The translations under genes were made by a program, and so were the position numbers. From Ornithinibacillus caprae (lineage in GTDB: Bacteria; Bacillota; Bacilli; Bacillales; Amphibacillaceae): a DNA stretch of 64,000 nt. Below, one piece after another: positions 1 through 64,000 of this stretch (positions are counted from its first letter, which is position 1; each line of letters starts with the position of its first letter). The notes under the pieces were generated by a model. It was given only the letters and a program-made list of their open reading frames with translations, did no database searches and was not told the origin of the DNA. The stretch is taken from positions 1 to 64,000 of the forward strand of contig NZ_WOCA01000004.1 in NCBI RefSeq assembly GCF_009728145.1, written 5' to 3'.

Positions 1-128
1 ACCCGTCCGCCGCTCGTTCCACAAGTTCACGCCCCGAAGGGCGATCACTTGCTTCCCGCGCTCGACTTGCATGTATTAGGCACGCCGCCAGCGTTCGTCC
101 TGAGCCAAGATCAAACTCTCCAAAAAAG
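1..128 (-). rRNA. 16S ribosomal RNA, 5' end (partial)
   Basis: Read on the minus strand, the sequence begins with AGAGTTTGATCTTGGCTCAG and continues through the conserved first helices of bacterial 16S rRNA (GACGAACGCTGGCGGCGTGC, then TGCAAGTCGAGCG). The gene runs off the left edge, so only about the first 128 nt are present. The mature 5' end is placed by analogy a few bases before AGAGTTTGATC. The operon is transcribed leftwards and follows lysS, as in B. subtilis. One base in the universal 27F primer site is T where C or A is usual. Confidence 0.95.
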
Positions 129-304
129 TTTGTATGTGATTAACACCAATCAATCACATGAAAGTTCTTAGCTACTAGAAACACTAGCTTCTAGATTTAA
201 TCTTTAAAGAAAAACGGGATGTTTTTCTATCTTAACATACTAGTTGTTTTGTTCAGTTTTCAAAGAGCAAATATTATTGTGTTGTTTTTAGCGACAACTT
301 TTAT

Positions 305-333
305 ATTATATCAAATCAACTTATCGGTGTCAA
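305..333 (-). promoter_or_regulatory. rRNA operon promoter P2
   Basis: On the minus strand a perfect -35 TTGACA (328-333) and a perfect -10 TATAAT (305-310) are separated by 17 bp. Transcription would start near 298. The leader then carries CTTTGAAAACTGAAC, typical of pre-16S leaders in Bacillaceae. Confidence 0.9.
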
Positions 334-390
334 CAACTTTTTTTCAAATTGTTCTTCTCTTTAAGTTGGTCGCAAATTAGCGACTAGAAT

Positions 391-419
391 AATATAACAC
401 GTTGAGTTATTGAAGTCAA
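391..419 (-). promoter_or_regulatory. rRNA operon promoter P1
   Basis: On the minus strand -35 TTGACT (414-419) and -10 TATATT (391-396) have a 17-bp spacer. It lies 86 bp upstream of the second promoter, the usual tandem arrangement of Bacillus rrn operons. Confidence 0.85.
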
Positions 420-600
420 CATGTTTTTTTAATACGTTCGTTGCTAATCAAAAAAGCAACGAAATATAATTTATCATGATTCTTCCCTTAAATCAAGAAT
501 AATTACATGGAAATTTTATGTAATTATATTATGATATATTTACCCCCATCCCCTTAGAATTAAACATTAAGTAGGTCAATCTATTTTTCCTACATATAAG

Positions 601-646
601 AAAAAACCCAAGTATTTGTTTGAACTATAAATAGCTTGGGTTTTTT
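601..646 (-). terminator. lysS terminator
   Basis: Inverted repeat AAAAAACCCAAG (601-612) and CTTGGGTTTTTT (635-646), a 12-bp perfect stem with A/T tails on both sides. It sits just downstream of lysS and separates it from the rRNA promoters. Confidence 0.85.
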
Positions 647-665
647 ATACACTTTATTATGCTTA

Positions 666-2177
<1,512 letters not shown>

Positions 2178-2336
2178 TTAAACCAGCCACTAGACTGTAT
2201 GTGAAAAAAATTAATATGTATGTGACTAATCTACCTCAATACATTAAAACAAACTTTTATCATTATCTCAAGATACCGTATATTTTACACCTCAAACACT
2301 TGAAATATCAACTATTCCAATCTTAAAAGAGGAAAT

Positions 2337-2369
2337 AAAAAATTCGCCTGGAAGTCCAGCGAATTTTTT
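2337..2369 (-). terminator. terminator of the folate cluster
   Basis: AAAAATTCGC/GCGAATTTTT inverted repeat with TGG/CCA extending the stem beyond one bulged C and an AAGT loop, followed on the minus strand by a T run. It lies downstream of yazB and ends the folP-folB-folK-yazB transcript. The rest of 2172-2516 shows no gene. Confidence 0.75.
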
Positions 2370-2516
2370 ACGAAGCCTTCGGTGTAGCTTCTAGCTCATT
2401 TACATACTACTAATTCTTTTTGTATCTCTACTTAATTAATCTTACTTACTTCTTACTTTACGATTTCCTTTTAACCCTATAAAAATACCAAGCAGAATTT
2501 GCAACCTTATTCAACT

Positions 2517-2729
2517 TCAATCATCCTTAGAAATAATAATTTCATCCACTTCAATATTTAAAGAATCTGCTACTTTTAGGATCAAATCGTCATTAGGTTC
2601 ACGAGTTCCTCTTTCAACCCCTCCAAGTACAGATAACGGTATACTCAATTCTCTTGCAAAATCTACTTGTGTATATCCCTTTAGTTTACGAAATGCTTTT
2701 ATTCGTCTTCCAACCCGTTCCTTGTCCAT
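2517..2729 (-). CDS. yazB: small XRE-family helix-turn-helix protein (YazB)
   Basis: A 70-residue protein that is almost entirely one lambda-repressor-like HTH domain (VGRRIKAFRKLKGYTQVDFA, then a recognition helix around LSIPLSVLGGVERGTR). Its start lies inside folK (31-bp overlap), so translation is coupled. The position after folK is that of yazB in B. subtilis, a gene without a firmly known role. It could be a small DNA-binding regulator; its target is unknown. Confidence 0.85.
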   Translation of the reverse strand: MDKERVGRRIKAFRKLKGYTQVDFARELSIPLSVLGGVERGTREPNDDLILKVADSLNIEVDEIIISKDD

Positions 2730-3214
2730 ATCATTACATCCTTCATGTCTTTCTTTGATAGTTTATTTACTAGTTCTCTTACAGACTCACCTCTAGAAGG
2801 AAGCAATATACCAGGGGCTATCTCCTCTAAAGGAATTAACACAAATGCTCGTTCATGCATTCTTGGGTGTGGAATAGTTAATTGCTCCGATTTTCTGTTT
2901 TCTTCATTATAGAGTAAAATATCAAGGTCAATTGTTCTTGGACCAAATCGAATTTCCCTTTTCCGCCCTAGCTGTTGCTCAATTCTTTGGCAATTTGTTA
3001 ATAATTCTGTAGCAGTTAGAGTAGTTTCTATTTGTACTACCATATTCAAAAAATCATTCTGATCTGTATAACCTACTGGTGCTGTTTGATAGATAGAAGA
3101 TTTTTTAATAACCTTTATACTTTTGTGATTACCCAAAATTTCTAATGAATGTTTTAAATGTTCGTACCTTGGTTCTATGTTTGTTCCTAAAGCAAGATAA
3201 GCCTTATTATCCAT
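2699..3214 (-). CDS. folK: 6-hydroxymethyl-7,8-dihydropterin pyrophosphokinase
   Basis: Transfers pyrophosphate from ATP to hydroxymethyl-dihydropterin, the step before dihydropteroate synthase in folate synthesis. HPPK signatures are visible: LALGTNIEPR near the N-terminus, the R-G-P-R-T-I-D-L-D-I-L-L block (FGPRTIDLDILLY) and IPHPRMHERAFVL. At 171 aa it has normal length. It overlaps folB by 8 bp and yazB by 31 bp, which indicates one tightly coupled operon. Confidence 0.95.
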   Translation of the reverse strand: MDNKAYLALGTNIEPRYEHLKHSLEILGNHKSIKVIKKSSIYQTAPVGYTDQNDFLNMVVQIETTLTATELLTNCQRIEQQLGRKREIRFGPRTIDLDILLYNEENRKSEQLTIPHPRMHERAFVLIPLEEIAPGILLPSRGESVRELVNKLSKKDMKDVMIWTRNGLEDE

Positions 3215-3575
3215 GTTCTTTCTCCCTATAAATTTTTACAGCAACCGATTGTAAGTGACCTGGGATTGGAGCATCTGGTTTTGTTACTTGGATTGAACAA
3301 GCTTGTAATAAGTCAAAGGATGCTAATAAATCTTCAGCAATAGTTTCGGCAACTGCCTCTATAAGGTTCATCGCTTTACCTTCCACTATCCTTTTAACAC
3401 GGTCATAAACGATTGCATAACTAATGGAATCGTTCATGTTATCACTTCTACCTGCTTTTTTTAAATCTACATACAATTCCGCATCAACATAAAAACGTTG
3501 ACCCAACTTATTCTCTTCTGGTAATAATCCATGATAGCCATAAAATTGCATTTGATTTAGTATGATTTGATCCAT
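3207..3575 (-). CDS. folB: dihydroneopterin aldolase
   Basis: Cleaves 7,8-dihydroneopterin to hydroxymethyl-dihydropterin and glycolaldehyde. The FolB pattern is present: FYGYHGLLPEENKLGQRF, then YAIVYDRV and IEAVAETIAEDLL. An upstream in-frame start at 3605 exists, but the ATG at 3575 has a GGGAG ribosome site and begins one base after the folP stop, giving 122 aa (MDQIILNQMQF), the family length. The gene lies between folP and folK in a contiguous folate operon. Confidence 0.95.
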   Translation of the reverse strand: MDQIILNQMQFYGYHGLLPEENKLGQRFYVDAELYVDLKKAGRSDNMNDSISYAIVYDRVKRIVEGKAMNLIEAVAETIAEDLLASFDLLQACSIQVTKPDAPIPGHLQSVAVKIYREKEHG

Positions 3576-3576
3576 T

Positions 3577-4398
3577 TTATTCAACTCCCGCACGTAGCAT
3601 TGCATCCATCATTTTTGCCATCTCTATATTTACCTTCACATTATGCACTCGTACAATATGAGCCCCTTTAGTAATTCCTAAACAAGTTGTAGCCCCCGTA
3701 CCATGATCTCTTTCTGGTGCTGGCAAATCTAAAATGTTTCCAATAAACCGCTTGCGTGAAGTAGCTAACAACACGGGATAACCCATCTCTACAATTCTTT
3801 CAAGATTATTCATGACAATTAGATTATCAGTAGCATCTTTTGCAAAACCAATACCAGGGTCTAAAATAATATTTTCCCTTGGAACTCCAGCTTTTAATGC
3901 AATCTCAATACTTTCTTCCAAATCCTTTTTCATATCGTCAAGTAACGAATTGTAATTTTGATTAGTTCGATTATGCATGAGTATAATCGGGACATTAAAT
4001 TGTTTAGCAACATCAGCAATTTCTGGGTCTCGTTTCGTACCCCATACATCATTTATTATATCTGCACCAGCTTCCACAGCTTTCCTAGCTGTTTCAGCTT
4101 TATATGTGTCAATAGAGATCGGAATATTTATATGCTCTTTTACCGACCTAATCATCGGTACGACTCTTGCAATTTCTTCTTCAACTGATACGGGTTTATG
4201 ATCAGGTCTTGTTGATTCTCCACCGATGTCTATTATGTCAGCACCTTGCTGTTCCATCATTACAGCTTGCTGGATTGCTCTTTCTTCTGTTGTATACTCC
4301 CCGCCGTCTGAAAAAGAGTCAGGAGTCACATTTAATATTCCCATTATATGTGTTCTAGAATTTAAGTCATAGCTTGTAGTTGATGTGATTAATTTCAT
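3577..4398 (-). CDS. folP: dihydropteroate synthase
   Basis: Condenses hydroxymethyl-dihydropterin pyrophosphate with p-aminobenzoate; the sulfonamide target. Motifs: GILNVTPDSFSDGG (residues about 19-32), DIGGESTRPDH, DPGIGFAKD and a C-terminal TSRKRFIG loop. The 273-aa length is normal and the start has an AGGAAGGAT ribosome site. It is the first gene of the local folate operon. In B. subtilis pabB, pabA and pabC lie between cysK and this gene; here cysK follows directly, so p-aminobenzoate must come from genes elsewhere or from outside. Confidence 0.95.
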   Translation of the reverse strand: MKLITSTTSYDLNSRTHIMGILNVTPDSFSDGGEYTTEERAIQQAVMMEQQGADIIDIGGESTRPDHKPVSVEEEIARVVPMIRSVKEHINIPISIDTYKAETARKAVEAGADIINDVWGTKRDPEIADVAKQFNVPIILMHNRTNQNYNSLLDDMKKDLEESIEIALKAGVPRENIILDPGIGFAKDATDNLIVMNNLERIVEMGYPVLLATSRKRFIGNILDLPAPERDHGTGATTCLGITKGAHIVRVHNVKVNIEMAKMMDAMLRAGVE

Positions 4399-4454
4399 AT
4401 TCGATCCTTCCTATTCCAAATACTACTTATCTATACTTTATCCTAACACATAAA

Positions 4455-4493
4455 AATAGAGCTAGCACCAATTTTTAGGGTGCTAGCTCTATT
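4455..4493 (-). terminator. cysK terminator
   Basis: A 15-bp perfect stem, AATAGAGCTAGCACC (4455-4469) with GGTGCTAGCTCTATT (4479-4493), followed on the minus strand by TTTTA. It isolates cysK from folP, which therefore needs its own promoter; I see no clear one in the 56 bp left. Confidence 0.85.
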
Positions 4494-4503
4494 GTATGTT
4501 TTA

Positions 4504-5433
4504 TTATTTTTCATCACTAAATTGATATAATGGAGTAGATAAATATCTTTCACCATTGTCAGGGAAAACAGCAAGCACTTTTTTTCCTTTGCCTAATTCT
4601 TTAGCAACCTTTAATGCTGCTGCAACTGCAGCTCCTGCAGAAATACCACCTAATATTCCATTTGTGGTAGCGACTTTGCGCGAAGTTTCAAATGCTTCAT
4701 CATTAGAAATTTGTATTACTTCATCATATACTTTCGTATCAAGCACATCTGGAACAAAACCAGCCCCAATACCCTGAATTTTATGTGGTCCTGGTGTCCC
4801 TCCAGAAAGTACTGCAGAATCTGTAGGTTCAACGGCATATAATTTAACTTGGTCAAAGTTTTCTTTTAAAACTCTTCCTGCACCTGTAATGGTCCCTCCT
4901 GTTCCGATACCAGATACAAATGCATCTAAACCGTCTTTCATTTGTTCAACGATCTCTTTCCCTGTCGTACGGGCATGTACCTCTGGGTTTGCCTGATTAC
5001 TAAATTGCTGTGGCATGAAATAACCATTTGCTTCTTTAAGTTCTTCCGCCTTTTTAATGGCACCCTTCATTCCTTCTGCTCCGGGTGTTAATACAAGTTC
5101 AGCTCCATAGGCACGCAATAAGTTACGGCGCTCTTGACTCATAGTATCAGGCATTACTAGTACAGCTTTATATCCTTTAGCAGCTGCAACCATTGAGAGA
5201 CCAATTCCTGTATTACCACTAGTTGGTTCAATAATGGTATCTCCTTCTTTTAACTTACCTTCTTCTTCAGCCGCTTCGATCATCGCTAAAGCAATACGAT
5301 CCTTAACTGAACTTCCAGGATTCATAAATTCCAATTTCACATAAACATCTGCACTATTTTCATCTGTTAGTCGATTTAATTTAACAATAGGGGTTTCGCC
5401 AATTAAGCCAGTAATATCATTCGCAACTCTCAT
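4504..5433 (-). CDS. cysK: cysteine synthase A (O-acetylserine sulfhydrylase)
   Basis: PLP enzyme that makes cysteine from O-acetylserine and sulfide. The PLP lysine is Lys44 in NPGSSVKDR; the substrate loop TSGNTGIGL and the phosphate-binding loop [10 protein letters not shown] are present. The C-terminal [12 protein letters not shown] is typical of CysK. 309 aa is normal. The start has a GGGAGG ribosome site. The promoter region carries a dyad like a CymR site, and a strong terminator follows, so this is a single-gene unit. Confidence 0.95.
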
Positions 5434-5451
5434 CCAACATAACCTCCCGTT

Positions 5452-5478
5452 TAATTCCTAGTAAATATATAGGATTTA
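5452..5478 (-). promoter_or_regulatory. dyad operator at cysK, candidate CymR site
   Basis: TAATTCCTA (5452-5460), nine spacer bases, TAGGATTTA (5470-5478): an 8-of-9 inverted repeat placed over the predicted transcription start of cysK. CymR represses cysK in B. subtilis through an AT-rich dyad of this general kind; the assignment here is inference from position and symmetry. Confidence 0.55.
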
Positions 5479-5483
5479 TATCT

Positions 5484-5512
5484 AATGTAATTCTCATCAG
5501 AACTAAAGTCAA
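5484..5512 (-). promoter_or_regulatory. cysK sigma-A promoter
   Basis: Minus-strand -35 TTGACT (5507-5512) and -10 TACATT (5484-5489) with a 17-bp spacer. The start point falls inside the adjacent dyad, a typical repressor arrangement. Confidence 0.65.
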
Positions 5513-5582
5513 TCAAAACGCTCCAGATTAATGATAGCTTACATTACAGTTTATACAACTTAACCCTTTACATATTCCTAGT

Positions 5583-6491
5583 TTATTTATTATATAACCA
5601 ATCGATCTCCATTGTGTCCCATAATGAATCAGCAACCAACGAAACTTCGGAAGAAACAAGTGCTAATTCGTTTTTTATGTAAGGTTTTAATTCATCATAC
5701 GTAAATGTTATTTCTGGCATACTTCTGTGTAAATACATGATAGCGTACCCTTGATCGGTCAAAAACGGTTCGCTATACGAATACTCCTCCATCTCGGAGG
5801 CTTTTTCCTTATAACCGTTCGGTAAGAATTGACTATTTGTGGTATAGTACCCAAAGTATCCCCCTGCATCTCTCGTATCTTCATCAATGGAGTATTCTTT
5901 GGCTAACAATGAAAACGATGCTCCATTATCCAGTTCTCCCTTTACCTTTTCTGCTGTCTCTTGGTCTTCCACTAAGATATGTGAAAACTGAATCGATTCC
6001 GTAAAGTTATACTGGTTATGATACTGATCGTAATATGCGCGCATGTCATCCTCAGATACGTTAATACCCTCCGCTAATAGAGCTTCGAGCTGATATCGAT
6101 AAATGATTTCATCTCTCCACTTTTCTTCCATTTTCTCTGTCTCTTCTTCCGTCATCACCCCTTGCATAGAGGCTAATAAGGCTATTTCTCGATTAATCAC
6201 CTTTTCATGTACAGTTATTCCTTGTTGATCAGCAAGTTTGTTTACTACTGTACGGTCTATCATCGTCTTTAATTGTTTTTGACCGTAATTATCTCTTAAT
6301 GCTGCCATCCAAGCTTCATATGTGATTTCATCTCCATCAATAGAAGCGACTGGTTTTTTGGTATCTATCTGCATATCCGAAGCTTCATCTTCAACTACTT
6401 CACCAGGCCCACTTCTAGTCCACAACATTAATGTAGCAATATTTGTAATTAGTAAAACGGCTATAAGAGCCATTAAAAACCTTCGAGACAT
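5583..6491 (-). CDS. membrane-anchored PrsA-like peptidyl-prolyl isomerase (YacD type)
   Basis: A 302-aa protein with an N-terminal membrane segment (about residues 5-24, FLMALIAVLLITNIATLML) and no lipobox cysteine, so it is probably an uncleaved anchor with an extracytoplasmic body. Residues about 165-255 form a PpiC/parvulin domain (IQFSHILVED, then FSLLAKEYSID and AGGYFGYY). Flanking helices resemble a SurA/PrsA N-domain. The gene sits between hslO and cysK as yacD does in B. subtilis. A role in folding secreted proteins is inferred from the family. Confidence 0.85.
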   Translation of the reverse strand: MSRRFLMALIAVLLITNIATLMLWTRSGPGEVVEDEASDMQIDTKKPVASIDGDEITYEAWMAALRDNYGQKQLKTMIDRTVVNKLADQQGITVHEKVINREIALLASMQGVMTEEETEKMEEKWRDEIIYRYQLEALLAEGINVSEDDMRAYYDQYHNQYNFTESIQFSHILVEDQETAEKVKGELDNGASFSLLAKEYSIDEDTRDAGGYFGYYTTNSQFLPNGYKEKASEMEEYSYSEPFLTDQGYAIMYLHRSMPEITFTYDELKPYIKNELALVSSEVSLVADSLWDTMEIDWLYNK

Positions 6492-6524
6492 GATCGACTT
6501 CCTTTCGCACCTGTTGTTTATACA

Positions 6525-7397
6525 TTAAGTTCGTAGTAAGGCTTCTAACTCATCCTCTGTAAAATAATACTTTTCATTACAAAAATGACAACTAGCCTCA
6601 GCTCCATGGTCTTCGTTAATCATTTTTTGTATTTCTTCATTACCTAGTCCCTTAATTGCCTGTTCTAACCTTTCTTTTGAACATTTACAACGGAACTCGA
6701 TTGGCATTTTCTCATGAATGGTCATTTCTTCCTCTCCAAATAGACGCTCGAGTATTTCTTCTGGCGTTTTTCCTTCCTTTACAAGAGAGGAAATTGGTGG
6801 AAAGGAATTAATTCGTTCTTCTAACCGAGAAATCACATCATCATCTGCACCAGGCATTACTTGAACAATAAATCCACCTGAAGCCAAAACCGAATGGTCT
6901 GGATTTACTAATACCCCTGCCCCAACAGCAGAAGGAACCTGCTCAGAATTTGCGAAATAATACGTAAAGTCCTCGCTAATTTCTCCAGAAACAATCGGAA
7001 CTTGCCCAGTAAAATAATCCTTTAACCCTAAATCTTTTACTACACTTAAATTACCTGTAGTACCTACTGCGCGGGCAACATCCAACTTTCCTTTTTCATT
7101 TAAGTCAAAATCAACATGAGGATTCGTCACATACCCTCTAACCTCACCTTTAGCATTTGCATCCGCAACGATTGCTCCAATAGGTCCGCCACCTTCAACC
7201 TTTGTGGTAAGCGAATCATTTCCTTTCAACATAGCGCCCATCATTACAGTAATAGTTATTGTGCGACCTAATGCTGCCGTTGTCGTAGCCCAAGAATCTT
7301 GGCGTCTTCTCGCTTCCTCAACCGTACTGGTAGAACGAACAGCATACGCACGTACCATCCCTTTATAGGAAGTAGCTTTTATTAAATAATCATTCAT
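6525..7397 (-). CDS. hslO: redox-regulated chaperone Hsp33
   Basis: Holdase chaperone switched on by oxidation. The four zinc cysteines are visible near the C-terminus as FRCKCSKE and SCHFCNE. The N-terminal domain ([20 protein letters not shown]) and overall 290-aa length match the family. The ribosome site is AAGGAG. It starts 8 bp inside the end of coaX, so the two are translationally coupled, and yacD-like follows after 33 bp. Confidence 0.95.
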
Positions 7398-8187
7398 GAT
7401 GTAATTCTCCTTTATTTTTCAAGTTATTATTTTGGTAAATAATATATAAGCCTTTCAATGTTAGGTAAGGGTCAATGACATCAATGGTTTCACTTGCATC
7501 ACCAATTAAAGATGCTAACCCACCAGTAGCAATAATGGTTGGTTTTTTCCGCATCGATTTTTTAATTCTTTCTACAATGCCATCTACTTGTCCGACATAT
7601 CCATAAAAAACTCCTGACTGCATTGCTTCTACAGTAGATTTTCCGACTATATTAGAAGGAGCTTCTATTTCTATTTTAGGAAGTTTCGATGCCTTTTGAT
7701 ACAATGCTTCCATAGATATATTTATGCCCGGGGAAATAATTCCGCCACAATATTCTTCGTCCTCATTGATATAGCAATAGGTTGTTGCTGTACCGAAATC
7801 AATAATTACTAGTGGTGCCCCATGTTCCTTTATAGCACCTACAGCATTAACAACTCGGTCTGCACCAATTTCTTGTGGATTAGGATAACACATTTTCAAA
7901 TTTGATTGAACAGTCTCTTTCCCAACTATAAGTGCTTCTTGATTAAAATAAGTTTTGCACATTTTCTCTAGAGAGAACATAATTGGCGGAACAACGCTTG
8001 AAATAATGATCCCGTTAATATCTGTTAATTGTAATCCTTTATGCTCAAATAATGATTTAATCAGTATACCAAATTCATCTTCTGTTTTATATCGATCTGT
8101 CTTTATACGCCACTGATGCTTCAATATATCTTGTTCAAATACACCTAATACAGTATTTGTATTCCCTACATCAAGTACCAAAAGCAT
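7390..8187 (-). CDS. coaX: type III pantothenate kinase
   Basis: First step of coenzyme A synthesis: phosphorylates pantothenate. ASKHA-fold motifs are visible: [12 protein letters not shown] (phosphate 1 loop, residues 5-16), [11 protein letters not shown] and [11 protein letters not shown] (phosphate 2). At 265 aa it has the family length. First gene of the coaX-hslO-yacD run; ftsH upstream is separated from it by terminators. Confidence 0.95.
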
Positions 8188-8310
8188 TCTGTACCAAACC
8201 TTCCTACTAAGTATTAATTATACACCTTATAAATATACCAAAATCAAAAACGTAATGGAAATTACAAAACGCAAGCACCCTAGGACCTATGGATGACTAC
8301 AGCCATGCAA

Positions 8311-8412
8311 AAATAAAAAAATCACCAAGCAACGAATCAGTGCTTTGGTGATTGTATAATGAAAAGAGGTCTGCCCAATGGTCAAGTTTCATAACTCACG
8401 AGGCGCCTCTTA
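8311..8412 (-). terminator. tandem terminator hairpins after ftsH
   Basis: Two minus-strand hairpins. The proximal one pairs AAGAGG (near 8407-8412) with CCTCTT-complementary sequence at 8361-8368. The distal one pairs 8320-8331 with 8341-8353 (AATCACCAA/TTGGTGATT) and is followed by a long T-rich tract, a good intrinsic terminator. The remaining 8188-8310 holds only weak promoter-like sequence for coaX. Confidence 0.8.
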
Positions 8413-8423
8413 CTATTTAAACT

Positions 8424-10421
8424 CTATTCTTTTTTCTCATCATCAGAACCATCATCTATTGGCTTATTCGTTTTTTCTTCCGCCTTTGCTTTTGCTTCTT
8501 CAAAAGATGGTCCTAATTTTTCATCATCATCATGTTTAGAGATATTTACTTTTACATCCTTATCTTCTGAAACATCACTTTTTTCATCGTCTACTAATGG
8601 CTCTGGTAGAACACCATCTTCAAACAATGATTTAATTTGTCTTGCATCTAATGTTTCCACTTCAAGTAATGTTTGTGCAATAAGTTCTAGTTTATCTTTA
8701 TTTTCTGTAAGAATCGTTTTTGCGCGATCGTAACAGAAATTAATAAAGTTCTGCATTTCCTGATCAATATCATGAGCAATTGCATCACTATAATTCTGTT
8801 CATTTTGGATATCTCTTCCTAAGAAAACTTCTCCACCACCACTAGTAAATTGAAGTGGTCCAAGTTTATCACTCATACCATACTCAGTAATCATCTTACG
8901 AGCAATACCTGTTGCACGCTGGAAGTCATTAGAGGCACCAGTACTTACTTCACCAAAGATAATTTCCTCTGCAACACGACCACCTAGTAGTCCAGTGATC
9001 TTATCAAATAGCTCTGGTTTTGTCATGAAGTAACGATCTTCTTTCGGAAGCATAACAGCATATCCACCAGCCTGCCCACGAGGAACTATCGTAACCTTAT
9101 GAACAACATCAGCTTCATCTAGAACCATACCAATAACCGTGTGTCCACTTTCGTGATAAGCAACAATATTTCTTTCTTTTTCAGAAATAACCCTCGTTTT
9201 CTTAGCTGGTCCAGCTATAACTCGGTCGATCGCTTCATCAACATCGGTCATATCAACAGACTTCTTGTCATTTCTTGCAGCTACTAAAGCTGCTTCATTT
9301 AACAAGTTTTCCAAGTCTGCACCAGAGAAGCCTGGTGTACGCATTGCAATTGTTTTTAAGTCAACAGAGTCATCTAGTGGTTTGTTTTTCGCATGTACTT
9401 TTAATACTGCTTGACGTCCTTTAACATCTGGACGATCCACTGTGATCTGACGGTCAAAACGTCCTGGACGTAATAATGCAGGGTCAAGAATATCTGGTCG
9501 GTTCGTTGCAGCAATAATAATAATACCTTCATTTGCTCCAAATCCGTCCATTTCAACTAACAATTGGTTTAATGTCTGTTCACGCTCATCATGGCCACCA
9601 CCAAGACCAGCACCACGTTGACGACCAACTGCATCTATCTCATCAATAAATATAATACAAGGTGCATTTTTCTTTGCATTTTCAAATAAATCACGTACAC
9701 GAGAAGCACCGACACCAACAAACATCTCAACAAAATCAGAACCACTAATAGAGAAGAATGGAGTTCCTGCTTCACCTGCTACCGCTCGTGCAAGTAATGT
9801 TTTACCTGTTCCTGGAGGTCCTACTAAAAGAACACCTTTTGGTATACGTGCACCAATTGCCGCAAACTTCCTAGGATCTTTTAAGAATTCAACAACCTCT
9901 ACAAGCTCTTGTTTCTCTTCATCGGCTCCGGCAACATCTGTAAACCGTACTTTTTTCTTTTCCTCACTATACATCTTCGCCTTACTTTTACCAAAATTCA
10001 TGACGCGTCCACCGCCGCCACCTTGTGCTTGGCTAAGTAAGAAGAAGAATAATAACCCAATAATCAAAAATGGAATTAACGTTGTAAAAAGGGTTACCCA
10101 AATGCTTGGGGTATCTTCCTCAACGACATTTAATACACTTTGTTCAGCTGCTTGTTCTGTTATGGATGCTATAATATCGTTATTATCTGGAACTTGTGCT
10201 ACAAACGATGTATCATCTGTTAATGTTCCAGTAAAGCGCATTATTCCATTAACTGGCTGCATCGTCATTTCTTCAATTTCGCCATCCGTTAATGCATCTG
10301 TAAACTGTCTTACATTAAATTCTTCTGCTTGATCATTTTGTCCATTAAGTACCCCTAACACTCCGATAATCACTAAGAATAGGAGTAAATAAAAGAACGC
10401 ATTCCGAAATATTCGGTTCAT
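8424..10421 (-). CDS. ftsH: ATP-dependent membrane zinc metalloprotease FtsH
   Basis: Hexameric AAA+ protease of the cytoplasmic membrane that degrades regulatory and damaged membrane proteins. Two membrane segments (about residues 8-25 and 108-130) flank an extracytoplasmic domain. Walker A is GPPGTGKT (201-208), Walker [12 protein letters not shown], the SRH follows, and the zinc site HESGH is near residue 425. The acidic C-terminal tail ([13 protein letters not shown] and onward) is longer and more charged than usual, in keeping with a salt-tolerant host. The ribosome site GGGAGGAGG is very strong. 665 aa. Confidence 0.97.
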
Positions 10422-10457
10422 TGCCTACCTCCTCCCAAGCGGGAAAAACTATAAACA

Positions 10458-10487
10458 ATAGTACCATAGGAAAAAGTTTTTTTACAA
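10458..10487 (-). promoter_or_regulatory. ftsH sigma-A promoter (candidate)
   Basis: Minus-strand -35 TTGTAA (10482-10487) and -10 TACTAT (10458-10463) with an 18-bp spacer, 40 bp upstream of the ftsH start. Confidence 0.5.
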
Positions 10488-10553
10488 CTAATTGCTCCTT
10501 GCCAATACTATTATTTTTCATAGTTTTTTATTCATGATATTCATTTACTTTAG

Positions 10554-11099
10554 TTATTCTTCTCCACCATATACTTTTGGTTTTAATACACCAATATACG
10601 GTAAATTACGATATTTTTCTTGGTAGTCTAAACCATACCCTACTACAAACTCATTAGGCACTTCAAAACCTACAATATCAGCTTTGATTTTAGCAGTCCT
10701 ACCTGATGGTTTGTCCAATAAAGTAACAATTTTAATGGATTTTGCTTTACGGTATTTAAAGAGGTCCACTAAATAACTTAATGTTAATCCACTATCTATA
10801 ATATCTTCAATAATTAGTAAGTCCCGTCCTTCAACTTGGGTATTTAGATCTTTTACAATCTTTACCTCCCCGGAGGAACTCATTTCTCCTCCGTAGCTAG
10901 ATACATCCATAAAATCCATTTCAATATAGGTTTCCACACGACGTAAAACATCAGACATAAAAGGCATCGCACCTTTTAATACACCTATAGCTAAAGGGAA
11001 TTTTCCATCATACTCCTCGGTTAACCTTCTACCTAGCTCCTTACATTTTGCTGCTATTTCTTCTTCCGTTATGAGAACTTTTTCTATGTCGTTATGCAC
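10554..11099 (-). CDS. hprT: hypoxanthine-guanine phosphoribosyltransferase
   Basis: Purine salvage enzyme. The PRPP-binding signature is [14 protein letters not shown] (around residues 95-108), and the base-binding region [18 protein letters not shown] is at the C-terminus. Translation starts at GTG (11097-11099), supported by AGGAGGG 6 nt upstream. It follows tilS by 10 bp; the tilS-hprT-ftsH order is that of B. subtilis. 181 aa. Confidence 0.95.
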
Positions 11100-11109
11100 G
11101 ATGACCCTC

Positions 11110-12510
11110 CTAAAGTTTTCCTTTTTGATAGTATAGTTTAATAAGTGAATTAGAATCTTTGCATGTTTTAGGGTTCCCTTTTTTTATTCCAGCAAGCCAT
11201 ATTATTTCCCCGTTATTATCGGTTATTATTGGCCAAATATCCCGTTTATGTAAGGGAATTTTAGCATCAATAAAAATATCTTTAATTTTTTTACTTCCAT
11301 TTAATCCTTTCCATCTCATTCGATCACCATTTTTACGAGTTCTTATATGTAACGGTAATGCAATATCTCCAGAAAGAACATATGTATGTTTATCATAGCG
11401 ATCATTCATTTCATCCTGTTCTACATAAGTAGCGGAAACTTTAGATCCATCTGGTAAAACCACTTCTCCTGGTATATCTAATAAATAATGAAACGAAAGA
11501 TCTTGGGGATTTGTTGATTGGAAGCTAAAACGTATCGTTTGATATGATTTTTCCACGATTAATTGTTGAGGAAAATCAATTTGGACATTGCCTTTATCCC
11601 TTTGTAATAATGCAAAGAATTGTTCTTCATGTACATAAGATAAATTATCTGGCAATTCATCATATAGATAATTTAATATTAGATGATAGGTTCTCCTTTG
11701 TAAAGCCGTTGCGTATGATTTGAATTTCTCAATATCAAAGGTTGCAATTTTATCCCCATCATGCAAATATACAACTTGTTCAAACATGCTTCGAGCTTCT
11801 GTAGACAAATACATTTCGTCCTCGTGAAGCGATTCACTTAAAAGTTGTATTGTTGTATGTATATTATTATTTTTCTCTTTTAGTATTGGTAGTACAAATT
11901 TTCTAAAATAATTTCGAGTATAAACTGTTTCCTCATTAGAAGGGTCAAGCCTAGGAACAATGTCATGTGCCCTACAATAATCTTCAATCGAAGCTTTCGT
12001 CGTGCAAAGTAATGGTCGAATGATCTCACCCGTACCAAATAATCGCTTATATGGAATGCCAGAAAAACTACTCGAATCCGCAGTACGAACAAGTCGCATT
12101 AGTATTGTTTCAATTTGGTCATCACCGTGATGACCAAGAGCTAGATAATCTGCTTGATAAGACTCCATTTGTTGTTTAAAAAACTCATATCGAAGGACTC
12201 GAGCAGCCACTTGTGTACCAACTTGATGCTCATTTTTATAGGTATAAACATCTACAGAAGTGCTAACAAATCCTATATTCCATTTGCTACATAGGTCAGC
12301 CACATACTGGACATCTTTTTTGCTTTCTTCACCTCGTAATTGGTGATCAACTGAAAGTGCAATTAACGTTAACTTCCAATCTGCTTGTATCTCCCGTAAA
12401 TAATGCAACAGTGCTAACGAGTCTGGCCCTCCTGAGACACCTACCAAAACTGTAGCATTTTCCTTTAATAGCTGATGTTTTTTAATAAATGCTGTAACTT
12501 CATCTTTCAT
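11110..12510 (-). CDS. tilS: tRNA(Ile)-lysidine synthetase
   Basis: Modifies C34 of the CAU-anticodon tRNA-Ile to lysidine. The PP-loop motif SGGPDS lies near residue 30 and the C-terminal tRNA-recognition domain ([29 protein letters not shown]) is complete. Two starts are possible: TTG at 12516 and ATG at 12510, two codons apart; I take the ATG. About 466 aa. Confidence 0.93.
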
Positions 12511-12561
12511 CTTCAACCCATCTCTCCGTTACCATTAAACTATCCCTTTATTTTATCATAT

Positions 12562-13494
12562 TTAAGGGATAATAATAGAAGAAAGGTAATACCCAAGCGC
12601 TATAATACAGATTCCCAAAGATTCGATCACAAAAGGAAATGTATCGCCGGTATTGTCCTGTTGTTTTTTTCTCTGCCCTTTTTGTGCATGATATAAGACA
12701 TCAGTAATTTCTTGCTTCATCTCTGCACTGGAATGATATCTCCCTAGAATTGCTTTTTTCAAACAGTTATTATACGGTTTTAAGGCTTTTACATCATTCA
12801 TTTTTTTTAGTAAAGTTGCCTTTGGATTGGACCCTTTTTGAAACCGTTTCGGGTAGTAGACACTTAAAAATACCATGACGAATGCAAATAAATCATAGCT
12901 TGGTTCTGCTCGTCGCGAACCTAACTCCCAATAACCACGGTCATAAAATTCCGTGTACTCTTTAATAGCTCTACCAATCTGTGTTGTTCCACCAACATCA
13001 ATCCACCGAACTTTTGGTGGTGAAGAGGCAACTAATAAATTCTCTGTTTTTAAATCCCCAAATACCCAACCTGATTGATGTAGATCTCCAAGATCTTCTA
13101 ATAATTGTAGCATGAAAACACCAACCCATTCACTTCCATGACCTTTAATAAAGTCAGCCATCGGAATTCCTCGAACATATTCCATAACATAGAAGGAATA
13201 GATGTTTCCTTGAGTTGTCACCCAATCATCTACATCCAATAAGTAAGGCCCAAGACGATTTCCTTGGGCCTTTTCAAGCGACTTTAATACATTTACTTCC
13301 ATCGTCATTGATGAACTTTTATCACTTATTTTTAACGCAGCTTGTTTTCCATTCATTTCGCATAAATAAACAGATCCAATAGCACCATTACCAAGCTTAC
13401 GTTTAATGAGATAGGATTTCTTATGCCACTTACCTGTTATAGTCATACCAGGTCTTATTACATAATCAAGCGTTTTCGATGTCTTGTTCATCAT
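12562..13494 (-). CDS. yabT: Hanks-type serine/threonine kinase with C-terminal membrane anchor (YabT)
   Basis: Kinase signatures: glycine loop GNGAIGSV (about residues 36-43), AALKIS lysine, catalytic loop VFGDLKTENLL and the metal-binding IDVGGTT. The canonical HRD is replaced by FGD and DFG by DVG, so it is an atypical member. A hydrophobic segment at the very C-terminus (about 288-308) would anchor it. In B. subtilis YabT acts early in sporulation and phosphorylates RecA. It overlaps yabS by 29 bp. Confidence 0.9.
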   Translation of the reverse strand: MMNKTSKTLDYVIRPGMTITGKWHKKSYLIKRKLGNGAIGSVYLCEMNGKQAALKISDKSSSMTMEVNVLKSLEKAQGNRLGPYLLDVDDWVTTQGNIYSFYVMEYVRGIPMADFIKGHGSEWVGVFMLQLLEDLGDLHQSGWVFGDLKTENLLVASSPPKVRWIDVGGTTQIGRAIKEYTEFYDRGYWELGSRRAEPSYDLFAFVMVFLSVYYPKRFQKGSNPKATLLKKMNDVKALKPYNNCLKKAILGRYHSSAEMKQEITDVLYHAQKGQRKKQQDNTGDTFPFVIESLGICIIALGYYLSSIIIP

Positions 13495-14200
13495 TCTTTC
13501 TAAAGCTCCTTAGTAAGCTTTTCTTACCAAATTGATACATTGCTTCACGAATAGCAGGACCAGTAGGAGTAATTCCCCCACTTGTTAACTTAGGAAATAC
13601 TGTAGATACGGCATCTAACTTTGGTGACCAATCAAATACTTTATCAATATCCTTCCGTTTACCAGGGAAGCTATAAATAGAGAAACGATTGCGACCAATT
13701 CTAGAATTTAAACTAATAGAAAGATCAATTAATGCTTCTTTTACTGTAGGAAGCTTATCATGCATACTTGCGCTTGTATCAATGAGTACAAGAACTTCCA
13801 AGTCACAGGTTTCTCCTAAATCCTCTACTACTTCCATAATTTCGCCACGTTTTTCTGGTTCTAAATCTTCCATTGATTGTTCCGAACCTAGAATTTGCTT
13901 TAATTCTGTGTTCACAAACCCTTGCAAGGTTTGCGTCATTGCTTGTTTCGTAACCATTTGTACCGTCTGTGATAATGCTTGCTTATAAACTAATTGACTT
14001 ACACCACCACCGGATAAAGCGATTTCTTCCACTTCTTGTAAACCTTCAGGATCTTCCGTTTGGTCATCGTCTAGAATCCCAATAACGTTAACAGTTATAC
14101 CTTGTTGATGGGCTAGTGCCGCTGTTGCTGCCGGGTCCTCCCCTTTATTAGAGCAACCGTCAGTGATTAATAGAATTTGCTTCAAAGTCCCCTTTTTCAA
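13466..14200 (-). CDS. yabS: von Willebrand factor A domain protein (YabS)
   Basis: Two VWA-like halves are visible: ILLITDGCSNKGED at the N-terminus and a MIDAS-type VLIDTSASMHDK (DxSxS) near residue 140. The reading frame is open to 14215, but the GGAGGTG there fits a TTG start at 14200 with 8-nt spacing, giving a family-like N-terminus (LKKGTLKQILL). 244 aa. It overlaps the kinase gene yabT and lies next to spoIIE, as in B. subtilis. Function unknown; VWA domains usually mediate protein contacts. Confidence 0.88.
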   Translation of the reverse strand: MKKGTLKQILLITDGCSNKGEDPAATAALAHQQGITVNVIGILDDDQTEDPEGLQEVEEIALSGGGVSQLVYKQALSQTVQMVTKQAMTQTLQGFVNTELKQILGSEQSMEDLEPEKRGEIMEVVEDLGETCDLEVLVLIDTSASMHDKLPTVKEALIDLSISLNSRIGRNRFSIYSFPGKRKDIDKVFDWSPKLDAVSTVFPKLTSGGITPTGPAIREAMYQFGKKSLLRSFRKNDEQDIENA

Positions 14201-14257
14201 TGAAAACACCTCCAACTTATTCCACTACCATCATCGCCAAAATAAGGAAAGTTTATA

Positions 14258-14320
14258 CATTAGAAAACTTGTATTTTGCCACGTCTTTATGGAGATATCC
14301 TTAGTTACACTTTTGTAAAT
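14258..14320 (-). repeat. two-hairpin intergenic repeat, copy 1 (stem I only)
   Basis: Starts with TTAGAAAACTTG, has the conserved loop block GTCTTTA and ends CCTTAGTTACAC. The arms pair as CCA/TGG with weaker outer pairs. The second hairpin is decayed. Member of the dispersed family described in the findings. Confidence 0.6.
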
Positions 14321-14404
14321 ACCAAGAAAATGACGCCCAAAGACGAATGATTTAGGATCTGGAAATAGTTTTTTAATAACATAAGATGCTATTTGTAAGT
14401 CTAG

Positions 14405-14606
14405 TGATTAGAGCGGAGGGCAGTCGACTCCTGCGGAAACAGCACGTGTCTGAAGACCCCGCAGCAACGGTTTTTCCGTTAGGAGGCTGTAGCCGTGCCC
14501 ACGGCAAAATAGACACTGTGATAGTGACTGAAAGGAGCTTAAACAGATGTCACCCTTGTGCTGGGTGTATTTTCCGGGGATAAAGCACCAACCGTCATTT
14601 CCGGTT
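14405..14606. repeat. GC-rich structured intergenic element
   Basis: About 200 bp with higher GC than its surroundings and several short perfect stems: CTGCGG (14431-14436)/CCGCAG (14459-14464), AACGG/CCGTT (14466-14480), CACCC/GGGTG (14551-14567) and AACCG/CGGTT (14590-14606). The opening GGCAGTCGACTCCTGCGG resembles a dispersed element I recall from other Bacillaceae genomes (recollection, not checked). No credible coding frame. It fills most of the 520-bp gap between yabS and spoIIE. Confidence 0.55.
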
Positions 14607-14661
14607 ACTTCAGATTCTATTAAAATTAGCAACAAAGCTTACGGAAATATTCCAAAAGGAA

Positions 14662-14683
14662 ATCCGAACTAGTTAGTTCGGAT
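14662..14683 (-). terminator. spoIIE terminator
   Basis: Perfect 9-bp stem ATCCGAACT/AGTTCGGAT with AGTT loop, followed on the minus strand by TTCCTTTT, 53 bp after the spoIIE stop. Confidence 0.75.
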
Positions 14684-14736
14684 CTCCAATTGATTAATAT
14701 ACTTTTTTCTCAGCTTCAACTATAATAGTTTATCAA

Positions 14737-17187
14737 TTATTGAGCTTTCCCCTCATAGATTGGGACAGATGCCCATTCTGGAGTATTCTTCTTCACTTTT
14801 GCCACAAGAACTGTCATATCATCCTCAATTACACCTGAACGCGTACGAACTACTTCTTCTAACAATAGATCGGCAATTTCTTGAGGATCATCCGTTTCCA
14901 TTTCACGTATCTTTCGCTTAAGCCAAACATCTGTATTCTCTACATGCTTTGGACCATCAAAAATACCATCACTCATCATGATTAATAGATCCTCTGACAT
15001 TAATTGCTCACTGACAATATCGACATCAAATTCTTGAATTATACCCATTGGTAAATTGCTAGCCTCTATCTTAATCATCTCATCACCACGCTTTACAAAA
15101 CTTGGTGTGGAGCCAATTTTCAAAAACCGAACGAATGCATTGTGTAAATTAATTACTGCGAGATCTAATGTTGCAAACATTTCATCTGTTGTACGTAGTG
15201 CTAAGATAGAATTAATAGATTTAATAGCGACTTTTTCTGGTATTCCAGTTTGAAGAATTTGTTGGAGTAAACGCAATGTCTCACCACTTTCTTCATTCGC
15301 CCTAGCACCATTTCCCATTCCATCACTAATCGCCATAGCATATTTCCCTGCTCCCAATTCTATCATTGTATAACTATCACCTGATACGATCCCACCACCT
15401 TTAGCGGCATGAGAAACACCAGTTTCCACAGCAAATTCCTTGGCAGACCCAAATTGTAAAAAGGAATAGCCATTTGGAAATGGTGAAATTTCTTCATGTT
15501 TTAAAATAATATTTTCATTTAATATATCTGATAGTACTGGGGCAATTAATTTTTCCCCTTCTCCTCGGTACTCATAAAAAGATACAGCCATTTCAATATC
15601 GACATTTCCTTTTTCTAGTTGATATACATCTAGCTTCTCTAATTCCATTCCCATTGATTTTAGTGCATGAACAATTTGAATTTCTTGTTTTTCATGATGC
15701 TCACGTTCCTTAAGTATTTCTTTCGCGAAATCTTCCATTACATCAGAAACCCCTTGAAGTTGTTCAGCTACTAAGCGCTTACTTTCTAGAACCTGCTTTT
15801 TCAGTTTACGATTTGCATCAAAATAAGACATCTCTTCTTTCATAACATCCATTACTCTTTTGGATTTAACACAATGATTTTCAAATTCACGAATAACTTT
15901 TCGATTTGGTTCACGACCATCCATATATTCATCTTTCATTTCTTCCATTAATGAGTACGTTGTATCGAATTGCTGTTGCCAGCAACGTTCCTTCATAAAA
16001 CATGTTTGACATGTTTTTTCTGTTACTTGGCTTAGAAAATAGTCGGTCTCTCGCTGATCTTCACTTTCATCTTCTGAAAAATTCTCTGCACTATTAAAGC
16101 TTTTAGATAATGCAGCGAACACATCTGAAAACTGTTCTACACGTTTAGCAGTAACATTTCTTACTTTTTGCAAATATTGCTCCTGTTCATTGGTATGTTC
16201 TTCTGTACCTGGAATATATCTTGAGATTTTTTTAAACCAACTTGCCGGTGTTATGAAAAATAGAAATATCGCGGCTAACGATTCCATAAAAGAAGGAATG
16301 ATAGCTCCAGAGTCACCATATATTCCAACTAAGAAAGTCCCAACTAATAATCCTGTTGCTACCCCAATTTTCTTTCCTTCTTTTAATAGTCCTCCTAGTA
16401 AACCGGAAAATGCTAATAAACTCATTTGGTAAAGACTAGCTACATTTGCTAAGGACAATATTAATCCTGCAACCACACCAACCGTTGATCCAATAGCTGC
16501 TCCACCAACAAAAGCAAGAACTAATACAAAATAACGTGAGAATACTTGTTCAATAGATGCACCATATAGCTCCCATCCTACTGTTCCAGTTAGTATCGAA
16601 GCGATCAATATAATCATACATACAATTTCTTCATTTTTAAGTGAAGGTTTGTACCTTTTTGGTGATAATAACGGTACACTTTGCATAAAGATTAATACTA
16701 GGATCGTTCCTAACACTCCCTCAACAAGTAAAAGCATCCATTCATAGGATGATAGTTGTCCATAAAGAGAATATAAAAATAACCTAGGAGCTACCGTTGA
16801 TATAAATACAAATAGTGGAACTTTAATCTGCTGATGTTTTGTATTTTTAAAGATACCCGCTAATAAAATAAATAAAAACATGGCAATACCAATAAAAATA
16901 CTATGCTCCATGGAATATGTAATGGCTCCAATTAGCATTGCCAGCATAGCCCTTGGTGCATGGCTTTTTTGGATAAACCAAAGAGTTGCTAAAAATGCTA
17001 CTGCAAATGGAGATACGACTGATAGAATGACTGCTCGTCCTAATAAAAATCCGACAAATACAAACAGCCACCCCTTATCAAGTAATATTGATTTGATCCG
17101 TGTATAAATACCTCTCCGAAATTTTTCCAGGTTGGTTTGTTCTACATCTAAGGCTTTCGTTTCCATACTTGGAATTGAATCCATCAT
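14737..17187 (-). CDS. spoIIE: stage II sporulation protein E, PP2C phosphatase
   Basis: Dephosphorylates SpoIIAA to free sigma-F in the forespore and takes part in polar septation. The first 330 residues hold about ten hydrophobic segments, followed by a linker with a C-x2-C-type patch (TCQTCFMKERCW) and a PP2C domain from about residue 590 (GDSYTMIELGAGKYAMAISD, then MMSDGIFDG). 816 aa, the usual size. The start has a GGGAGTGG site and two adjacent ATGs; I take the first. It is single-gene, with a Spo0A-type promoter and its own terminator. Confidence 0.96.
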   Translation of the reverse strand: MMDSIPSMETKALDVEQTNLEKFRRGIYTRIKSILLDKGWLFVFVGFLLGRAVILSVVSPFAVAFLATLWFIQKSHAPRAMLAMLIGAITYSMEHSIFIGIAMFLFILLAGIFKNTKHQQIKVPLFVFISTVAPRLFLYSLYGQLSSYEWMLLLVEGVLGTILVLIFMQSVPLLSPKRYKPSLKNEEIVCMIILIASILTGTVGWELYGASIEQVFSRYFVLVLAFVGGAAIGSTVGVVAGLILSLANVASLYQMSLLAFSGLLGGLLKEGKKIGVATGLLVGTFLVGIYGDSGAIIPSFMESLAAIFLFFITPASWFKKISRYIPGTEEHTNEQEQYLQKVRNVTAKRVEQFSDVFAALSKSFNSAENFSEDESEDQRETDYFLSQVTEKTCQTCFMKERCWQQQFDTTYSLMEEMKDEYMDGREPNRKVIREFENHCVKSKRVMDVMKEEMSYFDANRKLKKQVLESKRLVAEQLQGVSDVMEDFAKEILKEREHHEKQEIQIVHALKSMGMELEKLDVYQLEKGNVDIEMAVSFYEYRGEGEKLIAPVLSDILNENIILKHEEISPFPNGYSFLQFGSAKEFAVETGVSHAAKGGGIVSGDSYTMIELGAGKYAMAISDGMGNGARANEESGETLRLLQQILQTGIPEKVAIKSINSILALRTTDEMFATLDLAVINLHNAFVRFLKIGSTPSFVKRGDEMIKIEASNLPMGIIQEFDVDIVSEQLMSEDLLIMMSDGIFDGPKHVENTDVWLKRKIREMETDDPQEIADLLLEEVVRTRSGVIEDDMTVLVAKVKKNTPEWASVPIYEGKAQ

Positions 17188-17214
17188 ATCTCAACCACTC
17201 CCTCTTAGAAGCAT

Positions 17215-17280
17215 ATTAAACCATAAGATGCTTTCTGATTTTGTCAAAACAAGAGAGCAAATCCAAAAAATCGTTCGACT
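17215..17280 (-). promoter_or_regulatory. spoIIE promoter with long spacer and Spo0A box
   Basis: Perfect -35 TTGACA (17242-17247) and -10 TTTAAT (17215-17220) are separated by 21 bp, the unusual spacing known for the Spo0A-activated spoIIE promoter of B. subtilis. A near-consensus 0A box AGTCGAA (17274-17280; consensus TGTCGAA) lies about 26 bp upstream of the -35. Confidence 0.75.
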
Positions 17281-17316
17281 AGTTTCTAGGCGTACCTACA
17301 AAAAGCTAGAAACCTA

Positions 17317-17781
17317 TCATAGAAAGAAAAAACGTTTTATAGACTGTATTGTTGAGGCATGCAAACCTTCATGGAAAATTGTGCGAACCAATACTTGTTC
17401 AACTGTATGCATGTCCATTTCAGTAGGTTCAAAAACTTCCTCTAGGCGTTCTCCATATACCTCTTTAATACGGAGAGGTTGCTCCCTTAGTAGCTTTTTT
17501 AGTTCCTCTAAATCTGGAGTTTCTTCTGAAAAATTACCGGGATTCGTTCCAAACCCAAACCAATCATTAAATTTGTCGTTATACGTCATTTTTTCCTTTG
17601 TTACTGCCTGTATCCACAAATATTGATCTAAATAAATATGTCCTAAATTCCAACGAATGTTATTGTTGAAACCATTGGGAATAATATTTGCTTGCTGTTC
17701 TGTAATGCCATCTATTAGTGATAATGTTTCTTGTCGATATGTATGTAGTTGCGTAAAAAGAACTTCATGTCTTTTTTTCAT
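17317..17781 (-). CDS. DinB-like metal-binding four-helix protein
   Basis: A 154-aa protein of the DinB/YfiT type. The presumed metal histidines are in NLGHIYLDQ (about residue 47) and FHEGLHAST (about 135-143). DinB-fold proteins are often thiol-dependent transferases or damage-induced proteins; the reaction here is unknown. It lies between spoIIE and tRNA-Met, where B. subtilis has only tRNA genes, so it is probably an insertion in this lineage. An imperfect hairpin (GTTTCTAG/CTAGAAAC, 17282-17312) follows the stop. Confidence 0.8.
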   Translation of the reverse strand: MKKRHEVLFTQLHTYRQETLSLIDGITEQQANIIPNGFNNNIRWNLGHIYLDQYLWIQAVTKEKMTYNDKFNDWFGFGTNPGNFSEETPDLEELKKLLREQPLRIKEVYGERLEEVFEPTEMDMHTVEQVLVRTIFHEGLHASTIQSIKRFFFL

Positions 17782-17864
17782 GATTCCACTCCTCTAATTT
17801 TGAATACTTACATATTCTCCACCATTATTAAAAATCCTTTATTTTGTCGAAAGAAAAAAATCTA

Positions 17865-17893
17865 TTGACACAATTCGAATACTCCTGTAATAT
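17865..17893 (+). promoter_or_regulatory. tRNA-Met promoter
   Basis: Perfect -35 TTGACA (17865-17870), 17-bp spacer, -10 TAATAT (17888-17893), 20 bp before the tRNA. Confidence 0.85.
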
Positions 17894-17913
17894 ATTTTTT
17901 GTTGGCTTTATAC

Positions 17914-17987
17914 GGCGGTGTAGCTCAGCTGGCGAGAGCGTACGGTTCATACCCGTGAGGTCGGGGGTTCGATCCCCTCCGCCGCCA
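17914..17987 (+). tRNA. tRNA-Met (CAU), elongator type
   Basis: Full cloverleaf: acceptor GGCGGTG/CGCCGCC with one U-G pair, D-stem GCTC/GAGC, anticodon loop TTCATAC, T-loop TTCGATC, discriminator A. The CCA end is not encoded. The acceptor starts with G-C pairs, unlike initiator tRNA, and the sequence matches what I know of elongator tRNA-Met at this locus in B. subtilis. There a tRNA-Glu follows; here a terminator follows instead. Confidence 0.95.
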
Positions 17988-17997
17988 TTGAAAAAAT

Positions 17998-18029
17998 AAA
18001 ACCTGTTCTCTTTTGAGAGCAGGTTTTTT
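17998..18029 (+). terminator. tRNA-Met terminator
   Basis: ACCTGTTCTC (18001-18010) pairs with GAGAGCAGGT (18015-18024) with one G-U pair, followed by a T run. Confidence 0.85.
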
Positions 18030-18112
18030 GTTAATAGGTAAATTGTTCATACTGTACATAAATCTAGCTTCTAGTATTTAACAGAATGAGGATCCATATA
18101 AGAAATAACCCA

Positions 18113-18154
18113 TAAAAGAGCAGGTACCAATCCAATTTGGTACCTGCTCTTTTA
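18113..18154 (-). terminator. yabR terminator
   Basis: Perfect 18-bp stem, TAAAAGAGCAGGTACCAA (18113-18130) with its complement at 18137-18154. A/T ends make it potentially bidirectional; it lies downstream of yabR. Confidence 0.85.
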
Positions 18155-18244
18155 TCATTTTGCACCGGATAGTAACCGATGTTTATCCGTCATTGACTTT
18201 ACTTATATTTAAAATTATAGAGCATTCTCTATAGACAGCAACTG

Positions 18245-18628
18245 CTATCCTCTTTTAGCACCTCGACCCCCGCGTCTGGATTCCGTGTGCTTCTTTAAAG
18301 AGGCTAAACGGTCTTCAGAATCTTTTAGAAAACGATTCATTTTCGCTTCGAATGATTCCGTACGTTCTCTTGAATTTTTTTGGCGTACCGGCTTATCTTT
18401 CGCTTTTTTAATAGATAAACCTATTTTACCATCCTTTTCAACATTAATAACTTTTACCTTGACTTCATCACCTACAGATAAATGTTCATTAATGTCTTTG
18501 ACATAGTTGTCGGCAACCTCACTAATATGGACAAGGCCAGTAGTTCCTTCTCCTAGTTCAACAAAAGCACCAAAATTAGTGATACCAGTTACCTTTCCCT
18601 GCAGCTTGCTGCCTACTTCGATTGACAT
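18245..18628 (-). CDS. yabR: S1-domain RNA-binding protein (YabR)
   Basis: Residues 1-75 are a single S1 RNA-binding domain (GSKLQGKVTGITNFGAFVEL, LVHISEVADNYV, VKVINVEKDGKIGLSIKKA). The tail is basic and ends RRGGRGAKRG, which suggests nucleic-acid contact. The ribosome site is AAGGAGGAG. It is the last gene of the divIC cluster and of the general-stress/S1 family GSP13/YabR; its physiological partner is unknown. Confidence 0.9.
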   Translation of the reverse strand: MSIEVGSKLQGKVTGITNFGAFVELGEGTTGLVHISEVADNYVKDINEHLSVGDEVKVKVINVEKDGKIGLSIKKAKDKPVRQKNSRERTESFEAKMNRFLKDSEDRLASLKKHTESRRGGRGAKRG

Positions 18629-18701
18629 AAAAAAAATGCTCCTCCTTAAGATTTTAAAATATACTTACCATATATATTATAGCTAAGCTTGTAAAAGTGT
18701 G

Positions 18702-19082
18702 TCAATAAGACGGGTCTTCCTCAGGAATTTTAAAAATTAATTCCCCTTCTTTAGATAAAAAATAATTCGTACGAGCTATATCCAAAATATATTCTTCATC
18801 GTTTAACAACTGAATTTCTTCTTCGTATTCTTCTTCAGCTGCTTTTAACTTTGCAAGCTGCTCTTCTAGTTCTTGATATTCTTCCAATTTTTCAGCATGT
18901 AACGATCGTTGTTTAACATGATAGGTTGTCATTGTTCCAATAGCAAGAGCTACTATGGCCGAAAAAAGCACAAGACGGCGAATTAAACGTTTTTTCTTTC
19001 GTTTTTGTCGCTCTATGTAAGCATCGTATTTCTGCATATAGTTCGAATCTAGTCTTGCTACTGTTTTTTTCTTTTCAGACAT
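18702..19082 (-). CDS. divIC: cell division protein DivIC
   Basis: Bitopic division protein of the FtsL/DivIC/FtsB group, a divisome partner of DivIB and FtsL. A basic N-terminus (KRKKKRLIRR) precedes one membrane segment (about residues 38-56) and an extracytoplasmic coiled coil (LEEYQELEEQLAKLKAAEEE). 126 aa. It follows yabQ by 4 bp. Confidence 0.93.
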   Translation of the reverse strand: MSEKKKTVARLDSNYMQKYDAYIERQKRKKKRLIRRLVLFSAIVALAIGTMTTYHVKQRSLHAEKLEEYQELEEQLAKLKAAEEEYEEEIQLLNDEEYILDIARTNYFLSKEGELIFKIPEEDPSY

Positions 19083-19086
19083 AGCA

Positions 19087-19686
19087 TTACCTCCTCTTTT
19101 GTGCGATATACTTGATCCATTTAATACATATATTCTTTATTTTACTATAAAATCCTGCTAGATTGTGAAAAAATAAATGGATTTTTTTAGGCAGCATTCT
19201 GTATATCACACGCAAAACCCATTTTATTGGAGTAAAGAGGACGTAAAAAATGTATTTAATTATCATAAATAATATATTACCAATGAACAATACACTGGTT
19301 ATTAATGCCTGGAACAAAAACTGAATTGGTTTAATTATAACAACTGTAACAACTCTAGCTAAAAATTGATAGATGTCGGCAATTATGATTATTAAGCGTT
19401 CTAGTATACGTTTGTATATGTTCGCAGCTACTACTTGATAAATAGAAAAACCAAGTAAGCAAGCTACAAACACATACACCCTCAATTCACCAGAGTTAAC
19501 CCGAAATAAAATATAGTATAGAATAAATGTTTGAGTTAACCAAAAGCTTATTTCCATGACATAAGCTAAAATGGTATGTTTTTTCCAATGCCTCGCAAAT
19601 CGTCGGAATGTTTCTAGTGCTATACCTAAATAAAAACCACCTAATACCATTGCGATCATTGTCAAGAATTGAACGTTTAACGTCAT
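19087..19686 (-). CDS. yabQ: spore cortex membrane protein YabQ
   Basis: Hydrophobic protein with several membrane segments (about residues 5-25, 40-60, 68-88, 100-150) and a basic tail. YabQ is needed for spore cortex formation in B. subtilis and acts in the mother-cell-derived outer membrane. Its ATG overlaps the yabP TGA as ATGA, so the two are coupled. 199 aa. Confidence 0.9.
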   Translation of the reverse strand: MTLNVQFLTMIAMVLGGFYLGIALETFRRFARHWKKHTILAYVMEISFWLTQTFILYYILFRVNSGELRVYVFVACLLGFSIYQVVAANIYKRILERLIIIIADIYQFLARVVTVVIIKPIQFLFQALITSVLFIGNILFMIIKYIFYVLFTPIKWVLRVIYRMLPKKIHLFFHNLAGFYSKIKNICIKWIKYIAQKRR

Positions 19687-19988
19687 TTAAATAGCTTGCT
19701 AAAGAATCCTTTAGCTTTCTCCTGATGATGTTCATCTACATAGGAAAGCTCATAGATTTTACCTTTAATAGACACAACGCCCTCGCCTACATCTAAGTTT
19801 TTCAGTTGTAAATTCTGACCACGGACAATTAAATAACCCATCACGGTTTCCAACAAAAACTCTTCATTATCAAAACTATCTACTTCTTTTACACCGGTAA
19901 TTTCTAATAACTTCCGATTATTAATCTTCAGTTGGTGATCTTGATGCTGTACACTTCTTGTACTATTTTCTTTATCATAATAATTCAT
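19683..19988 (-). CDS. yabP: sporulation protein YabP
   Basis: YabP/YqfC family (INNRKLLEITGVKEVDSFD, ETVMGYLIVRGQNL). Reading could begin at 20009, but the GGGAGG site 8 nt before the ATG at 19988 decides the start (MNYYDKENSTRS), giving 101 aa. It is found with yabQ in spore formers and is required for normal cortex in some. Sigma-E control is known in B. subtilis; I did not find a convincing sigma-E box here. Confidence 0.9.
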   Translation of the reverse strand: MNYYDKENSTRSVQHQDHQLKINNRKLLEITGVKEVDSFDNEEFLLETVMGYLIVRGQNLQLKNLDVGEGVVSIKGKIYELSYVDEHHQEKAKGFFSKLFK

Positions 19989-20044
19989 ACGCGCTTCCTC
20001 CCTTATCATTAATACCTTATGAAAGGAAGGACAAGTATAGAACT

Positions 20045-20305
20045 TTATGCGTTAATTTTTTCTTCTTTTATCACGTTATATAACATACCTGCCTCGTCTT
20101 TTTTCACCGTTTCTTTTAACGATATTACCTCAATGGTTACTAGTTTTTGACCAAACTTAATAACTAGTTCATCTCCGACTGAAACGGTTGAGGAAGCTTT
20201 AGCTTGATTACCATTAATGGTAATTCTCCCCTGGTCAGCTACTTCCTTTGCTAAAGTACGACGCTTAATTAACCGAGAAACCTTTAAAAATTTATCTAAT
20301 CGCAT
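20045..20305 (-). CDS. rqcP: S4-domain ribosome quality control protein RqcP
   Basis: An S4 RNA-binding domain of 86 aa (MRLDKFLKVSRLIKRRTLAK). RqcP (formerly YabO) works with RqcH to add alanine tails on stalled 50S subunits. A longer frame opens at 20332, but the start at 20305 has an AAGGAGAG site and its ATG overlaps the mazG stop (TAATG), which is decisive. Confidence 0.92.
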   Translation of the reverse strand: MRLDKFLKVSRLIKRRTLAKEVADQGRITINGNQAKASSTVSVGDELVIKFGQKLVTIEVISLKETVKKDEAGMLYNVIKEEKINA

Positions 20306-21750
20306 TACTCTCTCTCCTTTGCTTGATCCCAATAATAATCCATCTCTTGTAAGGATGTTTCTTGAATATCTTTTCCCTGTTCTTGTAATTGCTTTTCTAT
20401 ATAGGAAAAACGGGAAAGGAATTTTTGATTTGTCCGGTTTAAAGCTACTTCTGGATTAATCTTGTAGTATCTTGATATATTAGCTAAAACAAATAGAACG
20501 TCCCCTAATTCCTTCTCCATTTCTAATTGATCTTTGTCCTCAATGGCAGCTTTTACTTCCTCTATTTCTTCCTTCAATTTATTCCAAATATCATTTACAT
20601 CATCCCAGTCAAACCCTACTTTAGCTGCCTTCTTTTGCAATTTGAACGCTTTTGCTAGAGATGGTAAATGTTCGGGAACACCATCTAATACAGATTTACG
20701 CTGCTCACCTTTTTCCTTTTTCTTTAAGTCATCCCAGTTTTTATAAACATCATCCACAGAATCTACTTTTATCGTATCAAACACATGGGGATGACGATAT
20801 ATCATTTTATCTGTAATAGATCGAATCACATCTTCTACGTTAAAATACCCATCATCTTCGCCAATTTGACTATGTAACATGACCTGTAATAGTATATCGC
20901 CTAGCTCTTCTATAATCCCTTCATCATCTTGATCATCGATTGCTTCTATTAATTCATATACCTCTTCAATCGCATATTCCCGTAACGTCTCATGGGTTTG
21001 CTCTTTATCCCATGGGCAACCGTTAGGACCTCTTAATTCTGCAATTACCTCACGTAATCGATAAAAGGTATGATTTAATAGATGTGCTGGAGCAGGTGGT
21101 ACGTATACACTAGTTAAATTACTAACTTCCATCTGATGATCCAACTCTTCTAATGGAACCTTTTTAATCATTTCCTTGCTACTTCCTGCCGCTTCAATAA
21201 TTGTTATTTCGTAATCAGCAGGTAGATCTTCTAATAAAGCTAGCTTTACTTCAGAAGCAATAAATCGATCATATACCTGACAAAAAACAATATGCTGTCT
21301 ATAGTTTAGTTCACTCCGACTAAAAGATGTTCCATCTACAAATTGAAAACCCTCAATAGGGTCAATCTGTAACGAAGTAAATAAATCATCTAAATAACTT
21401 TGTCCACCAATAATTTTCGTTTCTATCTCCGAATTCTCTAGCAATAGCTGAACGGTTTTTTCTGCTAACATCGGATGCCCTGGAACTGCGTAGATTAAGG
21501 AGGTAAAGTCGCTTGCTTTTTCTATTATCCGTTCAACAATTTGTTGGTACACAGATTCAAATTGATCCTCTGTCTCATAGATCGTATCAAATGATTCAAA
21601 CAGAACGCCTTCTTTTTGTAATGTTTTAATAACAGGATGATCCATGGTACGTACCAAAATAGGAGCCTTTGTATTGGTTAGCTTTTTATATATTCCAAGC
21701 GGTAATTGCTCAATATCTCCTGCCCCTAGTCCAATGATTTCTATCTTCAT
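20305..21750 (-). CDS. yabN: tetrapyrrole methylase-MazG fusion (YabN)
   Basis: 481 aa in two parts. Residues about 1-220 form a SAM-dependent methylase-like fold (IEIIGLGAGDIEQLPLGIY). Residues about 230-480 are a MazG-type NTP pyrophosphohydrolase with the GPNGCPWDKEQTHETL signature and two EExxE repeats (EEVYELIEAI, EEIEEVKAAI). The MazG half removes abnormal NTPs; the role of the methylase half is unknown. Coupled to rqcP by a one-base stop/start overlap, with a 1-bp gap to the flippase gene upstream. Confidence 0.93.
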   Translation of the reverse strand: MKIEIIGLGAGDIEQLPLGIYKKLTNTKAPILVRTMDHPVIKTLQKEGVLFESFDTIYETEDQFESVYQQIVERIIEKASDFTSLIYAVPGHPMLAEKTVQLLLENSEIETKIIGGQSYLDDLFTSLQIDPIEGFQFVDGTSFSRSELNYRQHIVFCQVYDRFIASEVKLALLEDLPADYEITIIEAAGSSKEMIKKVPLEELDHQMEVSNLTSVYVPPAPAHLLNHTFYRLREVIAELRGPNGCPWDKEQTHETLREYAIEEVYELIEAIDDQDDEGIIEELGDILLQVMLHSQIGEDDGYFNVEDVIRSITDKMIYRHPHVFDTIKVDSVDDVYKNWDDLKKKEKGEQRKSVLDGVPEHLPSLAKAFKLQKKAAKVGFDWDDVNDIWNKLKEEIEEVKAAIEDKDQLEMEKELGDVLFVLANISRYYKINPEVALNRTNQKFLSRFSYIEKQLQEQGKDIQETSLQEMDYYWDQAKERE

Positions 21751-21751
21751 A

Positions 21752-23323
21752 TTACTTCCTCCTCTGTAAGCGAATCAATTTTGCTGCAAAAGGTAACATA
21801 GATAATTCATCTTCAGTAAAAGCTCTACCACGTAAAAGTGTAACTAAATAGATTAATCCACCAATGCAAATAATGAACAATATATAAATGAATAAGACCG
21901 TTCTCGAATAGAACTCTACATGCATAGTGATTAATTGCGTTAGAACTAAAAATAAAACCATACTGCTACTTGCCTTTAAAAAAATCTTCCATTTTATTTT
22001 TTGAAAAATATACAGGCCTGGTAGTTTTCGTTTTAATTCAAATAACACAACAACACAAAGCGCTAATAAACTGATCACAGTAGCAATAGCACTACCTATT
22101 ATTCCCCAGAATGGCACAAGCATCTGATTTGCGATCCATTTAATAAATAATGCAGCTAGAATAAATCCAGCTGTACGTTTCATATAATCTAAGCCTTGCA
22201 AAATCGATAATCCTGTAATTGCTATAGAACTAAGCACTATTGAAAGAACGACAATTCGTAGAGCTGTCACTCCATGATTATTTTGAAATAAAAGCATATT
22301 TGCTTCTGGAAAAATGACGATTAATCCAATCGTTGCACCAGCAGCAATATAAAAACTAAACGATAATGCACCTTCTATTTGCTTATAAAAAAGAGTTGAC
22401 TCACTATACAATTTTCGTTTACTCACCGCGGGAATAAGAGCTAATGCAAAAGATGAACCTAAAACGGTTCCAAGCTGAATTAATGGTTGGCCACGATCAT
22501 ATACGCCTTTTGCAACCATCGCTTCAAGCTGTGTAAGCCCATAATCTTTCAAACTAGGTACTAACGTAAATGCATCTGCAAATTGGATCATCAGTAAAAT
22601 CATATGATTTAATGAGGCGACAACTCCAAATATTAGAATGGTTCTAATATAATCATTCCACGGTATACGGTAGGTGCCCTGTTTTACAGGTTTATATTTT
22701 ATAAATAAAAATACCAATATGAAAAGTGCAACTACCATACCAATTATAGAAGCTAACCCTCCAGCTTTTCCTATCATGTATATATCTTCATTATGATAGG
22801 AAACGTAAAACGCTGCTAATATGATTATAATCACTCGAAACAGTTGTTCTCCAATCTGAGAAAAAGCAGTTGGTTTCATCTGCATCTCTCCTTGGAAAAC
22901 TCCTCGAAGCAAAGCGACAAAAGGAATGAGTAAAAACAGGAAAGCAGCAACCCGATAAGTAGCTACTAAGTTTTCATCACCTACCCATATCGCTAACGAA
23001 TCGGCATTTAAACGAATAAATAAAAACAACGCTGTATTAATTCCTAATAAAATAAAAAAAACCGGTACATAAAACCGTTTAAAGGAAAGCACGTTACCTT
23101 CCGATTTTAAATCTACTGCTATTTTTGAAACAGCTGATGGAAATCCATAAAGGGCTAATACAAAAGCAATCCCTAATAATGGATATACCTGTTGATAAAC
23201 ATAAAATCCAATATCACCAGTTAAGTTCTGTAATGGAATACGATATCCAGCACTTAATACCTTACTAATGAATCCTGCTAATGTTAAAAGTAGTGCACCT
23301 TTTACTAAATTATTTGCTGCCAT
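21752..23323 (-). CDS. yabM: MATE/Wzx/MurJ-family membrane flippase (YabM, SpoVB-like)
   Basis: 523 aa with about 14 predicted membrane segments. The start KGALLLTLAGFISKVLSAGY is typical of the SpoVB/Wzx family of polysaccharide and lipid II flippases. SpoVB moves cortex peptidoglycan precursors; YabM is a paralogue at this locus in B. subtilis. Substrate not determined from sequence. Confidence 0.88.
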   Translation of the reverse strand: MAANNLVKGALLLTLAGFISKVLSAGYRIPLQNLTGDIGFYVYQQVYPLLGIAFVLALYGFPSAVSKIAVDLKSEGNVLSFKRFYVPVFFILLGINTALFLFIRLNADSLAIWVGDENLVATYRVAAFLFLLIPFVALLRGVFQGEMQMKPTAFSQIGEQLFRVIIIILAAFYVSYHNEDIYMIGKAGGLASIIGMVVALFILVFLFIKYKPVKQGTYRIPWNDYIRTILIFGVVASLNHMILLMIQFADAFTLVPSLKDYGLTQLEAMVAKGVYDRGQPLIQLGTVLGSSFALALIPAVSKRKLYSESTLFYKQIEGALSFSFYIAAGATIGLIVIFPEANMLLFQNNHGVTALRIVVLSIVLSSIAITGLSILQGLDYMKRTAGFILAALFIKWIANQMLVPFWGIIGSAIATVISLLALCVVVLFELKRKLPGLYIFQKIKWKIFLKASSSMVLFLVLTQLITMHVEFYSRTVLFIYILFIICIGGLIYLVTLLRGRAFTEDELSMLPFAAKLIRLQRRK

Positions 23324-23458
23324 AATATACGTCCTTCTTAAGACCCTATAAAACGATACATTGTAATAGGATGATTATGTCATATTATAGCATAGTTGGG
23401 ATATAACCCTAAATATCATATGCACAACCTGATAGTTCTTTAGCTCAGAAACAGTAAA

Positions 23459-23497
23459 ATGGGTAAAAATCAGTACATCATACTAATTTCTACCCAT
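23459..23497 (-). terminator. spoVT terminator
   Basis: ATGGGTAAAAAT (23459-23470) with ATTTCTACCCAT (23486-23497), one mismatch or wobble, followed on the minus strand by TTTACTGTTTC. Confidence 0.7.
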
Positions 23498-23508
23498 ATG
23501 TCTCACAC

Positions 23509-24042
23509 TTATTCCATTTGTTTTGCAAGAAAGCTTGCAGCAGTTTCAATTGCTTTTTGTTCTACCTCACCTAGTTTTCCTTCTCTAGAAAATAGCATTA
23601 CACAACCAATCGGATCACCATTAGCAATTATCGGGCTAAGACAGTATGCGTTTAGTTCTTCTTCTTTTCCTTGAATTATTTCTACAGTTTTTGCTTCGGT
23701 TTCTGTTACGACAGAGCGATTTTCAATCGACTTTTCTAGATGTTGTCCTATGTTTTGATTTAAGTAATCTTTCTTCGATTCTCCTGCTACAGCTATTATT
23801 TCATCTCGATCACAGATTAAGACCGGGAAATGAAGGGAATCAAATAGAGCTTGAGCATATTCAGAAGCGAAACTCCCAAGTTCATTAATTGGGGAGTATT
23901 TCTTTAGAATAACCTCACCTTCTCGGTCAATAAAAATTTCCAATGGATCTCCTTCACGTATACGTAATGTTCTTCTGATTTCTTTCGGGATGACTACTCT
24001 ACCTAAATCATCAATCCGTCTTACAATTCCTGTTGCCTTCAT
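23509..24042 (-). CDS. spoVT: stage V sporulation regulator SpoVT
   Basis: Forespore regulator that tunes sigma-G genes. Residues 1-50 are an AbrB-type swapped-hairpin DNA-binding domain (GIVRRIDDLGRVVIPKEI); residues 55-177 are a GAF-like domain (FPVLICDRDEIIAVAG, GDPIGCVMLFSREG). The length of 177 aa is typical. A candidate sigma-G promoter lies about 190 bp upstream, leaving a long leader with a perfect 9-bp hairpin at 24131-24155. Confidence 0.95.
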   Translation of the reverse strand: MKATGIVRRIDDLGRVVIPKEIRRTLRIREGDPLEIFIDREGEVILKKYSPINELGSFASEYAQALFDSLHFPVLICDRDEIIAVAGESKKDYLNQNIGQHLEKSIENRSVVTETEAKTVEIIQGKEEELNAYCLSPIIANGDPIGCVMLFSREGKLGEVEQKAIETAASFLAKQME

Positions 24043-24231
24043 CCGATATGAAGCCTCGCTTTCTATGATGATTTTTTTAGGCGCACCTTAACATCTTAGC
24101 CTCTTGTTTGCACTAATGGTGAAAGAGTATGTTTTTGATGATTGCTATCAAAAACCGAGTACTAAACGGACACAACAACATGCCTTTCCTATTCCTCTCT
24201 GAATGGGAAAATAACACCAGTTGTGTTTGCT

Positions 24232-24262
24232 TAGTATTGATCATCTTTAAAAGAAGTATACA
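24232..24262 (-). promoter_or_regulatory. candidate sigma-G promoter of spoVT
   Basis: Minus-strand TGTATA (24257-24262), 17 bp, CAATACTA (24232-24239), close to the sigma-G pattern (-35 TGMATA, -10 CATACTA). B. subtilis spoVT is sigma-G dependent. Confidence 0.5.
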
Positions 24263-24282
24263 TGAAATACCAATTTCTGTTT

Positions 24283-27200
24283 TTAACGATTAACTTTTTC
24301 CAATTTTTCAATGAAATTCCCAAGAATCTCATACCGTTGGTGCTCCGTATCTCTTGATGGTTTATAGATTATTTTTAATTTATTACTTTCTGTTCCTAAC
24401 TGAATTCCTCTTCCGAATTCATTCGCAAGCTCGAATAATTTTGCTCCATCGATCTGTTGGCTACGTTCTTCCGTTAAAAGCATTTCAATCTTTTTATTGC
24501 GTTCCGTAATACTTTCAACTCGTTCATTTTTAGAAACTCGTTTCAAGTTAGATACGATGAATAGGTTTTCTACTTCTTCTGGATAATCGCCAAAGCGATC
24601 GATTAACTCATCTTTTAAGTCATCAATATCTTCCTGTGCCAAAATCGTTTGAAATTGCTTATACATATCAATTTTTTGTTTTTCATCACTAATATACGTA
24701 TCCGGTATATACGCATCAATAGAAAGGGCTAGTTCTGGTTCAAATGGTTTAATTTCTTCAATTTCTTTGCCAGCTTTACGAGCATCAATAGCATCTTTTA
24801 ACATCTGGTTATACATATCAAATCCTACAGAGTCAATGAATCCATGCTGCTGCGCACCTAATAAGTTCCCTGCACCACGGATAGAAAGGTCTCGCATTGC
24901 AATCTTAAAACCAGACCCCAATTCGGTAAATTCCTTAATTGCCTGTAGGCGTTTCTCAGCAACCTCTGTTAATACTTTATCCTTTTGATACGTGAAATAA
25001 GCATAAGCTACTCGATTAGAACGACCTACTCTACCCCTTAATTGATAGAGCTGACTCAATCCCATACGATCTGCATCATAGACAATTAATGTATTTACAT
25101 TTGGAATATCTACACCGGTTTCAATAATGGTTGTACTTACTAACACATCATATTCACCTTCTAAGAAGCCAAACATAACATTTTCCAACTCTGTTTCATT
25201 CATTTGTCCATGGGCTACTGCAATTCTTGCATCCTCTACTAGCATGCCAATATCACGAGCCATCTTATCAATATTCTCTACTCGGTTATATAAGAAAAAC
25301 ACTTGACCACCACGTGACATCTCTCGTTCAATGGATTCCCTAATTAATATTGGATTATATTCAGCCACATACGTTTGGATCGGAAAACGATTCTCTGGTG
25401 GTGTTTCAATAACGGATAAATCTCTTACACCTAACATCGACATATGCAATGTTCGTGGGATCGGTGTTGCAGTTAATGTTAGTACATCAATATTTGTTTT
25501 CATTTGTTTTATTTTTTCTTTATGTTTAACACCAAATCGCTGCTCTTCATCAACTATTAATAATCCTAATTCATGGTATTCAATATCTTTAGATAACAGT
25601 CGATGGGTACCGACTACTACATCTACTAAGCCCCTTTTAAGCCCTTGAATAGTTTCTTTTTGTTGTTTTGCTGTCCGAAATCTACTTAACAACCCTATAT
25701 TTATCGCATGGTCCTGAAACCGCTCACGAATGGTTTCATAATGTTGCTGTGCAAGAATCGTAGTTGGCACTAGAATTGCTACTTGTTTTCCATCTGCTAC
25801 AGCTTTAAATGCAGCTCGAATTGCTACTTCTGTCTTACCATAACCAACATCACCACAAAGTAAGCGATCCATGGGTTGTTCTTTTTCCATATCTTCTTTA
25901 ATTTCCGCAATACATCGTAACTGATCTTCCGTTTCCTGATATGGAAAAGATGCATCAAATTCCCTTTGTAGATCTGTATCAGGAGAAAATGCGTAACCCT
26001 TTCTTGATTCTCTTTCCGCATATAGCTTGATCAAATCGTCCGCAATATCTTCAACGGATGACTGAACTTTACGCTTAACCTTTGTCCATTCACTACCACC
26101 TAGCTTATAAAGCTTAGGCTCTTTACCCTCTGAACCGACAAACTTTTGAACAAGATCTATTTGTTCTATTGGGACAAACAGTTTATCATCACCAGAATAT
26201 TTAAGTAACATGTAGTCTTTATGTTTATCATTTACTTCAAGTGTCTCAATTCCTAAATAACGACCAATTCCATGATTAGCATGGACAACATAATCGCCAA
26301 CCTTTAGCTCTTGATAATTTTTAATACGTTCTGCATTCGATATCTTTTGTTTTTTCCGGGTTCGTTTACTTCGTTTCTTAAATAGTTCATTTTCAGTAAT
26401 CAACACCAACCTGTGCATTGGCATCTCAATACCACTACTAACGTTACCAACAGCAATAGTTGGATGCTCCACTGGAAGTTCTAGTTGATTGGTTACACTA
26501 GACTCAATATCATAATCTGTAAATATAGACTGGATCTTTTCTGCTCGTTTTTCATTTGGAGCTAATACAACTACAGAGTATCCACCTTTATCCCAACGAC
26601 TTAATTCATTTTTAAATAGATGCATTTGTCCATGGAATTCCTGCATTGCCCTAGACGACAGATTTATAATATTTTGTGGCTGAGTATTTGGTATATGCCT
26701 TAAAAACACAGACATATACAGTCGTTGTGCATCCATTTTGTCCCATATGGTATGCCAATCAAATGAAAATTTACTGTTTTTTACTGTTTTATTCGATTCT
26801 AATAGGCTACTATACCATTCTGCTTCTTCCATATCTAAATTAGTCGCGGTTTCCTGGATTCTACTCATCTCATCTAAAATAATTAACCCATTAGATGGTA
26901 AATAATCTAATAAACTAGCAGGGTTATCATAGAGAAAACCTATATACTTATACATCTCTGGAAAATGTTCTAAGTTTCTTAATCGAGAAATATCATGTTC
27001 TATTTCTTCTACTAGCATCTCTTTAGCTTCTGTTGATTTTTTAGTTTTCAACGTGTTTGCTAAGGCACTTTCTAAACGTTCTGCTCCTGATAAAATATCC
27101 CCATCTTTTAATAACAATTCCGTAGCAGGCCCTATCACAATTGATTCCTTTTTATCTAAAGAACGCTGTGTTTCTGCATCAAAATAGCGTATCGAATCTA

Positions 27201-27828
27201 TTTCTTCATCAAATAATTCGATACGAATTGGATTTTCTTCTGTAACAGGATATATATCTATAATTCCACCCCGACGACTAAACTCACCTGGAGTTGTTAC
27301 CATCGAAGCACGCTCATACCCCATATCCACTAAGGACGATAAATAGCTTTCCATATTAATTTCTTCACCAACTGAGAAATCAAGTTGGTATTTTTCAAGA
27401 TAGCTTGTAGGGGGCAAAATTCGTTTTAATGCTGCAACTGGAGCAATTAAAATACCCGACTTCTTATTGGTCCACTCCGTTAAGGCTTCAATTCGCTGAC
27501 TTCTTAACTCTGGACTTGAAATTGCAATTTCAGAAGCTATTAACTCATTAACAGGATATAAATGAACATGTTCATCGCCCATAAATGCAGCTAGGTCATC
27601 ATATAATGCCTGTGCCTGAACTAATTGAAATGTAACGAGAAGGACTGGCTTATTTGTTGACTCTTCTATTAATGATACTAATAGGCTTCTAGCTGAACCG
27701 GATAAACCAGCGACTAACTGCTCTTTCATTCCATTTGAAATCCCTGTAAGAATGGATTGGATGTCTTCCTTTGATTGTAAATATCTATTAATACCTTTCA
27801 CAAACATAACCCCCATAATATTGGCCAT
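24283..27828 (-). CDS. mfd: transcription-repair coupling factor
   Basis: Removes RNA polymerase stalled at lesions and recruits UvrA. Domains in order: UvrB-like N-terminal region (about 25-330), CarD-like RNA polymerase interaction domain (VGDYVVHANHGIGRYLG, about 505), RecG-like translocase with Walker A CGDVGYGKTEV and DEEQRFG, helicase C domain, and the TRCF C-terminal domain. 1,181 aa. The start is uncertain: ATG 27828 has an AGGGG site 4 nt away, while a GTG nine codons later has GGGGG with 8-nt spacing. Confidence 0.96.
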   Translation of the reverse strand: MANIMGVMFVKGINRYLQSKEDIQSILTGISNGMKEQLVAGLSGSARSLLVSLIEESTNKPVLLVTFQLVQAQALYDDLAAFMGDEHVHLYPVNELIASEIAISSPELRSQRIEALTEWTNKKSGILIAPVAALKRILPPTSYLEKYQLDFSVGEEINMESYLSSLVDMGYERASMVTTPGEFSRRGGIIDIYPVTEENPIRIELFDEEIDSIRYFDAETQRSLDKKESIVIGPATELLLKDGDILSGAERLESALANTLKTKKSTEAKEMLVEEIEHDISRLRNLEHFPEMYKYIGFLYDNPASLLDYLPSNGLIILDEMSRIQETATNLDMEEAEWYSSLLESNKTVKNSKFSFDWHTIWDKMDAQRLYMSVFLRHIPNTQPQNIINLSSRAMQEFHGQMHLFKNELSRWDKGGYSVVVLAPNEKRAEKIQSIFTDYDIESSVTNQLELPVEHPTIAVGNVSSGIEMPMHRLVLITENELFKKRSKRTRKKQKISNAERIKNYQELKVGDYVVHANHGIGRYLGIETLEVNDKHKDYMLLKYSGDDKLFVPIEQIDLVQKFVGSEGKEPKLYKLGGSEWTKVKRKVQSSVEDIADDLIKLYAERESRKGYAFSPDTDLQREFDASFPYQETEDQLRCIAEIKEDMEKEQPMDRLLCGDVGYGKTEVAIRAAFKAVADGKQVAILVPTTILAQQHYETIRERFQDHAINIGLLSRFRTAKQQKETIQGLKRGLVDVVVGTHRLLSKDIEYHELGLLIVDEEQRFGVKHKEKIKQMKTNIDVLTLTATPIPRTLHMSMLGVRDLSVIETPPENRFPIQTYVAEYNPILIRESIEREMSRGGQVFFLYNRVENIDKMARDIGMLVEDARIAVAHGQMNETELENVMFGFLEGEYDVLVSTTIIETGVDIPNVNTLIVYDADRMGLSQLYQLRGRVGRSNRVAYAYFTYQKDKVLTEVAEKRLQAIKEFTELGSGFKIAMRDLSIRGAGNLLGAQQHGFIDSVGFDMYNQMLKDAIDARKAGKEIEEIKPFEPELALSIDAYIPDTYISDEKQKIDMYKQFQTILAQEDIDDLKDELIDRFGDYPEEVENLFIVSNLKRVSKNERVESITERNKKIEMLLTEERSQQIDGAKLFELANEFGRGIQLGTESNKLKIIYKPSRDTEHQRYEILGNFIEKLEKVNR

Positions 27829-27848
27829 ATGACCCCTAACCTAATACA

Positions 27849-27891
27849 CATATGCAGCATAAGAAAACTTATACCTTCTTATCTGCTAAAA
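27849..27891. repeat. two-hairpin repeat, copy 2 (stem II only)
   Basis: CATATGCAGCATAAGAAAAC and CTTCTTATCTGCTAAAAA: the GCAG-ATAAGAA/TTCTTAT-CTGC hairpin of the dispersed family, between mfd and fin. Confidence 0.7.
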
Positions 27892-27986
27892 ACTATAACT
27901 GACTTACATAATAAAGCCATAAAATGATTAAACAATACAGCTGGTAAAAATTCTTTAGCAATGTACCTTTTACACGTAATAAACGC

Positions 27987-28018
27987 AAAAATGCCTTGGT
28001 TCACTTAAACCAAAGCCT
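27987..28018 (-). terminator. fin terminator
   Basis: ATGCCTTGGTT (27991-28001) with AACCAAAGCCT (28008-28018), followed on the minus strand by TTTTT. Confidence 0.8.
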
Positions 28019-28030
28019 TTATACGTTCTC

Positions 28031-28261
28031 TTATTGTATAAAATAGTCTAGTTCATGATATTCTGGATGATGCCCTAATGACTCTTCACAATTCTCACAA
28101 ATTGATTGAATATGAACATCTCCATTTGCTTGATATTCGATCATCTCTTTTTTGTCCTCATTCGATAATTTATCCCATCCTAGAACGGTTGTGTCAATGA
28201 CACGTTGTTCTAGTTGTCCAATAACATCCCCACAATGCCTACACTTATAGACAATAGACAT
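28031..28261 (-). CDS. fin: anti-sigma-F factor Fin
   Basis: A 76-aa protein with two C-x2-C pairs (YKCRHCGD and ICENCEES) likely to hold zinc. In B. subtilis Fin (YabK) inhibits sigma-F to let sigma-G take over in the forespore, and its gene lies between pth and mfd, exactly as here. A good sigma-F promoter precedes it, and a terminator follows, so it is a single-gene forespore unit. Confidence 0.93.
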   Translation of the reverse strand: MSIVYKCRHCGDVIGQLEQRVIDTTVLGWDKLSNEDKKEMIEYQANGDVHIQSICENCEESLGHHPEYHELDYFIQ

Positions 28262-28298
28262 GGAAATAACCTCCTCAGATAAACCATTAGATATTTTA

Positions 28299-28327
28299 AA
28301 GTTTATCCGAAAAGGATGTTTTTATAC
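28299..28327 (-). promoter_or_regulatory. sigma-F promoter of fin
   Basis: Minus-strand -35 GTATA (28323-28327), 14 bp, -10 GGATAAACTT (28299-28308), which fits the sigma-F -10 pattern GGnnAnAnTn at every fixed position. It lies 40 bp upstream of fin. Confidence 0.65.
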
Positions 28328-28375
28328 GGTAACCAATCCATTCAATTATCTATTATCATCATTTATATGCTGCAA

Positions 28376-28939
28376 TTACGCATTAAATTCATTCATTACT
28401 TCTAAGAAAGGCTTTTCTAACCATTTTTCACATGCATCTGCAGCTCTTTCGATGCTATCTGTTACTATTTCTTGTTCCGATTTTGGAAATGAACTAAGAA
28501 CATAGTCTACGACTGGTACGGGAGAGGTTGGTCTGCCAACTCCGATACGAATCCGTTTAAACTCTTTCGTACCCAAATGGTCTATTACAGAACGGATCCC
28601 ATTATGTCCTCCATGCCCACCTTTTTGTCGTAGGCGTATCTTTCCAGTTGGTAAATCTAGTTCATCATAAATAACTAAAACATTCTCTGGTTCGATGTCA
28701 TAAAAATCTATCAAAGGACGTAACGATTGCCCCGAAAGATTCATATACGTTTGTGGTTGTAGCAGAACTACTTTCTCTCCTTGATAGTGTTCTACGATAT
28801 GTTTTCCGTTAAACTTATCTTTCTTTAAAGGTCCCCATTTATGGCGATCAAGCAATTCATCGATCACCATAAATCCAATATTATGTCTAGTTTTTTTATA
28901 TTTTCTGCCAGGATTACCTAGACCAACAATACACTTCAT
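28376..28939 (-). CDS. pth: peptidyl-tRNA hydrolase
   Basis: Releases peptides from prematurely dissociated peptidyl-tRNA. Family signatures: [20 protein letters not shown] with the catalytic His, [25 protein letters not shown] and [12 protein letters not shown]. 187 aa, complete. In B. subtilis the gene is also called spoVC. It sits between ctc and fin. Confidence 0.96.
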
Positions 28940-29003
28940 CGTTATTCCCTCGTTTATTATTAAAAGTTAGAAAATTCGTCTTTATCCAAGAATTCATTAC
29001 AAC

Positions 29004-29042
29004 TATGCAGCATAAGTAAGCTTATTCTTTTCTGCTAAAAAA
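29004..29042. repeat. two-hairpin repeat, copy 3 (stem II only)
   Basis: ATGCAGCATAAGTAAGC followed by TTATTCTTTTCTGCTAAAA, a diverged stem II between ctc and pth. Confidence 0.6.
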
Positions 29043-29050
29043 TACAACAA

Positions 29051-29082
29051 TCCCTCCTTCGTTCATATATGAAAAGGAGGGG
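29051..29082 (-). terminator. ctc terminator
   Basis: CCCTCCTT (29052-29059) pairs with AAGGAGGG (29074-29081). On the minus strand a T-rich stretch follows (ATTGTTGTATTTTTT). Confidence 0.65.
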
Positions 29083-29097
29083 ATGTTGGTTCTATCA

Positions 29098-29733
29098 TTA
29101 ATCTGCATTCCGTTCGGTTTGAGCTTCTCCAACTAGTTCTGGTTCTTCATCTTCATTGTCAATACCTTCAACATCATCATCAGTAGTTGGTGTTAAAATG
29201 GTTACAAGTGTTGATTCAGGATCATCCAGAATTTCATAATTGGCTGCCTTTGGAATATCAGCAACAGTTAAACTATCACCTGTATCTAAGGATGAAACAT
29301 CGATAGTAATTTCATCTGGGATATTATTAGGTGTTGCTCTTACTTGCACTTCATATAAAGCTTGTTGTAAGACTCCACCATCTTTAACTCCTTGTGGTTC
29401 TCCCTCAAGTCGAACCGTAACGGCTACATCCATTTCTTCCGACATATTTACAACATAGAAATCAGCATGTACCAACTCATCTTTTATAGCATCTAATTGA
29501 TAATCATGTAGCATTACATCTACAGAACTATCATCTGCAATATCCAATGAAATTACTGCGTTACGACCTTCATCGCGTACCGTTTTAATAAGTTCAATAC
29601 TATCTACAGCAATTGATTTCGATTCCTTTTCTTTTCCATATACAACAGCGGGAACTTGTCCACTTTCTCTGAGTTTTCTAGTTGTCGATCTTGTATGATC
29701 TGGTCTTTTAATTGCTTTCAATGTAACTGACAT
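29098..29733 (-). CDS. ctc: ribosomal protein L25, general stress form (Ctc)
   Basis: bL25 N-terminal domain (RPDHTRSTTRKLRESGQVPA, VVYGKE) plus a TL5/Ctc beta-domain (about residues 95-185), and an acidic tail (DDDVEGIDNEDEEPELVGE). It binds 5S rRNA. 211 aa. In B. subtilis ctc is a sigma-B stress gene; a sigma-B promoter is visible just after the prs stop, and a sigma-A-like promoter lies nearer. Confidence 0.93.
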   Translation of the reverse strand: MSVTLKAIKRPDHTRSTTRKLRESGQVPAVVYGKEKESKSIAVDSIELIKTVRDEGRNAVISLDIADDSSVDVMLHDYQLDAIKDELVHADFYVVNMSEEMDVAVTVRLEGEPQGVKDGGVLQQALYEVQVRATPNNIPDEITIDVSSLDTGDSLTVADIPKAANYEILDDPESTLVTILTPTTDDDVEGIDNEDEEPELVGEAQTERNAD

Positions 29734-29798
29734 GATTTAATCATCCTCCATTATTTGAAAACTAGATATCTTCCAAATCTTGTATGACAAACTTTCTC

Positions 29799-29826
29799 AT
29801 TATATGAAATTTTTTCTCTCTACCAA
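29799..29826 (-). promoter_or_regulatory. possible sigma-A promoter of ctc
   Basis: Minus-strand TTGGTA (29821-29826), 16 bp, TATAAT (29799-29804). Confidence 0.4.
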
Positions 29827-29844
29827 CTTGCTCTATATAGTAAA

Positions 29845-29870
29845 ATTCCCCTATTTTAATTAATATAAAC
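29845..29870 (-). promoter_or_regulatory. sigma-B promoter of ctc
   Basis: Minus-strand -35 GTTTAT (29865-29870), 14 bp, -10 GGGAAT (29845-29850), matching the sigma-B consensus GTTTAA/GGGWAW with one mismatch. Confidence 0.65.
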
Positions 29871-29873
29871 CTT

Positions 29874-30827
29874 TTAATCGAATAAAATACTTACAGACTG
29901 TTCCTCATGAACACGGATAATCGCTTCCCCAATAAGTGGAGCTACAGATAGTTCGGTCACTTTATCAATCTTCTTCTCAGCAGGTAAAGGTATGGAATTA
30001 GTAATCACTAATTCTTTTATTTGAGAGTTCTCAATACGCTCCATAGCTGGTCCTGATAATACTGGATGCGTACAACATGCATAAACCTCTTTTGCTCCAT
30101 TTTCAATTAACGCATTAGCTGCAAGGGTAATGGTTCCAGCAGTATCAATAATATCGTCAATAAGTATTGCAGTTTTTCCTTCGATATTACCTACAATATT
30201 CATGACTTCTGCAACATTTGGACGTGGACGTCGTTTATCAATAATACCTATAGGTGCTTTTAATCGATCTGCCATTTTACGTGTTCTAGTAACCCCACCA
30301 TGGTCAGGTGATACAATGATTAGATCGTCAATGTTTTTCGCTTCAAAGTAATCCGATAAAATTGGAACACCTTGCAAGTGGTCGATAGGTATATCAAAGA
30401 ACCCTTGAATCTGAGGAGCATGAAGGTCAAGTGTAATTACTCGATCTGCTCCGGCTGTTTCAACTAAGTTTGCTACTAATTTTGCAGTGATTGGTTCTCT
30501 TGCACGAGATTTACGATCCTGTCTTGCATATCCGTAATACGGCATAACAATATTAATTGATCGAGCTGATGCACGTTTTAACGCGTCGATCATAATCAAC
30601 AGTTCCATAATATGTCGATTCACTGGTGTACTTGTAGACTGAACGACATAAACATCACAGCCACGCACACTTTCTTCTAGGTTAATTTGAATTTCACCGT
30701 CACTAAATGAAGATACCGTGCACTTACCTAAAGTTGTACCAATATGTTCTGCTATTTCTCCTGCTAATTTACGATTTGAGTTTAACGTAAATACCTTCAA
30801 AGAACTGTCTTTGTAAGTAGATGCCAT
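29874..30827 (-). CDS. prs: ribose-phosphate pyrophosphokinase
   Basis: Makes PRPP for purine, pyrimidine, histidine and NAD synthesis. Visible motifs: the flexible catalytic region [31 protein letters not shown] and the PRPP loop [12 protein letters not shown]. 317 aa. It starts 16 bp after glmU and is read with it, as in B. subtilis. Confidence 0.97.
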
Positions 30828-30843
30828 GGAATTTTACCCTCCG

Positions 30844-32223
30844 TTAATCTTTTTTCCTATTTTTGATTCTAGCTGCATAGCCTTCTTTATTCGTTTGTTT
30901 TGCTCGTGCGATTGATAATGATTCACCCGGTACATTTTTGGTAATGGTAGATCCTGCAGCAACATAGGAACCTTTACCAATTGTAACAGGTGCAATGAGG
31001 TTTGAGTTACAGCCAATGAATGCATCATCCTCAATCGTCGTTAAATATTTATTTTTTCCATCATAGTTCACTGTTATTGTACCACATCCGACATTAACAT
31101 TGCTTCCAACTTGTGCATCTCCAATATAACTTAAATGAGATACCTTACTCTTATCACCTAATGTAGACTTTTTAATCTCGACAAAATTACCAATTTTTGC
31201 CTCGTTGCCTATATTAGCTTCTGGTCGAATATGAGCGAATGGTCCAATTTTCACTCGGTCACCGATCTTGGAATCTGTTGCTACACTTTGCTTGATAACA
31301 GTAGCTTCGCCTACCTCGCAATTCGCAATTTCCGTATTCGGTCCAATTTCTGCATCAGTCTTAATAATCGATTTCCCAGTAATAACTGAACCAGGATGGA
31401 TTACAACATCTTGTTCAATAACAACATCAGGATGAATATACGTATGATCTGGGTCAATAATGGTTACCCCATTACGCATATGATCCTCATTTATTCTTCG
31501 TTTCATCGTTTTCTCAGCTTGTGCTAAAGCTACTCGGTCATTAACACCTAATGTTTCTTCAAATTTAGGTGTTACATACGCTCCAACCTTAGCAGATTTG
31601 TTTTTTAATATTTCTATTATATCCGTTAAGTAGTACTCACCTTGTGCATTATCGTTTGAAACTTCTTGTAACGCCTCAAATAAGGCTTTGTTATCAAAAC
31701 AATATGTACCAGTGTTTATTTCAGCTACACGGAGTTCATTCTCATTGGCATCTTTATGTTCTACGATTCGTTCTACTTCATTATTTTCATTACGGATAAC
31801 TCGACCATAACCAGTAGGATCTGGAGCCTTAGCGGTTAATATAGTTGCTTTTGATTTATTTTTTTCATGATGCTCAAACAAGTCCAAATATGTTTGATCT
31901 GTTATTAGTGGAGTATCTCCACATACAACAATAGTAGTACCTTCTTTGTCTTTTAGTAATTGTTCAGCCTGAATAACTGCATGCCCAGTACCTAATTGTT
32001 CCGCTTGAAGTACAAATTGACTTTCTTTTCCCAAATGCTCTTTTACTAAATCGGCACCATGGCCGACAACAGTAACAACCTCATCTAGATTTACGGCTTT
32101 TACTTGATCTAGTACATGCTGTACCATTGGTTTTCCTAGAACAGGATGAAGCACTTTATATAGTTTTGACTTCATTCTCGTACCTTGACCAGCAGCAAGA
32201 ATGATTGCATAACGTTTCGCCAT
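30844..32223 (-). CDS. glmU: bifunctional GlcNAc-1-P uridyltransferase / GlcN-1-P acetyltransferase
   Basis: Makes UDP-GlcNAc for peptidoglycan and teichoic acids. The N-terminal half has the nucleotidyltransferase loop [11 protein letters not shown] and the block [21 protein letters not shown]. From about residue 250 there are hexapeptide repeats of a left-handed beta-helix ([35 protein letters not shown]). 459 aa, complete. A sigma-A promoter and a leader of about 100 nt precede it. Confidence 0.97.
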
Positions 32224-32336
32224 GAGGAAACCTCCAATTTTTATTTATCCTGGTGTTTCGTTTAAGGATTTATACCCTTATGGTGTGTACAAACAGCGTT
32301 GATAAAACACTGCACTGTTTCACTTTATCCATTATG

Positions 32337-32365
32337 AATATATCTTAAATAGAGATTCATTTCAA
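32337..32365 (-). promoter_or_regulatory. glmU-prs sigma-A promoter
   Basis: Minus-strand -35 TTGAAA (32360-32365), 17 bp, -10 TATATT (32337-32342). Confidence 0.7.
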
Positions 32366-32412
32366 CAGATACAGAAGGGATGGAGGTATCCAAATACGAA
32401 TTATTTTTTTAT

Positions 32413-32508
32413 TAGAAACCTTAGCATTCAACAAGCCTTTAAGGTGAATGCCTTAGTTGCACTAATGCAGGATAGGAAAGTTTCTACTTTTCTTATTTTC
32501 TTATCTGG
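32413..32508. repeat. two-hairpin repeat, copy 4 (full)
   Basis: TTAGAAACCTTAGCATTCA, loop block GCCTTTA, TGAATGCCTTAGTTGCAC, then ATGCAGGATAGGAAAG and TTTTCTTATCTGG. Stem I arms GCATTCA/TGAATGC differ from other copies but pair perfectly. Between glmU and spoVG. Confidence 0.7.
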
Positions 32509-32513
32509 AAACA

Positions 32514-32550
32514 AAAAAAGAAGGCCAATCCTAGGAGATTAGACCTCTTG
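32514..32550 (-). terminator. spoVG terminator
   Basis: On the minus strand AAGAGGTCTAATC pairs with GATTGGCCTTCTT (12 of 13 positions counting two G-U pairs), followed by a T run. The pairing is better as RNA from this strand than from the other. Confidence 0.75.
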
Positions 32551-32568
32551 ATGTTAAATTTTTCATAA

Positions 32569-32856
32569 TTAGGAAGCTCCAGCTTCCTCATATTCTACTT
32601 CTTCACCTGCTCGGTGATATTCTTCTAATACCGCATCTTGGATCTTTGAACGTGTGTTGGAATTGATTGGATGTGCAATGTCTCTAAACTCACCATCAGG
32701 AGTGCGTTTAGATGGCATAGCGACAAACAATCCATTATTACCGTCAATAACACGGATATCATGGACAACAAATTCCTGATCCAACGTAATAGATGCAATT
32801 GCACGCATTCTGCCCTCTGTATTAACACGGCGTAATCTTACGTCAGTTACTTCCAT
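32569..32856 (-). CDS. spoVG: RNA-binding regulator SpoVG
   Basis: A 95-aa member of the SpoVG family ([40 protein letters not shown]). It affects septation and sporulation timing and binds nucleic acid in several Firmicutes. The acidic tail ([18 protein letters not shown]) is typical. It has the classical sigma-H promoter. In B. subtilis yabJ lies between it and purR; here that place is a 459-bp non-coding gap. Confidence 0.96.
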
Positions 32857-32896
32857 GCTGTTTCACCACCTTTGCAAAGTTAACTTAATAAAGATA

Positions 32897-32921
32897 ATTC
32901 TACAAAGATTATTTAAATCCT
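32897..32921 (-). promoter_or_regulatory. sigma-H promoter of spoVG
   Basis: Minus-strand AGGATTT (32915-32921), 14 bp, GAAT (32897-32900), the sigma-H pattern. The upstream 50 bp are very AT-rich, as in the AbrB-bound spoVG region of B. subtilis. Confidence 0.8.
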
Positions 32922-33024
32922 GCTTAAAATTGAAAAAAGTTTAATTATTTACACAAAAAGGTAAAAAAATTTACAAAGAATAACTTATAATTACCGCCCC
33001 CTTGATCAACCCCTAGTTAGAATA

Positions 33025-33170
33025 AAAGCGCAAGCGCCAACGTTGGGCGCAAAGATCAATTATAGTCGGCCATCCTCAGTAGAAGTTAAGGATGTTCGAC
33101 TGGACTGTTACCGTACGGAGAAGAGGGAAGTCTCGCTAGTCTCTATGCGCTGGAAACGGCTGTTCCTGTA
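33025..33170. repeat. GC-rich intergenic element in place of yabJ
   Basis: Opens with AAAAGCGCAAGCGCC and closes near ATGCGCTGG, with higher GC than its flanks and a CATCCT/AGGATG pairing (about 33072-33100). I see no open frame resembling YabJ. It resembles dispersed GCGCAAGCGCC elements I recall from halotolerant Bacillaceae (recollection). The gap 32922-33315 otherwise holds only repeat copy 5 and the purR terminator. Confidence 0.4.
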
Positions 33171-33192
33171 ATAAAAAGATAACACACCAAAA

Positions 33193-33271
33193 TTTTTATA
33201 CTTTCTTATTTCTTTAGAAAACGTGGCATTCACACCATGCCTTTATGGTGTGTGGCCTATCTGCCTAAAAA
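33193..33271. repeat. two-hairpin repeat, copy 5 (rearranged)
   Basis: The 3' part of stem II (ATACTTTCTTATTT) precedes TTAGAAAACGTGGCATTCA, then loop GCCTTTA and ATGGTGTGTGGCC joined directly to TATCTGCCTAAAAA. The left stem II arm between is lost. Stem I pairs ACACCAT/ATGGTGT. Confidence 0.6.
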
Positions 33272-33302
33272 AATAAAATCTTTTTCAATCGAAAAAGATT
33301 TT
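33266..33302 (-). terminator. purR-ispE terminator
   Basis: AAAATCTTTTT (33275-33285) with AAAAAGATTTT (33292-33302), followed on the minus strand by ATTTTTTT. Confidence 0.8.
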
Positions 33303-33315
33303 AGAATAAAAGTAT

Positions 33316-34131
33316 TTAATATGCTGCATAATTACCTGGTAATACTCGAATTTCCTTGCTAACCAAGTCAAAATCTGAAATCTTTACTAAAGAGGTGTAA
33401 TTTTCTACAACTCGATCTTCTTCATCATCATCAGCCTCGGCAAGCACTCCAATTTCTGCTACATTGGCATTGAACTCATCCAGCAAACTAACCATACCAG
33501 TAATGGTTCCTCCAGCTTTCATAAAATCATCAATAATGCATACATTAGCACCTGCACGTAAACTCCGTTTTGGCAGAACCATTGTTTGAATTTTTCTTGA
33601 AGAACCAGAGACATAGTTAATACTTACCGATGATCCTTCCGTTACTTTCGGATCTCTTCTTACAATTACAACCGGAACATCTAAGAACGAAGCTACTGCA
33701 TATGCTAGCGGAATTCCTTTTGTAGCTACTGTCATTACTACATCAATATCCGTATTGGAAAATTTTGAAGCAAATACTCTACCAATTTCTCTAACGGTTT
33801 TAGGCTCCCCTAATACATCACTCATATAAAGATATCCACCTGGAAGTATACGTGTTGGATCTTCCAAACGCTTGCATAGTTTTTCAATAAAATTAATCCC
33901 ATTATCATAAGTTGATTCTGGGATAAACATTACCCCACCAGCAGATCCTGATGTTCTTTTCAGATATCCGAGACCTTCTTCCCGGAACATATGATCAACA
34001 ATATCTAGATCTTCACTCATCGATGCTTTTGCAGCATTATATTTTTCAGAAAAATATGGAAGGTTTCGATGCTGCCTAGGATTTTCTAGAAAAAAGTTTG
34101 TTAGTGATACTAACCGATTACTTCTTTTCAT
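33316..34131 (-). CDS. purR: purine operon repressor PurR
   Basis: Represses purine genes; PRPP is the inducer. The N-terminal winged helix (RSNRLVSLTNFFLENPRQHR) is joined to a phosphoribosyltransferase fold with the PRPP motif VCIIDDFMKAGGTI (about residues 200-213). 271 aa. It follows ispE by 66 bp as in B. subtilis. yabJ, which normally comes next, is absent. Confidence 0.95.
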   Translation of the reverse strand: MKRSNRLVSLTNFFLENPRQHRNLPYFSEKYNAAKASMSEDLDIVDHMFREEGLGYLKRTSGSAGGVMFIPESTYDNGINFIEKLCKRLEDPTRILPGGYLYMSDVLGEPKTVREIGRVFASKFSNTDIDVVMTVATKGIPLAYAVASFLDVPVVIVRRDPKVTEGSSVSINYVSGSSRKIQTMVLPKRSLRAGANVCIIDDFMKAGGTITGMVSLLDEFNANVAEIGVLAEADDDEEDRVVENYTSLVKISDFDLVSKEIRVLPGNYAAY

Positions 34132-34197
34132 TCATTACACCTCAAAAGCCGAATATTTTCCTTTTAATATACCATCAATATACGCCTTTAGCAAGAT

Positions 34198-35049
34198 TCA
34201 TCCAATAATCCGCACAATGTGAACATCATGACAAAAACCTTTCATGCTATTATAAATGCGTTGAGCTTTATTATGATGCTTCACTAATCCATAAACAGTT
34301 GGACCACTGCCACTCATAAGGACACCTTCTGCACCTGCATTAATCATTTTTTCTTTAATTCTCTTTACCTCCGGATATAAGGACATCGTAATGCATTCCA
34401 GAGAATTCCCTATATGTTTGCATATATGTTGAAAATCTCCTTCATAGAGGCCTTTTATAATTTCATTAGTGTTAGGATGTGATATTGCATCTACATTCAC
34501 TCGTTGTAGAATAGATTTTGTAGAAACCCCTATATTAGGCTTGGCCAAAATAACCCAACAAGAGGGTGGTGCTGGAAGTCGTTTTAGTATTTCCCCCTTC
34601 CCTCTAGCAATTGCAGTTTTTCCTAAAATACAAAATGGTACATCTGCATCGATCTTCAAACCCAACAATGCTAATTCTTCTAGGGGAACTCCAACATCCC
34701 ATAGTTTATTTAAGCCACGTAGTACAGCAGCAGCGTTACTACTTCCCCCACCCAATCCAGCAGAAACTGGGATATTTTTTTCAATTTTTATATGAACTCC
34801 TTTTTTAATACCGTATTCCTTTTTAAATATTTTCGCTGCTTTATAAGCTAAATTTCGCTCATCATTTGGTACATATCTACTCCATAACGATACTTCTATC
34901 CGGTCCTCGTTTAAACTATTCAACTCTACTCGATCGGCTAAATCAATAGTTGCCATAATCATTTCCACTTCATGAAAACCATCCATTCGTTTTCCAATTA
35001 CATCAAGTGATAAATTTATTTTAGCCGGAGCTTTCTCAAAAAGAGCCAT
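34198..35049 (-). CDS. ispE: 4-diphosphocytidyl-2-C-methyl-D-erythritol kinase
   Basis: GHMP kinase of the non-mevalonate isoprenoid pathway. Motifs: [13 protein letters not shown] at the N-terminus, [20 protein letters not shown] (GHMP ATP loop, about residue 95) and [15 protein letters not shown] three codons upstream (35058) is also possible; the ATG at 35049 is better placed after AGGTGA. 283 aa. Confidence 0.95.
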
Positions 35050-35164
35050 ATCCGTCACCTACTTTATTCGTTCGCGCATTAGTAAAAACGTCTTTCAACT
35101 GCGTTTTACATTATGTAAAGAAATTGTATCATAATAAAAAACTCCAAGCGACTACTATGTGAAA

Positions 35165-35245
35165 TTAGGTAAGTTGACATCCTCACCCACCTAAACACTG
35201 TCGCGTTTTGAGGAAGGAGTCTTCTCGCCCAAGTTCGATAATAAA
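35165..35245 (+). mobile_element. possible right-end remnant of an IS200/IS605-type element
   Basis: GACATCCTCACCCACCTAAA, then TGTCGCGTTTTGAGG and GGAGTCTTCTCG resemble the hairpin right end of tnpB-bearing insertion elements, but no transposase frame is left. The 270-bp gap 35050-35323 shows nothing else. Resemblance is from memory of the family, so this is tentative. Confidence 0.3.
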
Positions 35246-35305
35246 AGAGGATCCGCTCGCTCCCCTACGAACCCTCATTTTACGCATGATCACTATGCAA
35301 AAAGA

Positions 35306-35340
35306 AAAACGGCAAATCCCGTTTTAGGATCTGCCGTTTT
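35306..35340 (-). terminator. sspF terminator overlapping its stop codon
   Basis: AAAACGGCAAATCC (35307-35320) with GGATCTGCCGTTTT (35327-35340), one mismatch, followed on the minus strand by TTTTTCTTTTT. The 3' end of the sspF frame forms one arm and the stop is in the loop. Confidence 0.8.
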
Positions 35341-35503
35341 GCATATTTTGCTCGGCTATTTCAATTGCTCGTTTAACCATGTTCCCGGCATCCCTTGCCT
35401 TAATGCCGCCCCAACCATCTCGTTGTACCGTGTCGTAAAAGCCTAACTCCTTTGCAATTTCTTCTTTCAATTGGTCGGACATAATACCTCCACGTCTCGC
35501 CAT
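35324..35503 (-). CDS. sspF: small acid-soluble spore protein SspF-like
   Basis: A 59-aa frame translated from the sequence: [20 protein letters not shown] at the start, then [26 protein letters not shown] and a short polar tail. The [12 protein letters not shown] segment is the alpha/beta SASP DNA-binding pattern. These proteins coat forespore DNA in an A-like form and protect it. The AAAGGGG site lies 10 nt upstream. A possible sigma-G promoter (GTAAT 35602-35606, 17 bp, CATATTA 35578-35584) precedes it. Position between veg and ispE is that of sspF in B. subtilis. Confidence 0.92.
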
Positions 35504-35610
35504 GAAAGAACAACCCCTTTCTGTTAAAACTTCTTACGACATCTATAGTTTGTACATTTGTTTGAAACAAAACCTAGTAATATGTATACATAAAAGGAAA
35601 TATTACGTAA

Positions 35611-35967
35611 TTAACTAAATTTATACTGTTTAAGTAGTCCCTCTAATTTTAATGCTAATCCTATATTGCCTTCTACTTTAAGTTTCCCCGTCATAAACGC
35701 AGTAGTACTATTCAAGTCGCCTAATAAGAATTTTCTAAAGTTTTTTTCTTTCATTTTTAGCGTACAGTTTGCTTCATTTTGATGATGGTCAAAAATGTGT
35801 ACATTTCCGTCTTCAAAAACAAGCTGCCACATATTGTGATCATCATGATCTATAAGCTGAAATCCATAAGTAGCAGTCAAATCCTGATAGGGTTCTCCAT
35901 TTTCATGTAACTTACTTTCAATGATCCTCCAAATATCTGTTATCTTCGCTTCTTCAATCATGCTCAT
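35611..35967 (-). CDS. SCP2-type sterol-carrier domain protein
   Basis: 118 aa. The central and C-terminal part (WQLVFEDGNVHIFDHHQNE, ANCTLKMKEKNFRKFLLGD, FMTGKLKVEGNIGLALKLE) follows the SCP2 fold pattern, a hydrophobic-ligand binding domain. Start supported by GGGAGA 7 nt upstream. It stands between veg and sspF, where B. subtilis has no gene. No partner enzyme is adjacent; the ligand cannot be told from sequence. Confidence 0.8.
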   Translation of the reverse strand: MSMIEEAKITDIWRIIESKLHENGEPYQDLTATYGFQLIDHDDHNMWQLVFEDGNVHIFDHHQNEANCTLKMKEKNFRKFLLGDLNSTTAFMTGKLKVEGNIGLALKLEGLLKQYKFS

Positions 35968-36042
35968 TTCTCATTCTCCCTTGAAATAATTATAATTATC
36001 AAATAATTTTATATAAAAAACAAGAACAGTAAACACTTTCGT

Positions 36043-36309
36043 TCACTGTTCCAATAACATTGCTTTAGTACGTTCATCTAGGAAGCTTAGTTCTACTGTT
36101 TCAGTTAATACGTCTGCATAGCTGTAGGAAACACGTTCGAAAGCATTTTCTTCTTGGTCTAATTCAACAATGAAAACAGAAGGATATGTTTCTGCTAAAA
36201 TTCCCGATCGCTCAATAGTTTTCCTTCTACCGCCATTGGCTTTCAAAGTTAGACGTTTTCCGACTTGACCCTCAAGACCTTGCTTAATTTCGATTAATGT
36301 TTTAGCCAA
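36043..36309 (-). CDS. veg: Veg protein
   Basis: Highly conserved small protein ([34 protein letters not shown]) that in B. subtilis promotes biofilm gene expression by opposing SinR. The frame opens at 36324, but the AGGTGG site fits a TTG start at 36309 and gives a family-like N-terminus ([12 protein letters not shown]), 88 aa. Two strong sigma-A promoters drive it. Confidence 0.93.
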
Positions 36310-36333
36310 TACACTCCACCTCACTGTAATTAC

Positions 36334-36362
36334 ATCATAACATAAGCTTGTTTTAAAGTCAA
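36334..36362 (-). promoter_or_regulatory. veg promoter, proximal
   Basis: Minus-strand TTGACT (36357-36362), 17 bp, TATGAT (36334-36339). Confidence 0.75.
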
Positions 36363-36374
36363 ATAAAATCTTAT

Positions 36375-36404
36375 ATTATAACAAGATATGTTTTTTACTG
36401 TCAA
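36375..36404 (-). promoter_or_regulatory. veg promoter, distal
   Basis: Minus-strand perfect TTGACA (36399-36404), 18 bp, perfect TATAAT (36375-36380). Between 36405 and 36568 I see no other feature. Confidence 0.85.
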
Positions 36405-36568
36405 CAACTAAATTCAGCTATTGATATTATTATTTCAAAATGTTAACAAATTATGTATGTTTTTTAATGTATATTTCCTTTTTCCATCAGATAACTCGTC
36501 TTTTACAAAGGCAGAGCATCGGGATTTATTGTGTTGGTCAAAAAATTTTATATTTCTCTACACCAAAT

Positions 36569-36605
36569 TAGCTAGCTTTTTTGGTAATAACCAAAAAGCT
36601 AGCTA
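36569..36605 (-). terminator. yabG terminator-like hairpin
   Basis: TAGCTAGCTTTTTTGGT (36569-36585) with ACCAAAAAGCTAGCTA (36590-36605), a 16-bp stem with one bulge that includes the yabG stop codon. No proper T run follows, so termination strength is uncertain. Confidence 0.6.
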
Positions 36606-37486
36606 TTCTCGGTCTGCTCCTGTTCATCTTGATCTTCTTCTAAATATGGCATACCCGTGCGCAAAAGTCCCCTTGTTTCGACACCACCCATTCCTTTTTC
36701 TCCAGTTAATGTATTACGTAACGCATCCCAAACAGTCACTTTTTCCATAAAAGGAGTATATGCTATTTTGGCAGCTATATAGACTGGGTCTAAGGCATGA
36801 ATATTAATTCTTAGTGGAGAGCTAGCAAAATTTGCTCCTGCCCGTATAAGCGATTCAAAATGAGATTGACAAGCACCTGCAAAAATCACTAATTCATCTA
36901 AATTAGGAACAATCTTTCTTGCTTCTCGTACTGTTTCAGCAAAAAACTTAGAATGACGATATGCACGAAGATCATTCTTTCTTCCTTTATTTTTCGAAAA
37001 AGCATCATGTCCAGTAATTACAATAATATTGGGTTGTATTTTCCGTATTAAGTCACCAATTTCATATGGCATTTCTTTTTCATTGATATGAACACCATGG
37101 ACCTGTAGCCCTAGTCGTTGATATAATGCAATACACTTTCGTAAGTACATTTGATCCCCATCTAAATGTAAAACTCTAGCAGGTAATTGAAAATACTCAG
37201 CATATTGATATCCATCTGTTGATTGGTACTCTCTCTTTTCTTTCATTAATTGATAATCTTGTCGAAATAGGCGGAAAGAAAATTCTTCTTGCTCTTTCTC
37301 CTTTATCCGCCTTTTTTGTAAATCCCGACCTTCTACACGATTTAAATCATCTAGAGGGGAATCAGCCTCTAAACGAAGATCTTCTCCATGTAATATCGCT
37401 TTATCATTCGTTAAGGAAACAATCCGAAATAATAGATCATGATTATATGATTTTCTTGTTACTAAGTCTCCTATAGCTAAAGACAC
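36599..37486 (-). CDS. yabG: sporulation-specific protease YabG
   Basis: Peptidase of the YabG (U57) family that processes spore coat proteins late in sporulation. The likely active-site residues are the His in ITGHDAF and the Cys in FAGACQSHFE. The N-terminus VSLAIGDLVTRKSYNHDLLF has the SH3-like start of the family. The frame reaches 37501, but GGGTGG 6 nt before the GTG at 37486 fits better; 295 aa. A sigma-K promoter lies upstream. Confidence 0.93.
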   Translation of the reverse strand: MSLAIGDLVTRKSYNHDLLFRIVSLTNDKAILHGEDLRLEADSPLDDLNRVEGRDLQKRRIKEKEQEEFSFRLFRQDYQLMKEKREYQSTDGYQYAEYFQLPARVLHLDGDQMYLRKCIALYQRLGLQVHGVHINEKEMPYEIGDLIRKIQPNIIVITGHDAFSKNKGRKNDLRAYRHSKFFAETVREARKIVPNLDELVIFAGACQSHFESLIRAGANFASSPLRINIHALDPVYIAAKIAYTPFMEKVTVWDALRNTLTGEKGMGGVETRGLLRTGMPYLEEDQDEQEQTENS

Positions 37487-37534
37487 ATTTATCCACCCCA
37501 CGGCCTTCTTTAAATTGAAAGCTTATTACTTCTA

Positions 37535-37563
37535 TAGACTATGTGGGTTCATCTGTTCCTGTG
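37535..37563 (-). promoter_or_regulatory. sigma-K promoter of yabG
   Basis: Minus-strand CACA (37560-37563), 16 bp, CATAGTCTA (37535-37543), matching the sigma-K -10 pattern CATAnnnTA exactly. B. subtilis yabG is sigma-K dependent. Confidence 0.7.
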
Positions 37564-37572
37564 CCAATACCC

Positions 37573-37612
37573 AAAAAAATAGGGCTATTACTCATACGAG
37601 CATAGCCCTATT
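37573..37612 (-). terminator. rsmA terminator
   Basis: AATAGGGCTAT (37578-37588) with ATAGCCCTATT (37602-37612), followed on the minus strand by TTTTTTT. Confidence 0.85.
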
Positions 37613-37619
37613 AGAATCT

Positions 37620-39063
<1,444 letters not shown>

Positions 39064-39105
39064 AATTATTTCCTCACTTTGATTTATTCATTTATAGCTC
39101 CAATA

Positions 39106-39213
39106 CACATATACACAGTATGAAGTTATATACTAAAAAAACTTGGCTTTGTTATGGCATTAGTCTTCGTTTCTTTTATGCAGCATAAGAATATATTCTT
39201 TTTTACTAAAAAA
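39106..39213. repeat. two-hairpin repeat, copy 6 (degenerate, nearly tandem)
   Basis: CACATATACACAGTATGAAG and ATATACTAAAAA look like a decayed stem II; they are followed by ACTTGGCTTTGTTATGGC and ATGCAGCATAAG, a second partial copy. Between yabE and rnmV. Confidence 0.5.
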
Positions 39214-39216
39214 TAA

Positions 39217-39246
39217 TGCTCTTACCATTATACATGGCAAGAGCAC
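39217..39246 (-). terminator. yabE terminator
   Basis: TGCTCTT-A-CCAT with ATGG-C-AAGAGCA (39218-39246), followed on the minus strand by TTATTTTTT. Confidence 0.8.
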
Positions 39247-39258
39247 TCATTTCATATT

Positions 39259-40455
39259 TTAATTAATTACTTTAACTTTAACCCTTTTGACACCCCAACG
39301 ATAAGCGTCTGACTTCGTAGGTACGTGAACATCAATACGATTACCTTGAATGTGACCGCCAGTATCTCCAGCTATTGCTTCCCCATAACCTTCAACCCAT
39401 ACTTTTGATCCTAAAGGAATAACATTAGGGTCAACCGCAATTACTTTCTTATTTGGGTTGGCATTAAGATTAATTCCTGTTGTTGTGTAACCAGAACATC
39501 CACTACAGCTAGCTGTATATGCACTTGCTGTCATTGTAAATTCCTTACCACCAGAGGGTTTGCTTCCAGAAGATAACGTAACAAGATTTTGCTTTGGTTC
39601 TTTTGTTCCAATAGCAACTACACGGTTTTCACTATCTTGAACGACCTCTTCTTCAATCAACTCACGATCTACTTCCTTGCCATTCTCGTATGTGACTTCA
39701 TACGTTTTTACAAGTTTTCCATCTTTACCTTCTGCAAGAACGTTTTTCTTCCCTTTTTCAAGTGAAGAATCTTCCTTCGTTTCTGTTTTGAATGCAACAG
39801 ACTCTTCAACTTCCTCTGTTTTTGTTTCTACACGTACAATTTGAATTTGTGTATCATTCGTAACAGATTCTTCTATTGCAGGTTCAATTTTGTCTTGGTC
39901 TGTTAATGTAATTTGATTTTCATCTAGCAACTCCTGAATTGTTCCTCCAGTAGTCCAGACCTGTTCTTCTTCTCCACCATCATTTATGGTTACTTGGAAG
40001 GCTTGATTTACAGTTAACTGTAAGCCATCTGAAATTTCTTCATCCTTACTATGAGAAATATCATCACGATCGGAAAATGAAAGATTATTTTCTCCTAAGA
40101 AGGAGCCAATGGTATCGGCAACTGTAAAATATTCCTTTTCTTCCCCATCTATCGTAACAATAACTTGTTTTGCTGTCTTGTATTCTATTTCCATACCGTT
40201 TTCAATTGGTGCATCCATTGAATGTGATAATGCATCATGTTCTCCAACAGTAATAGCTATTTCATCAAGCAGTTCCTTTACGGTATCAGCGTGGGTTTTT
40301 ACTGTTTCTATTTCTCCATTGTTTGAAACAGTAACATCTGTCTTTGTTGCTTCATATAGTATAAACGAAGAGAAAGCGACAAGAACCAGCACTCCGATAC
40401 TTGAAATGACCAGCTTCAGTTTTGAGGCCGGCAATAGCTTTGAAAAATTTCGCAT
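39259..40455 (-). CDS. yabE: cell wall-associated 3D-domain protein (YabE, RpfB-like)
   Basis: 398 aa. An N-terminal membrane segment (about residues 13-32) is followed by three DUF348 repeats (VSNNGEIETVKTHADTVKEL; DGEEKEYFTVADTIGSFL; DGGEEEQVWTTGGTIQEL), a G5 domain (about 210-290) and a C-terminal 3D domain with the catalytic-type Asp residues (TASAYTASCSGCSGYTTTG, AGDTGGHIQGNRIDV). This is the Sps/Rpf lytic transglycosylase fold; it probably remodels peptidoglycan. The same neighbours occur in B. subtilis. Confidence 0.9.
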   Translation of the reverse strand: MRNFSKLLPASKLKLVISSIGVLVLVAFSSFILYEATKTDVTVSNNGEIETVKTHADTVKELLDEIAITVGEHDALSHSMDAPIENGMEIEYKTAKQVIVTIDGEEKEYFTVADTIGSFLGENNLSFSDRDDISHSKDEEISDGLQLTVNQAFQVTINDGGEEEQVWTTGGTIQELLDENQITLTDQDKIEPAIEESVTNDTQIQIVRVETKTEEVEESVAFKTETKEDSSLEKGKKNVLAEGKDGKLVKTYEVTYENGKEVDRELIEEEVVQDSENRVVAIGTKEPKQNLVTLSSGSKPSGGKEFTMTASAYTASCSGCSGYTTTGINLNANPNKKVIAVDPNVIPLGSKVWVEGYGEAIAGDTGGHIQGNRIDVHVPTKSDAYRWGVKRVKVKVIN

Positions 40456-40611
40456 GCTACATGCCTCCTTAATCGACTTTGATTATATAAACACTACTAT
40501 GCAAAGTCAAAGCATATAGGATTACGATTCCTTTACAGTTTTATTACAACGGACAAGTTCATCTCTCAAACCCTTATTTACCAACGATATACCTTGTTAC
40601 ATAAAGGAAAT

Positions 40612-40640
40612 AAAAAAGACTAGTTTTTAAACTAGCCTTC
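40612..40640 (-). terminator. tatD terminator
   Basis: CTAGTTT/AAACTAG stem (40619-40635), followed on the minus strand by CTTTTTTATTT. Confidence 0.7.
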
Positions 40641-40686
40641 AAAAAATGTATAAATCATCCATGTAAAAATACCCATTTGTGTTAAT

Positions 40687-41460
40687 TTAATCATGTTTTA
40701 TTCCAAATAGTGTAAATGCATTTCTTGTCGTTATATCACTTATTTCTTCGAACGATAATCCTCTTAATTCTGCAATTTTCTCTGCGACTAATGTCACATA
40801 AGCAGGTTCATTTCTTTTTCCACGATTAGGATGCGGAGCCAAAAATGGTGCATCTGTTTCAACTAATAAACGGTCTAGAGGCACCTCTACTGCTACTTCT
40901 TTTGGAAGTGGTGCATTTTTAAACGTTACGGGACCACCTAGTGAAATATAAAAATTCATATCTAAACAGGTTTGCACATAACGTACTGAGTCATTATAAC
41001 AATGCATAATACCACCTACTTGCTTGGCACCTTCCTCCTGTAATATATCTATAATATCTTCTGTTGCTTCACGATTATGAATGATAATAGGCATATTTAC
41101 TTTCTTCGCCAAGCGGATCTGCTTTCGAAATACTTCTTTTTGTATAGCTTTTGGTGACTTATCCCAGTGATAATCGAGACCCATTTCGCCAATTGCCACA
41201 ACTTTTGGATGGGCGGATAACTCTTCGATCCAAGCTAAGTCCTCATCTGTCATATCAATTGCATCAACCGGATGCCATCCCACTGCCGCATAGATCGTCT
41301 CGTACTGCTCAGCAATCTCTATTGCTAGGGGAATTGTTTCTCGATCAAAACCTACAACTACCATATATTTTACTCCTGTGTTAAATGCACGCTCAATAAC
41401 TTCGTCCCTATCTTCTAAAAACTGTCGCGCATTTACATGTACATGAGTATCTACTAACAT
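40687..41460 (-). CDS. tatD: TatD-family metal-dependent deoxyribonuclease
   Basis: TIM-barrel hydrolase. Metal ligands are visible in DTHVHVN (residues 4-10), GEMGLDYHW, IIHNREA, IMHCYND and ETDAPFLAPHPNRGKRN. 257 aa, complete. Family members act in DNA repair, D-Tyr-tRNA editing and fragmentation; the exact role is not shown here. It follows metS across a hairpin. Confidence 0.94.
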   Translation of the reverse strand: MLVDTHVHVNARQFLEDRDEVIERAFNTGVKYMVVVGFDRETIPLAIEIAEQYETIYAAVGWHPVDAIDMTDEDLAWIEELSAHPKVVAIGEMGLDYHWDKSPKAIQKEVFRKQIRLAKKVNMPIIIHNREATEDIIDILQEEGAKQVGGIMHCYNDSVRYVQTCLDMNFYISLGGPVTFKNAPLPKEVAVEVPLDRLLVETDAPFLAPHPNRGKRNEPAYVTLVAEKIAELRGLSFEEISDITTRNAFTLFGIKHD

Positions 41461-41479
41461 TTTTAATTACCTCCAAAAG

Positions 41480-41518
41480 AAAAGGTCAGCTTCCATAATA
41501 AGAAGGCAGACCTTTTCA
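41480..41518 (-). terminator. metS terminator
   Basis: GAAAAGGTCAGCTTC with GAAGGCAGACCTTTTC, a long stem with two mismatches, followed on the minus strand by TTTTCTTTT. The tatD ribosome site is only about 10 nt further, so read-through is possible. Confidence 0.65.
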
Positions 41519-41521
41519 TCT

Positions 41522-43528
<2,007 letters not shown>

Positions 43529-43626
43529 TTATCATAAACTTTCCATTATGGAATAACTAAAGACTTCTAGCCTAAATCGATTCGTATATATCAAATCTTT
43601 CTACTAATGCTGTAAGGTAGAAAACA

Positions 43627-43643
43627 TGGCGAGAAATGTCGAA
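43627..43643 (+). promoter_or_regulatory. second possible Spo0A box pair upstream of abrB
   Basis: TGGCGAG (43627-43633) and a perfect TGTCGAA (43637-43643), 10 bp apart, between metS and the abrB promoter. Confidence 0.4.
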
Positions 43644-43790
43644 TAAATTTCCTTATATTAACCTTCTTTCATTATAAACATAAAAATTCAAATTTATATT
43701 AAAAAAGTGGTTTAACTTTAAAAAATTTCGGGTATATGTGTATCAGTAATTCAAATTTTCCCATTATTTTTTGTTTTGTACAATTATTTA

Positions 43791-43850
43791 TTGACAGTAT
43801 TAGTAAACATTGCTATTATAATGGGTATAAAGATGTCGAAAATTGACGAA
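43791..43850 (+). promoter_or_regulatory. abrB promoter with tandem Spo0A boxes
   Basis: Perfect -35 TTGACA (43791-43796), 17 bp, -10 TATTAT (43814-43819). Just downstream of the start lie TGTCGAA (43834-43840) and TGACGAA (43844-43850), 10 bp apart, the arrangement by which Spo0A-P represses abrB in B. subtilis. Confidence 0.85.
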
Positions 43851-43884
43851 ATTTTACTTTTTTATTCTTTAAGGGGGACGTAAG

Positions 43885-44166
43885 ATGAAGTCTACTGGTA
43901 TCGTAAGGAAAGTCGACGAACTAGGACGTGTTGTAATTCCCATTGAATTGCGCCGTACGCTTGATATTAATATCAAAGACCCGTTAGAAATCTATGTTGA
44001 TAATGACAAAGTTGTTCTGAAAAAATACCAACCAAATATGTCTTGTCATATCACAGGTGAAACATCAGATGATAATGTTTCATTAGCGAACGGTAAATTA
44101 GTACTTAGCCCAGAAGGTGCAAAAGCATTAATAGAGGAAATTCAATCTAGATTTGACATGAAATAA
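43885..44166 (+). CDS. abrB: transition-state regulator AbrB
   Basis: Represses stationary-phase genes during growth. Residues 1-50 are the swapped-hairpin DNA-binding domain (KSTGIVRKVDELGRVVIPIE, LRRTLDINIKDPLEIYVD); the C-terminal part mediates multimerisation. 93 aa. One of the few plus-strand genes in this region, convergent with rsmI and divergent from metS. Its promoter carries Spo0A boxes. Confidence 0.97.
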   Translation: MKSTGIVRKVDELGRVVIPIELRRTLDINIKDPLEIYVDNDKVVLKKYQPNMSCHITGETSDDNVSLANGKLVLSPEGAKALIEEIQSRFDMK

Positions 44167-44195
44167 AAAAGGCTGACAGTTTGTCAGCTTTTTTT
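44165..44195. terminator. shared abrB/rsmI bidirectional terminator
   Basis: GCTGACA (44172-44178) and TGTCAGC (44182-44188), extended by A and T runs on either side. The rsmI stop codon (44184-44186) is inside the right arm. Confidence 0.85.
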
Positions 44196-45068
44196 ATTAT
44201 CAATATGATAGGATTGATAAACATCTCTTTTAGGAAGATTTCTTTCTTTAGCAACCTGCTTGATCGCTTCTTTACTAGTAGTTCCTTCTTCCTTCGTATA
44301 ATACTCTACATGCTCCATTACAGATAAATGACTCCACCAAACCGGAGAAGTATCTACAACCTCTTGTTCATTTCCTTCAACCACTACACAAAATTCACCT
44401 TTTAATTCTGTCGTTTCAGCCCATTCCAATACTTCTTCTGCTGTACCACGCACATATTCCTCAAATCGTTTTGTTAGCTCTCTAGCAATGGCTATACTAC
44501 GATTACCAAGTTGGTTGTATATCACTTTTAGTGTATCTTTTATTCGATATGGTGATTCATAAAATATCATAGTTGTCTGCATACTTTTCAAACGATTCAT
44601 TTCCGCTTCTTTATCCTTCTTTTTTCGAGGTAGAAAACCATAAAAGTAAAAATTTGTTGATGATAGACCTGAGCCAACTAAAGCACATAGTGCGGCATTT
44701 GCACCTGGAAGAACAATTACAGGCAAATCCTTACCTATTGCTGCCTGTACTAATTCGTAGCCTGGATCTGAGATTGCTGGCATACCTGCATCACTTACAA
44801 TAGCAATAGACTCTCCATTTTCAACCTTTGTAATTAACTGATCTTCCCGTTCCGCTTTATTATGTTCGTGATAACTAATAAGCGGAGTAGGTATGTCAAA
44901 ATGATTCAGTAACTTCTTCGTATTCCGCGTATCCTCTGCTGCTATTATGGTTACAGTCTTCAATATCGTTAACGCTCTAAATGTTATATCCTCTAAGTTA
45001 CCGATTGGAGTCGGCACAACATATAATGCACCTTCTGTCCCCTGATCAAAGCTCTTTTGAATGTTCAT
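44184..45068 (-). CDS. rsmI: 16S rRNA (cytidine-1402-2'-O) methyltransferase
   Basis: Tetrapyrrole-methylase-fold SAM enzyme. Motifs: VVPTPIGNLEDITFRAL, AAEDTRNTKKLLNHF, IVSDAGMPAISDPGYELV and ALCALVGSGLSSTNFYFYGF. 294 aa. Overlaps yazA by 23 bp; the trmN6-yazA-rsmI order is standard for Bacilli. Confidence 0.95.
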   Translation of the reverse strand: MNIQKSFDQGTEGALYVVPTPIGNLEDITFRALTILKTVTIIAAEDTRNTKKLLNHFDIPTPLISYHEHNKAEREDQLITKVENGESIAIVSDAGMPAISDPGYELVQAAIGKDLPVIVLPGANAALCALVGSGLSSTNFYFYGFLPRKKKDKEAEMNRLKSMQTTMIFYESPYRIKDTLKVIYNQLGNRSIAIARELTKRFEEYVRGTAEEVLEWAETTELKGEFCVVVEGNEQEVVDTSPVWWSHLSVMEHVEYYTKEEGTTSKEAIKQVAKERNLPKRDVYQSYHIDNKKS

Positions 45069-45339
45069 ACTGCATAACCTCTTTCAATTTATCACGGATT
45101 AATTGATACTTCCCTTTTCTAGTTAGCTGTTTAATTTCATATTCCCGTTTCATCGCTTTTTCTTTTGTAGGAAACTTTTCAACAAACAACACCTGAAAAG
45201 GACCTCTCCCACGAGTATATTTAGCCCCCTTACCGCTTTCGTGCATCTGCAAGCGATGCTCTAAGTCATTAGTGTATCCAGTATAAAGCGTATCATCTTT
45301 ACATTTTAAAATGTAAACAGTATGTATCAGATCATCCAT
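45046..45339 (-). CDS. yazA: GIY-YIG domain protein YazA
   Basis: A single GIY-YIG-type endonuclease domain ([20 protein letters not shown], then [19 protein letters not shown]). The frame opens at 45375, but AAAGGAGA before the ATG at 45339 sets the start (97 aa). It overlaps trmN6 by 8 bp and rsmI by 23 bp. UPF0213 family; no established substrate. Confidence 0.92.
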
Positions 45340-46072
45340 ATATAATCTCCTTTGCTTTTTCGGTATATGTCCCATCTTCGTTATATATATACAATGGAGG
45401 AAGTATTGTTAGATCTGCTTTTCCATCTCGGATTCCTTCTACTAGTAACATATTTGCTTCCTTGCCTTTTTTCGGATAAACAAGCTGCATTCGTTTTGGC
45501 TCTAAATTATAGGCTCTAAACGTTGTTAATATATCTACTAGCCTACCAGGTCGATGGACCATTGCTACTTTTCCCCCTGGACGAACATGTAATTTACATG
45601 CTTTTACTACATCATCTAGAGTACAATACACCTCATGACGGGCAATTGTTAAATACTCATTTTGGTTATATTCCGTTTTAGACGGTGTTTTAAAGTATGG
45701 AGGATTACAAGTTACCACATCAAACTTACTTTGACCTAAATGAGGTTGCATTTCTTTTAAATCCCCATGGATCATCTTAATTTGCTCCGTCAAACGATTC
45801 AATTCAATACTACGTTCAGCCATATCATATATTCTTTCCTGAATTTCTACACCTGTAATGGTTGCTTTTGTTCTTCGTGATAATAAAAGGGGAATTGCTC
45901 CATTTCCAGAACACAAATCTAAAATTGCTCCTTTTTTTATTGGTACATAGGCAAAATACGAAAGCAAAACAGCATCTAACGAAAAGGAAAATGCCGTTGG
46001 ACTTTGAATAATTTGCAAGCTTTCATCCGCTACTAAATAATCTAATCGTTCATCATCTATTAATTGTACCAT
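45332..46072 (-). CDS. trmN6: tRNA1(Val) (adenine37-N6)-methyltransferase family protein
   Basis: SAM methyltransferase of the YabB/TrmN6 family: motif [18 protein letters not shown], then [14 protein letters not shown] and the catalytic N-P-P-Y in [12 protein letters not shown], typical of N6-adenine enzymes. 246 aa. Substrate assigned by family only. Confidence 0.9.
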
Positions 46073-46104
46073 GTTCTATTCCTTTCCATTCTCTATATAA
46101 GAAA

Positions 46105-46137
46105 AGCTGCCTCGTACCTTATGATACGCAGACAGCT
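46105..46137 (-). terminator. terminator between yabA and trmN6
   Basis: AGCTGCCTCGTA with TACGCAGACAGCT (46106-46137), an imperfect stem with one bulge, followed on the minus strand by TTTTCTTATA. Confidence 0.6.
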
Positions 46138-46141
46138 AACA

Positions 46142-46516
46142 TTATACTTTATTTTTTTTACTGAGAAAATCAAGACAAAACATACAATCATCGTTTTGCC
46201 TCGGACTTCCAAACTCTAAATTGCAAATATGAAAGCCCTCTTCGTATATCCTTGCTAAATTATCATACCCTTCACTAGGAATATCTTTAGCAGTCTTTTC
46301 TTTTTGAACCTCTGATTCTAAATCTTCTGTTGCTTCTTGGTCTTGTTCTTGATCCAAGCGATTTCTTAAATGGTGATTTTCCATCTCTAAGCGATGATTT
46401 TCTTCTAAAAGGTCACTTAACTTTCCTTTCAAATCACCAAGCTGTTCATATAATTCGCCTATCTGCTTCTCCATATCTGATACTTGATCAAATATTTGTC
46501 TCTTATTCATTTTCAT
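46142..46516 (-). CDS. yabA: replication initiation control protein YabA
   Basis: Binds DnaA and DnaN and limits re-initiation. An N-terminal leucine-zipper helix ([20 protein letters not shown] and on) forms the tetramer; the C-terminal zinc site is visible as [12 protein letters not shown] with [10 protein letters not shown]. 124 aa. It follows ricT by 12 bp. Confidence 0.94.
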
Positions 46517-46528
46517 GCTACCACTCCA

Positions 46529-47356
46529 TTATTTTTGGCCCTGAGCTGTAACAATTCCTTCTTCGATGAGTTCATCTAATGTGTATTCAATAACGCGTTC
46601 TTTTTCTGGGATTTCAATCTGGATCAATCGATCGAGAATATTTAACCCAACTACCTGACCTTTACCATATGGTGTTTTAACATTTTGTCCTAAATCAGGT
46701 AATTCTCGTTTTGCTTCTTCATATTCATCATTCTCGTATTTTAAACAACACATTAATCGTCCACATAAACCAGAAATTTTCGCAGGATTTAACGATAGAT
46801 TTTGGTCCTTTGCCATTTTAATAGAAACTGGTTCAAAATCTCCTAAAAAAGTAGAGCAACAAAGCATTCTACCACAAGGACCAATCCCACCAAGCATTTT
46901 CGCTTCATCACGGACTCCTATTTGCCTGAGCTCAATTCTTGTTTTAAACAAAGCAGCTAAATCCTTTACTAAATTACGGAAGTCGACACGACCATCTGCT
47001 GTGAAATGAAATATAATTTTATTCCGATCAAACGTATATTCAACATCGACTAGATTCATATCTAAATTATGCTCAATAATCTTCTCCGTACATGTCTCAA
47101 ACGCCTTCTCAGCATATTCTTTATTTTCAACAACCGTTATTTTATCGTGTTCCGTAGCAGTACGAATTACTTTCTTTAGTGGGAGAACCACATCCTCCTC
47201 ATCTACCTTTTTGTTGGTCAATACTACTTTACCAAATTCAATCCCTCTCACCGTTTCTACGATGACATAACTATCTAGTTCAATCTGATGGTCAGCAGGA
47301 TCGAAATAATATATTTTACCCGCTTTTTTAAAGCGAACACCAATTACTTCTATCAC
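46529..47356 (-). CDS. ricT: RicT (YaaT), PSP1-domain regulatory protein
   Basis: PSP1 C-terminal-like domain rich in conserved cysteines (GGIGPCGRMLCCSTFL and SGLCGRLMCCLKYEND). With RicA and RicF it forms an Fe-S complex that affects RNase Y processing, competence and sporulation in B. subtilis. 275 aa. Lies 6 bp after holB. Confidence 0.94.
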   Translation of the reverse strand: MIEVIGVRFKKAGKIYYFDPADHQIELDSYVIVETVRGIEFGKVVLTNKKVDEEDVVLPLKKVIRTATEHDKITVVENKEYAEKAFETCTEKIIEHNLDMNLVDVEYTFDRNKIIFHFTADGRVDFRNLVKDLAALFKTRIELRQIGVRDEAKMLGGIGPCGRMLCCSTFLGDFEPVSIKMAKDQNLSLNPAKISGLCGRLMCCLKYENDEYEEAKRELPDLGQNVKTPYGKGQVVGLNILDRLIQIEIPEKERVIEYTLDELIEEGIVTAQGQK

Positions 47357-47362
47357 GAATTA

Positions 47363-48352
47363 TCACCTCTGTATTTGAAGTGTCAATTGCTCCATTACCA
47401 GTGTTGGATTGACATTTTGCTTCAATTTTTGTTTCGCTTGTAAAAGGTGATGTAAGATATCCACAAGCTTCTCTTGTGAGAAATACATCCCTAATTTCTC
47501 TAGCCTCTCATCACCAGGAGTGAAGACTATTAGCCTATCTTCATTTCCAATATGAAAATATAATATATCTTTAAAAGCTAGCAATAATAAATCCAACCCT
47601 TGCTCCTGCTCTTTACGTTCTTTAAAATTAGTTACCCAATGATTATGAATAAATAAATATGCATCATCAGGCTGATCTGCAAATACTTCAACTAATTGTA
47701 CCATTAACTTTCTGGCGGTTGCAAACCACTCATCTTCATTCCAAGCTATTGCTTCATCAAAATTATTCGTTAACGAACTTAATAGTTTGGCACTTTTTTC
47801 TTGAACTCCGGCATCTATTAATTGTTGTTGAAAATGCGATGGATTCAATGGTTGCAAATCAATAACCTGACATCTAGATCGAATGGTAGGTATAATGGCT
47901 TGACTATTCTCCGTTAACATTATTGCCGTAGTCTTTTTACTTGGTTCTTCTAAAAATTTCAAAATACGGTTTGCCGCATTTAATGTTAATGTATCTGCTC
48001 CTACAATGATATATACCTTTTGGTTTGATTCGACACCAGAGTAGGTAAATTCCTTTTGTAAGTTTTTAATTTGCTCTATTTTAATAGACTGTCCTTCTGG
48101 TTCAATCCAGTGGACATCTGGATGATTTCTAGAATCAATCCGCTTACATGCATTACATGTATGGCAAGGCTCAACACCTTGCTTATCCTCACAAAATAAA
48201 CCTTTAGCTATCAAACGAGCTATCGCTTCTTTTCCAGTTCCCCGTTCACCTTGAAGCAGGTAAGCATGTGAAACACGACCTTTTTTCATACTGTTGATTA
48301 TTACTTTACTTGCTAAAGGTTGTACCTTTGCGATATCGGACCATGTCTTCAT
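47363..48352 (-). CDS. holB: DNA polymerase III delta' subunit
   Basis: Clamp-loader subunit. P-loop-like GERGTGKEAIAR, a zinc cluster (FCEDKQGVEPCHTCNACKR) and the sensor region LKFLEEPSKKTTAIMLTE. 329 aa. Located between yaaR and ricT as in B. subtilis. Confidence 0.94.
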   Translation of the reverse strand: MKTWSDIAKVQPLASKVIINSMKKGRVSHAYLLQGERGTGKEAIARLIAKGLFCEDKQGVEPCHTCNACKRIDSRNHPDVHWIEPEGQSIKIEQIKNLQKEFTYSGVESNQKVYIIVGADTLTLNAANRILKFLEEPSKKTTAIMLTENSQAIIPTIRSRCQVIDLQPLNPSHFQQQLIDAGVQEKSAKLLSSLTNNFDEAIAWNEDEWFATARKLMVQLVEVFADQPDDAYLFIHNHWVTNFKERKEQEQGLDLLLLAFKDILYFHIGNEDRLIVFTPGDERLEKLGMYFSQEKLVDILHHLLQAKQKLKQNVNPTLVMEQLTLQIQR

Positions 48353-48393
48353 TTTAAACCATCCTAGTCATCTACTACATTCCAATTCATGAG

Positions 48394-48828
48394 TTACGTA
48401 TATAAATTAACCAGTAAACCTTTGATTTCTCCGATTAATCCTAATAGGTCTACTGTCTTTTTTTCTTGGTTCATAATTTCTTCTGTTAATTCCATCAACT
48501 TCTCATCTATCTCTTCGACAATCGTTAAATTACGACTATTTCCTGTAAAACTAAAACTATGTGACTTTTTCAAATCTAGTCCATTTGATACTGCTTCCTT
48601 CAAAAAACCTTTTATTAAGCGTTTAAATTTAACTAAATCCTTAAATGATCGGTAACGTGCTAATTTATTACCTTGCATTGTGATATCCTGCATTAGCTTT
48701 TGAAGCTCAGATTGCTGTAACTTTTGAGTTTGGGACTGAACAACGGCTTGAAAGGACTGTTTCCCTTCTATATTGGTCTGTACACTCTTATTAGCAACTT
48801 GAGATCGCATTTCTTGGCTGATTTTCAT
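48394..48828 (-). CDS. yaaR: YaaR family protein
   Basis: A 144-aa mostly helical, hydrophilic protein (LMQDITMQGNKLARYRSFKD, LVKFKRLIKGFLKEAVSNGL) of the DUF327/YaaR family. No function is established. It lies between darA and holB, the conserved position. Confidence 0.88.
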   Translation of the reverse strand: MKISQEMRSQVANKSVQTNIEGKQSFQAVVQSQTQKLQQSELQKLMQDITMQGNKLARYRSFKDLVKFKRLIKGFLKEAVSNGLDLKKSHSFSFTGNSRNLTIVEEIDEKLMELTEEIMNQEKKTVDLLGLIGEIKGLLVNLYT

Positions 48829-48852
48829 TGTCCAGCCCCCCTTTCATAGCGG

Positions 48853-49282
<430 letters not shown>

Positions 49283-49306
<24 letters not shown>

Positions 49307-49921
49307 GTCAAGAATCTTCGTAAGGCTTTCTTGTTCCACCTTCTCGATTGTTTGATCTGCAGCAATTACTTGTATACGATTGGGAAATCGATCCACTAGT
49401 TGGTGATAGGCTGAATAAACATCCTCATGAAAGCGCAAATTCTCTAAATCTAAACGATTTCTTTCTCTATCTTTATTCGCTGTAATACGATCTAATCCCT
49501 TTTTTGGTTCAATATCAAAAAATAAAGTTAAATCTGGCATCGCATCCACAATAGCAAATTGATTAATTGCAAACACTTCATCCATCCCTAATCCTCTTGC
49601 ATATCCTTGATAAGCTAAGCTACTATCAATAAATCGATCACATAAAATAACTTTCCCAGCTTGTAATGCCGGTAGAACCTTTTCAACTAAATGCTGTCTT
49701 CGAGCTGCTGCATACAGTAATGCTTCTGTTCTTGCATCCATTTCTGTATGATTAGGGTTTAGAATAATACCTCTTATTTCTTCAGCGATATGAATTCCAC
49801 CTGGTTCTCTAGTTGAAACTACATCATATCCTTGTTCTTGAAGCTTTTTTTCTATGGAACGGAGTACAGAAGTTTTTCCTGCTCCTTCACCGCCCTCAAA
49901 TGTAATAAAATAACCACTCAC
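49283..49921 (-). CDS. tmk: thymidylate kinase
   Basis: Phosphorylates dTMP. P-loop [18 protein letters not shown] in [20 protein letters not shown], and the lid region with VSTREPGG upstream. 212 aa. Its last seven codons (FLADKKV and stop) are read from repeat copy 7, so the C-terminal end is repeat-derived. It sits between yaaO and darA. Confidence 0.95.
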
Positions 49922-49939
49922 GTAATTCTTCTCCTTTAG

Positions 49940-51361
49940 CTATACCGAAAAAACTTGGATGCCTTCTTCTATATGTCTATGCTGAATTGTAGCACCTTGC
50001 TCAATTAGCTGATTAATGATTTCAATATGTGCCTCAGTAATTCTTTCACCTTTTGCAACTAGTGGAATTCCTGGAGGATAAGGAATAATCGCCTCGGCAG
50101 CAATGAACCCTTTAGCTTTGGTTAACGGTATTTGTATTGGATCCATCTGCCTCATCATCTGATGCGATAATGCTAGCTCTTGTATTGGTTCTCTAAATAA
50201 TCTACTTATATCTATTGTAGCATGGTTTGGCTCATATTTTAATTGTTCATTGATGGTTTTTATCACTTTTTCAACTTTCTCTAGTTGATCGAACACTCCT
50301 AAACCATGTATGAGCAAAACTTGATTGGTTGTTGCAAGCTCAGGATAGATACCTTCATTCTCCAAACATTGGGCTACCTCGAAACCGGAAATTCCTTTGT
50401 TAACATGCAGTGTAATCTTTAGAGGGTCATCACCTAATAATACCTTCCAATGTGTTCCTAATTGTAATACGTTCCTTAACTGTTCTACACTTTGAAAAAT
50501 ATCTGCACGACTCTTAGATGATAATGTTGCCAAAAAGGATCGTGATAAATCTAATGAAGCCATTAAAGGATACGATGGACTGCTCGACTGTAGCATTTGT
50601 AAATAATGAGCAATAGCTTCTTTCGATAACATGTTAGATTTCATATGTAAATATGATGACATTGTCATTGCCGGAGCCATTTTATGAGCTGATTGAACAA
50701 CCACATCCGCTCCTAGTACTAATGCAGATGGTGGGAATGGCTCACCTAACGAAAAATGTACTCCATGTGCCTCATCTACAAATACTGGAATACCGTGGCT
50801 ATGTGCTAACTCTATCAACTCTTGGATCGCATACGTTTGCCCAAAATAATCTGGATATGTTAAAACCAGTGCCTTCGCATCCGGATGCATATGAATGGCT
50901 TGGCTAACGGTTTGGTAGCTTGGAGCATGATATCGTTCAACTTCTGAATCATATTCTGGGTTGATAAATATTGGGTTTGCTCCACTCAACTCCAATCCGT
51001 TCATAATTGATTTATGACTATTTCGTTGAACAATAATTTTATCTCCAGGAGAACATACTGCTAAAATCATTGCCAAATTTCCTACTGTACTTCCTCCTAC
51101 TAAGAAAAACGTATGGTCCGCTTGAAAATACTCTGATGCTAATTGTTCTGCTTCAGCAATAACCCCTTTTGGAGCATGCAAATCATCAAGACCATTTAAT
51201 TCCGTTAGATCTAGCTGCAAAACAGATTGAAAATATTCTTTCGCATGATCTGGAAAAATAGTTCCGTTTTTATGACCTGGTACATGAAAAGATATGGGAT
51301 GAAGGTTAATAAATTGAGAAAGATGATGAAATAGAGGTGCATGATAATCATTATTTTTCAT
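49940..51361 (-). CDS. yaaO: PLP-dependent Orn/Lys/Arg decarboxylase-family protein
   Basis: Fold type I decarboxylase with the PLP lysine in VVVQSAHKMAPAMTMSSYLH and HGVHFSLGEPFPP. The N-terminal PISFHVPGHKNGTIFPDHA is typical. 473 aa, the short Gram-positive form. Substrate (arginine, lysine or ornithine) not determined. It is followed closely by tmk. In B. subtilis xpaC and yaaN lie between csfB and this gene; here they are absent. Confidence 0.9.
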   Translation of the reverse strand: MKNNDYHAPLFHHLSQFINLHPISFHVPGHKNGTIFPDHAKEYFQSVLQLDLTELNGLDDLHAPKGVIAEAEQLASEYFQADHTFFLVGGSTVGNLAMILAVCSPGDKIIVQRNSHKSIMNGLELSGANPIFINPEYDSEVERYHAPSYQTVSQAIHMHPDAKALVLTYPDYFGQTYAIQELIELAHSHGIPVFVDEAHGVHFSLGEPFPPSALVLGADVVVQSAHKMAPAMTMSSYLHMKSNMLSKEAIAHYLQMLQSSSPSYPLMASLDLSRSFLATLSSKSRADIFQSVEQLRNVLQLGTHWKVLLGDDPLKITLHVNKGISGFEVAQCLENEGIYPELATTNQVLLIHGLGVFDQLEKVEKVIKTINEQLKYEPNHATIDISRLFREPIQELALSHQMMRQMDPIQIPLTKAKGFIAAEAIIPYPPGIPLVAKGERITEAHIEIINQLIEQGATIQHRHIEEGIQVFSV

Positions 51362-51405
51362 ACTAGCTTCCCTTTCAAACTATATTTACTCTATCTTAAT
51401 GACAC

Positions 51406-51450
51406 TACTTGGCTTTTCGCAAGCTTTTTATAACGAATGTCTTCCTTTCG
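51406..51450. repeat. two-hairpin repeat, copy 8 (fragment)
   Basis: ACTTGGCTTTTCGCAAGC followed by TTTTTATAACGAATGTCTTC resembles a decayed stem I. Confidence 0.35.
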
Positions 51451-51460
51451 TATAAAACAA

Positions 51461-51492
51461 AAAAGGCCCTTGCAAGTAATTTGCAAGACCTT
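51461..51492 (-). terminator. csfB terminator
   Basis: AAGGCCCTTGCAA with TTGCAAGACCTT, one bulge and one mismatch, followed on the minus strand by TTTTTTG. Confidence 0.75.
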
Positions 51493-51500
51493 GTTAGAAT

Positions 51501-51695
51501 CTATGAAAACATCGTAGGTTGATTAATATTCTTTAATTTTTTTAGATAGTATTGATATTTTTCCTCTCGTGGTTCCGTATGAATCATATTATGCTCACAT
51601 TCGGTGCAAATAAACATGTTATATAAGTGAATTCCTTGTTGTTTTTTTTCTTCACATATACCACAATACTCCATTTCCATTACTCTTTCTTCCAT
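51501..51695 (-). CDS. csfB: anti-sigma-G factor Gin (CsfB)
   Basis: A 64-aa zinc protein with two C-x2-C pairs (YCGICEEKKQQGIHLYNMFI and CTECEHN). CsfB/Gin holds sigma-G inactive early in the forespore and also acts on sigma-E. The frame opens at 51704, but GGAGGTG fits the ATG at 51695. A strong sigma-F promoter match precedes it. Confidence 0.92.
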   Translation of the reverse strand: MEERVMEMEYCGICEEKKQQGIHLYNMFICTECEHNMIHTEPREEKYQYYLKKLKNINQPTMFS

Positions 51696-51723
51696 GATTC
51701 CCACCTCCGTTAAGACTAGTAAA

Positions 51724-51753
51724 TAGTATCTCCTAATCTAACAGATTATATAC
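51724..51753 (-). promoter_or_regulatory. sigma-F promoter of csfB
   Basis: Minus-strand -35 GTATA (51749-51753), 15 bp, -10 GGAGATACTA (51724-51733), matching GGnnAnAnTn. Confidence 0.75.
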
Positions 51754-51788
51754 AGGAATCTTTGAAACTTTTTTCAGTAAGATATAGC

Positions 51789-52055
51789 TTAAGGAATGAT
51801 AAATAAATGAATTGCTGCTAAAGAAGCAACACCAAATAATCCTAAGAATCCAGAGACCAATACTGTAAATATGTTAATCGGAATGTGTAACCCCATGAAA
51901 CCAGCAAGAACATTAAAGAAGAATAAAAACAAAACTCCTATTCCTAATTTTACTGTTCCTTGTGCGATAAATCGCATTGGTTTAACAGGCGCGCCAACAA
52001 ATAGAAGAACAACAATTAATGCAATCATAATCGTAATAACTATTGTAGAGCTCAT
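51789..52055 (-). CDS. bofA: inhibitor of pro-sigma-K processing BofA
   Basis: Hydrophobic 88-aa protein with about two to three membrane segments (residues 5-20, 35-53, 60-85) and the family stretch PVKPMRFIAQGTVKLGIG. With SpoIVFA it holds SpoIVFB inactive in the outer forespore membrane. A CATACATA element like a sigma-E -10 lies about 40 bp upstream, without a clear -35. The gap 52056-52424 shows no gene. Confidence 0.92.
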   Translation of the reverse strand: MSSTIVITIMIALIVVLLFVGAPVKPMRFIAQGTVKLGIGVLFLFFFNVLAGFMGLHIPINIFTVLVSGFLGLFGVASLAAIHLFIIP

Positions 52056-52381
52056 ATTAGTTCAACTCCTTTTCCTTGTCCCATTATTAGTATGTATGAT
52101 AGGAGAACAAAAAAAAGAACTAGATACAAAATAGAATTATGAATTTATGATACTTTTTCTGAGCAATGAATTTAAATGGATAATTGATGCGGAATGTGCA
52201 GTGACTTTACTGTGGGAAGTCCAAACCACTATATTAGTGGAGGAAAGGATCCAACTATCATTTCAAGTTCCTACGTATTAACGGAATAAGGATCCACTTT
52301 ACTCGCTTTGATGGATCCTCGTTTCGTTATCTTATTACTCCTATTTCAAGTCTTATATTATTAGCAACGACACCTATAAGA

Positions 52382-52414
52382 AAGACAAGGAATAACAAAA
52401 TTATCCCTTGTCTT
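52382..52414 (-). terminator. terminator after yaaL
   Basis: AAGACAAGG (52382-52390) with CCTTGTCTT (52406-52414), followed on the minus strand by TCTTATA. Confidence 0.65.
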
Positions 52415-52424
52415 CTTAGATAGT

Positions 52425-52652
52425 TTACTTACTGTACCTTATCGCACTGATCTTTCGCTCACGTGCTTCTCGAAGTAAAAATAAATATTTAGCCTGTGCT
52501 AGACGTTCACTATTTTTTCCTTCGATTGTAGGATCTATGCTTTTATCTACAATCGATTTAATTTGTTTCCATTCTCTCTCAACGGTAAATAGTGAATCCA
52601 ATAATAACTCATCGACCTCTCGCTTTTTACGTTTTTTTCTTTTTCTTCCCAC
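52425..52652 (-). CDS. yaaL: YaaL family protein (DUF2508)
   Basis: Small basic helical protein, 75 aa (MGRKRKKRKKREVDELLLDS, LAQAKYLFLLREARERKISA). Conserved partner of recR in Bacilli; function unknown. It begins 18 bp after recR. Confidence 0.9.
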   Translation of the reverse strand: MGRKRKKRKKREVDELLLDSLFTVEREWKQIKSIVDKSIDPTIEGKNSERLAQAKYLFLLREARERKISAIRYSK

Positions 52653-52670
52653 AGTATCGTCACCTTATTT

Positions 52671-53267
52671 CTACAAGTCTCTCCTACCCTCTAATGCTTT
52701 CGATAATGTGACTTCATCTGCATATTCCAAGTCTCCACCAACTGGTAATCCATGTGCAATTCGTGTTGTTTTAATCCCCGATGGCTTCACTAAACGAGAA
52801 ATATACATTGCGGTTGCTTCCCCCTCAATGTTAGGATTTGTAGCTAAGATTAATTCATTCACTTCTTCATCTTTTAATCGATTAATCAAATCCGGCACAT
52901 TGATATCTTCTGGTCCTATACCATCCATTGGTGAGATAGCACCATGAAGAACATGATACTTCCCATTATATTCTTTCATTTTTTCCATTGCGATCACATC
53001 TTTTGGATCTTGAACCACACAAATAACAGAGCCGTCTCTTGAAGCATCCTGACAGATGGAGCATGGATCCTGATCAGTAATATGACCACAAATAGAGCAA
53101 TGTGATAATTCTCGCTTTGCATTAACGAGCGAATTAGCAAACTCCAACACATCATCATCTTTCATATTTAAAACAAAAAAAGCCAGACGAACTGCTGTCT
53201 TTGGCCCAATTCCTGGCAATTTTGTAAAGCTATCAATTAGCTTTGAAATCGGTTCTGGATAATACAT
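52671..53267 (-). CDS. recR: recombination protein RecR
   Basis: Loads RecA with RecO/RecF. HhH motif ([20 protein letters not shown]), zinc finger ([16 protein letters not shown]) and Toprim domain ([17 protein letters not shown]). 198 aa. Follows ebfC by 18 bp. Confidence 0.96.
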
Positions 53268-53285
53268 CCTTGTGTTCCCCCTAGA

Positions 53286-53606
53286 TTAGAACATGCCAGG
53301 CATATTCAACCCTTTCGTGAATTGTCCCATTGTTTCGTTAGTTTTTTCGTCGATTTGATTTAATACATCATTAGTTGCTGCAAGAATAAGATCTTGTAGC
53401 ATTTCAATATCATCTGGATCCACAACTTCTTCTTTAATTTGTACATCAGTAACTTCTTTTTTACCATTTGCTACTACTGTCACCATTCCACCGCCAGCAG
53501 ATGCTTCAAATGACATTTCATGAAGCTCATCCTGTGCCTTCATCATTTTCTTTTGCATTTTTTGCATTTGCTTCATCATGTTACCCATATTTCCCATACC
53601 TTTCAT
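53286..53606 (-). CDS. ebfC: nucleoid-associated protein EbfC/YbaB family
   Basis: A 106-aa protein ([40 protein letters not shown]). The frame opens at 53627, but AAGGAGG 8 nt before the ATG at 53606 sets the start. Methionine-rich N-terminus as in the family. Part of the dnaX-ebfC-recR-yaaL operon. Confidence 0.94.
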
Positions 53607-53650
53607 GGAAAACGCCTCCTTCAACATATGTTTTTTAGTTTATCCTATTA

Positions 53651-55339
53651 TTAATCATGTATTTCGATTAAGTCATCTCCAACAAGTTTCCTTGCTTCTT
53701 CAATTAATGGATCTTCTTTAGCTTCTTCTTGCGGAGCTGACTGTTCTTGTTTCTTCACATATTCACTTCGTAAATCTTTCCAATCCTTTACAGGAATTGG
53801 GATAATAGTTAATTGTTTATTAATGATACTTGCTAAAATCGATTCCACTAACTCTCTATTATCTAAAAATAAAGAGCAATGAATTTCATATTTAAACGCA
53901 ACAACCAGCGCCTTGTCCGATGCTGCTGCAGGTTTACTATCCTGTATCGTCGCATGTGCTGGAGCATTTGTTGTTTTTAGTTTATTTAGAAATGCTGCCC
54001 ATTGTGATTGGACTTCTTTTAATGCTGTCTTCTCTGCTTCCTGTAATACCATACGAATTTTTTCATAAGGAATTTTATAGCTATTTTTAGATGCTCTCGC
54101 TGGTGCCCTTCTTTTTGGCTCTGAAGGTGCTTGGGCCTGGGATCCACCATTGACTTCTTTTAGGTTCTCTAGCTGCTTTTCTAGCTGAGCTAATTTATTT
54201 GTTAACTGCATAACCGCTTCTGAATCAGCTGATTGACTGGTTTCATCCTGTTGTTGGTATCTATTCGTAATGGTTAATAGTGCAATTTCAATAAACACCT
54301 TTGGATTATTTGTCCATTTCATTTCTTGCTGACATTGGTTTAATTGCATAATCGCATCTTGAATCCAAGCATCATTTACTTCTGTAGCTAAGTTTTTGAA
54401 AGGATCATCGATAATAGCTCGTTCCAAAATCCCCTCTAACCCAGGAGCACTTTTGTATAATAAGAGGTCACGTAAGAAATAAATCATATCATAGACAAAT
54501 CGACCTGGATCTTTTCCTCGTTGGATTAAATCATCCAGTAACTTCAATGCTTCTTGGACATTTTTTTCATGCATTGCTTTTACAATATCCGTTAACAACT
54601 GCTGGGAAACCGCACCTGTTACTGCTAAAACATCATCAAGCTGCACGGTATCCTCACTATACGAAATTGCTTGATCCAAAATACTTAACGCATCACGCAT
54701 TCCACCTTCAGCAGCTAAAGCAACTGCATCCAAAGCTTCCGTCGTTACGGATATTCCTTCTGCATCTAAAATCGTTTGCATCCGCTCAACAATTGCTTGG
54801 TTAGAGATCGGTTTAAAATCAAAGCGCTGACATCTGGAAATGATCGTTAAAGGTATTTTATGTGGCTCGGTAGTCGCTAAAATAAAGACGACGTGCTTAG
54901 GTGGTTCCTCTAGCGTTTTTAATAATGCATTGAATGCATTTACCGAAATCATATGAACCTCATCTATGATATACACTTTGTACGGAACGACGCTCGATGC
55001 GTATTTTACTTTGTCCCGGATCTCACGGATATCATCGACACTAGTGTTGGAAGCAGCATCAATTTCAATTACATCAGAAATGGAACCATCCTGAATCCCT
55101 CGGCAAGCCGCACATTCATTACATGGTTCTTTAACTGGTGCACGTTCACAGTTAATTGTCTTTGCAAAAATTTTTGCCGCACTGGTTTTACCAGTTCCAC
55201 GTGGCCCAGAAAATAAATAGGCATGAGAAAATTTTTCTTGGACAATCGCATTTTGCAGTGTTCGTGTGATATGGGTTTGACCGACAACGTCCCCAAAACT
55301 TCGTGGACGCCATACGCGATACAATGCTTGATAGCTCAT
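53651..55339 (-). CDS. dnaX: DNA polymerase III subunits gamma/tau
   Basis: Clamp loader ATPase. Walker A SGPRGTGKTSAAK, zinc cluster (CERAPVKEPCNECAACR), DEVHM Walker B and the sensor SRCQRFDFKPI. The C-terminal third (after about 370) is the tau region that binds helicase and polymerase. 562 aa. First gene of the operon; a sigma-A promoter lies just upstream. Confidence 0.96.
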   Translation of the reverse strand: MSYQALYRVWRPRSFGDVVGQTHITRTLQNAIVQEKFSHAYLFSGPRGTGKTSAAKIFAKTINCERAPVKEPCNECAACRGIQDGSISDVIEIDAASNTSVDDIREIRDKVKYASSVVPYKVYIIDEVHMISVNAFNALLKTLEEPPKHVVFILATTEPHKIPLTIISRCQRFDFKPISNQAIVERMQTILDAEGISVTTEALDAVALAAEGGMRDALSILDQAISYSEDTVQLDDVLAVTGAVSQQLLTDIVKAMHEKNVQEALKLLDDLIQRGKDPGRFVYDMIYFLRDLLLYKSAPGLEGILERAIIDDPFKNLATEVNDAWIQDAIMQLNQCQQEMKWTNNPKVFIEIALLTITNRYQQQDETSQSADSEAVMQLTNKLAQLEKQLENLKEVNGGSQAQAPSEPKRRAPARASKNSYKIPYEKIRMVLQEAEKTALKEVQSQWAAFLNKLKTTNAPAHATIQDSKPAAASDKALVVAFKYEIHCSLFLDNRELVESILASIINKQLTIIPIPVKDWKDLRSEYVKKQEQSAPQEEAKEDPLIEEARKLVGDDLIEIHD

Positions 55340-55369
55340 AATGCAGTTCCCCTCTATGATTTCTATCTA

Positions 55370-55398
55370 ATTATACCGATTTTAGTCTTGAATGTGAA
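55370..55398 (-). promoter_or_regulatory. dnaX operon promoter
   Basis: Minus-strand TTCACA (55393-55398), 17 bp, perfect TATAAT (55370-55375). Another TATAAT lies at 55401-55406 without a good -35. Confidence 0.75.
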
Positions 55399-55471
55399 CC
55401 ATTATAATGCATTTGACTTAGTAAGAGTTTTTTACAAAAGAAACGTATACCAATTCAGCTACTGAAAAGGC

Positions 55472-55532
55472 TTGCATTTGCTAAATTTGTGATGTAATAT
55501 ATTTTATACAAAATGTAAAAAATATATTACAT
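55472..55532 (+). promoter_or_regulatory. promoter and palindromic operator of the XRE gene pair
   Basis: -35 TTGCAT (55472-55477), 17 bp, -10 TAATAT (55495-55500). A perfect 14-bp inverted repeat, ATGTAATATATTTT (55492-55505) and AAAATATATTACAT (55519-55532), covers the -10 and start region. The position suggests autoregulation. Confidence 0.65.
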
Positions 55533-55556
55533 AAATAAGATACCAGGTGATAAATA

Positions 55557-55778
55557 GTGAAAAAAGGAAAATTAGATAACCAGGTTTATTTACTAAGAAC
55601 ACAAGCAAGACTATCTCAACAAAAATTAGCCGAAAAAGTAGGCGTTACACGTCAAACAATTAACGCCCTTGAACACAATCGTTATAATCCATCGTTGGTC
55701 CTTGCATTTGAAATTGCTAAAGTTTTTGAAAAGTCAATTGAAGAAGTATTTTCTTATTCAAAGGAGGAGAGTTTATGA
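55557..55778 (+). CDS. small XRE-family transcription regulator
   Basis: 73-aa HTH protein (LRTQARLSQQKLAEKVGVTR, QTINALEHNRYNPSLVLAFE). GTG start with AGGTGAT upstream. It overlaps the next gene by 4 bp (ATGA). The YgzD/YvaO-like regulator plus membrane protein layout recurs in Bacilli as a small accessory unit, inserted here between dnaX and the SRP RNA. A palindrome over its promoter probably binds the product. Confidence 0.85.
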   Translation: MKKGKLDNQVYLLRTQARLSQQKLAEKVGVTRQTINALEHNRYNPSLVLAFEIAKVFEKSIEEVFSYSKEESL

Positions 55779-56056
55779 TTTTCATCGTAAATATTCTATT
55801 TTTTTTAGCCTTTATTTATTGGGTACATTTTAATTATACAGCTGGAAGAGATGAGCGGGGAAAAAAGATAGGTTATTATACAGCTGTTTTTGCTGCAACA
55901 GGCTTAGTTTTAGGAATTATAGTATTAGACATATATTCGGAATACAATGAGATGACCCTCGAAAGCTTTAAATCATGGCTAATGTTTATATATCGCATTG
56001 TCATTATAGGGGTAGCAGCTATCACTTTTTATTTATCTAAATTTGCTAAAGTGTAG
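55775..56056 (+). CDS. small membrane protein paired with the XRE regulator
   Basis: 93 aa with three hydrophobic segments (about residues 2-17, 32-52 and 68-88) and a charged loop TAGRDERGKKIGYY resembling DUF2178-type proteins. Translationally coupled to the regulator. No catalytic motif; function unknown. Confidence 0.75.
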   Translation: MIFIVNILFFLAFIYWVHFNYTAGRDERGKKIGYYTAVFAATGLVLGIIVLDIYSEYNEMTLESFKSWLMFIYRIVIIGVAAITFYLSKFAKV

Positions 56057-56066
56057 AATATAATAA

Positions 56067-56094
56067 AACCTCTTGTCTTATACGACAAGAGGTT
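56067..56094. terminator. bidirectional terminator between the membrane protein gene and SRP RNA
   Basis: Perfect 11-bp stem AACCTCTTGTC/GACAAGAGGTT with flanking A/T tracts; serves the plus-strand pair and the minus-strand RNA. Confidence 0.8.
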
Positions 56095-56105
56095 CTTATT
56101 ATCTA

Positions 56106-56380
56106 TGTATGCCGTGCACCCACCTTCGATGTAACGACCCTATGCGTTACTTAAGTTCATGGCTCAGCCTAGGTAACCCCGCGGCACACAGAAATGACCA
56201 CTTACTGCTGCTTCCTTCCGGACCTGACAGGATTCATGGGTTTCTGTTGCGCAGGACCTAAGCGTCAACACCACTCCCTTAAGGCAGACCATAAAGTCGT
56301 CCACCTCGAGTGGGAATTCAGCCTCGCTACAGCGGATTGCGAGTACAGGGCACCGCTACCTCCCCGCCTAGCACGGTAAT
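56106..56380 (-). ncRNA. scr: signal recognition particle RNA (large, scRNA type)
   Basis: About 275 nt on the minus strand, beginning ACCGTGCTAGGCGGGGAGGT and ending near GGGTGCACGGC, so the ends pair. Domain IV is clear: TCAGGTCCGGAAGGAAGCAG with the GGAA tetraloop. The Alu-type 5' domain (GGTAGCGGTGCCCTGTACTC) is present as in B. subtilis scRNA. It scaffolds Ffh for co-translational targeting. Conserved between tadA and dnaX. Confidence 0.95.
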
Positions 56381-56384
56381 TTCC

Positions 56385-56412
56385 ATTATAACACTTTTAG
56401 GTGAAATTGCAA
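56385..56412 (-). promoter_or_regulatory. SRP RNA promoter
   Basis: Minus-strand TTGCAA (56407-56412), 16 bp, perfect TATAAT (56385-56390). Confidence 0.7.
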
Positions 56413-56458
56413 TGGGGTATAGATGAGAGTATATGGAAATAACGGATAACAATGTTAG

Positions 56459-56962
<504 letters not shown>

Positions 56963-57010
56963 TTACGTAAATAATAGTATGTTATAACCTAATTATTAAA
57001 GGAGTATAAC

Positions 57011-57404
57011 ATGGATCATTCATTGATAAATACTGCTATCCTTTTTATAGATATAATAAATGATTTTAATTTTCATGGTGGAGACAAATTACTGTCCCAT
57101 ACAGAAAAGATTTTACCAAATTTAATTAAACTCAAACATTTTGGGGAGAAAAATAATATCCCCATTATTTATGTCAATGACCATTATCAGTTATAGACTT
57201 CAGATCCTAGCAAAATAATTAATTATTGCAGAAATGAAAAAAGTGAAAAAATCATTAACGCTTTACAGCCTAATAATGACGATTATTTCTTCATTAAACC
57301 ACAGCACTCTGCCTTTTTTCAAACCCCATTAAAATCATTATTAAATGATTTAGGAAAGACAAACTTAATAATAGCAAGTATAGCGGGAGATATCTGTGTT
57401 TTAT
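57011..57404 (+). pseudogene. isochorismatase-family hydrolase, 5' half, interrupted
   Basis: Translation starts MDHSLINTAILFIDIINDFN, the isochorismatase-family start, and stops at TAG (57194-57196) where a tryptophan-like position is expected. The frame continues after it (TSDPSKIINYCRNE, FFIKPQHSAFFQTPLKSLL, LIIASIAGDICVL) with catalytic-type Asp, Lys and Cys in place. It then breaks at 57404, where a tnpB element begins; the 3' half resumes at 58240. Confidence 0.8.
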
Positions 57405-58239
57405 CTAAAACAGACGAGAAAACCCCCATCTTCAATGGTCTTGTACGTTTTGCTAAAAGTCGTGAAGTAGAAGGTCGGATCATGAATGCAACCATTAGAC
57501 GTAATCCCTCGGGTAAATATCACATTTCAATTTTGGCTGAAACCGAAGTTAAACCACTTAGGAAGACAGATTCATCTGTGGGAATCGATGTAGGGTTAAA
57601 AAACTTTGCTACTCTTTCAGATGGAACAGTCTATTCAAACCCTAAATTTTTTCGAACACTAGAAAAAAAATTAGCAAAAGCTCAACGCATACTATCAAGG
57701 AGAGAAATTAGTTCTTCTAATTGGCATAAACAAAAAAAGTCGCTCGTATCCATGAGAAAATTGCCAATTCTAGAAAAGATATGTTGGACAAAATCTCTAC
57801 CGGGATTGTCAAAAACCACGACGTCATCGGAATAGAAGATTTGTCAATAAAAAATATGTTAAAAAACCATAATCTTGCAAAAGCAATTAGTGAAGTATCC
57901 TGGTCACAATTCAGAACGATGCTAGAATATAAAGCAAGATGGTACGGAAAACAAGTCGTTACCGTAGCCAAAAACTTTGCTTCAAGTCAGATATGTTCCA
58001 ATTGTGGACATAAGCACAAAGACGTTAAAAATCTTGCTTTGCGTGAATGGACTTGTCAACGTGCAACAGTCATCACCAAAGAGATATTAACGCAAGTATC
58101 AATCTTCGTAAATGAAGCATTACGATTAACCGCAGGGACTGCGGGGATAGCCTAATCCATATCTGACCTATAGGTTAGTGTTCTTAGGAATCCCCCACTT
58201 CAATCGAACCGTAAAGTCGATAAGTGATGGGTAGTTCAA
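57405..58239 (+). mobile_element. decayed tnpB-only (IS1341/IS605-type) element
   Basis: 835 bp inserted in the isochorismatase gene after TTTTAT without target duplication, as IS200/IS605 elements do. The left end has CCCCCATCTTCAATGG and the right end CCCCCACTTCAATCG, related sequences. The right end can fold (CCACTT/AAGTGATGG region). No tnpA is present. The region 58100-58239 would hold the scaffold of the guide-like RNA in an intact element. Confidence 0.75.
57415..58155 (+). pseudogene. tnpB: TnpB nuclease remnant
   Basis: About 250 codons of a TnpB of normally about 370. The N-terminal third is missing. RuvC-I Asp (VGIDVGLKNFATLSDG) and RuvC-II Glu ([12 protein letters not shown]) remain. 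One frameshift lies in an A run near 57732-57738, and two more near 58055 and 58113. In the restored frame the zinc ribbon (CSNCGHKH ... TC) is followed by HHQRDINAS, so the RuvC-III position normally HDRD is altered. It cannot make an active protein. Confidence 0.85.
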
Positions 58240-58356
58240 TTACGGCAAAGGATGCATATCCCAAAAAACTGCATGGCTTCTGAAGAATTGGAAGGCAATG
58301 ACTATGCACTTTATCTGATGCACTCGGTTATGAAAACTAGAATTGACTCTATTTAA
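58240..58356 (+). pseudogene. isochorismatase-family hydrolase, 3' half
   Basis: Resumes with TTACGGCAAAGGATGCATAT (T-A-K-D-A-Y, compare FTANDAY of the family). After a small deletion and frame change it reads IPKNCMASEELEGNDYALYL to a stop at 58354-58356. Joined to the half ending at 57404 it rebuilds a continuous reading across the insertion point. Confidence 0.75.
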
Positions 58357-58403
58357 GACATATCACAAGCACTCCATTCATAAAGTGTGAATAGGATAGG
58401 ATA

Positions 58404-58495
58404 TTAGAAAACTTAGCTGTTTCTAAGTCTTTATAGCAACAGCCTTAGTTACCTTTGCAGTATAAGAAAGCTATACTTTCTTAACTGCCAATAAG
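58404..58495. repeat. two-hairpin repeat, copy 9 (full)
   Basis: TTAGAAAACTTAGCTGTT, GTCTTTA, AACAGCCTTAGTTAC, GCAGTATAAGAAAG and CTTTCTTAACTGC. Stem I GCTGTT/AACAGC differs from copy 7 on both arms yet pairs. Directly upstream of yaaH. Confidence 0.8.
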
Positions 58496-58529
58496 ACTGT
58501 GTATACACACACTTAAGGAGGGAATCTTT

Positions 58530-59822
58530 TTGCAAATTCATGTTGTAAGTAGTGGAGACTCATTGTATTCGATTGCCAATACATATGGCAATTCGATAAA
58601 TGCATTAGTTGATGCAAATGAATTAGAGGCACCGGACAATCTAGTTGTAGGGCAAGCATTGGTTATCCCTATAGTTGGTGAGTTCTATTTCGTCCAACCA
58701 GGGGATAGTTTATATTCCATTGGACAGCGGTTTGGAATTTCTTATCAAGAGTTAGCTCAAATCAATAATATTCCTGTTGATGGGACCTTACCTGTTGGAT
58801 TAAGATTATATATTCCTCCCCGTCCAAAACAAGAAATTATATCTAACGCGTATGTAGAACCCACTGGTGAAACTGTTACACCAACATTAGAAAACGCAGC
58901 AAGAAAAGCAGCACCCTATCTATCTTACCTCGCTCCATTTAGTTATGAAATCAATCGCGATGGAACATTAAACCCACCACCATTAAACAACTTCGCTCAA
59001 ATAGCTAGTGCCAATAATGCATCTCTTATGCTAGTAGTAACCAATTTAGAAGAAGGGGAATTCAGTGCTGATCTTGGCCACATTATTGTCACTGTTCAAT
59101 CCGTACAAAATACATTATTAGATAACATCGTAAACACGGCTCATCAAGTTGGATTCACCGATGTGCATTTTGACTTCGAATTTCTACCACCAGAAGACAG
59201 GGAAGCATATAATACATTTTTAAGAAAAGCGAAAGATCGCCTATCACAGGAAGGATTGTTAATGTCTACCGCTCTTGCCCCAAAAATAAGTGCTGAACAA
59301 GAGGGGGAATGGTATGAAGCCCATGATTATGGGGCCCATGGAGAAATAGTTGATTTTGTCGTACTCATGACATATGAATGGGGCTATAGTGGTGGTCCTG
59401 CCATGGCCGTATCACCAATTGACCAAGTAAGAAGAGTTGTTGATTATGCATTGACAGAAATGCCTGCTGATAAAATATTACTCGGTCAGAATCTATATGG
59501 CTATGACTGGACATTACCTTATGAACCTGGTGGGGAATATGCACAAGCATTAAGCCCTCAGCAAGCCATTGCCTTAGCACGTGAGAATAATGTACCAATT
59601 CAATTTGATACAACTGCACAGGCACCATTTTTTACTTATACTGATCCAGAAGGTAATGAGCATGAAGTTTGGTTTGAAGATGCTCGGTCCATTCAAGCAA
59701 AATTCGATATGATTAAGGAATTAGGGTTAAGAGGAATAAGCTATTGGAAGTTAGGTTTAGCTTTCCCACAAAATTGGCAATTACTTCGAGACAACTTTAC
59801 AATTACGAAACCAGGAAGTTAG
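58530..59822 (+). CDS. yaaH: spore cortex N-acetylglucosaminidase, YaaH/SleL type
   Basis: Two LysM domains (residues 1-48 and 52-95: VVSSGDSLYSIANTYG and FVQPGDSLYSIGQRFG) and a GH18 domain (about 110-425) with the catalytic Glu in HFDFEFLPPEDR and the YW motif SYWKLGLAFPQN. It cleaves cortex fragments in germination or helps build the coat. TTG start with AAGGAGGG 7 nt upstream. 430 aa, no signal peptide, as in the family. Confidence 0.94.
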   Translation: MQIHVVSSGDSLYSIANTYGNSINALVDANELEAPDNLVVGQALVIPIVGEFYFVQPGDSLYSIGQRFGISYQELAQINNIPVDGTLPVGLRLYIPPRPKQEIISNAYVEPTGETVTPTLENAARKAAPYLSYLAPFSYEINRDGTLNPPPLNNFAQIASANNASLMLVVTNLEEGEFSADLGHIIVTVQSVQNTLLDNIVNTAHQVGFTDVHFDFEFLPPEDREAYNTFLRKAKDRLSQEGLLMSTALAPKISAEQEGEWYEAHDYGAHGEIVDFVVLMTYEWGYSGGPAMAVSPIDQVRRVVDYALTEMPADKILLGQNLYGYDWTLPYEPGGEYAQALSPQQAIALARENNVPIQFDTTAQAPFFTYTDPEGNEHEVWFEDARSIQAKFDMIKELGLRGISYWKLGLAFPQNWQLLRDNFTITKPGS

Positions 59823-59859
59823 AATAAAAAGGTTTGGAAAAAACTTATTCTTTCTAAAA

Positions 59860-59895
59860 AACCGTTGCCCCTCTTATAAGGGCAACGGTTCTTTT
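59860..59895. terminator. bidirectional terminator between yaaH and acsA
   Basis: AACCGTTGCCC (59860-59870) with GGGCAACGGTT (59880-59890), followed by CTTTTT and preceded by AAAAA; convergent genes on both sides. Confidence 0.85.
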
Positions 59896-59900
59896 TAAGG

Positions 59901-61616
59901 TTATTTTTCTAATGTTGATGTATCACCAGTTGGTAATCCTAACTCCCAAGATTTTAATAAACGGCGCATAATTTTACCACTACGTGTCTTTGGTATTGAT
60001 TCTTTTACTTCTATTTCACGAGGTGCAGCATGTGCACTTAATCCAGTCTTAACAAATTGGCGGATGTCCTCTAGTAATTCTGGAGAATCTTCATACCCAG
60101 CATTTAACGTAATAAATGCCTTGATAATTTCACCACGCTCAGGATGCGGTTTTCCTATAACACCTGCTTCAGCAACTGCTGGGTGTTCAATTAGTTTACT
60201 TTCAACTTCAAATGGTCCAACACGCTCTCCAGATGTATTAATAACATCATCTAAACGACCTTGGAACCAGAAGTAACCATCCTCATCACGATACGCGCTA
60301 TCACCTGATACATACCATCCATTTACAAAATAACTTTCATATTTACTTGGATTGTTCCAAATAGCTCGCATCATAGACGGCCATCCTGCTTTAATAGCTA
60401 AATTCCCCATTTGATTTGGAGGTATTTCATTTCCTTCGTTATCAACAATAGACGCTTCAATACCAGGAATTGGTTTTCCCATTGACCCTGGTCTAATTTC
60501 TTCAGAAGGAATATTTACGATTAACTGTGCACCAGTCTCTGTCATCCACCATGTATCATGTATGCGAAGATCAAATGCTCTTAATCCCCACGTAATTACT
60601 TCTGGATTTAACGGTTCTCCAACACTTAAAATATGTCTTAATATAGATAAGTCATGTTTTTTCACAAGTTCTTCCCCGGCACTTACTAGCATACGTAGTG
60701 CGGTTGGAGCTGTATACCAGACAGTTACTTTTTCACGTTCCAATGTTTGATACCAATCTTCTGGTGTAAAACGACCTCCACGAATGACATTCGTTACTCC
60801 ATGCAGCCATGGCGCAAAAATACCGTAACTTGTTCCAGTTACCCAACCAGGGTCAGCTGTACACCAATAAACATCATCTTCTTTTAAATCTAAAACCCAT
60901 TCAGCAGTAGCATAGTGCTGAATCATAGCATTATGAACATGATAAACTCCTTTTGGCTTACCAGTAGAACCAGATGTATAGTGGAGTAGCATTCCATCCT
61001 CTAAATCTACCCACTCTATATCAAAGTCAGTAGAGGCTTCTTTCATTTCAGAAAAATAATCAATATATTTATCGGATGTTTCATTATGATCGCCAACTAA
61101 AACGATCTTTTCAAGATCTGGTAAATCCTCCTGAGGAACTCTTCCTAATAATTCAGGTGTAGTAATAAGCATCTTGGCTTCACTATCCTGCAAGCGATCT
61201 CGTACAGCTTGCTCCATAAATGCCTCAAATAACGGCCCTGCAATTGCACCAATCTTTAAGATACCAAAAAAGCTAGCGTAAAACTCTGGGCTTCTTGGCA
61301 TAAATAAAAAGATACGATCTCCTTTTTCAACATTATGTTTCTTTAATACATTCGCAAATTGATTACTTTGATGGCTAAGCTCTTCAAACGTTACCTTTTC
61401 TTCCCGGTCCGGTGCTGAGTATAATAGAGCTACTTTATCCTTTTTAGTTGGATCTTGAGCATGGCGATCAAGTGCTTCATAAGCAATATTGACTTTACCA
61501 GTTTCATTCCAAGAAAAATTCTTTTTTACTTCTTCCCATGAAAAAGTCTCACGCATTTTTTCATAGTTTTGTAGATTATGATTACCTTCTCTTGCTGGTA
61601 TACGTTGCATATCCAT
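59901..61616 (-). CDS. acsA: acetyl-CoA synthetase
   Basis: Activates acetate to acetyl-CoA through acetyl-AMP. ATP loop LLHYTSGSTGKPKGVYH, the substrate region DTWWMTETGAQLI, hinge GRLDDVINTSGERV and the acetylatable lysine PKTRSGKIMRRLLK. 571 aa, the Bacillus AcsA size. A perfect cre site just upstream predicts CcpA repression during growth on glucose. acuABC, next to acsA in B. subtilis, is not here. Confidence 0.93.
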   Translation of the reverse strand: MDMQRIPAREGNHNLQNYEKMRETFSWEEVKKNFSWNETGKVNIAYEALDRHAQDPTKKDKVALLYSAPDREEKVTFEELSHQSNQFANVLKKHNVEKGDRIFLFMPRSPEFYASFFGILKIGAIAGPLFEAFMEQAVRDRLQDSEAKMLITTPELLGRVPQEDLPDLEKIVLVGDHNETSDKYIDYFSEMKEASTDFDIEWVDLEDGMLLHYTSGSTGKPKGVYHVHNAMIQHYATAEWVLDLKEDDVYWCTADPGWVTGTSYGIFAPWLHGVTNVIRGGRFTPEDWYQTLEREKVTVWYTAPTALRMLVSAGEELVKKHDLSILRHILSVGEPLNPEVITWGLRAFDLRIHDTWWMTETGAQLIVNIPSEEIRPGSMGKPIPGIEASIVDNEGNEIPPNQMGNLAIKAGWPSMMRAIWNNPSKYESYFVNGWYVSGDSAYRDEDGYFWFQGRLDDVINTSGERVGPFEVESKLIEHPAVAEAGVIGKPHPERGEIIKAFITLNAGYEDSPELLEDIRQFVKTGLSAHAAPREIEVKESIPKTRSGKIMRRLLKSWELGLPTGDTSTLEK

Positions 61617-61639
61617 CCTATCACCTCATCTGTAAAATT

Positions 61640-61653
61640 TGGAACCGATTACA
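61640..61653 (-). promoter_or_regulatory. cre site (CcpA operator) of acsA
   Basis: Minus-strand TGTAATCGGTTCCA matches the cre consensus TGnAAnCGnWnnCW at every fixed position, 24 bp before the start codon. Confidence 0.8.
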
Positions 61654-61774
61654 TTTGGTATTTTAAGAAATAATTAAATTATTTGGTAATTTTTATTTTA
61701 GAACATTCTATGACATTTTTAAAGCATTTAATACGAATTGAAAGAATTTTTATTAAATGCTCTAAGAAATTTTT

Positions 61775-61869
61775 CTTGGCAGATAGAAAATTACAAACTT
61801 CCCTTTCCTGATTAGTGTAACTAATGCATTCACCATAAAGGCATGGCATGCCTTAGTTTTCTAACACTT
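61775..61869 (-). repeat. two-hairpin repeat, copy 10 (inverted orientation)
   Basis: On the minus strand: TTAGAAAACTAAGGCAT, GCCTTTATGGTGAATGC, ATTAGTTACACTAAT, CAGGAAAGGG and TTTTCTATCTGCC. The only clear copy in this orientation. Between acsA and the YqcI-family gene; the gap shows no gene. Confidence 0.65.
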
Positions 61870-61880
61870 CCAATGTTCTA

Positions 61881-62522
61881 TTAATCACGCTGAAATGGAC
61901 ATTCAGATAATGATGTATAGTCATCTCGTAAAAAATACTGCTTCCACTCAAAGTTATCTTCATTTCCGTAGCTATTTAAATGTGGGTGTATGGAGGCGGA
62001 ATCATAATTGGATAATCTTTTTCTTACCATGTTTTTTATTTTTATAGCGTGAGGATTTGTTTTATAAAATTCACGGAATACCCATCTTGGAGTAATTGCA
62101 AGCATCATTGTCTCATATTGCCTGCTTTTGCGATGCTTATGGGCTGGAGTAGCACAATAGATAAAATACCTTTCACCCTCAAAACAAAATTCCCACATAT
62201 GATGATGAGCATCTATTGGAATATCAGACGGCCATTCTATTCGGTCAATAGCAGCTAATCCATTTAATTGTTCCCAAAACAGTTGTTCAAATTGCTTTAC
62301 AGAATAGGTTGTCTTCACTTCTTCTGGAAGTTGATAAAAAACAACAAGGGATGTGTATTTTCCAAATTCTCTCGAGGATTTTGTGAAATCTCTTAATAAC
62401 TCGGAAAGCTCAAAAATCGTAGAACGCTCCCTTGGGTCCCCAACAAAACCATAACGAAACTGATTCAACGAGAACCCTATTGTAGCAGGTATGCATGGAA
62501 ATAGATCCTTTTTATCGGTCAT
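61881..62522 (-). CDS. YqcI/YcgG family protein
   Basis: 213 aa from the first ATG; PCIPATIGFSLNQFRYGFVG, HHHMWEFCFEGERYFIYC and PHLNSYGNEDNFEWKQYFL are typical of this family of unknown biochemical role. The frame stays open for about 30 more codons upstream (LEQFEKKMTDKKD preceded by a charged stretch) without ATG, GTG or TTG, up to a GAGGTGAT ribosome-site-like sequence near 62613-62620, so the true start may be upstream and unusual. Confidence 0.8.
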   Translation of the reverse strand: MTDKKDLFPCIPATIGFSLNQFRYGFVGDPRERSTIFELSELLRDFTKSSREFGKYTSLVVFYQLPEEVKTTYSVKQFEQLFWEQLNGLAAIDRIEWPSDIPIDAHHHMWEFCFEGERYFIYCATPAHKHRKSRQYETMMLAITPRWVFREFYKTNPHAIKIKNMVRKRLSNYDSASIHPHLNSYGNEDNFEWKQYFLRDDYTSLSECPFQRD

Positions 62523-62689
62523 TTTTTTCTCAAATTGTTCAAGGGTTCTTTTTTCCCTGTGATCGAGTTTGTTTCTATTATCATGCCTAGCACTAAATAA
62601 TCTGTTGATAATATCACCTCACAATAGCTTCTACAATATATTCAGTGAAACAAATATGGGTGAATGTCTAGAAAGGAAGTAAATGTGGT

Positions 62690-62765
62690 AACATAGCTTT
62701 TCCAGTTCTTTCAGTAAAAACTTAGGCACACATACGCAGGTTATACTTCTTAACTACTCAGAATC
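62690..62765. repeat. two-hairpin repeat, copy 11 (degenerate)
   Basis: ATAGCTTTTCCAGTTCTTTC, AAACTTAGGCACACATACGC and TATACTTCTTAACTACTCAG line up with the family in order, with many changes. Confidence 0.45.
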
Positions 62766-62790
62766 CATTACAAAGATTCCTCTATATAAA

Positions 62791-62813
62791 AAAGAGAAGC
62801 GAATCGCTTCTCT
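62791..62813 (-). terminator. symporter gene terminator
   Basis: AGAGAAGCG-AAT-CGCTTCTCT perfect stem, followed on the minus strand by TTTTTTATA. Confidence 0.85.
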
Positions 62814-62819
62814 AATCAA

Positions 62820-64000
62820 TTATCCTTTTTTCTCTCTTCGTTTTTCACCTTCAGAAATAATATATGCACACGCAGCATCACCAGTTATGTTTAAGGATGT
62901 ACGAATCATATCCAATATACGATCCACACCGATAATTAATGCAATTCCTTCAACTGGTAGATTTATTTGATTTAAAACCATGGCAAGCATAATTAAACCT
63001 ACACCGGGAACACCAGCTGTTCCTATGCTTGCTAGAGTAGCTGTTAGTATGATCAATAAAATTTCATTAAATCCTAGTGATACTCCATACACTTGAGCGA
63101 TAAATACCGTTGCAACTGCCTGCATGATCGCAGTTCCGTCCATATTAATCGTTGAACCAAGTGGTTGTACAAAGCTACTTACTGATTTTTTAACACCAAG
63201 TTTTTCCTGTGCTATTTTCATAGCAATCGGTAATGTAGCACTTGAGCTGGAAGTACTAAATCCAACTGACATAGCTGGGAAGAATTCTTTATAAAACTTT
63301 ATTGGACTCCCCTTACCTAATCCTTTAATCGCGATACTATATGTCACTGCACCATGAATGACTAATGCAAGAATTACTGCAATCATATACATCGCCATAG
63401 ATCCTATTGCATTTAAACCAGCTCCACCAATTGCTGAAGCAATCAATGCAAAAGCACCATACGGAGCTGTTTTCATTATTAGATTAACTAGATACATCAG
63501 AATCTCATTTGCTTGTTCAAAAAGTCTATAAATTCCGCTCGTTTTCTCCCCTAAAACAGCAAGTGCAATACCAATGAAAATTGCAAAGGCAATGATCTGT
63601 AGCATATCACCACTGGTCATAGCTTCAATTGGATTGGTAGGAATGATATTGACCAATGTCTCCATGATCGGTGGTGCTGTTTTCTCTTCATAACTTACAT
63701 CGCCTATATCATTAAATACCCCTTCTTCACCAGGCTCTAGTATGTATCCTACACCAAGCCCAATCATTAATGCGATGGCAGTTGTGATTAAATAAAAGGA
63801 AATAGTTTTTATACCAATCTTTCCTAATTTAGCTGGTTCTCCTAGACCAGCTGTACCTAATACAATAGATACAAATACAATAGGTACAACAACCATCATA
63901 ATTAAGTTTAAGAACAGTTGACCTATGGGATTTAGTATATAGTTATCGATTGTTGAAAAGATATCCGGTGAGGAAAAACTTAACCCAATACCTACAATAA
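62820..64000 (-). CDS. dicarboxylate/amino acid:cation symporter (partial)
   Basis: DAACS (SLC1-type) transporter, running off the right edge; the frame is open through position 64000 (upstream residues include NYILNPIGQLFLNLI). Re-entrant loop signature FSTSSSSATLPIAMKIAQ and the NMDGT motif (STINMDGTAIMQAVATVF) are present. Likely takes up glutamate/aspartate or C4-dicarboxylates with sodium or protons. The start codon is outside the window. Confidence 0.92.
   Translation of the reverse strand, partial: IVGIGLSFSSPDIFSTIDNYILNPIGQLFLNLIMMVVVPIVFVSIVLGTAGLGEPAKLGKIGIKTISFYLITTAIALMIGLGVGYILEPGEEGVFNDIGDVSYEEKTAPPIMETLVNIIPTNPIEAMTSGDMLQIIAFAIFIGIALAVLGEKTSGIYRLFEQANEILMYLVNLIMKTAPYGAFALIASAIGGAGLNAIGSMAMYMIAVILALVIHGAVTYSIAIKGLGKGSPIKFYKEFFPAMSVGFSTSSSSATLPIAMKIAQEKLGVKKSVSSFVQPLGSTINMDGTAIMQAVATVFIAQVYGVSLGFNEILLIILTATLASIGTAGVPGVGLIMLAMVLNQINLPVEGIALIIGVDRILDMIRTSLNITGDAACAYIISEGEKRREKKG

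Follow-up and report, generated by a model that had tools for sequence, protein, structure and literature searches.

A two-hairpin intergenic repeat of Ornithinibacillus caprae and other Firmicutes that behaves as mobile DNA

The stretch of Ornithinibacillus caprae DNA analysed here (64,000 nucleotides; hereafter the window) carries, besides such ordinary features as a tRNA (17914-17987, plus strand) and the bacterial large SRP RNA (56112-56376, minus strand), multiple copies of a short repeat with two hairpins. A separate 29-nt inverted pair, 93% complementary with its arms 29 kb apart (28760-28788 and 57691-57719), lies outside the hairpin family. Eleven copies of the repeat had been listed in a reading made from the sequence alone. 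When the window was scanned with R1, a covariance model built from 31 copies, nine of the eleven proved clear (E of 0.0012 or better), whereas the two listed at 51406 and 62690 are marginal; moreover, the family is real, but several of the listed positions marked only part of a copy.

The best copy in the window, a member of the TTTT subtype, lies at 49214..49300 on the plus strand (R1 score of 94.4 bits). It possesses a stem I like GGCTTTTGCC/GGCAAAAGCC, the conserved linker and stem II, its predicted RNA fold has a z of -4.4, and its R1 match extends to 49307, into a flanking A-run. A minus-strand gene predicted at 49283-49921 has its TAA end inside this copy (49283-49300), and on this gene model the insertion seems to have supplied the stop codon. 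The plus-strand copy at 58404..58495 (81.7 bits) has a different stem I (GCTGTT/AACAGC) and is absent from the orthologous site of G002, the nearest relative, while the ATTC subtype is represented on the same strand by 32412..32507 (77.7 bits), in which the right arm of stem II appears by eye to be duplicated, with a terminator-like hairpin then following. The minus strand carries the copy at 61772..61864 (55.9 bits). Copies with signs of decay, all on the plus strand, are found at 14260..14329 (49.9 bits; stem II decayed), 39134..39213 (38.7 bits), 28967..29042 (36.0 bits), 27813..27893 (33.7 bits; stem I mostly lost, stem II intact) and 33214..33296 (29.1 bits), the last of which is preceded by TATACTTTCTTATTTCT, possibly, judging by its letters, the right end of another copy. 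The two marginal cases, at 51400..51464 and 62684..62764 (plus strand), reached 14.8 and 14.7 bits with filters off and in local 161-base stretches only, were not among the 13 R1 matches that the window yields at an E threshold of 1, and are at best heavily decayed copies.

The family extends well beyond the window. At least 145 R1 matches were found in the 4.16-Mb genome (E up to 0.1), and the true number may be higher, given that scoring covered 150 candidates. Independently of the model, TTAGAAAACTTGGC with up to one mismatch occurs 83 times, as compared to four for a reversed control, and of the 43 BLAST matches to a consensus in the genome, 40 are long.

The majority consensus reads TTAGAAAACTTGGC-ATTCGCC-AAGCCTTTAT-GGTGAATGCC-TTAGTTGCACTTAT-GCAGGATAGGAAAG-TTTATA-CTTTCCTATCTGC, and in a second subtype stem I carries TTTT/AAAA and stem II GCATAAG. 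The element is ~87 bp long, runs from TTAG to CTG(C), has no gene of its own, and begins mostly with TTAG or AAAG, without a GTAG or CGTC tag. In a near-perfect copy from G063, a genome of another family in the order, either strand is predicted to fold into two hairpins (DNA z about -10), and beneath stem I the conserved flanks contribute a further AACT/AGTT pairing. A stop-free frame crosses 67 of 143 copies on one strand and 35 on the other, which is unsurprising in copies of only ~90 bases; the copies are too short for genes. A short terminal inverted repeat, TTTTAG/CTAAAA, had also been proposed, and this part of the description has to be given up: the bases ahead of TTAG vary, and the right-hand A-run is sequence of the insertion site, since by eye the run is present in G002 at three sites that lack a clear copy (C22:415211, C37:226660 and C35:39134) and differs among near-identical copies of G063.

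Longer forms of the element were also encountered. In Natribacillus halophilus (L166, L184, L189, L213 and L255), a second, non-coding insert occupies the loop of stem II and in most copies starts with TTTTGTATGAAAAC; a similar longer insert in the same loop is found in G063 (L381:5649), and a 19-mer from the start of the insert, with up to two mismatches, was matched in 5 of 14 genomes (part of these matches was inspected). The longer Natribacillus form was considered as an autonomous version of the element and rejected, as it consists of the non-coding insert, behind which the right arm of stem II closes again. A further variant, seen in Oceanobacillus (L190, L200, L227 and L243), carries an inserted GC-rich hairpin (about GGGGCGAGTAACCGGAGCCCC) next to stem II.

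Evidence that the element behaves as mobile DNA comes from several genomes. In G063, which has at least 28 copies, 20 were selected by score for examination, and seven pairs among these are identical or have a single difference over 89 nt. The 40-nt sequences on either side of the paired copies match at just 7-14 of 40 positions in all but one of 14 comparisons, the exception being one 5′ flank pair that is alike at 39 of 40. No nearest-neighbour identity above 95% was seen among the 90 best copies of the O. caprae genome, so that recent movement is demonstrated in G063 only, and the copies here are older. Alignment to G002, over 389 kb of its sequence, succeeded at 13 of the 143 sites, and none of the 13 orthologous gaps contains a clear copy, although R1 finds four clear copies elsewhere in the same 389 kb. 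At the site of the copy at 39134, the G002 gap has the A-run and is overlapped by a doubtful reverse-strand match (19.6 bits, E 0.73). The gap between the neighbouring genes that houses the copy at 49214 is likewise copy-free in 10 of 10 relatives of the genus.

At the clearest G002 site, AATAGCAA and CCAAGTAA adjoin as AATAGCAA/CCAAGTAA, and the same flanks enclose the element here. No target-site duplication is visible at this site or in a nested case from Oceanobacillus halotolerans, where the element interrupts another repeat of which an empty copy, CCCCCGA/CATGC, exists; few junctions are base-exact, given that the G002 flanks are only 66-87% identical. The nested case probably reflects a single event that was later amplified. 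In O. halotolerans (L171, L173, L177, L202 and others), the element sits at one fixed place inside the repeat AGCGCCTTGATCACCCCCGA...CAAGCATAAGCC, and the composite of repeat and element seems itself to have spread. Desulfosporosinus metallidurans, in turn, has tandem arrays with a unit of ~90 bp, in which the next unit starts directly behind the end of the previous one.

These ends bear on a further explanation, namely a classical MITE mobilised by a DDE transposase. Such an origin would account for an element that is short, intergenic, gene-less and high in copy number. Nevertheless, the terminal inverted repeats of classical MITEs, 15-30 bp as given in the part of the source consulted (PMC3733652), have no counterpart here, nor was a target-site duplication seen at the junctions, few of them base-exact, and a classical MITE therefore seems scarcely credible.

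The sites of insertion were studied in 143 distinct copies scoring 36 bits or more, six of them in the window, using our own hexamer-based gene predictions. All but four of the copies (139/143) lie not mostly within a predicted ORF, and the four are in ORFs of 60 codons or fewer. Orientation is strongly biased: 115 copies run opposite to the local gene majority and 28 run with it, and between co-directional genes 80 copies oppose the direction of the genes while 18 follow it. By a heuristic terminator finder, the 3′ flank of 66 of the 143 copies contains an intrinsic terminator on the opposite strand, as compared to 4-5 of the 5′ flanks and to 35 of 400 random intergenic windows, and in 59 of these 66 the T-tract starts no more than 12 nt from the model end; 30 copies have 3′ flanks that are also terminator-like on the same strand. 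More than half of the copies thus lack a recognisable terminator, a figure that is tempered by the same finder's detection of one in only 169 of 398 comparable control stretches (the 88 nt that follow stop codons in copy-free gaps). Counting hairpins of at most -9 kcal/mol in the nearest 30 nt reveals the same asymmetry, with 80 of 143 copies on the 3′ side versus 11 on the 5′ side; the corresponding counts in G063 are 16 of 20 and 2 of 20, and 15 of its 20 copies are terminator-flanked. In other lineages, a terminator was found at 55 of 127 copies, within 12 nt in 50 of them, versus 8-10 of 127 on the 5′ side.

The sequence ahead of the insertion boundary, read along the gene and with the boundary set at the model end minus 7, is a T-run followed mostly by G or A. 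T occupies positions -7 to -2 in 105-135 of the 143 copies, G or A occupies position -1 in 108, and A-runs of four or more (read on the element strand) adjoin 113, counts of T and of A-runs being somewhat inflated by a few flanking columns of R1 that favour A; boundaries in G063, set independently of R1, show the same T-run. A hairpin stands behind the run in 64 of the 113 A-run copies, versus 731 of 5180 T-runs from control gaps, an enrichment of about fourfold. Where the 3′ neighbour is co-directional to the element (37 copies), so that no terminator is expected there, the run persists in 24 and a hairpin in 3, and hence the T-run may be the primary signal. By eye, the G002 site at C37:226660 plainly has the terminator and the A-run, and the element is absent. 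Part of the apparent targeting could also arise if insertions elsewhere were purged, and the four cases informative about replication versus transcription as the source of the orientation bias are split two and two.

Covariation in the stems provides a further view of how the copies arise. In the 31 copies of the model alignment, 22 cells have changed in both partners of a pair with pairing retained, as compared to 7.5 in shuffles (0 of 500 as high); scored by pairs, the count is 8 versus 5.2, with 24 of 500 shuffles reaching 8. An alignment-independent test compared the duplex energy of each copy's own stem arms with that of arms swapped between copies in 500 shuffles, which leave the relatedness between copies in place. 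In this genome, where 75 of the 143 copies have both anchors and 73 of these are unique, own stem I arms give -10.20 versus -7.74 when swapped, with no shuffle as good; across other genomes, the values for 115 unique inner sequences, a few of which are chance pattern matches, are -12.81 and -9.34 kcal/mol (0/500). In a subset of 15 copies whose left arm is the same, own and swapped arms differ little (-14.12 versus -13.22, 1/500), and stem II gives -9.53 versus -8.70 in 61 copies (0/500). The earlier observation that the arms of stem I vary yet remain complementary is thus borne out both within this genome and across genomes.

The sequence-only reading had offered two explanations for this compensatory change, selection for a folded DNA or RNA and spread as hairpins. 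The change itself is real, and the second explanation is favoured. Among the 94 copies nearest to the ATTC type, 73 double changes maintain pairing and 21 break it, with 37.8 doubles expected, while of the single changes 115 break the pair and 74 preserve it. Founding copies would thus covary, and resident copies would then decay largely without constraint. Spread as hairpins is favoured by the tendency of single changes in residents to break pairs, by the orthologous sites of relatives without a clear copy, and by the location of many copies beyond a terminator, where they would be off the normal transcript of the preceding gene.

The same evidence bears on the possibility that the repeat is a cis-acting RNA or DNA module under selection, such as a backup terminator or an mRNA-stability hairpin, that is often gained and lost. 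The position behind genes, the covarying stems and the occurrence of a hairpin followed by TTTTCTAA along the gene would all be in keeping with such a role, as would an alternative hairpin, CTTGGC/GCCAAG, all six pairs of which are formed in 26 of 143 copies as compared to 54 of 2860 shuffles. We nevertheless regard a selected module as improbable, because resident copies have many broken pairs, orthologous sites are copy-free, many copies lie beyond a terminator that already exists, and near-identical copies have unrelated flanks.

The family is patchy yet widespread, occurring in many Bacillus-like and Desulfosporosinus-like bacteria. With stricter filters, R1 matches were obtained in 18 of 41 genomes including its own, the counts being 103 in O. 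caprae, 83 in G024 (another genus), 55 in G001, 16 in G011 and none in G003. A wider model, R2, derived from 105 matches, detected the family in 29 of 150 genomes (its own included) and in 20 of 84 genera within the order. When 84,980 species genomes were scanned with a pattern, at least 115 stretches matched. Among the matches listed, 80 of them titled, the genera are Oceanobacillus, Virgibacillus, Lentibacillus, Natribacillus, Geomicrobium, Ureibacillus, Brevibacillus and Desulfosporosinus, and further hosts are a Bacillus sp., a Paenibacillaceae MAG and a Clostridiales bin. The consensus had no blastn match in plasmids and phages, and three 17-mer matches in viral contigs, whose displayed flanks lack the AGAAAACTTGG motif, are taken as chance.

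Candidate mobilising enzymes were sought in this and related genomes with profiles for the Y1 transposase (PF01797), the group II intron reverse transcriptase (TIGR04416) and IS110 (PF01548). None of the three fits the whole family: Y1 has no match in G024, with its 83 copies; the reverse transcriptase has none in the copy-rich G001 (55), G024 (83) and G046; and IS110 has none in G011 with its 16 R1 matches. Clustering of ORFs beside copies (stop-to-stop, 100 codons or more, within 1.8 kb; 1286 ORFs from 301 places, some repeated through overlapping loci) revealed no recurrent transposase in the 14 largest blastp clusters, the largest of which appears by eye to be ABC ATPase-like. Two intact Y1 genes of O. 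caprae, at G000:C22:272765 (L039) and G000:C22:418682 (L040), are each flanked by palindromes of their own (about GGGACAAGGGACCTGACCCC, and GTGCCTGTCACTTGTCGAAATTCGACAAGTGACAGGCAC), which by our own reading are unrelated to the hairpin element.

An element of the REP or PATE type, belonging to the world of IS200/IS605 and RAYTs and transposed as a single strand by a present or former Y1 (HUH) enzyme, is a possibility to which we give a minority share, and it overlaps with the explanation that we prefer, of which it would be a special case. The lack of terminal inverted repeats and of target-site duplications, the hairpins near both ends and the short target fit the mechanism as set out in the sections consulted of one source (PMC7290912), REP units likewise occur in arrays according to the portion consulted of another (PMC3733652), and Y1 matches were found in 15 of 16 genomes searched as well as in this one. 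Weighing against it are the 33 Y1 loci examined, a subset of all Y1 matches, around which no element was found over distances of up to 1.5 kb, or less where a contig ended; the different palindromes beside the two intact Y1 genes here; G024, rich in copies and without a Y1 match; and the missing GTAG/CGTC tag. Far less probable is a product of RNA-mediated insertion, for instance a remnant or trans-substrate of group IIC introns. Such introns occupy a similar niche at terminators, as the consulted part of PMC4424553 describes, and the lack of a duplication would agree; neither the window nor eight loci examined has an Rfam group II intron match, however, and the reverse transcriptase is missing from G001 and G024 despite their many copies.

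Taken together, these data are best explained by a non-autonomous, terminator-targeted hairpin element of ~87 bp that is moved in trans, an explanation that we consider likely. It would insert in one orientation into T-runs, chiefly the T-tract directly behind the hairpin of an intrinsic terminator, so that the stop codon of the gene would be followed by the terminator hairpin and its T-tract, and these by the element with stem II first, then the linker, stem I and AAGTTTTCTAA. A trans-acting enzyme would recognise the folded strand, whether single-stranded DNA in HUH-type style or RNA, and its target would be the combination of hairpin and T-tract. As the element's own end, the stem I hairpin followed by TTTTCTAA, resembles this target, insertion of one copy behind another could explain the head-to-tail arrays. 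Structure would be maintained among copies able to move, and resident copies would decay afterwards.

A broader and more tentative proposal, which we rate below even chances, is that widespread gene-less mobile hairpins of Firmicutes take the terminator (hairpin plus T-tract) as their target, carry a copy of that target as their own end, and so insert behind genes and behind themselves, with trans-acting machinery that is neither Y1, group II intron nor IS110 and perhaps works on DNA or RNA where transcription ends. It is possible that the mobilisers are extinct. An address just behind terminators would be nearly harmless in a compact genome and would thereby make a high copy number possible. 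Moreover, the copies could serve as natural markers for tracing invasions, and with them insertion directed to terminators could be put to the test in a system other than group IIC introns; a mobiliser would have to be shared, or to have been replaced, across distant Firmicutes.

The remark in the sequence-only reading that the repeat is not a named family agrees with Rfam and, within partial coverage, with the literature. Rfam 15 gave no match on the window copies at the gathering score or on copies in the eight loci at E up to 1, where its two weak matches lie elsewhere than the copies, and our literature search found no description of the two-hairpin repeat, a weak result given that most subscription papers fall outside its coverage. 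Several known systems nevertheless resemble it in part. As far as the consulted portion of PMC3733652 goes, REP/RAYT systems share short intergenic palindromes, high copy number, arrayed units and presumed mobilisation in trans, while the present element differs in its two covarying hairpins over ~87 bp, its TTAG/AAAG start in place of GTAG/CGTC, its insertion at terminator T-tracts and its absence beside the Y1 genes examined. PATE-like elements, which retain only the ends of IS200/IS605, are similar in having hairpins near the ends and no terminal inverted repeat, target-site duplication or transposase (PMC7290912, consulted in part). Compared with what those sections describe, the element differs in having no parent IS that we could find, in its patchy occurrence across Firmicutes, and in its probable target, which would be a hairpin with its T-tract in place of a fixed tetra- or pentanucleotide.

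The architecture of the pneumococcal repeats BOX, RUP and SPRITE is different from that of the element. In the part of PMC10969869 consulted, these repeats of Streptococcus pneumoniae are similarly intergenic, bunch together and insert into one another, and SPRITE is described as terminator-like. Their hosts differ from those of the element as well. The bcr1 repeat of the Bacillus cereus group is another repeat of Bacilli that is described as having the character of a mobile element. Finally, group IIC introns share with the element, about half of whose copies are so placed, an insertion site at intrinsic terminator DNA, and differ, as judged from the consulted part of PMC4424553, in that the element is 87 bp long and has neither a ribozyme match nor an intron protein.
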